Assembly: GCA_903959855.1 (NCBI GenBank)
Contig: CAJBYR010000185.1
Span: 1 to 36,223 of the forward strand
Direction of reading: 5' to 3'
DNA: 36,223 nt
From: an uncultured beta proteobacterium
GTDB lineage: Bacteria > Pseudomonadota > Gammaproteobacteria > Burkholderiales > Rhodocyclaceae
The first letter of the stretch is position 1. Every line of letters begins with the position of its first letter. Position numbers and translations under genes: made by a program. The notes below the pieces were generated by a model that saw only the letters and a program-made list of their open reading frames with translations, was not told the DNA's origin and did not search any database. This document shows positions 1 through 36,223 of the stretch, piece by piece.

Positions 1-1676
1 AAGCGCGGCAGCACCACCTTGCGGATCTTGGTGCCGGAGAGCGTCTCGTGCACCAGGCCGGTGCGGATCTCCTTGTCGCGAATCCTGACCACGTACTCGT
101 CGCCGGCGTAGGCCTTCTTCATGTCCGGCCACATTGCCAGCAACTTGCGGGCGTGCGGCGTGAGCTGGGCGTCCTTCCAGATGATCAGTTCGTCGAAGTC
201 GCTCGCATTTTTCTTGCAGCCTTCGAAGATGCCCTTGGCGGTCTTCAGCGACTGGCGCTCGCGGGCGAAGGTGGCCTGTTCCGCAACGTGCTTGTGGTAA
301 CCGCGCATTGCCTCGGCAATCTCGGCCAGGTAGCGAACGCGGTCGGCGGGGACGATGGCACGCCCGGCCGACGAGGCCTTGACCTTGACCGCCGGCAGGC
401 GGCCCTTGCCGAACTTGAGTCCGCGCTCGGCGAGCTTCGGCCCCAGCGCCTGGTAGAGCGCGGTGACGCCGTCGTCGTTGAAGCGCGCCGCCATCGTTCC
501 AAATACGGGCATATCTTCGGGACGCTCGCCGAATTTTTCACGGTTGCGCTGATACTGCTTGCGCACATCGCGCAATGCATCCTCGGCACCCTTGCGGTCG
601 AACTTGTTGATGGCGACGAAGTCGGCGAAGTCGAGCATGTCGATCTTTTCCAGCTGCGAGGCGGCGCCGAACTCCGGCGTCATGACATACAGCGAAACAT
701 CGACCAGCGGCACGATCGCCGCGTCGCCCTGGCCGATGCCGGAAGTCTCGACCACGATCAGGTCGAAACCAGCCACCTTGCAGGCGGCGATCACGTCGGG
801 CAGCGCCTTGGAGATTTCGGAGCCGGTGTCGCGCGTGGCCAGCGAACGCATGTAGATGTTCGGGTGCTGGATCGCGTTCATGCGGATGCGGTCGCCCAGC
901 AGCGCGCCGCCGGTGCGCTTGCGCGAGGGGTCGATGGAAATTACCGCGATGCGCTGAGAGTCATCCTGATCAAGGCGGAAGCGGCGGATCAGCTCGTCGG
1001 TCAGCGAAGATTTGCCGGCGCCGCCGGTGCCCGTGATTCCGAGAGTCGGCACTGCATTTTTACCCAAGCTCACGGCAGCTTTTTCGGTCAGCGCCTTCTT
1101 CGCCTTCTCCGGCCAGGCGTCGTTTTCCAGCGCGGTGATGATCTGCGCCAGATTCCGCAAGCGCTCGGCCGGATCTGCAACTTCCAGGGCCTTCAGTTCT
1201 TGCGGCGCACGTTTGCTGAGATCGTGGTCGCAGCGCTGCACCATGTCGTTGATCATGCCCTGCAGCCCCATCTTCTGGCCGTCCTCGACCGAATACAGAT
1301 GGGCCACGCCGTAGTCGTGCAGTTCCTTCATTTCGGCCGGCACGATGACGCCGCCGCCGCCGCCGAAGACCTTGATGTTCTCACCGCCCCGGCTCTTCAA
1401 CAGGTCGATCATGTACTTGAAGAACTCTATGTGGCCGCCCTGGTAGGAAGACACAGCGATGCCCTGGGCATCTTCCTGCAGCGCCGCATTGACGATCTCG
1501 TCCACGGAGCGGTTGTGGCCGAGATGGATCACCTCGGCGCCGGTCGCCTGCAGGATGCGCCGCATGATGTTGATCGAGGCGTCGTGGCCGTCGAACAGCG
1601 AGGTGGCGGTGACGAAGCGAACCTTGTGCTTGGGCTTGTAGGGCACCAGCTTGGCGGCGATGCTGAGGTCGGTCAT
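1..1676 (-). CDS. icmF: Fused isobutyryl-CoA mutase IcmF (N-terminal 558 residues, cut by window edge)
   Basis: IcmF is an adenosylcobalamin enzyme that interconverts isobutyryl-CoA and n-butyryl-CoA and carries its own G-protein chaperone. The visible part shows the family order: an N-terminal B12-binding domain (about residues 18-150) with the lower-ligand motif DGHDAS, His31; then a MeaB/MeaI-like GTPase domain with P-loop GTGGAGKS (216-223), ETSGIGQGD near 310-318 and NKFD (357-360). The large substrate-binding mutase domain lies beyond position 1. This order, B12 domain first and GTPase in the middle, separates IcmF from methylmalonyl-CoA mutase. The start ATG at 1676 has GGAG 7 bp upstream. 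It is divergent from an AraC-type regulator 100 bp away, which may control it (inference). Close relatives act on pivalyl-CoA, so the exact substrate cannot be fixed from this half. Confidence 0.92.
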   Translation of the reverse strand, partial: MTDLSIAAKLVPYKPKHKVRFVTATSLFDGHDASINIMRRILQATGAEVIHLGHNRSVDEIVNAALQEDAQGIAVSSYQGGHIEFFKYMIDLLKSRGGENIKVFGGGGGVIVPAEMKELHDYGVAHLYSVEDGQKMGLQGMINDMVQRCDHDLSKRAPQELKALEVADPAERLRNLAQIITALENDAWPEKAKKALTEKAAVSLGKNAVPTLGITGTGGAGKSSLTDELIRRFRLDQDDSQRIAVISIDPSRKRTGGALLGDRIRMNAIQHPNIYMRSLATRDTGSEISKALPDVIAACKVAGFDLIVVETSGIGQGDAAIVPLVDVSLYVMTPEFGAASQLEKIDMLDFADFVAINKFDRKGAEDALRDVRKQYQRNREKFGERPEDMPVFGTMAARFNDDGVTALYQALGPKLAERGLKFGKGRLPAVKVKASSAGRAIVPADRVRYLAEIAEAMRGYHKHVAEQATFARERQSLKTAKGIFEGCKKNASDFDELIIWKDAQLTPHARKLLAMWPDMKKAYAGDEYVVRIRDKEIRTGLVHETLSGTKIRKVVLPR

Positions 1677-1737
1677 GACATGGCTCCGGGAATGAACGGC
1701 AGACCTCGCATGATAGGGAAAGCCCTCCGGTGATGCC

Positions 1738-1768
1738 ATGACACAAAACGACGATAACTATGCATAAT
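1738..1768 (+). promoter_or_regulatory. Candidate promoter for the AraC-type regulator, possibly giving a leaderless mRNA
   Basis: ATGACA (1738-1743, five of six bases match the -35 consensus) is followed after 19 bp by CATAAT (1763-1768). The perfect palindrome TATGCATA (1759-1766) overlaps the -10. A start 7-9 bp downstream of the -10 would fall at about 1775-1777, on the ATG of the regulator, and no Shine-Dalgarno sequence precedes that ATG. Both points fit a leaderless transcript, but this is prediction by eye and the 19-bp spacer is long. Confidence 0.35.
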
Positions 1769-1776
1769 TTGCCATC

Positions 1777-2829
1777 ATGGTGAAAACCTCAGCCATCCCC
1801 CGCAAGGCCACCGGCAGCTCACCATCTGTCGCTATAGGCTTTGTTACAGGCATTCTGTCAGGCGTCGGACGCGCCGGACTGAGCCCGGCGGGCTTGCTGG
1901 AACGTGCAGAAATTGCCATCAACTTGTTGCATCGACGCGAGGCGCGCATCCCGGTCGCCCGCTATGCGACGCTCTATCGCCTGATCAACGACAGCCTCGA
2001 CGACGAAGGCTTCGCCCTGTTCTCGCGGCCCCTGCGCCGCGGCAGCTTCGAGTTCCTCTGTCGCGCCGTGCTCTCGGCGCCGACTCTTGAGCTTGCGCTG
2101 GAACGGATTGCGCGCTTCCTCCACGTCGTGCTCGACGACCTTTCCGTCGAGGTCGAGAAGAGCGGCCGCGCGGCGGTGATCGTCATCAGTGAAGAGCAGG
2201 CGCCGCCGGTCGGTGCCGCCGGCCGCGTTTTCGCCTATGAATGGCTGTTGCGGTTGATCCACGGCCTGGTTGCCTGGCTGGTGGCGCACCCGCTGCCGCT
2301 CGACGAAGTCGCGTTCCCTTACCCGCCGCCGCTGCACGCGGCGGACTATGAGCTGGTTTTTGCCCCGCGCTACACCTTCGACGCGCCGCGCCTGGAAGCA
2401 CGCTTTGATGCCGAACTGCTCAAGCTGCCGGTGCGCCGCGACGAAGCGGCGCTGCGGCTTTTCCTGGTCGACGCGCCAGCCAGCATCACCACGCTTTACC
2501 GCCGCGACCGCGCGCTGGCGCAGCGCGTGCGCGAACACCTGCGCGCCGCCCTGCCCGCGCACCTGGCCTTGCCGGCAATCGCCCGCCGCCTGTTCCTCTC
2601 GCCGCGCACCCTGCACCGCCGGCTGGAAGACGAAGGCACCAGCTTTCGCGCCATCAAGGATGGCCTGCGGAGCGAACTGGCGATCGAATGGCTGACCAAG
2701 ACGCGCCGCCCCTTAAGCCACATCGGCGCCGAGCTAGGCTTCGCCGATGCCGCCGCCTTTTATCGCGCCTTCACTGCCTGGACCGGCAGCGGCCCGCGCG
2801 AGTACCGGCGGCGCTTCGGCGCCTGAAGG
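1777..2829 (+). CDS. AraC-family transcriptional regulator with Arabinose_bd-type N-terminal domain
   Basis: This 349-residue DNA-binding regulator has the two-part layout of the OruR/ArgR-like AraC group. An N-terminal ligand-sensing region (about 25-215) contains the typical run ending FALFSRPLRRGSFEFLCRAVLSAPTL. A C-terminal double helix-turn-helix follows (about 250-347), with LALPAIARRLFLSPRTLHRR as the first HTH and IGAELGFADAAAFYRAFTAW as the second. It is divergent from icmF with 100 bp between the starts, so icmF is its most likely target (inference). No Shine-Dalgarno sequence precedes the ATG. A 5-bp hairpin with a TTCG loop (2810-2823) sits at the stop codon without a T-run, and may mark or protect the 3' end of the message. 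The ligand is unknown. Confidence 0.9.
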
Positions 2830-2886
2830 TCAGCATTCCCCAGCGACGATGTTAGGATTCTGCCTCCCGATCATGGCTCGCGTGAC

Positions 2887-3315
2887 GTGACCACACACTC
2901 CCATACCCTGCCCGCCAACTTCGAGATAGGCATCGCCGAACTCGACACCCAGCACAAGCGCCTGCATGCCCTGCTGCTGCGGCTTCGCGACGCCGTAGGC
3001 AAGCATTACGGCTTCGCGACGAATGCCATCCTCGACGAACTGGCGATCGAAACGCGCATCCATTTTGCCGTCGAAGAGAGCTTGATGCGCATGCTGTCCT
3101 TTCCCGACGTCGAATCCCACATCACGGAACACCAGGCACTGCGCGACCAGTTGGAAAAGTTTCGCAAACGCGCCCAGGACTTCGAAGTGGCCGAGGATCT
3201 GGCGTCCTTTACCCTGCAGTGGCTCAACGACCACGTCGATCGCTTCGACCGCGAATTCGTCGACCACTTCCTGCGCGCCGGCATCGACCCGAAAGCCGCC
3301 CCGAATTCAAAATGA
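2887..3315 (+). CDS. Stand-alone bacteriohemerythrin
   Basis: This 142-residue four-helix-bundle protein binds O2 at a diiron site. All seven family ligands are visible with normal spacing: His23 (DTQH), His59 and Glu63 (HFAVEE), His78 and His82 (HITEH), and His116 with Asp121 (HVDRFD). The length is typical and no signal peptide is seen, so it is cytoplasmic. The start is GTG at 2887; the upstream ATG at 2873 and GTG at 2882 run into a stop. Its TGA overlaps the ATG of the following dehydrogenase (ATGA, 3312-3315), so the two are very likely co-translated. Possible roles are O2 storage, delivery or sensing, or buffering of iron or NO; the sequence does not choose between them. Confidence 0.9.
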   Translation: MTTHSHTLPANFEIGIAELDTQHKRLHALLLRLRDAVGKHYGFATNAILDELAIETRIHFAVEESLMRMLSFPDVESHITEHQALRDQLEKFRKRAQDFEVAEDLASFTLQWLNDHVDRFDREFVDHFLRAGIDPKAAPNSK

Positions 3316-4379
3316 AGCCAGCGCGCATCGCCGTGATCCCCGGCGATGGCATCGGCCGCGAGGTGGTGCCCGAAGGCCTGCGCGTGCTGCATGCTGCCGC
3401 CGGCCGCTTCAACATTGCGCTGGCTTTTGACGAATTCGACTGGAGCTGCGACTACTACCTGAAACACGGGCAGATGATGCCCGACGACTGGAAGCAGCAG
3501 ATCGGCAGCCATGACGCGATCTTCTTCGGCGCCGCCGGCTGGCCGGAGAAAGTGCCGGACCACATCTCGTTGTGGGGCTCGCTGCTGAAGTTCCGCCGTG
3601 AGTTCGACCAGTACGTGAACCTGCGTCCGGTGCGCCTGATGCCCGGCGTCCCCTGCCCGCTGGCCAACCGCAAGGTGGGCGAGATCGACTTCTACGTGGT
3701 GCGCGAAAACACCGAAGGCGAATACTCCAGCGTCGGCGGCCGCATGTACGAGGGCACCGAGCGGGAAACCGTGATCCAGGAAAGCATCTTCACCCGGCGC
3801 GGCACGGACCGGATCATGAAGTTCGCCTTCGAACTTGCGATGACGCGACCGAAGCAGCATGTCACCTCGGCCACCAAATCAAACGGTATCTCGATCTCGA
3901 TGCCCTGGTGGGACGAACGCTTCGCCGCGATGGCGGCGAACTATCCCGCCATCCGCGCCGACAAGTACCACATCGACATCCTCACGGCCCACTTCGTGCG
4001 CAACCCGGACTGGTTCGACGTGGTGGTGGCTTCCAACCTGTTCGGCGACATCCTCTCCGACCTTGGCCCGGCCTGCACCGGCACCATCGGCATCGCGCCC
4101 TCGGCCAACCTCAACCCGGAACGACTCTTTCCCTCGCTGTTCGAGCCGGTGCATGGCTCGGCGCCGGACATTTACGGCAAGGGCATCGCCAACCCGATTG
4201 GCCAGATCTGGTGCGGCGCGATGATGCTCGAGCATCTGGGCCACCCGGAGGCCGCCGCCGCGATCATGGCCGCGATCGAGGCCGTCACCGCCGAAGGCCC
4301 GCGCACGCCGGACATGGGCGGCAAGGCCACCACGAGCGACGTCGGCAAGGCGATAGCATCCATCGTCGCTGCCGCCTGA
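3312..4379 (+). CDS. Tartrate dehydrogenase / D-malate dehydrogenase (decarboxylating)
   Basis: This 355-residue member of the beta-decarboxylating dehydrogenase family (with IPMDH and ICDH) is NAD- and divalent-metal-dependent. It resembles the TtuC/DmlA group, which acts on tartrate, D-malate and related 2-hydroxy acids. Visible signatures are the N-terminal IAVIPGDGIGREV, VRENTEGEYSSVGG, the catalytic region TSATKSNG, the metal-binding NLFGDILSDLGP, and FEPVHGSAPDI with IANPIGQIW near the nucleotide site. It starts at ATG 3312, overlapping the hemerythrin stop by 4 bp. An upstream in-frame extension inside the hemerythrin gene is not used, because IAVIPGDG normally begins within ten residues of the start. 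It ends 16 bp from a convergent methyltransferase gene, with no clear terminator between. Which diacid is the physiological substrate cannot be told. Confidence 0.88.
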   Translation: MKPARIAVIPGDGIGREVVPEGLRVLHAAAGRFNIALAFDEFDWSCDYYLKHGQMMPDDWKQQIGSHDAIFFGAAGWPEKVPDHISLWGSLLKFRREFDQYVNLRPVRLMPGVPCPLANRKVGEIDFYVVRENTEGEYSSVGGRMYEGTERETVIQESIFTRRGTDRIMKFAFELAMTRPKQHVTSATKSNGISISMPWWDERFAAMAANYPAIRADKYHIDILTAHFVRNPDWFDVVVASNLFGDILSDLGPACTGTIGIAPSANLNPERLFPSLFEPVHGSAPDIYGKGIANPIGQIWCGAMMLEHLGHPEAAAAIMAAIEAVTAEGPRTPDMGGKATTSDVGKAIASIVAAA

Positions 4380-4395
4380 CCGGGACGAAAGCGCT

Positions 4396-5025
4396 TCAAT
4401 CCACCGTGCCGCGCCGGATGCCGCGCGCGATGTAACCCATGCCGGCTTGCGTGGAGCGGCGCTCGAACGACTCGCACCAGGTTTCAACGATGTCCCAGGG
4501 CTGCCACATGTCGCCCGGCCGTACGTTATAGGGACGATTCTTGGCCCAGGCCAGCAGGTTCAGCGGCCCGGTCCACCACGGAAAATACTTCATGCCGGCC
4601 ATCGCGATCCGCGCACCCGGCTTGGACTGGCGCAGGATGTTTGCCACCGCCTGCGGCGTGCGCGTAATGTCATGCACGTAATTGAAAAGCACGGCATCGG
4701 CGGGTTCGGGCAACTCGACGGTTTCCGCAGGCGCATTGCAATGCCAGACATTGGTCCAGCCATGCCGCTCGATCCTGGCGCACGCCAGCGCGAACATCTC
4801 CGGACTCTGCTCGATGGCAAGTACCCGGCCAGCCTCGCCGACACCAGCGAGCAGCAGTTCGTAACTCAGCCCGGTGCCGGCGCCGACATCGAGCACCACG
4901 TCACCGGGGCGCAGGTCCAGCAGTGCCACGGCGCGACGGCGCAGAGACATGGTGCGACGCGCCGAGGCATCGTAGCCGGCGGCATGGCGACGATAGCGAT
5001 CGACCGATTGGCGATTCGGACTCAC
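4396..5025 (-). CDS. Class I SAM-dependent methyltransferase, coupled to cusA
   Basis: This 209-residue soluble protein has a Rossmann-type SAM-binding core. Motif I is VVLDVGAGTG (about 39-48), followed by the acidic strand VLAIEQSP and the strand ADAVLFNYVHDI. I do not recognise a substrate-specific subfamily. The C-terminal part is aromatic and Trp-rich (KYFPWWTGPLNLLAW). The GTG start (5025) lies inside the cusA stop in a GTGA overlap (5022-5025), so translation is probably coupled to the copper pump. It is the last gene of the minus-strand run. A role in metal or metalloid handling is only suggested by position; nothing in the protein, such as a Cys triad, shows it to be an arsenite methyltransferase. 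Confidence 0.82.
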   Translation of the reverse strand: MSPNRQSVDRYRRHAAGYDASARRTMSLRRRAVALLDLRPGDVVLDVGAGTGLSYELLLAGVGEAGRVLAIEQSPEMFALACARIERHGWTNVWHCNAPAETVELPEPADAVLFNYVHDITRTPQAVANILRQSKPGARIAMAGMKYFPWWTGPLNLLAWAKNRPYNVRPGDMWQPWDIVETWCESFERRSTQAGMGYIARGIRRGTVD

Positions 5026-8000
5026 CCCGGCTTGCGGCCGAGCTGCCACTGCTTCACCAGCGCATAGATCGCCGGAATCACGATCAAGGTCAGCACGGTC
5101 GAGGAAATCATGCCGCCGACCATGGGCGCCGCGATGCGGCTCATCACTTCGGACCCGGTGCCCGTGCTCCACATGATGGGCAAGAGGCCCGCCATGATCG
5201 CGACCACGGTCATCATCTTCGGCCGCACCCGTTCCACCGCGCCTTCCATCACCGCGGCGTACAAGTCGGCGCTGGTGACACGGCGATTTTCGGCCTTGCA
5301 ACGCGCCTGCGCCGCCTCCCAGGCGTGGTCCAGGTAGATCAGCATCACCACGCCAGTCTCGGCCGCTACGCCGGCCAGGGCGATGAAGCCGACCGCCACC
5401 GCCACCGAGAGGTTGTAGCCGAGCAGCCACATCAGCCAGACACCACCGACCAGGGCGAAGGGTACCGAGAGCATCACGATGAGGGTTTCGGTCATGCGCC
5501 GGAAGTTGAGGTAGAGCAGCAGGAAGATGATCAGCAGCGTCACCGGCACCACCACCTTGAGCTTCTCGATGGCGCGCTCCATGTACTCGAACTGGCCACT
5601 CCAGGTGATGTAGTAACCGGGCGGGAACTTGACCTTCTCGTTGACCGCCTGGCGCGCCGCGGCGACGTAGGAGCCGATGTCGCGGTCGCGGATGTCGACG
5701 TAGATATAGGCCGAGAGCAGCGCGTTCTCGGTGCGTATCGCCGGCGCGCCTTTGACGATGGAAATCTTCGCCACCTGGCCCAGCGGCACCATGGCCGGCG
5801 GCGAGTTTGCCTCCATGCCGGAGCCATACACCGGCACCAGCACTTCGCGCGCGATGGCCTGCGGATCGGATCGCAACTCGCGCGGATAGCGCACGATGAC
5901 GCCGAAGCGCTCGCGACCTTCGACCGTGGTCGTCACCATTTCGCCGCCCAGCGCCGTGCCTATGGTGTCCTGCAGTTCACCCACCGAGAGCCCATAGCGC
6001 GCCAGGGCCGCACGGTCCGGCTCGATGTCGAGGTAGAAGCCGCCGGTGATGCGTTCGGCGTAGGCGCTGGTGGTGCCGGGCACCGCCTTGACCACGCCTT
6101 CGATCTCGCGCGCCAGGCGTTCCATCTCTTCGAGGTTCTTGCCGAATACCTTGATCCCGATCGGCGTGCGGATGCCCGTCGACAGCATGTCGATGCGTGC
6201 CTTGATCGGCATGGTCCACGAGTTGGCCACGCCGGGGAACTGCAGGGCCTTGTCGAGCTCGGCGATCAGCTTGTCGATGTTCATTCCCGGCCGCCATTCG
6301 GACTCGGGCTTGAGGTTGATCACGGTCTCGAACATCTCGGTCGGCGCCGGGTCGGTGGCGGTATTGGCGCGGCCGGCCTTGCCGATCACCGAAGCCACCT
6401 CGGGGAAGCTCTTGATGATCTTGTCCTGCGTCTGCAGCAGTTCGGCGGCCTTGGTGATCGACATACCGGGCAGCGAGGTCGGCATGTAGAACAGCGTGCC
6501 TTCGTTGAGCGTGGGCATGAACTCGCTGCCCAGGCGCGAAGCCGGGTACAGGCTGACGGCAAGCGTTGCGACGGCCAGCACGATGGTGGTCCGCTTCCAG
6601 CGCATCACCGCGGCGATGACCGGCCGGTAGAGCCAGATCAGTACGCGATTCACCGGGTTCCTCGCCTCCGGCATGATCCTGCCGCGGATGAAGAACAGCA
6701 TCAGCACCGGCACCAGCGTCACGGAAAGCATCGCGGCGCCCGCCATGGCGAAGGTCTTGGTGTAGGCCAGCGGCGAGAACAGGCGGCCTTCCTGCGCTTC
6801 CAGCGTGAACACCGGCAGGAAAGAGACGGTGATGATCAGCAGCGAAAAGAACAGCGCCGGGCCGACTTCCCTGCAGGCGGCGATGATGGCCTCGGCTCGC
6901 TCGGCGTTGGTATGGTCTTCCTTGAGCCGTTCGATGTGCTTGTGTGCATTCTCGATCATCACGATCGCGGCATCGACCATGGCGCCGATGGCGATCGCCA
7001 CCCCGCCCAGGCTCATGATGTTCGAGTTCATGCCCAGTGCGCGCATGGCGATGAAGGCGATCAGCACGCCGACCGGCAGCATCAGGATCGCCACCAGGGC
7101 GCTCCTCGCGTGCATCAGGAAAATCAGGCACACCAGCGCGACGATGATGCTTTCCTCGATCAGCGTGGTCTTCAGCGTCTGGATCGCGCGGTGGATCAGC
7201 TCGGAGCGGTCGTACACGGTCTCGATGGTCACGCCGGCAGGCAGGCCGGGGGCGATCTCGGCGAGCTTTTCCTTGACGCCGTGGATCACGTCCAGCGCGT
7301 TCTGGCCGTAGCGCGCCATGGCGATGCCGGACACCACCTCGCCCTCGCCGTTGAGCTCGGTGATGCCGCGCCGCTCGTCGGGCCCGAGTTCGACGCGGGC
7401 GATGTCGCGCACCAGCACCGGCGTGCCGCGCTCGGCTTTCACCACCAGCCCTTCGATGTCAGCCTTGCCGCGCAGATAGCCGCGGCCGCGCACCATGTAT
7501 TCGGTTTCCGCCATCTCGACCACGCGGCCGCCGACGTCGCGATTGGAATCGCGTATGGCCTGCACCACCTTCATCAGCGGCACGCCGTAGGATCGCAGCT
7601 TGACGGGATCGACGATCACCTGGTACTGCTGGACGAAGCCGCCGATGCTGGCCACCTCGGCCACGCCCGGCGCCTTGGTCAGCTGGTAGCGGACGAACCA
7701 GTCCTGCAGGGTGCGCAATTCGGCGAGCGACTTGTCCTTGGCCTGCAGCACGTACTGGTAAACCCAGCCGACGCCAGTGGCGTCCGGCCCGAGCTGCGGC
7801 GTGATGCCCCGCGGCAGGCGGCCGGAGGCAAAGTTGAGGTATTCCAGCACCCGCGAGCGCGCCCAATAGATGTCGGTACCGTCCTCGAAGATCACATAGA
7901 CGAAGGACGCACCGAAGAAGGAGAAGCCACGCACCACTTTCGATTTCGGCACCGAGAGCATGGCCGTGGTCAGCGGATAGGTAACCTGGTCCTCGACCAC

Positions 8001-8177
8001 CTGCGGCGCTTGGCCGGGCACTTCGGTGTAGATGATGACCTGCACGTCGGAGAGGTCGGGCAGCGCGTCGAGCGGCGTCTTCCACACGGCATGGATGCCG
8101 GCCAGCGTGATGAACACCGTCATGATGACAACAAGGAACTTGTTGCGCGCCGACCAGGAGATGAGGGCGTTCAGCAT
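5022..8177 (-). CDS. cusA: CusA-type Cu(I)/Ag(I) efflux RND transporter
   Basis: This 1051-residue inner-membrane, proton-driven pump is the engine of the CusCBA tripartite complex. It has the HME-RND architecture, with a first TM segment at about 12-30 and the proton-relay segment GAMVDAAIVMIEN (Asp402) in TM4. The methionine triad that binds Cu(I)/Ag(I) in E. coli CusA (Met573, Met623, Met672) is matched by Met565 (FYMPTS), Met615 (EMFETV) and Met664 (DMLSTG) with identical spacing of 50 and 49 residues. That argues for monovalent copper or silver rather than Zn/Co/Cd. The start at ATG 8177 has GGAG 8 bp upstream; an upstream in-frame extension reads through intergenic DNA. It is separated from cusB by a 246-bp gap holding a structured repeat, an unusual break in an otherwise overlapping operon. 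Confidence 0.96.
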   Translation of the reverse strand: MLNALISWSARNKFLVVIMTVFITLAGIHAVWKTPLDALPDLSDVQVIIYTEVPGQAPQVVEDQVTYPLTTAMLSVPKSKVVRGFSFFGASFVYVIFEDGTDIYWARSRVLEYLNFASGRLPRGITPQLGPDATGVGWVYQYVLQAKDKSLAELRTLQDWFVRYQLTKAPGVAEVASIGGFVQQYQVIVDPVKLRSYGVPLMKVVQAIRDSNRDVGGRVVEMAETEYMVRGRGYLRGKADIEGLVVKAERGTPVLVRDIARVELGPDERRGITELNGEGEVVSGIAMARYGQNALDVIHGVKEKLAEIAPGLPAGVTIETVYDRSELIHRAIQTLKTTLIEESIIVALVCLIFLMHARSALVAILMLPVGVLIAFIAMRALGMNSNIMSLGGVAIAIGAMVDAAIVMIENAHKHIERLKEDHTNAERAEAIIAACREVGPALFFSLLIITVSFLPVFTLEAQEGRLFSPLAYTKTFAMAGAAMLSVTLVPVLMLFFIRGRIMPEARNPVNRVLIWLYRPVIAAVMRWKRTTIVLAVATLAVSLYPASRLGSEFMPTLNEGTLFYMPTSLPGMSITKAAELLQTQDKIIKSFPEVASVIGKAGRANTATDPAPTEMFETVINLKPESEWRPGMNIDKLIAELDKALQFPGVANSWTMPIKARIDMLSTGIRTPIGIKVFGKNLEEMERLAREIEGVVKAVPGTTSAYAERITGGFYLDIEPDRAALARYGLSVGELQDTIGTALGGEMVTTTVEGRERFGVIVRYPRELRSDPQAIAREVLVPVYGSGMEANSPPAMVPLGQVAKISIVKGAPAIRTENALLSAYIYVDIRDRDIGSYVAAARQAVNEKVKFPPGYYITWSGQFEYMERAIEKLKVVVPVTLLIIFLLLYLNFRRMTETLIVMLSVPFALVGGVWLMWLLGYNLSVAVAVGFIALAGVAAETGVVMLIYLDHAWEAAQARCKAENRRVTSADLYAAVMEGAVERVRPKMMTVVAIMAGLLPIMWSTGTGSEVMSRIAAPMVGGMISSTVLTLIVIPAIYALVKQWQLGRKPG

Positions 8178-8282
8178 GGTGGTTGCTCCATGGCGCACAC
8201 GTCTTTTGGTGTAGTTGGGTGGGCGCCAAGGATGGCGGGATATGCATTTGCCTTGCGACCGTCGCACTGCAACACCGTCACC

Positions 8283-8390
8283 GGATTGGGAGGGCGGGGT
8301 GTTCTGCGCAGCGAAGTAAAGGGGGAGGAGTCGCCCGCAGGGCGACGACGGAGGACATGAGCGGAGTAGAACGCCCCGCCCTCCCGATCC
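8283..8390 (+). repeat. Structured repeat copy 1 between cusB and cusA (108 bp, RNA-like fold)
   Basis: The outer arms 8283-8307 and 8366-8390 pair over 25 bp with no mismatch, using three G-T pairs (8287/8386, 8300/8373, 8306/8367). Between them are the block AGTAAAGGGGGAGGAG (8315-8330), a perfect 6-bp hairpin TCGCCC-GCA-GGGCGA (8331-8345) and CGACGGAGGACATG (8346-8359). The two blocks are identical in copy 2 at 28326-28433, while the arms and inner stem differ in sequence but still pair. On the plus strand the odd pairs are G-U, so the plus strand is the likely RNA sense, antisense to the cus operon. I do not recognise the family. Confidence 0.85.
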
Positions 8391-8423
8391 CGCGCAAACG
8401 AAAGACCAGCAGCGGGTTTCATC

Positions 8424-9995
8424 CTAATGCCCCTTATGCGCGGCAGAGGCGCCCTTGGCGTCCATCTTCGTTATCACCCACTCACCCGGCCCGCGCTCGA
8501 CGAACTCGATGGTGATGGGAGCACCGGCCTTGAGCTTGGCCAACAGCCCCGGATTGGCGAGGATGAAGTCCATGGTCATCGCCGGCCAGTTGAGGCTGGC
8601 GACCGGGGCGTGGGTCACGGTGACGGTGCCGTTCTTTGCGTCGATGGCTTCCAGTGTGCCGACGGCCTGGTGGCTGACCGAGGACTTGGTCGCCTTGTCC
8701 GGCGTGGCGGCGGGCGCCGCCGTCAGGCCGGAGAGCGCAGCCTTGAGGTTGCTTTCGGCGTCGATCAGGAAGTTGGCCGCGACCACTACCGCATCGCCCG
8801 CGGCGATGCCTTCGCGTACCTCGACGTATTCGTCACTACGCTGGCCGAGCTTGACCTCGCGCGGCTCGAAGCGGCCGGCCGCTTTCTGCAACAGCACGAT
8901 CTGCCGCGTGCCGCTGTCGATCACGGCCGACACCGGCACCGTCAGCACCCGCTCCGCGCCGCCGATTGCCAGCTCGACGTTGGCATACATGCCGGGCTTG
9001 AGCAGGCCGCCGGGATTGGCCAGCTCGATGCGCACCGGGATCGTTCGCGTTTCCGTCTTCAGCGTCGGATAGATGTAGGCCACAGTGCCCGCGAAGCTCT
9101 TGTCGGGATAAGCGTTGATTCCCAGCTTGACCTTCTGCCCGGACTTGATGGCGCCGATGTCACGTTCAAAGACGTCGGCCAGCACCCAGACCGCGGACGT
9201 ATCGGCGATCTGGTAGAGCATCTCGCCGGGCATGAAGCGCATGCCCGCGACGGCCTTTTTTTCCAGCACCACGCCGCCGGCCGGAGACAGGAAGGTCAGC
9301 GTGCGCTTCGCCTCGCCGCCCGCGGCCAGCGCCTTCACCTGCTCCTCGGAAATATCCCAGTTGCGCAGCCGCGCGAGGCCGGCGTCGGCCAGCTGCTTCA
9401 TGCCTGACTGCGTTTCCGGGCTGGCGTCCTTGAGCGCGGCAATGCCCCTGGCCGCCACCGCGTATTCACGCTGTGCCGAAACCAGCTCGGGGCTGTACAC
9501 CTCGAACAGCGGCTGGCCCTTGCCCACCGGCTGGCCCGTGGCATTGACATGCAGGCGCTCGATCCAGCCCTCGAACTTGGCGCTCACGGTATGCACCCGG
9601 CGTTCGTCGAACTCGACCCGACCCGCCGCGGTGACCTGGCGCGCCAGCTCGCGCAAAGTCGCCGGCTCGGTCTTGACCCCCAGCTTCTGCACCTTCTCGG
9701 TACTGATCTTGAGCTCGCCGGCGGCAGAAGGCTCGTCCTCCCCTTCGTACACCGCGATGTAGTCCATGCCCATGGAATCTTTCTTCGCCACCGGCGAAGT
9801 GTCGGGCAGGCCCATGGGGTTGCGGTAGTAGAGCAGCTTGCGCGGCTTCTGGCTGCCGGCCTCGGGCGCGGCAGCCGGCGCTGCCGCCGCAGTCGCCGTG
9901 TCGCCGGCGCCGACTTTCTTCCTTGCGCCAGCCCAGTAACCGACGCCGATGGCCAGCATCAGGGCCACGACCACACCCAGAGATTGCGATTTCAT
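8424..9995 (-). CDS. cusB: CusB periplasmic adaptor with N-terminal metal-binding domain and fused C-terminal CusF domain
   Basis: This 523-residue membrane-fusion protein links CusA to CusC in the periplasm. The order is: an N-terminal membrane anchor (about 5-22); an Ala/Pro linker; a heavy-metal-binding domain (about 52-85, YYRNPMGLPDTSP, DSMGMDYI); barrel-sandwich and helical hairpin regions (about 125-230, GWIERLHVNATGQPVGKGQ); beta-barrel and membrane-proximal domains to about 430; and a CusF-like beta-barrel (about 441-511). The CusF domain has His462, Trp470, Met473 and Met475, with the 8-3-2 spacing of the E. coli CusF copper site (His36, Trp44, Met47, Met49). The tail ends AAHKGH. 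Its ATG overlaps the cusC stop (ATGA, 9992-9995). The fused chaperone domain probably hands Cu(I) directly to the pump (inference). Confidence 0.93.
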   Translation of the reverse strand: MKSQSLGVVVALMLAIGVGYWAGARKKVGAGDTATAAAAPAAAPEAGSQKPRKLLYYRNPMGLPDTSPVAKKDSMGMDYIAVYEGEDEPSAAGELKISTEKVQKLGVKTEPATLRELARQVTAAGRVEFDERRVHTVSAKFEGWIERLHVNATGQPVGKGQPLFEVYSPELVSAQREYAVAARGIAALKDASPETQSGMKQLADAGLARLRNWDISEEQVKALAAGGEAKRTLTFLSPAGGVVLEKKAVAGMRFMPGEMLYQIADTSAVWVLADVFERDIGAIKSGQKVKLGINAYPDKSFAGTVAYIYPTLKTETRTIPVRIELANPGGLLKPGMYANVELAIGGAERVLTVPVSAVIDSGTRQIVLLQKAAGRFEPREVKLGQRSDEYVEVREGIAAGDAVVVAANFLIDAESNLKAALSGLTAAPAATPDKATKSSVSHQAVGTLEAIDAKNGTVTVTHAPVASLNWPAMTMDFILANPGLLAKLKAGAPITIEFVERGPGEWVITKMDAKGASAAHKGH

Positions 9996-11257
9996 AGTTC
10001 TTCTCCCACCATCTTTTCGATCTCGGCCAGGCGTACCTGCTGGTCGCCGCGCGCCTTGACCAACTCGGTACGCGCGCGCCGCAGCTGGCGATGCGCATCC
10101 AGCACCGCGGCAAAATCCGCGCGCCCGGTCTCGTAGGCCGCCAGGGCGGCGTTGAGGTTGACTTCCGCCTGCGGCAGCAGCCCTCCAACAACCAGAGATT
10201 CAAGCCGTTGTGCCACTTCCAGCCCCGCCACGCTCTGGCCCAATTCGGCCAGCGCCAGGTTGAGCTCGCTCTGGCGGCGCAGGCGCGCCGCCTCAAGATT
10301 GAGTTCGGCCTCGCGCTCCTGGGCGCGACGGCTGTCGCGTTGCAGGGGGATGTTGATCTCGAACATCAGCTCCCATTGCGAAACCCGGTTGCGGGTCTGC
10401 GTCGGCGACACGCCCAGCGTGACATCGGGATAGCGATTCAACTCAACCAGTTCCCGCGTCTTCTCGGCGCCGGCGATACGTGCATCCGCCGCTGCCAGTT
10501 GCGGGTTGTTGGCGCGCAGCCGATCTTCCAGCGCCGGCAAGGCCAGTTTGGCCACCGGCGGCAGGGTGCGCAGCAACTCGGGCGGGCGCAACTTGACGTT
10601 CTCCGGCCGGCCGAGCAGCGCACGCATGCGCGCGCTGGCCTGGGTGCTTTCGCCTTCCAGCATCGCCAGGTCGGTTTCCATGGCGATGATCTCGGACTGC
10701 GCACGCAGGGCATCCTGCTGGCCACCGAAACCGCTGGCATAGCGGGTACGCGCGATGTCGGCAACGCGGCGCATGAGGTCGAGGTTTTCCTTGGTGTAGC
10801 GGATGCTCAGCAGATGCACATGGTGCTGGGCGTAAGTCAGCTTGATGCGGGTTGCCAGGTCGATCCAGCCGGCACGGGTCCTGGCGTTGGCCTCGGTCGC
10901 GCCGGCACCGGCCACGTCGCGCCGCAGATCGCGCTTGCCCGCCCAGGGCAGGGCCTGGCTGAAGGTGTAGCGTGCACCGCCGATGCGCGGCGGCAGCACA
11001 TTGGCGCTGGCGTCGAGCCCTTCATTGGTGACGTCGCGCAATTCGGTACGCAGTATCGGATCGGGCAAGGCCCCGGCCGGCTCGATGCGCGCGGCAGCCG
11101 ACTCGGCCTCGGCACGCAGGGCGGCAAACTCGGGATGGTGCTCGCGGGCGAATTCGAGCAGGCTCTCGACGCGACCGCCGATCAACTGCTCCGCCGCCTG
11201 CGCGTGCAGGCTCGCTGCGGCGGCCAGGGCCGCCAGCAGCGCCAGATGGGAGGCCAC
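9992..11257 (-). CDS. cusC: CusC/TolC-family outer membrane efflux protein
   Basis: This 421-residue outer-membrane channel forms the exit duct of the copper efflux complex. It has a cleavable signal peptide (MASHLALLAALAAAASLHAQA), so it is exported. No lipobox cysteine is seen, unlike E. coli CusC, which is a lipoprotein. Two long helical repeats typical of the OEP family (roughly 25-210 and 225-415) are visible, with REHHPEFAALRAEAESAAARI in the first and AALAAYETGRADFAAVLDAH in the second. The start is GTG at 11257, four bases after the cusF stop. The stop overlaps the cusB ATG. Substrate is assigned from the operon, since OEP sequences carry little substrate information. Confidence 0.92.
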   Translation of the reverse strand: MASHLALLAALAAAASLHAQAAEQLIGGRVESLLEFAREHHPEFAALRAEAESAAARIEPAGALPDPILRTELRDVTNEGLDASANVLPPRIGGARYTFSQALPWAGKRDLRRDVAGAGATEANARTRAGWIDLATRIKLTYAQHHVHLLSIRYTKENLDLMRRVADIARTRYASGFGGQQDALRAQSEIIAMETDLAMLEGESTQASARMRALLGRPENVKLRPPELLRTLPPVAKLALPALEDRLRANNPQLAAADARIAGAEKTRELVELNRYPDVTLGVSPTQTRNRVSQWELMFEINIPLQRDSRRAQEREAELNLEAARLRRQSELNLALAELGQSVAGLEVAQRLESLVVGGLLPQAEVNLNAALAAYETGRADFAAVLDAHRQLRRARTELVKARGDQQVRLAEIEKMVGEEL

Positions 11258-11261
11258 GGCC

Positions 11262-11573
11262 CTACTTCGCGGCTTCGATGCTGACGACGGTCAGGTTGCC
11301 CTTGACCTCGGCAGCGCGAAAGCGAACCTTGTCGCCCTCCTTGAAGCCTTTGAGCATCGCCGGATCCTTGGCGGTAAAGCTCATGGTCATGGGCGGCATC
11401 TTGAGGTTGGTGATCTCGCCGTGGGCGATGGAAACCTTGCCCTTGGCGGCATCGATCTTCTTGATCACGCCGTCGGACTCCGGCAGATGGCCGTCATGGG
11501 CCTGGGCGTGGACGGCAAACGAGGCGAACAGCAGGATTGCCAGGGCGGCAAAAAAACGTGCGAAGCTTTTCAT
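11262..11573 (-). CDS. cusF: CusF-like periplasmic copper-binding chaperone (Met variant)
   Basis: This 103-residue exported protein has a signal peptide (about 1-24, ending VHAQA) and a small OB-fold barrel. The copper-site residues are His51, Met59, Met62 and Met64 (KMPPMTM), with the 8-3-2 spacing of E. coli CusF His36/Trp44/Met47/Met49. The Trp that caps copper by a cation-pi contact in E. coli is Met59 here. The CusF domain fused to CusB next door keeps the Trp, so the operon encodes one domain of each type. The ATG at 11573 has GGGAG 8 bp upstream. Two hairpins lie just upstream (11603-11645). It probably carries Cu(I) in the periplasm to CusB or the pump. Confidence 0.9.
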   Translation of the reverse strand: MKSFARFFAALAILLFASFAVHAQAHDGHLPESDGVIKKIDAAKGKVSIAHGEITNLKMPPMTMSFTAKDPAMLKGFKEGDKVRFRAAEVKGNLTVVSIEAAK

Positions 11574-11602
11574 GAAGAAACTCCCGATAGACGATACGAA
11601 CA

Positions 11603-11645
11603 GGCGCCCGGAAACCACCGGGCGCCGACCTGAATTGCTCAGGTC
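11603..11645 (-). promoter_or_regulatory. Tandem hairpins between the small exported protein gene and cusF
   Basis: Two adjacent perfect inverted repeats are visible. GGCGCCCGG pairs with CCGGGCGCC around a 6-base loop (11603-11626), and GACCTGA pairs with TCAGGTC around a 5-base loop (11627-11645). The second overlaps the stop codon of the upstream gene. No T-run follows on the minus strand, so this is more likely a processing or stability element, or a weak attenuator, than an intrinsic terminator. It precedes the start of cusF by about 30 bp. Confidence 0.45.
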
Positions 11646-12034
11646 GCGTCTCTGGGAGGATGTTGCGGCGGTTCGGCAATATGGCTGGGGGGGGCCACGA
11701 TTGCCGGCAATGCGTAGCTGGTGTGGCTCGACAGCAATCCGTCGGGCAAGGCCGCGCTGGGCATGAAACCGGCGCTGGCCAGATGGCAGATCCCGCAGTT
11801 GTCGCAATCGTCCTGGTGCGCAGGTGCATCGTCGGCCATGGCTTCATGGCAGGGCATCGCTGATTCAGTGGCCTCATGCATTGCCGCGACAGCGCCCTCG
11901 TGTCCCTGCATGTTCGTGCAGACGGACACGGAGAGGCCGGCCATGGTCTGCACGGGCAGCCAGAGCGCGACGAACAGCAGCAGGAAGCGGACGAATCGTT
12001 GACTCACGGTACCGAGACTACGCCCGACGGCCAT
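11639..12034 (-). CDS. Small exported Cys/His/Met-rich protein at the head of the cus genes (DUF2946-like)
   Basis: This 131-residue protein has a hydrophobic segment (FVRFLLLFVALWLPVQTMAG, about 14-33) that reads as a signal peptide. The mature part is rich in His, Met, Asp and Cys: CTNMQGHEG, MHEATESAMPCHEAM, DDAPAHQDDCDNCGICH. This resembles small exported proteins often placed in copper operons (DUF2946-type), but the family call is tentative. CxxCxxC combined with His/Met clusters suggests periplasmic metal binding (inference). The start is uncertain: ATG 12034 is used here, and GTG 12007, which would begin just before the hydrophobic segment, is possible. Neither has a good Shine-Dalgarno. 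It begins 22 bp after the EF-G-like gene, so the cus genes may be read from a promoter inside or upstream of that gene. Confidence 0.72.
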   Translation of the reverse strand: MAVGRSLGTVSQRFVRFLLLFVALWLPVQTMAGLSVSVCTNMQGHEGAVAAMHEATESAMPCHEAMADDAPAHQDDCDNCGICHLASAGFMPSAALPDGLLSSHTSYALPAIVAPPSHIAEPPQHPPRDAT

Positions 12035-12056
12035 CCATTGCAAGCTATGGAAGTGC

Positions 12057-14108
12057 TCACTCTTCCTCTTCCCTCGGCCGGAAGGCCTCCGCGAGCTTCT
12101 GCTGCACCTGGGGCGGCACCTGCGCATGGCGTGCAAACTCGATGCTGTAGGCGCCCTGCCCGCCGGTCAGCGACTTCAGGCGCGAGGCGTAGTCGGTAAT
12201 CTCGGCCAGCGGCACTTCACCGGTGATCGAGGCCGTGTTGCCCGGACGCGGATTGGTGCCGGTGATATGCCCGCGCCGGCTCGAGAGGTCGCCCGTGAGG
12301 TCGCCGATCGCCGCCTCGGGAGCGACGATCTCGATGGTGACGATGGGCTCCAGCACGATAGGCCCGGCGGCACGGATGGCCTCGATGGTCGCCTTGCGCC
12401 CGGCGGTGACGAAGGCCACGTCCTTGCCATCCACCGCATGGGTCTTGCCGTCATAGACAATGACGCGGATGTCCTGGGCCGGAAAGCCGGCGATCACGCC
12501 ATCAGCCAGGGCCTGGCGCACGCCCTTCTCGACAGAGGTCATGAATACGCCGGGAATCACGCCGCCCTTGACCCGATCGACGAACTCGAAGCCGGCGCCG
12601 CGCTCCATCGGTTCGATCTTGAGGTACACCTCGCCGAACTGGCCGGCACCGCCCGACTGCTTCTTGTGCCGGCAATGGCCCTCGGCGTTGCCGGTGATGG
12701 TTTCGCGGTAAGGAATCAGCGGCGGCCTGGTATCGAGTTCCAGCTTGAACTGCGTCGCCATCTTTTCCAGCTTGTAGCGCAGGTGCATTTCGCCCAGGCC
12801 GCGGATCACGGTTTCGTGCGTGGTCGGGTGGCGCTCGACCTCGAAGCAGGGATCTTCCAGTTCCAGCTTGTGCAGGATGTCGAACAGGCGCTGCTCGTCG
12901 CCCTTGCGCTTGGTCTCCACCGCCAGGCCCTGCATCGGCCGGGGGAACTCGAGCGGCTTCAAGTGGATGTGGTCCTCGTCGTGCGAATCGTGCAGCACAG
13001 CGTCGAAGTCGATTTCCTCGATCTTGGCGATGGCGCCGATGTCGCCCGGCATCAGCTCGTCGACCTCGATGTAGTCCTTGCCTTGCAACTGGTAAAGATG
13101 GCCGGCCTTGAAGGGCTTCTTGCTGTCGCCGACGAAGAGCTGGCTTTCCTTCTTCATCGTGCCCTGATGCACGCGGAAGACACCGACCTTGCCCATGTAG
13201 GGATCGGCGATGACCTTGAAGACATGCGCCAACACGTGCTTCGTCGCATCGGGAACCGCAGCGAAGGCCTGCGTTTCGCCACCCAGCTCGCCCTTGTAGA
13301 ACGGCGGCGGGTTGCCCTCGGTCGGGTTGGGTGCCAGCGAGGCCAGCACGTGCAGCAGTTCGCCGATGCCGGCGCCGGTGCGCGCCGAGGTGAACAGGAT
13401 GGGGATCAGGTGGCCGGAGCGCAGCGCCTTCTCGAAGGGCGCATGCAGGTCGGCGGCACTCGGGTCCTTGCCCTCGTCGAGATACTGCGCCAGCAGCGAT
13501 TCGTCCTCCTCGACCAGTTGGTCGATCAGCTCGCGATGGGCGTGGGCGACCGAGTCGAAATCCGCATCACCGGCATCGTGCTCGAGCACTTCAACGACCT
13601 CTTGCCGGCCGTGCGCGGGCAGGTCGAGCAACAGGCACTCCTTGCCGAAGCGCTCGCGGATCTGGTTCACCAGCTCCGGCAGATCGACGTTGTCGGCGTC
13701 GATCTTGTTGATCACGATCATGCGCGCCAGGCCGCGTGCCTGGGCCGCGCGCATCATGCGTTCGGTGGCGAGTTCGATGCCGGTCTGGGCATTGATCACC
13801 ACGATCGCGGTCTCGACCCCGGCCAGCGCAGCTACCGCCTGACCGGCGAAATCCGGATAGCCCGGGGTATCGATCAGATGCACATGCACGCCTTCGGCGG
13901 CGAAGTTAACCAGTGCGGAATTCAGCGAATGGCCGGCGGCCTTTTCCTGGGCATCGAAGTCGCAGACAGTGTTGCCCTTTTCGACGGAACCCTTGGCCGC
14001 GATCGCGCCGGCCTTGAACAACAATGCTTCCGCCAGCGTGGTCTTGCCGGCGCCGCCGTGACCAACGAGGGCCACGGCACGAATCGATTCGGTGCTGTAC
14101 TTCGCCAT
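12057..14108 (-). CDS. Elongation factor G-like GTPase (FusA2-type paralogue)
   Basis: This 683-residue translational GTPase has the five-domain EF-G layout: G domain (1-270), domain II (about 285-400), domains III-V to the end with QSGGAGQFGEVYLKIEP in IV. The nucleotide motifs depart from housekeeping EF-G. The P-loop is GHGGAGKT (16-23, not AHIDAGKT), the switch I RGIT is AGHS (58-61), and switch II is DTPGYPDF (80-87), where Tyr84 replaces the catalytic His of DTPGHVDF. NKID (134-137) is intact. Such changes are typical of the FusA2/EF-G-like group, whose members may have weak or altered GTPase activity and unclear roles. The C-terminus ends with an acidic tail EEEE. GGGAG precedes the ATG by about 10 bp. 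It is not near rpsL/rpsG/tuf, further evidence that it is a paralogue. Confidence 0.88.
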   Translation of the reverse strand: MAKYSTESIRAVALVGHGGAGKTTLAEALLFKAGAIAAKGSVEKGNTVCDFDAQEKAAGHSLNSALVNFAAEGVHVHLIDTPGYPDFAGQAVAALAGVETAIVVINAQTGIELATERMMRAAQARGLARMIVINKIDADNVDLPELVNQIRERFGKECLLLDLPAHGRQEVVEVLEHDAGDADFDSVAHAHRELIDQLVEEDESLLAQYLDEGKDPSAADLHAPFEKALRSGHLIPILFTSARTGAGIGELLHVLASLAPNPTEGNPPPFYKGELGGETQAFAAVPDATKHVLAHVFKVIADPYMGKVGVFRVHQGTMKKESQLFVGDSKKPFKAGHLYQLQGKDYIEVDELMPGDIGAIAKIEEIDFDAVLHDSHDEDHIHLKPLEFPRPMQGLAVETKRKGDEQRLFDILHKLELEDPCFEVERHPTTHETVIRGLGEMHLRYKLEKMATQFKLELDTRPPLIPYRETITGNAEGHCRHKKQSGGAGQFGEVYLKIEPMERGAGFEFVDRVKGGVIPGVFMTSVEKGVRQALADGVIAGFPAQDIRVIVYDGKTHAVDGKDVAFVTAGRKATIEAIRAAGPIVLEPIVTIEIVAPEAAIGDLTGDLSSRRGHITGTNPRPGNTASITGEVPLAEITDYASRLKSLTGGQGAYSIEFARHAQVPPQVQQKLAEAFRPREEEE

Positions 14109-14147
14109 GATGCAGAACTCCCTTTTCTTTTGGTATTGCGTCGAATT

Positions 14148-14591
14148 CTAATCCTCCCGCCGCGGCTGGTCGCGTGACGGAATCCGCCACAGCCAGATCG
14201 CCGTGGCGAGCCCGATCACCGCCAGCATGACCTGCAACCACGGCTTGTCTGCCATGGTCCAGATCGACACGCTGATGGTCAGGCTCATGAGGGTGATGGC
14301 CAGCCACTTGATGCGATGCGGAATGCTGTGATGGCGCCGCCACTCGATGATCAGCGGGCCGAACGTCGGGTTGTGCAACAGCCAGCGGTAGAAGGGCTCC
14401 GAGGCCCGCGCATAACAGGCGGCGGCGACCAGCACGAAGGGCGTGGTCGGCAGCCCGGGTACGACGATGCCGATGATGCCCAGCAGCAGCGCGATGCTGC
14501 CGCAGGTCCAGAGCACGATGCGCACCAGCAGCGAAGGATGCAGCTCCGCCTCGGGGATTTCCCAATCCGGCTCCAGCGGCGCGTTGCTCAT
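14148..14591 (-). CDS. DUF454 (YbaN-type) inner-membrane protein
   Basis: This 147-residue membrane protein belongs to the YbaN/DUF454 family, of unknown function. The family signature GIVVPGLPTTPFVLVAAACYARAS follows a first hydrophobic segment (about 21-45). A second membrane region comes late, with two segments at about 95-112 and 117-135. The conserved soluble stretch F-RWLLHNPTFGPLIIEW lies between. The start ATG (14591) overlaps the stop of the radical SAM gene (ATGA, 14588-14591), so the two are co-translated. Homologues are commonly found beside haem, electron-transfer or motility genes, which gives no firm clue here. Confidence 0.88.
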   Translation of the reverse strand: MSNAPLEPDWEIPEAELHPSLLVRIVLWTCGSIALLLGIIGIVVPGLPTTPFVLVAAACYARASEPFYRWLLHNPTFGPLIIEWRRHHSIPHRIKWLAITLMSLTISVSIWTMADKPWLQVMLAVIGLATAIWLWRIPSRDQPRRED

Positions 14592-16480
14592 CCGCGCAAC
14601 GCCCGCGATATGAAATTGCGCGGCACGGTGGTTTTCGGCACGCGTCCGGCAAACCAGCCGCGCACGTCCTGCTCCAGGCCGATACCGTGCATGTAGTTGT
14701 AGAGCGCCTTGTTCAGCGCCTGCCCCAGCACGTCGTGGTCGACACCCGTGGGATCGATGAAGCCGACGTCGTTCTTTGCAAAGCGCCCCGCACGCAGCGG
14801 CTTCAAAGTGACGCCGTAGCGCTCGGGATGCAGGCCCACCGGCGCATGCACGCTGCAGGCGAAGCGATGGAAAAAGCCGGACTGGATGCAGCCGGCGGCG
14901 AACAGCTGGCGCACATACTCCAGGGCATCGACCGTGTCCTGCACCGTCTGCGTCGGGAAGCCGTACATCAGGTAGGCATGGACCAGGATGCCGGCCTCGG
15001 AGAAAGCATGCGTAACGCGCGCCACCTGGTCGACCGAGACGCCCTTCTGCATGAGTTTCAACAGGCGGTCGGAGGCCACTTCCAGCCCGCCCGATACCGC
15101 AATGCAGCCGCTGTCGGCCAGTTCGGTGCAGAGTTCCGGGGTGAAGGATTTCTCGAAGCGGATGTTGCCCCACCAGGAGATCGAACGCTTGCGCTTGCGC
15201 AGTTCCTCGGCCAGCGCCTTGAGTGCCTTGGGCGGCGCGGCCTCGTCGACGAAGTGAAAGCCGGTCTGCCCGGTCTCGGCGACGATGGCTTCGATGCGAT
15301 CAACCAGGGTGACGGCCGCCAGCGCCTCGTAGCGCGAGATGTAGTCGAGCGAGACATCGCAGAAGCTGCACTTCTTCCAGTAGCAGCCGTGGGCCACGGT
15401 GAGCTTGTTCCAGCGCGCGTCGGACCAGAGGCGGTGCATCGGGTTAAGCATGTCCAGCAGCGACAGGTAACGATCCAGCGGCAGGCCGTCCCAGGTCGGC
15501 GTGCCGGCCTCGGCAAAGGGAATGTCCGGCTCTTTGGCGTCGATGTAGCGCACGCCCTCTGCGCCGCGCAGGAAGGTGCGCACCAGCCGTTCCTGCGGGC
15601 GCTCGCCGCGCAGGTGCTCAAGCAGTGCCAGCAGCGGCCGCTCGCCATCGTCGAGCGTGACGTAGTCGAAATAATCGAATACCCGGGGTTCTGACAATTC
15701 GCGCAACTCAGTATTTACGTAGCCGCCGCCGAGCACCGTGACAATGTTCCGGTCTTGGGCCTTGACAGCCTGGGCGATGCGGAAAGCGGCATACACGTTG
15801 CCCGGGAAGGGCGCCGAGAGCAGCACCACTTGCGGCGCGTGATGCGCGACGGCGGCCAACGCCAGCTCGCGCAGCGTGGCGTCGATCAGGTTCTCCGGCG
15901 CCGCAAGCGCATTGGCCAGCGGCTCGAAACTGGCCTGGCTCTGCGCCAGCGATTCGGCATAGCGCACGAACTCGAAGCGCGCATCGACCGCCTCACGCAA
16001 CACGTCGGCCAGGTCGTCGAGGTAGAGCGTGGCGAAGTGGCGTGCGCGATCGGTCACCCCCAGCGCGCCGAAGGCCCAGGCCAACGGATCGCCACCCTCA
16101 TCGTCGACATACACATCGAGCGCAGAGAAGCGCGAACCCTCGGGCAGAAAGCGACGGCCGACGATGCGATGCGCGATCGAGGGATCACGCCCCTGGAGGA
16201 AGGCGACGGCCGGCGCCACCGTCGCCAGATACTCCTCGAACTGCTTCAGGAAGGCGGCGACGCGCGGCGTGCGCTGCTTTGCCGGGATCGCCTCGGCGAC
16301 GGCGCAAAGCGCCAGCAAACCCTCGGGCGAGAACAGGCGCAACACCAGTGCCAGCGCCAGGTCCTCCTGCACTGCCGTGACGCCGCGCGAGCGCAGGAAA
16401 CCTGTCAGGTAGGCGGTCGACGGATACGGCGTGTTGAGCTGCGTCATCGGCGGGATGAGCGAGAGCACGCGCGGTGTCAT
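14588..16480 (-). CDS. B12-binding-domain radical SAM protein
   Basis: This 630-residue iron-sulfur enzyme is predicted to use SAM and possibly cobalamin. An N-terminal region of about 200 residues is of unknown role. A B12-binding-like Rossmann region (about 203-290) follows, with PQVVLLSAPFPGNVYAAFRIA and VLGGGYVNTELREL. It lacks DxHxxG, as is usual for this class. The radical SAM barrel starts with HGCYWKKCSFC, giving Cys366, Cys371 and Cys374 in a Cx4Cx2C spacing, one residue longer than the classic Cx3Cx2C but known in related B12-type proteins. The chosen ATG (16480) gives an N-terminus MTPRVLSLIPP typical of the family; a longer in-frame start would overlap the SRAP gene. Substrate unknown. 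It overlaps the DUF454 gene downstream. Confidence 0.86.
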   Translation of the reverse strand: MTPRVLSLIPPMTQLNTPYPSTAYLTGFLRSRGVTAVQEDLALALVLRLFSPEGLLALCAVAEAIPAKQRTPRVAAFLKQFEEYLATVAPAVAFLQGRDPSIAHRIVGRRFLPEGSRFSALDVYVDDEGGDPLAWAFGALGVTDRARHFATLYLDDLADVLREAVDARFEFVRYAESLAQSQASFEPLANALAAPENLIDATLRELALAAVAHHAPQVVLLSAPFPGNVYAAFRIAQAVKAQDRNIVTVLGGGYVNTELRELSEPRVFDYFDYVTLDDGERPLLALLEHLRGERPQERLVRTFLRGAEGVRYIDAKEPDIPFAEAGTPTWDGLPLDRYLSLLDMLNPMHRLWSDARWNKLTVAHGCYWKKCSFCDVSLDYISRYEALAAVTLVDRIEAIVAETGQTGFHFVDEAAPPKALKALAEELRKRKRSISWWGNIRFEKSFTPELCTELADSGCIAVSGGLEVASDRLLKLMQKGVSVDQVARVTHAFSEAGILVHAYLMYGFPTQTVQDTVDALEYVRQLFAAGCIQSGFFHRFACSVHAPVGLHPERYGVTLKPLRAGRFAKNDVGFIDPTGVDHDVLGQALNKALYNYMHGIGLEQDVRGWFAGRVPKTTVPRNFISRALRG

Positions 16481-16490
16481 GACGTATGAC

Positions 16491-17171
16491 TCAGACGGGC
16501 TCAAGCAGTTCCTCGCCTTCGTTGCGCGCATTGCTGACGCTGCTGCTCACACGATATGCAATGATCTCCGCGTCCGGCGCCGGCAGCAGCCAGCGCCGCA
16601 ACGCCTCGACATCTCGCCAGGCCGGGTCGAGCCAGGCGTCGAACTGGCCGGGCGCCAGCAGCACCGGCATGCGCTCGTGAATCGGCGCCATGACTCCGTT
16701 TGGCGTGGTGGTGATGACGCAGGTCGTGACGACGTCTTCGCCCTCGGGCGACTTCCATGCCGCAAGCAGGCCGGCCATGGCGAGGAATTCGCCGTCTTGC
16801 GCGGGACGGATGTACCAGGGCTGCTTGCGCGCCTTGCCGCCGTCCTCGACGGCCTGCCATTCGTAAAAGCCGTTGGCCGGGATCAGGCAACGGTGGCGTT
16901 CGAAGCTGGTCTTGAACGAGGGCTTTTCCGTCACGGTTTCGGCACGCGCATTGTTGAGTTTGAGGCCGATAGTCGCATCCCTGGCCCAGCGCGGTATCAG
17001 GCCCCAGCGCACCTTCTGCCCGACACGACCGACCTCGGGCCGCTGGCGGATCACCAGCACCTCGCTTTGCGGCGCGATGTTGTAGCGCGCCTGCCATTCG
17101 GCACAGGCGCGCAGGTCGAAGTGTTCCCTGAGGCGGGATTGGGGGCCGTGAAGCACGTAGCGTCCGCACAT
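16491..17171 (-). CDS. SOS response-associated peptidase (SRAP/YedK/HMCES family)
   Basis: This 226-residue protein caps abasic sites in single-stranded DNA by a thiazolidine crosslink through Cys2. After removal of Met1, Cys2 (MCGRYVLHGP) becomes the reactive N-terminus, which fixes the start at ATG 17171; an upstream in-frame ATG would bury it. Other active-site residues are visible: NNARAET (73-79), Glu104 in NGFYEW and His165 in PIHERMPVLL, matching E. coli YedK Asn75, Glu105 and His160. Length is typical. It is the first gene of a long minus-strand run, 10 bp before the radical SAM gene. It is a DNA damage tolerance gene and has no evident link to the copper genes downstream. Confidence 0.94.
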   Translation of the reverse strand: MCGRYVLHGPQSRLREHFDLRACAEWQARYNIAPQSEVLVIRQRPEVGRVGQKVRWGLIPRWARDATIGLKLNNARAETVTEKPSFKTSFERHRCLIPANGFYEWQAVEDGGKARKQPWYIRPAQDGEFLAMAGLLAAWKSPEGEDVVTTCVITTTPNGVMAPIHERMPVLLAPGQFDAWLDPAWRDVEALRRWLLPAPDAEIIAYRVSSSVSNARNEGEELLEPV

Positions 17172-17243
17172 GTCGGGGCAGCGTAGTCCGCAAACCGCCA
17201 AGCCTACCCGATCACGGCCGCGCCGGCGACGAAATCGCCGTCG

Positions 17244-17270
17244 TGCCAGCGCCGACTTTCAGCGCTGGCA
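17244..17270 (-). terminator. Hairpin at the 3' end of the hemerythrin-GGDEF-EAL gene
   Basis: TGCCAGCGC (17244-17252) pairs perfectly with GCGCTGGCA (17262-17270) around a 9-base loop containing the TGA stop. No T-run follows on the minus strand, so it is at best a Rho-assisted or mRNA 3'-end-protecting structure. The 87-bp gap to the SRAP gene that it closes holds no gene. Confidence 0.3.
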
Positions 17271-19571
17271 GCTGCTCTGCCGGGCAAAGGCCTCGAAATC
17301 CTCGAGGGGCACGGGGCGCGAGAAAAGGAAGCCCTGGCAGGTAACGCAACCGTTGTCGCGCAGGAACTCGCGCTGCCCCTCGGTTTCGACGCCCTCGGCA
17401 ATCACCGACAGGCCAAGGCTTTGCGCCAGGGCGACGATGGTCTTGGCGATCGCTGCGTCGTTCGGGTGGCTGAGGATGTCACGGACGAAGGACTGGTCGA
17501 TCTTGAGCTGATCAAGCGGCAGCCGCTTGAGGTAGGACAGGGAGGAATAGCCGGTGCCGAAGTCATCCATGGAAAAGCCGACATGCCGTGCCTTCAACGC
17601 CGCCATCTTGACAATGACTTCGGCGGCATTCTCCAGCAAGTGGCTTTCGGTCAGCTCGAGCTTGAGGCGGTTTGGCTTGATCCCGAGGCCGTCCACGATG
17701 GACAGCACTTCCGCGACGAAGCTCGGCCGGCCGAACTGGCGCGCGCTAACATTGACGGCCATCGTGAGGTGTTCCGTTTCGGGCTTTTCATCCCAGAGGG
17801 TCAGCTGGCGGCAGGCCTGCTCAAGCACCCATTGGCCCAGCGGAAAAATCAGGCCGGTCTCCTCGGCCAGGGGGATGAACTCCGCCGGCTCGACCATGCC
17901 GCGCTCGGGGTGGAGCCAACGCACCAGCGCTTCGGCGCCGATCACGCAACCGCCGGCATCGACCTGGGGCTGGTAATAGAGCAGGAACTGGCCCTCGACC
18001 AAGGCACGGCGCAGGTCTCTTTCGAGGATCGTGCGCAGCTTGACTGCCTCCTGCATTTCCGGGTCGAAGAAACGATGGGTGTGACGCCCCGCCTGCTTGG
18101 CCTGGTACATCGCGGTGTCGACACGCTTCAGCAGTTCCTCGGTCGAGGCCGAGCGATCGCGGAACAGGGCAATGCCGATGCTCGAACTGCAGTTGTGAGT
18201 GCAGGTACCGGTGGCAACGCCGTCCACAATGATGTCGAGCACATACGGCTCGGCGAGGCGCGCCTGGATCTTTTCCGCTATATGTTCGGCCTGGATCGCC
18301 GCCAACTCGCCGGAGTCCAGGTCGCTGATGATAATGACGAATTCGTCACCGCCCAGACGCGCCACGGTATCGCCGTCGCGCACGCAGTACTGCAGGCGCC
18401 GGGCGACTTCGATCAGCAGGTTGTCGCCAACGCCGTGGCCCATGCTGTCATTGAGCGACTTGAAGTCGTCGAGATCGATCAGCATCAGCGCGCCATGGCG
18501 ACCATGGCGGGCGCAGCCGGTGAGCGCCTGGTCGAGCCGGTCGGTCATCAGGCGACGGTTGGGCAACTGGGTCAATTGATCGTAATAGGCGAGGTGCCTG
18601 ATCCTGTCCTCGGCCAGCTTGCGCGGTGCGATGTCGGTGGAGGTGCCGACAAAGTGCGTGGCTTTGCCATCATCACCGATGACGGCCTTGATCGACAACC
18701 AGGACGGATAGGCCTCGCCGTTTTTGCGCCGGTTCCAGATCTCTCCCTGCCAGGCGCCGGTGCTGCGAATTTCCTGCCACATTTCGGCATAGAAGTCGGC
18801 ATCCTGGCGACCGGAGCTGAGCAGGCGAGGATTGTGGCCGATCACCTCCGCCGGGCTGTAGCCGGTGGTGGCAGCAAATGCCCGATTGACCTGCAGGATG
18901 CGGCTGGCGGCATCGGTGATGATGATGCATTCCTGCGCCTCGAAGGCAGTGGCGGCGATGCGCAGGTCCTGCTCGGCCTGCTTGCTTTTGGCCAACTCCT
19001 GCTGCAAGCGGGCATTGGTTTCGCGCAGTTCCCCGGTGTTTTGCCCGAGCCGCTCATACAGGCCATCAACGGCGTGCAGCAGCACTTCCGTGGTGCGCTC
19101 GGCGTCCGGCGGCAGCGCGGCGGTGACCGCGACGCCACGGTGCTTCTGTGCCAGGCGCACTGCTTCGGCAAGGCGACGATCCATGCCCAGGATGTGGTGA
19201 ATCAGCCAATTGGTCAGAAACACCAGCGTATCCCCGGTCACCTCGCGCGGCGACTTTTCGGCATTGCGCCGCGCGGCCAGCGCCCGGGCGACGAAATCCC
19301 GATGGGCACGGCGATGTGCTTCAGCGTGGCGGGAATCGACCTGCTCTTCGTCCATCACCCGGTCTTCGGTACCGAAATGGTAGGCGGTGTAGCTCACCAG
19401 TTCGTCAAACACCCGCAACAGATCGTCGTCCGGTGTCTTGGACGTGTGATGTCGGGCCAGGCGATTGAGCATCGCCACCAGCTTGACGTGCTGGTCATCG
19501 ATTTCGCTCAGGCCGATGTTGAAGCCATCGCTCCAGCGAAAAATGTCGTCCGGGGATTCGGCGGGGCTCAT
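17259..19571 (-). CDS. Hemerythrin-PAS-GGDEF-EAL cyclic-di-GMP protein
   Basis: This 770-residue soluble protein joins a diiron O2-sensing domain to both c-di-GMP synthesis and breakdown modules. The hemerythrin domain (about 10-140) has all ligands: His28, His65, Glu69, His82, His86, His126 and Asp131. A short coiled coil (about 170-200) leads to a PAS domain (about 203-320). The GGDEF domain (about 330-495) has an intact RLGGDEF, so diguanylate cyclase activity is possible. The EAL domain (about 510-765) keeps EALVRW, DDFGTGYSSLSYLKRLPLD and EGVET, so phosphodiesterase activity is also possible. By analogy with the Vibrio Bhr-DGC protein, O2 or redox state probably sets the output (inference). 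It is divergent from the metallo-beta-lactamase-fold gene. Confidence 0.94.
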   Translation of the reverse strand: MSPAESPDDIFRWSDGFNIGLSEIDDQHVKLVAMLNRLARHHTSKTPDDDLLRVFDELVSYTAYHFGTEDRVMDEEQVDSRHAEAHRRAHRDFVARALAARRNAEKSPREVTGDTLVFLTNWLIHHILGMDRRLAEAVRLAQKHRGVAVTAALPPDAERTTEVLLHAVDGLYERLGQNTGELRETNARLQQELAKSKQAEQDLRIAATAFEAQECIIITDAASRILQVNRAFAATTGYSPAEVIGHNPRLLSSGRQDADFYAEMWQEIRSTGAWQGEIWNRRKNGEAYPSWLSIKAVIGDDGKATHFVGTSTDIAPRKLAEDRIRHLAYYDQLTQLPNRRLMTDRLDQALTGCARHGRHGALMLIDLDDFKSLNDSMGHGVGDNLLIEVARRLQYCVRDGDTVARLGGDEFVIIISDLDSGELAAIQAEHIAEKIQARLAEPYVLDIIVDGVATGTCTHNCSSSIGIALFRDRSASTEELLKRVDTAMYQAKQAGRHTHRFFDPEMQEAVKLRTILERDLRRALVEGQFLLYYQPQVDAGGCVIGAEALVRWLHPERGMVEPAEFIPLAEETGLIFPLGQWVLEQACRQLTLWDEKPETEHLTMAVNVSARQFGRPSFVAEVLSIVDGLGIKPNRLKLELTESHLLENAAEVIVKMAALKARHVGFSMDDFGTGYSSLSYLKRLPLDQLKIDQSFVRDILSHPNDAAIAKTIVALAQSLGLSVIAEGVETEGQREFLRDNGCVTCQGFLFSRPVPLEDFEAFARQSSCQR

Positions 19572-19756
19572 GCTGAATGCAGCACACTGTGACGGCGTTG
19601 CGGGATGGCCATTTTGCCCGTCCCAGGCCGGTTAGGCAAATCGCATTTATTACGGAGGTGATAGATCCGGAGGTCGGAAGCGTTGAAAACACCCCTGCAC
19701 CACGGGCTCGACGGTCGTGATCGGATATGCTTCACTATTGCCCCTGGAGGAAAGAA

Positions 19757-20650
19757 TTGAGTGAAATCCAGCGCTTCGGCGCGGTCAGCGTCCATCTTGG
19801 ACACAAATCAGGGAAATACCCCGACGGAAACCAGGTACTGGTCCGCGGACCGGAACTGCGCGTCGCATTCGATACCCCGCTGGTTGCCAACCGCATCGGA
19901 GTCGACTTCGATGCGGTTGAATTGGTCATCCTCGGCCATGTGCACGAGGACCACATGGCGGGCCTCCATCGCGTGCCCAAGGCGGGCGTCCAGGTACACG
20001 AGGCCGATCTGCGCGCCGCACAATCCTGGCCCGGGCTTTGCGCGCACTATGGCTACCCGCCCGATGTGCTGGCGGAAATGAAGACCCTCGTCGAGCGCGA
20101 CTTCCACTATGTGCCGCGCCCCGACGCCACGCCCTACATCCACGACCAGCGCTGGGAACTCGGCGGCGGCGTGCAGATCCGCGCCCACCACCTGCCGGGC
20201 CACACCTCAGGCCACTGCGCGCTGATCGTCGAGAGCGAAGGCGTCGCCTTTATCGGCGATATCGACCTGACCGGATTCGGCCCCTACTATGGCGATGCCA
20301 CGTCCAGCCTAAAAGCGTTCCGCAAGAGCCTGGCCGAGGTCGCGGACCTCGACGCCCGCGTCTGGGTCACCTCGCATCACCGTGCCGTGATCACGGACAG
20401 GACGAAATTCCTGTCAGACCTCGCCGGATTCGCCAGCAAGATCGACGAGCGCAATGAAAAGCTTATCGGCTATCTGCGCGATGGTCCGCAGAGCCTCGCT
20501 GAGCTGGCGCAGCGACGACTGCTCTATCCACCGGGCTTCAGCCTGCCTTACGTCGAAAGCGCGGAGCTCAATTCGATCCGCATGCACCTCGACGAACTCG
20601 TCACGCAGAGCGTGGTGCGCAAATCCGGCGACTGTTTCGAACTGGCCTGA
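19757..20650 (+). CDS. Metallo-beta-lactamase-fold hydrolase
   Basis: This 297-residue cytoplasmic protein has the dinuclear metal motifs of the family: HVHEDH (61-66), HHLPGHTSGH around residue 155, GDIDLTGFG (the bridging Asp) and a later conserved His in VTSHH. A C-terminal helical, winged-helix-like tail (RDGPQSLAELAQRRLLYPPG) is present, as in hydroxyacylglutathione hydrolase or LACTB2-like relatives. The start is best placed at TTG 19757, since GGAGG sits 6 bp upstream; an in-frame ATG at 19727 has no Shine-Dalgarno and adds ten residues (MLHYCPWRKE). It lies alone on the plus strand between two GGDEF-EAL genes. Substrate unknown. Confidence 0.85.
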   Translation: MSEIQRFGAVSVHLGHKSGKYPDGNQVLVRGPELRVAFDTPLVANRIGVDFDAVELVILGHVHEDHMAGLHRVPKAGVQVHEADLRAAQSWPGLCAHYGYPPDVLAEMKTLVERDFHYVPRPDATPYIHDQRWELGGGVQIRAHHLPGHTSGHCALIVESEGVAFIGDIDLTGFGPYYGDATSSLKAFRKSLAEVADLDARVWVTSHHRAVITDRTKFLSDLAGFASKIDERNEKLIGYLRDGPQSLAELAQRRLLYPPGFSLPYVESAELNSIRMHLDELVTQSVVRKSGDCFELA

Positions 20651-20712
20651 TCGACACAGGCGATGGCCTCGGTGAAATGTTTCATGCCTGAGCACGGAGT
20701 CCCGCGCAGGGG

Positions 20713-23700
20713 CTAACTTCGGCCACGCACGAATTCAGCGAAATCCTCCGGCAGGAGCGGCCGGCTGTAGTAGTAGCCCTGCACCTCGTGGCAGCCAAAT
20801 TCTCGCAGGAAGGCAAGCTGTTCTGCGGTTTCCACGCCCTCGGCGATGGTCCGCAAGCCAAGGCTATCCGCGAGGCTGATCACGGCACGGACGATGGCCT
20901 TGCTTTCCGGATCGGCCGAGAGATCGCTGACGAATGACTGATCGATCTTCAGCTTGTACACTTGGAAGCGCTTGAGATAACTCAGCGAGGAGTAGCCGGT
21001 GCCGAAATCGTCGATCGACATGCGTACGCCACAGGCATACAGTTCGTCCATTACCGCGATCGCCGCCAGGGGATCGTCCATGGCCACGCCTTCGGTCAGT
21101 TCGAGCTCAAGGAACTCCGGCGCCAGCCCCTCGTCGGCGAGCGCCCGCGTCACCAGTTCGGGCAGGTGCGCGTGGCGGAACTGCGCCGCCGAGAGGTTGA
21201 TCGCCATGATCATGGGTGCCAGGCCGTCATCCATCCAGGCCTTCATTTGCCGGATCGCGGTGCGCAGCACCCACTCGCCTATGGGCAGGATCAGGCCGCT
21301 ATCCTCAGCCACGGAAATGAACTCCGCCGGCATGACCTCGCCGAGTTCAGGATTGTGCCAGCGCAACAAGGCCTCGGCGCCGACCACGCGCCCGTCTTCC
21401 AGCGACAGCTGCGGCTGGTAGAGGAGCTGCAATTCGCCGCGCGCCAGCGCATTGCGCAAGCCACCTTCCATGCGCAGGCTGCGCACCGAGTGTTCCTGCA
21501 TTTCGGGGGTGAAGAAACGGAAGGTATTGCGTCCGTCCTGCTTGGCGCGATACATGGCCGTGTCGGCCGACCGCGAAAGGGTCTCGAAATCCTCGCCGTC
21601 GCTGGGATAAATGGCAATGCCGATCGATGGCGTGACCACCAGTTCGTACTGCTCCACCTTGACGCTGTGCGCGATCATCTCGATCAGCTTCCTTGCCACA
21701 TGGGCGGCGCCGTCGGCATCGGTTCCCGGCAGGATGACGACAAATTCGTCGCCTCCCTGGCGCGACACCGTGTCTTCCTTGCGTGTCGCCTCCACCATGC
21801 GGTTGCCGACCTCGACCAGCAATTCGTCCCCGATGCGATGCCCCAGCGTGTCGTTGATGTTCTTGAAGTGATCGAGATCGAGAAACAGCACGGCCAGTTG
21901 CTCGCGGCTGCGTTGCGCCATGCCCAATGCGTGGCGGGCGCGGTCGTGCAGCAACGCGCGGTTGGGCAGACCGGTCAACGCATCGAAATGGGCCAGGCGC
22001 TGGATACGCGCCTCCGCCTCCTTGTGCCGGGAGATGTCGCTGAAGATGCCCACGTAATGGCTTGCCGTGCCGTCGGCACCCAGCACGCGGCTGATCGCCA
22101 GCCATTCAGGATAGACGTGGCCATCCTTGCGCCGGTTCCAGATCTCTCCCTGCCAATGACCGGTGGCATCGATAGATTCCCACATCTCGCGGTAGAACTC
22201 CTGGCCCTGGCGCCCCGAGGAAAGCAGGCTAGCGCCCTGCCCCAGTGCCTCGGCTTCGCTGTAACCGCTGATTTCGCTGAAGGCACGATTGACGCGCAGG
22301 ATCCGGCCCGAGATGTCGGTGATCATGATGCCTTCCTTGCCCTGCTCGAACACCTCGGCGGCCAACTTGATGTTGGCCTCGCGATCGAAGCCGTCCAGGG
22401 CGTAGCTGATGTCCGCCGCCATCTCCTCCAGCAAGCGGCGTGCATCCTCGTCGAAGGCGCTGGCATCGCCGGCATACAGATTGAAGGTGCCGATCACCTG
22501 CCCGCCACGATGCAAGGGAAGCGAGGCAACGGCGCCCCAGGCATACTGAACGGCCCGTTCGCGCCATGGCGCGGTTAGCGGATCGTTGAGGAAATCCTGG
22601 TTCCACACCGGCCGGTCCTCGCGCAGCGCCGTGCCGACCGGGCCGCGCCCGTGGGCATCGACGGCATCGACGGTAATGTGGATGCCGTCGAGGTAGGCCA
22701 GGCCGGAGCCGAAGCTGGCCGCCGGACGCACCCTGCCGGTAGCCTCGTCGAGCAGGCCGATCCAGGCCATTTTCATGGCGCCGAATTCGACCACGTCGCG
22801 GCAGATGGAGGCATACAACTCCTCGGCACTGGTACACCGCACGATCGCCTGGTTGCACTCGCTGAGCGCCGCGTAGAGATTGGTCAGTCGCCGGATGCGC
22901 TTCTCCGCCGCCTTGCGCGCACTGATGTCGCGATCGACGCCGCGATAGCCGAGCAGGTGTCCGTCGCGGTCGAGGATCGGGGTGCCGCTGGTCAGCGTGA
23001 TGTGCGCTTTGCCGTCGCGGCCCAGCACGACGTTCTCCATGTCGGAGAAGGCGCGTTTTTCCCCGGCAATGGTGGCGAACGCCGCCCCGACCGCCTGCGC
23101 CTCAGCCGGCTGCATGAAATCGAAGGGCGTCCTGCCGACCACCTCCTCCGGCGCATAGCCCAGCATGAGTCGCACGCCTTCCGAAACAAAGGTGTAGCGG
23201 CCGGTGGCGTCGACCTCCCAGATCCAGTCCGCCGACACTTCCGCCACGTCGCGGAAGCGTTGCTCGCTGCGCCGCAGTTCCTCTTCGGCCTGCTTGCGCG
23301 CATTGATGCTCATGCCGGTTCCGCGCAGGCCGATCACCTGGCCGAAGTCGTCGCAGAACACCGAGCCATAAACTTCCTCCCACCAGATCTCGCCCGACGG
23401 CGTGATGTCGCGATGCTGCAGGCGGAAGCCGGACTTGGCGGCGACCGCGCGCGTGACTATCGCGCCGACGGCGGCGATGTCCTCCGACGGCATGAATTCC
23501 ATCGGTGTGTGGCCAAGCAAGGCTTCCGGCGGATGGCCCTTGACCCGGGTCGACTGGCCCGAGACGTAGGTGTAGACCATGTCGGAGTCAATCTCCCATA
23601 GGTAGGCACCGGCCGCATCGCTCATGTTGCGGAAGCGCTGCTCGCTGGTGCTGAGCTGTTCCGTGCGTTGCGCGACCAGGCCCTCCAGGTCGGACTTGTA

Positions 23701-24618
23701 GAAGCGCAGCTCGAACACCAGCTTGGCCACATACGCCAGCAACAGGCTGAACAGCAGCGCCAGGCTGGCGCCGAGTGTCACTCGCGCCGGATCGCCCCAG
23801 CCCTTGAGCGGCGCGACACTCAGGTACCACTTGCCGTTGGGCAGCTCCAGTGCCTGTTCCACCGGCTCGACCAGGAGCTCCGGTCCCGAGCGCGCAATGA
23901 CCTGCCGCTCGCCGCTGTCTGGGTGAGGGCGCCAAAGCTCGTAAACATAGCCCTGGGCGCTCAACTGGCCGAGGTGGGCTTCGTCCAGCACCTCCGGAAA
24001 ACGGATCAGAACCGTCGCGAAACCCCAGAACACCTTGCGACCTTCGCCGAGGAACACCGGCAGCCTGCCCACCGCGCCGAGGCCGCCCTGGATCAAGGTA
24101 AAGGGCCCCGCCAGCGTCAGCCGGCCCGAGACGCGGGCGAGAAAGGCCTCCTTGTTGCGCACCGGATCCTGCAGCAGGTTGTGCCCGATGGCTTTCTCGT
24201 TGCCTTCCAGCGGGACGATCTGACTCACTATGCCGTCGGGCGCCAGTTGCAGCGACGCCGCACCGGGGTAATAGGGCAACATCTGCCGCGCGGTCTCTTC
24301 GAATTCGGGTACCCGCCCGTTGCCCTGTCGCACCAGCGCGGCCAGCGCATAGGTCGCCGAGAGGGCGCGCTCAATGTTCCGTTGCAGGGCCTGGGCATGA
24401 TCGCCGGCCATGTCGGCGACCCGCTCGCGCGCCTGCTGCTCGCGCTGCTGCTCCGCATTCCAGACGAGCATGCCGCCAATCAGCAGGGACAGCAAGAAGG
24501 AGGCAAACGCCACCGCCAGTGAATGGGATTTGCGCTCCGCCAGGGCAGGCCACCGGGTGCTCGAACCGACCTGTCCGCCCGAAGGCGGCTCGGCTTGTTG
24601 CGGCGAAGGCTGTGACAC
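20713..24618 (-). CDS. CHASE-PAS-PAS-GAF-PAS-GGDEF-EAL cyclic-di-GMP sensor protein
   Basis: This 1301-residue inner-membrane signalling protein has a first TM segment (about 33-53), a periplasmic CHASE sensor domain (about 80-270, with LTLAGPFTLIQGGLG), a second TM segment (281-301), a short coiled coil, two PAS domains (about 330-450 and 453-575), a GAF domain (about 590-745), a third PAS (about 757-870), GGDEF (about 880-1045) with intact RQGGDEF, and EAL (about 1055-1300) with EALLRW, DDFGTGYSS and EGVET. Both catalytic modules look competent. CHASE domains sense small extracellular ligands. The PAS-GGDEF-EAL part resembles the other c-di-GMP protein upstream (both share SSGRQ-EFY/DFY and GEIWNRRK), which suggests duplication. 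Confidence 0.94.
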   Translation of the reverse strand: MSQPSPQQAEPPSGGQVGSSTRWPALAERKSHSLAVAFASFLLSLLIGGMLVWNAEQQREQQARERVADMAGDHAQALQRNIERALSATYALAALVRQGNGRVPEFEETARQMLPYYPGAASLQLAPDGIVSQIVPLEGNEKAIGHNLLQDPVRNKEAFLARVSGRLTLAGPFTLIQGGLGAVGRLPVFLGEGRKVFWGFATVLIRFPEVLDEAHLGQLSAQGYVYELWRPHPDSGERQVIARSGPELLVEPVEQALELPNGKWYLSVAPLKGWGDPARVTLGASLALLFSLLLAYVAKLVFELRFYKSDLEGLVAQRTEQLSTSEQRFRNMSDAAGAYLWEIDSDMVYTYVSGQSTRVKGHPPEALLGHTPMEFMPSEDIAAVGAIVTRAVAAKSGFRLQHRDITPSGEIWWEEVYGSVFCDDFGQVIGLRGTGMSINARKQAEEELRRSEQRFRDVAEVSADWIWEVDATGRYTFVSEGVRLMLGYAPEEVVGRTPFDFMQPAEAQAVGAAFATIAGEKRAFSDMENVVLGRDGKAHITLTSGTPILDRDGHLLGYRGVDRDISARKAAEKRIRRLTNLYAALSECNQAIVRCTSAEELYASICRDVVEFGAMKMAWIGLLDEATGRVRPAASFGSGLAYLDGIHITVDAVDAHGRGPVGTALREDRPVWNQDFLNDPLTAPWRERAVQYAWGAVASLPLHRGGQVIGTFNLYAGDASAFDEDARRLLEEMAADISYALDGFDREANIKLAAEVFEQGKEGIMITDISGRILRVNRAFSEISGYSEAEALGQGASLLSSGRQGQEFYREMWESIDATGHWQGEIWNRRKDGHVYPEWLAISRVLGADGTASHYVGIFSDISRHKEAEARIQRLAHFDALTGLPNRALLHDRARHALGMAQRSREQLAVLFLDLDHFKNINDTLGHRIGDELLVEVGNRMVEATRKEDTVSRQGGDEFVVILPGTDADGAAHVARKLIEMIAHSVKVEQYELVVTPSIGIAIYPSDGEDFETLSRSADTAMYRAKQDGRNTFRFFTPEMQEHSVRSLRMEGGLRNALARGELQLLYQPQLSLEDGRVVGAEALLRWHNPELGEVMPAEFISVAEDSGLILPIGEWVLRTAIRQMKAWMDDGLAPMIMAINLSAAQFRHAHLPELVTRALADEGLAPEFLELELTEGVAMDDPLAAIAVMDELYACGVRMSIDDFGTGYSSLSYLKRFQVYKLKIDQSFVSDLSADPESKAIVRAVISLADSLGLRTIAEGVETAEQLAFLREFGCHEVQGYYYSRPLLPEDFAEFVRGRS

Positions 24619-24681
24619 TCTGCGGCGACTCCTGTCGTTGAAGCCGTCAGTGTAGCGTGTCGGCCACCTTCATTGACGTCC

Positions 24682-24705
24682 GGGCAGCACGACGCTGTGC
24701 AGCCC
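24682..24705 (-). terminator. Candidate weak terminator downstream of pobA
   Basis: An imperfect hairpin (24682-24690 with 24697-24705, one A-A mismatch, 6-base loop) lies about 30 bp after the pobA stop, at the 3' end of the aromatic operon. No T-run follows on the minus strand. The surrounding 116-bp gap (24619-24734) holds no gene. Confidence 0.25.
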
Positions 24706-24734
24706 CGACAGGTGCCGCGACCCGGCCACCGGAC

Positions 24735-26774
<2,040 letters not shown>

Positions 26775-26775
<1 letters not shown>

Positions 26776-27131
26776 TATTTTCTTCCCGCGGCGACAAGCT
26801 TCGCCTTGAATTCATCCTTGGTGACGCCGGTCTGCTGGGCGCCGATATCCTGCATGTCCAGCCCGAAGATGCCGCCCAGCTTGGCCAGGTAGTAGGCATT
26901 GCCGCCGGCGGCGAGCATGTCCAGCACCTGCAGGCTGAGCACCGCCTGCTTCTGCTCGGCGTTGAGGCCGTACTTGTCGCAATAGCCTTCCTTGTCCTTG
27001 AGGAACTCAGCGCGGTTATCCGCCGAGTTGAAGGAAAAACACATTTTGTTCAGCGCGTAGCCCTTGCGCGCCATGTCGCCGTCGAACAGCGTGGTGCCGG
27101 GTATCACCCGCTTCTGTTTGCCGCTACTCAT
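26775..27131 (-). CDS. LigA-type dioxygenase alpha subunit (second copy, short form)
   Basis: This 118-residue small subunit of the LigAB-type dioxygenase lines the active site and helps hold the substrate. Family signatures IPGTTLFDGDMARKGYALNKM, EGYCDKYGLNAEQKQAVL and GGNAYYLAKLGGI are clear. It is shorter than the other alpha subunit (30300-30743, 147 residues), lacking the C-terminal tail after the KDEF segment. The start at ATG 27131 is preceded by AGGAGG. It overlaps the beta-subunit start by one base, so the two are produced together. Confidence 0.88.
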
Positions 27132-27147
27132 CTCCTGCCTCCTGTGA

Positions 27148-28143
27148 TCAGTTCGGGAATGTCTCGGTGTCAATTTCCAATTGGGTGGCCGCGTTGTAGC
27201 GCGGGCCCGTCACGGTCTGCTGGTTGATGAGCGCGTCGAGCCGCTCGACCATGATGCGGTCGAGCGACACGGCGGCCGCCCCGGCGTTATCGTCAAGATG
27301 CTCCGGCTGCCGGGTGCCGAAGATCGGAATGATGTGTTCGCCCTGCGCCAGCAGCCAGGCCAGCGCCAGCTGGGCCGGCGTGCAGCCGACCTCGCTGGCG
27401 ATGCGCATGTACTCGGGTAGCAGTTCGAGGTTGGTGGCGTAGTTGGCCGCCTCGAAGCGCGGCATCTGGCGACGGATGTCCTTCGCTTCAAGCTGTGTCT
27501 CGGGATCGCGCAGGGTGCCGGTGAGGAAGGCGCGCGCCAGCGGGCTGAAGGCGACGTAGGCAGTGCCCAGCTCGCGGCAGGCGGCCAGCGTGGCGATCTC
27601 GGCGTTGCGAGACCACAGCGAATACTCGGATTGCAGCGCCGCGATCGGGTGCACTGCATGCGCGCGCCGTAGCGTCAGCGCCGACACTTCGGACAGACCG
27701 ATGCTGCGGATCTTGCCGGCCTGCACCAGGTCAGCCAGCGCTCCGACGCTGTCCTCGATCGGTACCTGCTTGTCCCAGCGGTGCAGATAGTAGAGGTCGA
27801 TCACGTCGGTCTGCAGCCGGCGCAGGGATTCGTCGCAGGTGCGCTTCAAAGTCGCCGGGCGGCCGTCGATCACGCGCTTGCCATCGACACCGGTCATGCC
27901 ACATTTGCTGGCCAGCACGAACTTGCGCCGATGCGGCTTGAGCACATTGCCGAGCAGGGTCTCGTTGTTGCCGAATCCGTATAGGGCGGCGGTGTCGAAG
28001 AAATTGATGCCGTGGTCGAGCGCGCGCAACAGCAATTTGCCCGCTGCGTCCGCCGGCGGCGGTGTGCCGTAGGCGTGGCTGAGGTTCATGCAGCCGAGGC
28101 CGAGGGCCGAGACTGCGAATTCTCCGAAGTGGCGTTGTTGCAT
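27148..28143 (-). CDS. Aldo/keto reductase
   Basis: This 331-residue NADPH-dependent oxidoreductase has a TIM-barrel fold of the Tas/YajO type. The catalytic tetrad is visible as Asp and Tyr in NFFDTAALYG, Lys in FVLASKCG and His in LYYLHRWD. The cofactor-binding tail IPIFGTRQPEHLDDN is also present. It begins the downstream half of the aromatic cluster, right after the gap with two structured repeats, and ends 17 bp before the short ligA-like gene. A role in reducing an aromatic aldehyde or a ring-cleavage intermediate is possible but only inferred. There is no Shine-Dalgarno sequence before its ATG. Confidence 0.9.
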   Translation of the reverse strand: MQQRHFGEFAVSALGLGCMNLSHAYGTPPPADAAGKLLLRALDHGINFFDTAALYGFGNNETLLGNVLKPHRRKFVLASKCGMTGVDGKRVIDGRPATLKRTCDESLRRLQTDVIDLYYLHRWDKQVPIEDSVGALADLVQAGKIRSIGLSEVSALTLRRAHAVHPIAALQSEYSLWSRNAEIATLAACRELGTAYVAFSPLARAFLTGTLRDPETQLEAKDIRRQMPRFEAANYATNLELLPEYMRIASEVGCTPAQLALAWLLAQGEHIIPIFGTRQPEHLDDNAGAAAVSLDRIMVERLDALINQQTVTGPRYNAATQLEIDTETFPN

Positions 28144-28177
28144 TTCAGTGGTTCCGCATCGCTAGGCGTCGAGGCCC

Positions 28178-28279
28178 GCCAAGGACAACGGGTATCCGAT
28201 TCCCTCCGTGTCCCCCGGGCCGAAAAAGCACCGGCCCTCCTCCTTTACCTGCGGGAATCGGATACCCGCCATCCTTGGC
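28178..28279 (-). repeat. Structured repeat copy 3 (102 bp, minus strand, diverged)
   Basis: It lies in the 325-bp gap between ligC and the aldo/keto reductase gene. The arms 28189-28204 and 28253-28268 form a perfect 16-bp inverted repeat, extended by an 8-bp stem (28178-28185 with 28272-28279) across a 3x3 internal loop. Read on the minus strand, the inside has GGTAAAGGAGGA, a 6-bp hairpin GGGCCG/CGGCCC with a 9-base T-rich loop, and GGGGGACACGGAG. These blocks match copies 1 and 2 (GTAAAGGGGGAGGA; GGAGGACATGGAG, 11 of 13), but the arms do not. It is placed back to back with copy 2, 46 bp apart. Confidence 0.78.
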
Positions 28280-28325
28280 AGGATACGTCTGTGGTTTCGG
28301 GCGGCCAACCCCCACGGCGGGTCCT

Positions 28326-28433
28326 GATCTGGCCGGTGGGGGGCTCTGCTCCGCGTAAGTAAAGGGGGAGGAGCTGGCCGCAGGCCGGCGACGGAGGACA
28401 TGGAGCGGAGCAGAGCCCCCCGGCGGCCAGATC
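28326..28433 (+). repeat. Structured repeat copy 2 (108 bp) between ligC and the aldo/keto reductase gene
   Basis: The outer arms 28326-28353 and 28406-28433 pair over 28 bp, with one G-T pair and one G-G mismatch. The inside has AGTAAAGGGGGAGGAG (28358-28373), the hairpin CTGGCC-GCA-GGCCGG (28374-28388, one G-T pair) and CGACGGAGGACATGGAG (28389-28405). It is exactly the length of copy 1 at 8283-8390 and shares its inner blocks and GCA loop. The stems differ by changes on both sides that keep pairing. The rest of the gap (28144-28177, 28280-28325, 28434-28468) shows nothing else recognisable. Confidence 0.85.
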
Positions 28434-28468
28434 CCGCGCCACCCAAAAAATCCGCCACGGTCTTCATC

Positions 28469-29431
28469 TCACGCACTCTTCACCAACTGCTGTTCCAACG
28501 CATGCAGTGTCCGATAACACGGCAGTACCTGAGCCACGCTGCCATTCGGCTCCCGGCCTTCGCGGATCGCGGTGAAGAATTCGCGGTCCTGCAGTTCGAT
28601 GCCGTTCATTGACACATCCACCTTGGAGACATCGATCTTGTTGTCCTTGGCATCGATCAGGTCGTCGTAACGCGCGATGTAGGTGCCGCTGTCGCCGATA
28701 TAGCGGAAGAAGGTTCCCAGCGGGCCGTCGTTGTTGAACGAGAGCGACAGCGTGCAGATCGCGCCGGTGCTGCTCTTCAGCTGGATCGACATGTCCATGG
28801 CGATGCCCAGGGTCGGATGGATCGGCCCTTGCAGCGCATTGGCGGCGACGATCGTCCCGCCGGTCTGGTAGGCGAACAGGTCGACCGTGTGCGCGGCGTG
28901 GTGCCACAGCAAATGGTCGGTCCAGGAGCGGGCCTGGCCCAGTGCATTCATGTTGCTGCGACGGAAGAAGTAGGTCTGCACGTCCATCTGCTGGATGTTG
29001 AATTCGCCGGCCTTGATCTTCTTGTGCACCCATTGATGGCTGGGATTGAAGCGCCGCGTGTGGCCGCACATGGCGACCAGGCCGGTCTTCTGCTGCAGCG
29101 CCAGCACCGCCTCGGCATCTGCCAGGCTGTCTGCCAGCGGAATCTCGACCTGCACGTGCTTGCCGGCATTCATGCAGGCGATGGCCTGGGCGGCATGCAT
29201 CTGGGTCGGGGTGCACAGGATTACGGCATCCACCTCCTTCAAGGCGAGGCTGTCCGCCAGATCGGTGGTGACGTGGCCGATGCCGTACTTGGCCGCGGTC
29301 TCGCGCGTCTTGTCGAGTTCGCGGCTGACCAGCGACACCACCTCGACGCCGTCGATCAGCTTGATGGCGTCGAGATGCTTGATGCCGAAGGCGCCGGCTC
29401 CTGCCAGCGCGACCTTGATAGGTTTGCTCAT
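28469..29431 (-). CDS. ligC: 4-carboxy-2-hydroxymuconate-6-semialdehyde dehydrogenase LigC
   Basis: This 320-residue Gfo/Idh/MocA-fold enzyme oxidises the hemiacetal of the ring-cleavage product to 2-pyrone-4,6-dicarboxylate using NAD(P)+. The N-terminal Rossmann motif is ALAGAGAFGIKHL (GAGAFG at 11-16). The usual family EKP motif reads EIP (VQVEIPLADSL), so the Lys is replaced. The middle stretch CGHTRRFNPSHQW and SWTDHLLWHHAAHTVDLF is characteristic of LigC. It directly follows ligB: its ATG is next to that gene's stop (29431/29432). It is the last gene before the repeat-bearing gap. Confidence 0.94.
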   Translation of the reverse strand: MSKPIKVALAGAGAFGIKHLDAIKLIDGVEVVSLVSRELDKTRETAAKYGIGHVTTDLADSLALKEVDAVILCTPTQMHAAQAIACMNAGKHVQVEIPLADSLADAEAVLALQQKTGLVAMCGHTRRFNPSHQWVHKKIKAGEFNIQQMDVQTYFFRRSNMNALGQARSWTDHLLWHHAAHTVDLFAYQTGGTIVAANALQGPIHPTLGIAMDMSIQLKSSTGAICTLSLSFNNDGPLGTFFRYIGDSGTYIARYDDLIDAKDNKIDVSKVDVSMNGIELQDREFFTAIREGREPNGSVAQVLPCYRTLHALEQQLVKSA

Positions 29432-30743
<1,312 letters not shown>

Positions 30744-31658
30744 CTATTTTTCCTCCGGCCAGTAAAGACGCATCGGGTTGTCGACCAGCAGTTTGCGCTG
30801 TAACTCCGGCGTGGTTGCGATATGCGGAATGAAATCCACCAGCAGGCCATCGTCGGGCATGTGGTCCTTCAGATTCGGATGCGGCCAGTCCGTACCCCAC
30901 AGCACGCGATCGGGGAAGGTCTCGACGATGCGGCGGGCGAAGGGGGCCACGTCGCGATAGGCGGCTGCTTCACCATTCAGCGCCTTGGGGCCGGCCAGCG
31001 AAAGCCGCTCGGGGCAGCTGACTTTGCTCCAGACATTCGGGTAGTCGCGCATGAACTTGACGAAGAGCTCGAACTCGGGGCCATCGACCGGCTTCGATAC
31101 GTCAGGTCGGCCCATGTGGTCGACCACGATGGTGGTCGGCAGGGTAATGAAGAAATCCCACAGTTCGGGCAGATCGACCGCCTCGAAATAGATCACCACG
31201 TGCCAGCCCAGTGGCGCGATGCGGGCAGCGATCTCCATGAGTTCGTCTTTGGGGGTGAAGTCCACCAGGCGCTTGACGAAGTTGAAGCGCACGCCGCGCA
31301 CGCCGGCCGCGTGCATGGCCCGTAGTTCGTCGTCCGTCACCGTGCGCCGCACCGTGGCGACGCCGCGCGCCATGCCCCGCGAATGCACCAGCGCATCGAC
31401 CAGGGCGCGATTGTCGGCGCCGTGGCAGGTGGCCTGTACCACCACGTTGCGCGCGAAGCCGAGATGGTCGCGCAGGGCGTAGAGCTGGGCTTTCGATGCA
31501 TCGCAGGGCGTGTATTTGCGTTCCGGTGCGTAGGGAAACTCCGCACCGGGACCGAAGACGTGGCAATGCGCGTCGATGCTGCCTGCCGGCACTCTGAAAG
31601 TCGGCGCTGACGGTACGGCGTACCAGTCGAGCCAGCCCGGAGTTTTCTGGAATTCCAT
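30744..31658 (-). CDS. ligI: 2-pyrone-4,6-dicarboxylate hydrolase LigI
   Basis: This 304-residue amidohydrolase-superfamily enzyme opens the lactone 2-pyrone-4,6-dicarboxylate to 4-oxalomesaconate/4-carboxy-2-hydroxymuconate. Catalytic residues are visible as His31 and His33 (IDAHCHVFGP), His181 (VVDHMGRPD) and Asp257 (LWGTDWPHPN). Substrate-binding Arg in RFNFVKR and CPERLS also fit. The LigI group works without a tightly bound metal. The start ATG 31658 gives the usual short N-terminus before the first His pair; the longer in-frame region upstream is a shadow of the neighbouring gene. Confidence 0.94.
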   Translation of the reverse strand: MEFQKTPGWLDWYAVPSAPTFRVPAGSIDAHCHVFGPGAEFPYAPERKYTPCDASKAQLYALRDHLGFARNVVVQATCHGADNRALVDALVHSRGMARGVATVRRTVTDDELRAMHAAGVRGVRFNFVKRLVDFTPKDELMEIAARIAPLGWHVVIYFEAVDLPELWDFFITLPTTIVVDHMGRPDVSKPVDGPEFELFVKFMRDYPNVWSKVSCPERLSLAGPKALNGEAAAYRDVAPFARRIVETFPDRVLWGTDWPHPNLKDHMPDDGLLVDFIPHIATTPELQRKLLVDNPMRLYWPEEK

Positions 31659-31659
31659 C

Positions 31660-32592
31660 TCAGTCCTTTGCCTTTGCGGTCGCCAGCATGCGGTCCGCCT
31701 CGATGCGCCAGTCGCTGCTGCGGGCGAACCCCTTGCTGCTCCTGTCGCCGAACACACCAGCGTCGGCGAGGTCGGCGACCCAGGCCTGGCGCTCAGCCGT
31801 GCCTTGCGCCGACCATGGCGTAAGGCCTGCCTCGCGCACGGTTTGCGCCACTTCGCGCACTTCCTCGCTGCGGCGGCGCCCGTGTTCGATGACGCGCTGA
31901 AAAAAATACGCAGCCTGTTTCTCCCAGTCGATTCCGGGAAAGGTTTCGTAAAGCGAGGCGACCACGGCATCTTCGACGCCATAGGCGCGCGCCGCGGTGA
32001 AGCTCTCGATGACCATGGCTTCGAAACCCTTGATCATCACGCTGCGGCACATCTTGGTCGCCGAGGCGACGCCGAGTTTGTCGCTGGCGACCTTCGCTGC
32101 GAAGCCGAGCTCGTTCAGCAGCGGCGCCAGATCGGCAGCGGCCGGACCGCCCAGCAACAGCGGCACGAGGATGCGATGCGGCGGTACCGAGGTCATCACC
32201 GCGCCCTCGACATAACGCCCGCCGGCAGCGTCGATCAGGCCGGCGGCCGTGATCTTGGCACCCGGCGAGGCCGAGTTGAAATCGAGGAACCAGGCGCCCG
32301 GTGCAAGAGTCGGCGCTGACGCCACGGCGACCGCGACGGTCTGGTCCGCCGTGACGGCGGATATCACCAGGTCGGCGGCACGCGCCAGAAAGGCATGGCT
32401 GGTCATCGGCCGCACGCCGTGCTGCGCGGCATGGGTCAGCAGCGGCGCGTCATCCGCCGTGCCGAACTTGATATCGTAAGCCAGCACCTTCGCCACGCCG
32501 CGCGCGCGCAGGTCCTCGGCGAGGATGCGCCCGACCTCGCCGTAGCCGACAAGGCCGATGGACCACTGCAGCGAGTTTGCCGAAATGCCCAT
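31660..32592 (-). CDS. NAD(P)-binding DUF1932-type oxidoreductase (6-phosphogluconate dehydrogenase-like)
   Basis: This 310-residue protein has an N-terminal Rossmann domain with IGLVGYGEVGRILAEDL (GYGEVG, about 14-21) and a C-terminal all-helical domain with MCRSVMIKGFEAMVIESF, the DUF1932 part, like beta-hydroxyacid dehydrogenases. The conserved Lys typical of this superfamily is present (TKMCRSVMIKG). It is embedded between ligK (overlap TGATG, 32590-32594) and ligI (1-bp gap), so it belongs to the protocatechuate operon. Its reaction is not known to me. Handling of a dicarboxylic intermediate or of a side product such as 4-carboxy-4-hydroxy-2-oxoadipate is possible (inference). Confidence 0.82.
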   Translation of the reverse strand: MGISANSLQWSIGLVGYGEVGRILAEDLRARGVAKVLAYDIKFGTADDAPLLTHAAQHGVRPMTSHAFLARAADLVISAVTADQTVAVAVASAPTLAPGAWFLDFNSASPGAKITAAGLIDAAGGRYVEGAVMTSVPPHRILVPLLLGGPAAADLAPLLNELGFAAKVASDKLGVASATKMCRSVMIKGFEAMVIESFTAARAYGVEDAVVASLYETFPGIDWEKQAAYFFQRVIEHGRRRSEEVREVAQTVREAGLTPWSAQGTAERQAWVADLADAGVFGDRSSKGFARSSDWRIEADRMLATAKAKD

Positions 32593-33275
32593 CAGTCGAT
32601 GTATTTCAACCCGGCCTTTTCCAGCGGGCCGCGCATGTCGTACATGTCGAGGCCGAGGATGCCGGAGGCGAGCTTGGCGCGCTTGGCGCCTTCGTTGGCT
32701 TCGCGCTTGATGGCGGCGTCCAGCGTCTGCGCCGCGATCGCGCGCGGCACGCAGACCACGCCGTCGTCGTCGGCAACGATCACGTCGCCCGGCGTCACCA
32801 GCATGCCGGCGCAGACCACCGGGATATTCACCGAGCCCAGCGTGGCCTTGATGGTGCCCTTGCTGCTGATGCACTTGCTCCACACCGGGAACTTCATCTC
32901 GCCCAGGGTTTTGACGTCGCGCACGCCGGCGTCGATGACCAGTGCACGCGCACCGCGCGCCTGGAAGCTGGTCGCCAGCAGGTCACCGAAGTAGCCGTCG
33001 CTGCATTCGGCGCTGATCGCTGCGACGACGATGTCGCCGGGCCGGATCTGTTCGGCAACCACGTGCATCATCCAGTTGTCGCCGGGATGCAGCAGCACCG
33101 TGACCGCGGTGCCCGACACCTGCGCGCCGGCGTAGATCGGCCGCATGTAGGGCTTGAGCAGGCCGACGCGACCCATGGCCTCGTGCACCGTGGCCGAACC
33201 GAGAGCGGCCAGCGCGTCGGCCGTGGCCGAGTCGGTGCGGGTTATGTTGCGATAGACGACGCCGAGTTCGTACAT
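32592..33275 (-). CDS. ligK: 4-carboxy-4-hydroxy-2-oxoadipate aldolase LigK
   Basis: This 227-residue class II pyruvate aldolase of the HMG/CHA aldolase (RraA-like) family splits 4-carboxy-4-hydroxy-2-oxoadipate into pyruvate and oxaloacetate, and usually also decarboxylates oxaloacetate. The signature [24 protein letters not shown] contains the metal- and substrate-binding Arg119 and Asp120. The length matches LigK/GalC/PmdF. It follows ligJ after 10 bp and overlaps the DUF1932 gene by one base. It carries out the last step of the pathway, feeding the TCA cycle. Confidence 0.94.
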
Positions 33276-33285
33276 GGCACTCCCC

Positions 33286-34314
33286 TTATTTTCCTTTGGC
33301 TTTCAGCGCCGCATCAAGCCGCGGATAGACGCGCCGCGCGTTACCTTCATAGACCTTGTAGCGATCTTCCGCACTGAGGTTCAGGGTGGCCTCGATATAG
33401 CGTTTGGTGTCGTCAAAATTGAAACCGGTTTCGGGATCGATGCCCTTCACCGCGCCGATCATCTCCGAGGCGAACAGTATGTTCTCTACCGGGATCACGC
33501 GGGTCAGGAGGTCGATGCCCGGCTGATGATAGACACAGGTATCGAAGAACACGTTGTTCAACAGGTGGTCACGCAGCAGCGGCTTCTTCAGTTCCTGCGC
33601 CAGGCCGCGGTAGCGGCCCCAGTGGTAGGGCGCGGCGCCGCCGCCGTGCGGGATGACGAACTTGAGTTCGGGGAAGTCCTTGAACAGGTCGCCCTGGATC
33701 AGTTGCATCACGGCCGTGGTGTCGGCGTTGATGTAATGCGCGCCGGTGGTGTGGAAGCAGGCGTTGCAGGAGGTCGAGACGTGGATCATGGCCGGGATGC
33801 CGTACTCCACCATCTTTTCGTAGACCGGGTACCAGTGCCGGTCGTAGAGCGGCGGCGAGGTCCAGTGGCCGCCCGAGGGATCCGGGTTCAGGTTGATGCC
33901 GACGAAGCCGTATTCCTTGACGCACTTCTCCAGCTCGGGTATGCAGGAACGCGGATCGCCCCCCGGCGACTGCGGCAGCATCGCCGCGCCGATGAAGTTG
34001 TCGGGAAAGAGCTGCGCGACGCGGTGGCAGAGCTCGTTGCAGATCGCCGCCCAGGTGCTGCTGACATTGAAGTCGCCGATGTGGTGGGCCATGAAGCTGG
34101 CACGCGGCGAGAAGATGGTGAGATCGGAGCCGCGCTCCTGCATCTTCTTCAACTGGTTGGTCGCGATCGACTCGCGCAATTCGTCGTCGCTGATCTTCAG
34201 CTCCGAGACCCTGGGCATTGCGGCCGGGTCCTTGATGCCGGCGATCTGGCGGTTGCGCCAATCTTCGAGCGCCTTGGGCGCGGTGGTGTAGTGGCCGTGG
34301 ATGTCGATGATCAT
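33286..34314 (-). CDS. ligJ: 4-oxalomesaconate hydratase LigJ
   Basis: This 342-residue amidohydrolase-fold enzyme hydrates the 4-oxalomesaconate/4-carboxy-2-hydroxymuconate intermediate to 4-carboxy-4-hydroxy-2-oxoadipate. The N-terminal metal pair is His6 and His8 (IDIHGHY). Further His in AMIHVSTS and [16 protein letters not shown] and an acidic residue near ILFASEM fit the ACMSD-like branch. Unlike the PIG-L-type GalB hydratases, this is the LigJ/PmdE type. The start ATG 34314 gives MIIDIHGHY directly. The ModA-like gene stops 10 bp upstream. Confidence 0.93.
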
Positions 34315-34324
34315 GGTGAGATTC

Positions 34325-35014
34325 CTATGCCGGTTCCATGCCGTGGCGGCGCTTGGCCTCTGCCGCGGCAGTTGATTGCAGCCAGGCGAGCAGGATGCGC
34401 ACCGCCTCGGGCTGGGTCGAGGCGGCACAGATGCCGCCGGAAAAGGTGGTGACGATCTCGGTGCCCGGCGGCATGGCGCCGATGACCTCGATGCCCGGTT
34501 GGCTCAACATTTCGCTCAACTGCTGGAAGCCGAGTTCGACGGCGCCGTCGGCCACCAGTTTGCCGACGGGCACACCCGGCGGCGCCTGAACAATGCGCGC
34601 GCGCAATTCGTCGGCGATGCCCCAGCGCTCGAAAAGTTTGAGCAGCGCCGTACCGCTAGGCCCTGTCGAGTAACCCAGGCTACGGGCCGCCAGCACTGAT
34701 GCGCGCAATGCAGCCTCGTTCGAGATGTCGGCACGGGGGCTGCCGCTGCGCACCGCAATCGCCACCGGCGAACGCACCAGGTCGATGCGGCTGCCGGCAC
34801 GCACACTACCGCCTACGATCAGTTTGTCTATGGCATCGGCGGCGAGGATCACGACATCGAAAAGTTCGCCGGCCTGCACGCGCTTCGCGGCATCGACGCC
34901 ACCGACCGATTCGATGGTCGCATCGACACCGGCGGTCAGACGATACGCGGCCGCCAACTCGGCGAGCACCAGTCGCGTTGCCATCGACGAAATCCCGGAG
35001 AGTGGAATACCCAT
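34325..35014 (-). CDS. ModA-like periplasmic-binding-fold protein without signal peptide
   Basis: This 229-residue type 2 periplasmic-binding fold resembles the ModA/molybdate family: IPLSGISSMATRLVLAELAAAY, then LFDVVILAADAIDKL, VRSPVAIAVRSGSP and LGYSTGPSGTALLKLFERWG. It begins directly with the first beta strand and has no signal peptide or lipobox, so it should stay in the cytoplasm, unlike transporter subunits. No ABC permease or ATPase is nearby. It lies between the LysR regulator and ligJ and is probably co-transcribed with the lig genes. Its ligand is unknown; an aromatic or dicarboxylic acid is only a guess. The start has no Shine-Dalgarno; an internal ATG ten codons on would cut the first strand. 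Confidence 0.8.
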   Translation of the reverse strand: MGIPLSGISSMATRLVLAELAAAYRLTAGVDATIESVGGVDAAKRVQAGELFDVVILAADAIDKLIVGGSVRAGSRIDLVRSPVAIAVRSGSPRADISNEAALRASVLAARSLGYSTGPSGTALLKLFERWGIADELRARIVQAPPGVPVGKLVADGAVELGFQQLSEMLSQPGIEVIGAMPPGTEIVTTFSGGICAASTQPEAVRILLAWLQSTAAAEAKRRHGMEPA

Positions 35015-35018
35015 AAAA

Positions 35019-35034
35019 GCATTCTGGCAAATGC
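35019..35034 (-). promoter_or_regulatory. Short palindrome upstream of the ModA-like gene
   Basis: GCATT (35019-35023) is the inverted complement of AATGC (35030-35034) around a 6-base centre, ending 4 bp before the ATG at 35014. It lies in the 55-bp gap between the LysR gene and the first structural gene. A LysR-type site or an mRNA hairpin over the start region is possible, but a 5-bp arm can occur by chance. Confidence 0.25.
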
Positions 35035-35069
35035 AAGCCTCCGGTCCAAGGCGCCGCGCGTACTACTAG

Positions 35070-36005
35070 CTATCGCGTTTTGTTATGGGCGACACCGTGG
35101 GCGGCGGCATCAAGCGACTCGGCCAGAACCAGTTCCTGCAACAGGCGCAGGGTCCGACGGCCCAGCGGCGTCGAGGGCTTGTGCGCCGAGACTGCGAGGA
35201 ACAAGGTGCTGGAAAGTCCGGGATTGGTCAGCGGCCTCAGGCGGAAGGCGCCGGGGCGTCCGAACGCCGCCAGAGCTGTGCGGGTCAGCACTGCATGGCC
35301 GTAGCCCGCCGCGACGAGATCGAGTATCGCCGGCACGCCCGAGATTTCCAGTCGAATGTCGAGCTTGAGGTTGAGCAGGGCCGCCTTGGTCTCGATCAGT
35401 TTGCGCATGGCGTGGGTGCGCTCCGGCAGGATCAGCGGATAGCTCACCAGTTCGCTCATGGGCAGCGGCGTGGCCTTGGCCACCCTGCCTGCAGCCGGGC
35501 TGACGAGACCCAGGGGTTCCTCAAGTACCGGCGTGACTTCGATCGCAGGATTGGGCTCCGGGTTGTGGATCAGACCGAGATCCACCCGGCCGGTGGCTAT
35601 CCATTCCGTCAAATGGGTGGACAGGCCTTCGACGATGGCCAGCCGCGCCTTGGGCAAGTGGCGGCGGAAGCCCTCGACCAGCGGCAAGGTCAGACGCCGG
35701 CCGATGCTCGGCGGCAGGCCGATGACGATGCGCCCTGCCGGTTCGTCGCGCGCTGACGCAACATCCTCGGCGGCCCGCGCGACCAGTTGCAGGATGCCGA
35801 CACTATGATCAAACAGGCGCTGGCCGACTTCGGTAAGGACCACGCCGCGGCCATTGCGCGTCAGCAGCGTCACGTGCAGGTCGGTCTCAAGCAGGCGCAC
35901 CTGGCGCGACAGCGCCGGCTGGGCGATGTTCAGGATCAGCGCCGCCTTGCTGAAGCTGCCCATTTCAGCGACGCGAACGAAATATTCAAGCTGCTTGAGG
36001 TTCAT
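35070..36005 (-). CDS. LysR-type transcriptional regulator of the aromatic cluster
   Basis: This 311-residue regulator has an N-terminal winged HTH (MNLKQLEYFVRVAEMGSFSKAALILNIAQPALSRQVRLLE, about 1-60) and a C-terminal LysR substrate-binding domain (about 90-295, with GLPPSIGRRL and DLGLIHNP). It heads the lig gene run on the same strand and is probably the regulator of that cluster, responding to protocatechuate, a pathway intermediate or 4-hydroxybenzoate (inference). The start at ATG 36005 gives the standard LTTR N-terminus, though no Shine-Dalgarno is seen. The upstream region is cut short by an insertion sequence about 95 bp away. Confidence 0.9.
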   Translation of the reverse strand: MNLKQLEYFVRVAEMGSFSKAALILNIAQPALSRQVRLLETDLHVTLLTRNGRGVVLTEVGQRLFDHSVGILQLVARAAEDVASARDEPAGRIVIGLPPSIGRRLTLPLVEGFRRHLPKARLAIVEGLSTHLTEWIATGRVDLGLIHNPEPNPAIEVTPVLEEPLGLVSPAAGRVAKATPLPMSELVSYPLILPERTHAMRKLIETKAALLNLKLDIRLEISGVPAILDLVAAGYGHAVLTRTALAAFGRPGAFRLRPLTNPGLSSTLFLAVSAHKPSTPLGRRTLRLLQELVLAESLDAAAHGVAHNKTR

Positions 36006-36095
36006 GCCACGATGCGGCGCCAGGGTGAGATGGCCAATGGTACCCACAATGGCGCCATGCTGCATCACCCGACCGGCATCGATGTTGGGAGTTAA

Positions 36096-36223
36096 TGAGT
36101 TGTCCGGTTCTGTAGCACGCCATCTGTCCGGTTGTCATAGTGCCCCGAAGGGGGAACGAGATGAGGCGGACGGAACTGCTACAGGAGATCCGGAACATGA
36201 GATTCGAAGAAGTGTACGAAGGA
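36096..36223 (+). mobile_element. Left end of an insertion sequence (ISNCY/IS1202-like), continuing beyond the window
   Basis: Non-coding DNA from about 36096 carries TGTCCGGTT twice (36101-36109 and 36125-36133, 24 bp apart), like iterated transposase-binding sites at an IS end. The start of a transposase gene follows. The exact outer boundary and the target duplication cannot be fixed, because the right end lies outside the window. Confidence 0.6.
36161..36223 (+). CDS. Transposase N-terminus (ISNCY-like), truncated by window edge
   Basis: Only 21 codons are visible, reading MRRTELLQEIRNMRFEEVYE. I recognise this as the start of transposases of the ISNCY (IS1202-like) group, which typically begin RRTELLQEIRKMRFEEAY before a helix-turn-helix. 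An AGGGGGAA ribosome site precedes the ATG by about 6 bp. The family call rests on this short stretch only. Confidence 0.65.
   Translation, partial: MRRTELLQEIRNMRFEEVYEG

Follow-up and report, generated by a model that had tools for sequence, protein, structure and literature searches.

This locus raises the question of whether a hairpin that keeps its pairing while its arms change in sequence is a structured RNA, a structured DNA or part of a mobile element. Within the window (the whole stretch of 36,223 nucleotides that was analysed), the original prediction of two 108-bp copies with shared blocks holds at 8283-8390 and 28326-28433. A third copy on the minus strand also exists, with a span of 28175-28282 and not 28178-28279 as first given, and it is not free-standing, being the partner of the 28326-28433 copy in one two-hairpin insertion (Table 1). 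The copy at 8283-8390 is a solo whose own partner is gone except for an arm remnant. At the solo's site the partner hairpin is kept in two related genomes, G030 (L133/L160) and G018 (L132, where it is interrupted), and in each of them a second palindromic insert breaks one of the two hairpins. The junction is also filled in these two genomes, and the element is absent from it in the remaining aligned genomes. The core pattern occurs at 12 places in this genome and at none in the reversed control, which excludes chance.

Table 1. Features of the two insertions and their surroundings, in window positions
Feature	Position	Strand	Remarks
Insertion at stop-start junction	8175-8427	n/a	between CusB/HlyD-like and AcrB-like genes
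AcrB-like gene	start codon at 8177 (inferred)	-	flanks the solo insertion
Outer-arm remnant of lost A-type partner	8222-8239	-	GGCGCCAAGGATGGCGGG
Solo hairpin, B type	8283-8390	+	outer arms, two conserved blocks, inner stem
Conserved 5' block of solo hairpin	8315-8330	+	
Inner stem of solo hairpin	8331-8345	+	GCA-capped
Conserved 3' block of solo hairpin	8346-8359	+	
CusB/HlyD-like gene	8424-9995	-	flanks the solo insertion
Aldo/keto reductase gene	27148-28143	-	start codon within A-side target copy
Target-site copy, A side	28141-28148	-	CTGAAATG; ends in aldo/keto reductase start codon
Reading frame across both hairpins	28162-28467	-	101 codons
A-type hairpin	28175-28282	-	sense to operon
Spacer between the two outward hairpins	28283-28325	n/a	
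B-type hairpin	28326-28433	+	antisense to operon
5' block of B-type hairpin	28358-28373	+	
Inner stem of B-type hairpin	28374-28388	+	
3' block of B-type hairpin	28389-28402	+	
Target-site copy, B side	28465-28472	-	GTGAGATG; diverged; contains oxidoreductase-gene stop and ATG of the element's frame
GFO/IDH/MocA-type oxidoreductase gene	28469-29431		stop within B-side target copy

The first copies of the family were found by pattern; 305 of 332 relaxed matches were kept (arms paired at 12 or more of 20, that is at least 12/20), 171 copies remained after redundancy removal, and one step used 62 of the 117 sequences of one candidate set. Each hairpin consists of a long stem and a short one, both variable and separated by an internal loop, and in most copies GNA closes the short stem. 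The outer arms and the inner stem vary in sequence with their pairing kept (both partners change in 31 of 32 pairs), and covariation is seen at almost every pair of the fold. Double-changed cells numbered 490 as against 136.7 (sd 10.5) in shuffles, and the covariation of the internal-loop purine pair in the 126 copies from outside the genus gave a Fisher value of 1e-15, both values overstating independence given the kinship of the copies. The internal loop, with the consensus [R]GTAAAGGRGGAG / CGGRGGACA[Y]G, is purine-rich, conserved and covaries in a non-Watson-Crick manner: among the 171 non-redundant copies its purine pair is A.G in 130, G.A in 33, A.A in 7 and G.G in one, and its R-Y pair is A-T in 104, G-C in 65 and something else in 2. 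The RNA folds of the solo and of the B-type hairpin lie 9.6 and 9.3 sd below 200 shuffles, none of which was as stable, and that of the A-type hairpin has a z of -8.4 against its shuffles. The predicted fold under selection, in which the arms vary yet pair and the unpaired blocks are conserved, is upheld by covariation far above shuffles in many copies. The comparison with Rfam gave no match over threshold in the window, the sub-threshold hits being three microRNA models (E 0.73 to 5.9), far under their cut-offs. A G-quadruplex was considered for the GGRGGA repeats and dropped, since in several copies the G.G next to the covarying loop pairs is replaced by A-T, in antiparallel register. CsrA-type sites are GGA, and this reading was also dropped, the conservation being broader and covarying.

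The prediction had set this pattern against that of transposon or MITE ends, and here it fails: the element is inserted, with an 8-bp target duplication and empty orthologous sites. Target duplications, which had been named together with conserved arm sequence as signs of a MITE, are present, and the arm sequence is not conserved; this is a mobile element in which arm structure is conserved more than arm sequence. Orthologous sites both filled and empty were found for three loci. At site 3, 11 genomes are filled, and in those without the element the flanks overlap by exactly 8 bp in nine genomes and by 7 bp in one; at site 1 in G018, CATTTCAG stands on each side of the element. In the genus the target is TGA-N-ATG, where two neighbouring genes of the same direction meet. 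Each unit is an insertion with two hairpins facing outward, measuring 301-373 nt between the start codons (n=44), or about 300-365 bp for the element itself in the genus and its relatives. Among 118 copies there are 30 two-copy loci, all 30 divergent and 151-240 bp from start to start. The ends of the element (AAAccCG / TTGcTCC) show a mean of 3.5 identities in 15 over 37 elements, about what chance gives, and so do not form terminal inverted repeats.

The element is patchily distributed. By exact pattern it is present in 16 of the 31 genomes of the genus, and one of the 15 others, G002, has a diverged copy. With the window's own genome counted in each case, it was found in 13 of 299 genomes sampled from the order, most of which are thus without it, and in 3 of 274 genomes of the class; a few Xanthomonadaceae also carry it. 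Cultured carriers include Sulfurisoma sediminicola BSN1 and Hydrogenophaga pseudoflava. Copy numbers are lower bounds, as the model search scored 14-15 candidates per genome. The plasmid and phage collections gave no match to the window element. A comparison of 37 elements found no young, identical paralogues: the two closest pairs each come from one junction shared by different genomes, and inside a single genome no pair exceeds 88% identity. Paralogues within a genome are barely more similar than unrelated copies (0.559 vs 0.545), which gives no sign of gene conversion within genomes. For 50 of the 115 hairpins at shared sites the nearest relative comes from another site in another genome, so that some sites may have been hit repeatedly.

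The insert forms a reading frame running from the stop of the upstream gene to the start of the downstream gene. In the window this frame starts at the upstream gene's stop, terminates 18 nt short of the next start codon and has no Pfam match, as was the case for all six internal ORF peptides tested from the family, in keeping with an element without a transposase gene. The coupled frame is open in 61 of 80 cases and the other frames in 25 of 160, in a test of 110 co-directional rows, where some elements appear once in each orientation; 30 of these rows had no start near the stop, and several scored as not open used a GTG ahead of the true ATG. In 39 of 44 elements the frame terminates at TGA-N-ATG or ATGA. 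A protein-coding gene was considered and dropped because the hairpins are read in differing frames from copy to copy; the distance from start codon to second-core end falls in all classes modulo 3 (34/12/3 in 49 rows).

We consider the family to be, probably, one of non-autonomous mobile DNA elements in which two outward hairpins take the place of terminal inverted repeats. A transposase would recognise each end as a folded single strand, namely the core strand, and with recognition by fold the arms would be free to drift while pairing. An insert without in-frame stops could become an extra cistron, because the duplicated target holds a stop and a start codon; such a cistron would keep translational coupling and avoid polarity, so that insertions of this kind would survive. 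The evidence for junction targeting is confined to this genus and a few of its relatives. From locus L161 onward and in the window, by crude gene calls, the 35 pairs divide into 20 between co-directional, nine between convergent and six between divergent genes, and 24 of 56 single copies outside genes (setting aside 14 single matches within predicted genes) lie between convergent genes; with such contexts, the coupling argument does not apply outside the genus and those relatives. Standing against this explanation is that no transposase, no autonomous version and no young identical paralogues were found. An all-against-all comparison of 3,978 ORFs from 149 loci yielded no recognised transposase among the 25 largest clusters, inspected by eye. 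Two loci with outward cores ~1.7 kb apart were tried as autonomous elements and rejected, L185 holding a gene that we take to be HtpX-like and L340 one that is presumably Fic-like.

A purely selfish element leaves unaccounted for what happens after insertion. In 199 orthologous pairs from 22 sites, all same-site with at least 75% arm identity, we counted 241 double compensated changes, 280 one-sided changes preserving a G.T and five giving A.C, with a mild bias from scoring G.T as paired when hairpins were accepted, a bias shared by the site-3 counts that follow and by the paralogue and nearest-relative comparisons above. At site 3 the arms of orthologues differ by 30-41% with pairing intact in 325 of 330 cells. 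Selection appears to go on keeping the fold once the element is inserted, a hint that at its site the folded strand still has a use or a binding partner. This would also be expected if the element were now a host-used DNA site of mobile origin, its mobility past and its selection for the host, with a chromosomal protein binding the folded or supercoil-extruded strand (a role modelled on a proposal for REP/BIME sites). The pairing kept among orthologues agrees with this, as does the lack of any indication of gene conversion within genomes. It is nevertheless unlikely: 15 of the 31 genus genomes lack an exact copy, most order genomes sampled lack the element, the 50 of 115 hairpins with their nearest relative elsewhere do not fit, and we know of no protein that binds the fold.

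As to the nature of the folded strand, mismatches in 52 elements, counted with no arm filter and free of the acceptance bias above, were 65 G.T to 2 A.C in the sense copies and 84 to 1 in the antisense copies, so that on the strand that forms the hairpin G.T exceeds A.C some 30-80-fold in both copies of an element. Apical loops in the 171 copies comprise 101 GNA triloops, three GNRA and no UNCG; GNA and GNNA mini-hairpins are described as extraordinarily stable as DNA (PMC4686876). The G.T bias in both sense and antisense copies and the GNA loops favour a fold of single-stranded DNA over RNA, so that of the "structured RNA or DNA element" first proposed the fold stands and RNA is the less likely form. 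Against the DNA reading stand the RNA folding energies, which favour the core strand too, and the tolerance of G.U, a feature typical of RNA. Hairpins each transcribed on the core strand and acting as RNA would suit this tolerance together with the exclusion of A.C, as well as the high stability of the RNA folds (z -9.6 to -8.4), but such a structured RNA seems improbable, as the two hairpins are on opposite strands, each constrained on its own strand and one antisense to the operon. Of the co-directional single copies, 14 are sense and 12 antisense, though for some a partner may have been missed; no promoter-like site was found in the spacer of the window copy, the operon mRNA would be translated through the hairpins, and neither the loop types nor Rfam point to RNA.

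Long palindromes undergo template-switch correction, and replication copying arm onto arm with no selection for the fold could explain why arms at one site change quickly and symmetrically. Such correction predicts equal G.T and A.C, and the asymmetry seen refutes it as the only cause; it would also remove the conserved A.G mismatches, which are retained, and leaves the conserved loops and their covariation unexplained, so that we regard it as very improbable as a full account, though it may make the arms change faster. Membership of REP/REPIN with mobilisation by a RAYT (Y1, HUH) transposase, slighter still in probability, is suggested by the head-to-head inverted pairs and solos and the mostly intergenic hairpins, like REP dimers (PMC3733652), and is effectively refuted, barring a RAYT escaping PF01797 in G018, G467 and G455, as Y1_Tnp is missing from these three carriers (each at least 99% complete) and occurs in many genomes that have no exact copy, the conserved blocks lack the GTAG tag, and the unit is much longer, with an 8-bp duplication.

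Returning to the non-autonomous mobile element, its fullest form, in which the ends are a covarying single-stranded DNA fold on opposite strands, with a conserved antiparallel purine-purine internal loop, and the element targets stop-start junctions of operons, becomes a coupled extra cistron and has its DNA fold selected at each site after insertion, is put forward more tentatively, as a possibility somewhat short of probable. Compensatory change with conserved loops is usually taken as proof of RNA, and here it is found on both strands of one element, sense and antisense to the host operon, so that the element can serve to test whether folds of single-stranded DNA undergo selection as RNA folds do; if true, it would be a natural, vertically conserved DNA counterpart to structured RNA. 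A stop-start junction duplicated around an open frame would be a route into operons without breaking expression, and in the search for a new transposase, or for a new DNA-binding protein specific for structure, the element is a defined bait in environmental bacteria that are common.

A survey covering part of the open-access journal literature found no description of the element. REP/BIME/REPIN sequences are likewise palindromic, intergenic, arranged as head-to-head dimers and solos, with complementary stem changes and presumed mobility, and REPs are 20-40 bp long and carry either a GTAG or a CGTC tag (PMC3733652). In contrast, the hairpins of the element are ~91-108 nt (91 positions in the model, 108 nt in the window), with far more variable arms, a conserved purine internal loop, an 8-bp duplication and no RAYT dependence. 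Neither GTAG nor CGTC forms the hairpin foot in the conserved letters of the 171 copies, and PF01797, present in 40 of 53 genomes, is absent from the three carriers named above. Rickettsia palindromic elements (RPEs) are also small palindromic mobile open reading frames fitting host coding, often inside genes and encoding a conserved peptide (PMC10969869, a review), whereas this element sits between genes, its hairpins are read in different frames among copies, and we found neither in-frame insertion in genes nor a conserved peptide. Prokaryotic MITEs are similarly small, with no transposase gene, a target-site duplication and empty sites (PMC10969869); the element shares the shortness without a transposase gene and the duplication, and differs in that no terminal inverted repeats were found, it is GC-rich and its ends are conserved as folds. 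The Beta-proteobacterial repeat element (BRE) of Bordetella, Polaromonas, Rhodoferax and Azoarcus is likewise a dispersed GC-rich repeat of ~90 bp from overlapping lineages, and is described as forming head-to-tail tandem repeats of >70% identity (PMC3110155), a distinction that lies in the description. No head-to-tail array occurs among the copies listed; at L259 two copies on one strand are separated by 504 bp. In integron attC sites and at IS200/IS605 ends, what is recognised is also a fold of single-stranded DNA whose arms vary, both hairpins acting on one strand, whereas the hairpins of this element are inverted and lie on opposite strands.

Both 108-bp copies of the original prediction, and its minus-strand copy as well, are present at the positions claimed, but the second and third are not separate: they are the minus and plus copies of one unit, 154 bp apart and outward-pointing. 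The core pattern occurs at 12 places in this genome, with none for the reversed-pattern control. On the strand with the conserved blocks the three copies gave RNA fold z-scores of -9.6, -9.3 and -8.4 against shuffled sequence; the complementary strand of each folded more weakly, and with DNA folding parameters the conserved-block strand was again the more stable in every copy. No Rfam family matched the window above threshold, consistent with the predicted undescribed fold, and at the element itself only three microRNA models appeared, all far under their cut-offs.

Coordinates of the element copies, the coupled frame and a further dispersed motif in the window
Feature	Position	Strand	Remark
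Element copy	8283-8390	plus	solo
Element copy	28175-28282	minus	paired
Element copy	28326-28433	plus	paired
Frame in window copy	28165-28467	minus	stop 18 nt short of next start
AGTCGGCGCTG(N)5ACGGCG motif	2064, 5263, 9894, 17232, 27660, 31594, 32304	both orientations	

The element consists, in order, of a 5' arm, [R]GTAAAGGRGGAG, an inner stem of about 2 to 12 pairs, CGGRGGACA[Y]G and a 3' arm, in a pairing register that is constant over every arm type seen. Among 62 sequences, 31 of the 32 pairs changed on both sides, and the covariation anticipated in the prediction exceeds chance, with double-changed cells numbering 490 where shuffles give 136.7 (sd 10.5); a one-base shift of the partner lowered pairing from 88.5% to 34-40%. 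In 171 non-redundant copies, the R.R position of the conserved loop is A.G 130 times, G.A 33, A.A 7 and G.G once, and the R-Y position A-T 104 times, G-C 65 and otherwise twice. Outside the genus G.G occurs once among 126 copies (Fisher 1e-15 for the R.R association, uncorrected for relatedness). The conserved loop would fit an antiparallel purine-pair stack between two helices. In several copies A-T takes the place of the G.G step adjoining R.R, with the antiparallel register unchanged, which argues against a G-quadruplex.

The prediction had set a selected fold against a transposon; the fold is kept, but the contrast with mobility fails, since element-free sites and an 8-bp duplication are seen. 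At the 28.1-28.5 kb junction (site 1), 6 of 15 aligned genomes carry the element, 8 are without it and one has a different insert. In G010 (L114) that junction is occupied by an inverted repeat of another, unrelated kind (TTCGCCCTGAGCCTGTCGAAGG...); the site therefore attracts or tolerates several element types. The 8.2-8.4 kb site is filled in 3 genomes (27 loci aligned), and a further orthologous junction (site 3) in 11. There, against nine element-free genomes, the matches to the left flank and to the right flank have exactly 8 bp in common, and against one more 7 bp, two other genomes having unrelated sequence; in operon sense the duplicated 8-mer is CTGACATG or CTGAAATG. No terminal inverted repeat is common to the two ends of the element (mean 3.5/15 identities, 37 elements), and the transposase search gave none. 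Y1_Tnp, the domain of the RAYT transposases of REP/REPIN elements, is present in 40 of 53 genomes tested and missing from the carriers G018, G467 and G455, each at least 99% complete.

Several copies (L124, L132, L160 and L088, in G007, G018, G030 and G027) have another short palindromic element nested in their core (GGCTTGCC...GGCAAGCC with GCGGAGCA..TGCTCCGC). A prophage-like 42,780-bp IMG/VR contig has outward copies close to each of its ends (L281:476-521 and L282:7370-7413), as though phage insertion had taken place near the two hairpins or between them. Single copies, some long-armed, sit tightly between convergent genes at L174, L185, L190, L274 and L301, from some Oxalobacteraceae and other Burkholderiales records, and could be a bidirectional block.

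In the window's genus this mobile palindrome, defined by its fold more than by its sequence, targets stop-start junctions. The duplicated target holds a stop and a start codon, and in operon sense a frame begins at the ATG adjoining the stop of the upstream gene. This coupled frame stays open across both hairpins in 61 of the 80 elements having such a start, against 25 of 160 for other frames (Fisher 3.6e-20, relatedness ignored). Where the frame is open and a downstream start was identified (44 elements), its own stop forms TGA-N-ATG or ATGA with that start in 39. The encoded peptide is probably not the thing kept, because the frame in which the hairpins are read differs among copies and the peptides had no Pfam match (6/6 tested). 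The simplest reading is that insertions keeping translational coupling and avoiding polarity survive. Outside the genus and its relatives a gene junction is not the sole setting: of 35 pairs (loci L161 onward and the window), 20 are flanked by co-directional genes, 9 by convergent and 6 by divergent ones.

At site 3 the orthologous arms differ by 30% in the antisense hairpin and 41% in the sense hairpin, and 325 of 330 cells are paired, with no A.C. Over 199 overlapping orthologous pairs from 22 sites (arm identity at least 75%, G.T taken as paired when hairpins were accepted), one-sided changes gave 280 G.T, 5 A.C and 132 other mismatches, and double changes were compensated in 241 cases and uncompensated in 10. 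The G.T/A.C asymmetry should not be expected of a purely selfish relic; the fold is either still of use to the host or still the target of some activity in place. Mean arm identity is 0.733 for orthologues, 0.559 for same-genome paralogues and 0.545 for unrelated copies, and since paralogues are barely closer than unrelated copies, nothing here points to gene conversion within genomes. Two results speak against simple vertical descent: one same-site comparison in four falls at or under 0.52, and of 115 shared-site hairpins 53 had their nearest relative at the same site, 12 had it in the same genome and 50 in neither; some sites may thus have been hit more than once.

The G.T/A.C asymmetry also identifies the constrained strand. 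Counted over 52 elements that have a coupled frame, with arms unfiltered, mismatches were 65 G.T and 2 A.C in the sense hairpin and 84 G.T and 1 A.C in the antisense hairpin; each is therefore constrained on its own core strand, although the two occupy opposite strands of the same operon. Of the single copies located between co-directional genes, 14 are sense and 12 antisense (crude gene calls, some perhaps pairs with a missed partner), and no promoter-like site was found at the window copy. Of 171 copies, 101 have a GNA triloop at the apex (98 of them C-G closed), 3 a GNRA loop and none a UNCG loop; GNA and GNNA loops are reported to form extraordinarily stable DNA mini-hairpins (PMC4686876). 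Taken singly, the strand, promoter and loop points can each be reconciled with RNA; in combination they favour single-stranded DNA, the form in which we infer the element to act.

The family is real, widespread and undescribed in the sources searched, and the data show its mobility, its covariation and its coupled frame. The pattern is present in 17 of 61 related genomes (reversed control 0), namely 16 of the 31 of the genus, the window's own included, and one from another family. A scan of named species genomes listed at least 120 stretches; the matches listed include Rubrivivax, Rhodoferax, Hydrogenophaga, Ideonella, Rhizobacter, Aquabacterium, Variovorax, Methylibium, Paucibacter, Oxalobacteraceae, Sulfurisoma and Sulfuritalea, and, among Xanthomonadaceae, Luteimonas and Pseudoxanthomonas. 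The covariance-model search foreseen in the prediction (model built from 62 sequences) recovered the element in the order sample (13/299 genomes, 10/140 genera) and the class sample (3/274), and the exact pattern occurs in 2/299 genomes of the phylum sample, the own genome being counted throughout. Because seven pattern places fall in the first 200 bp of a contig (in G001, G008, G013, G022, G030 and G048), the hairpins may break short-read assemblies and hence be under-counted.

We found no published description of the element in the open-access sources searched. BRE share lineages with it, but are described as tandem repeats (PMC3110155). Rickettsia palindromic elements resemble it in having an open frame, but often lie inside genes (PMC10969869). 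REP dimers resemble the element in their inverted pairing and in stems with complementary changes, whereas they have their own GTAG/CGTC tags and units of 20-40 bp (PMC3733652).
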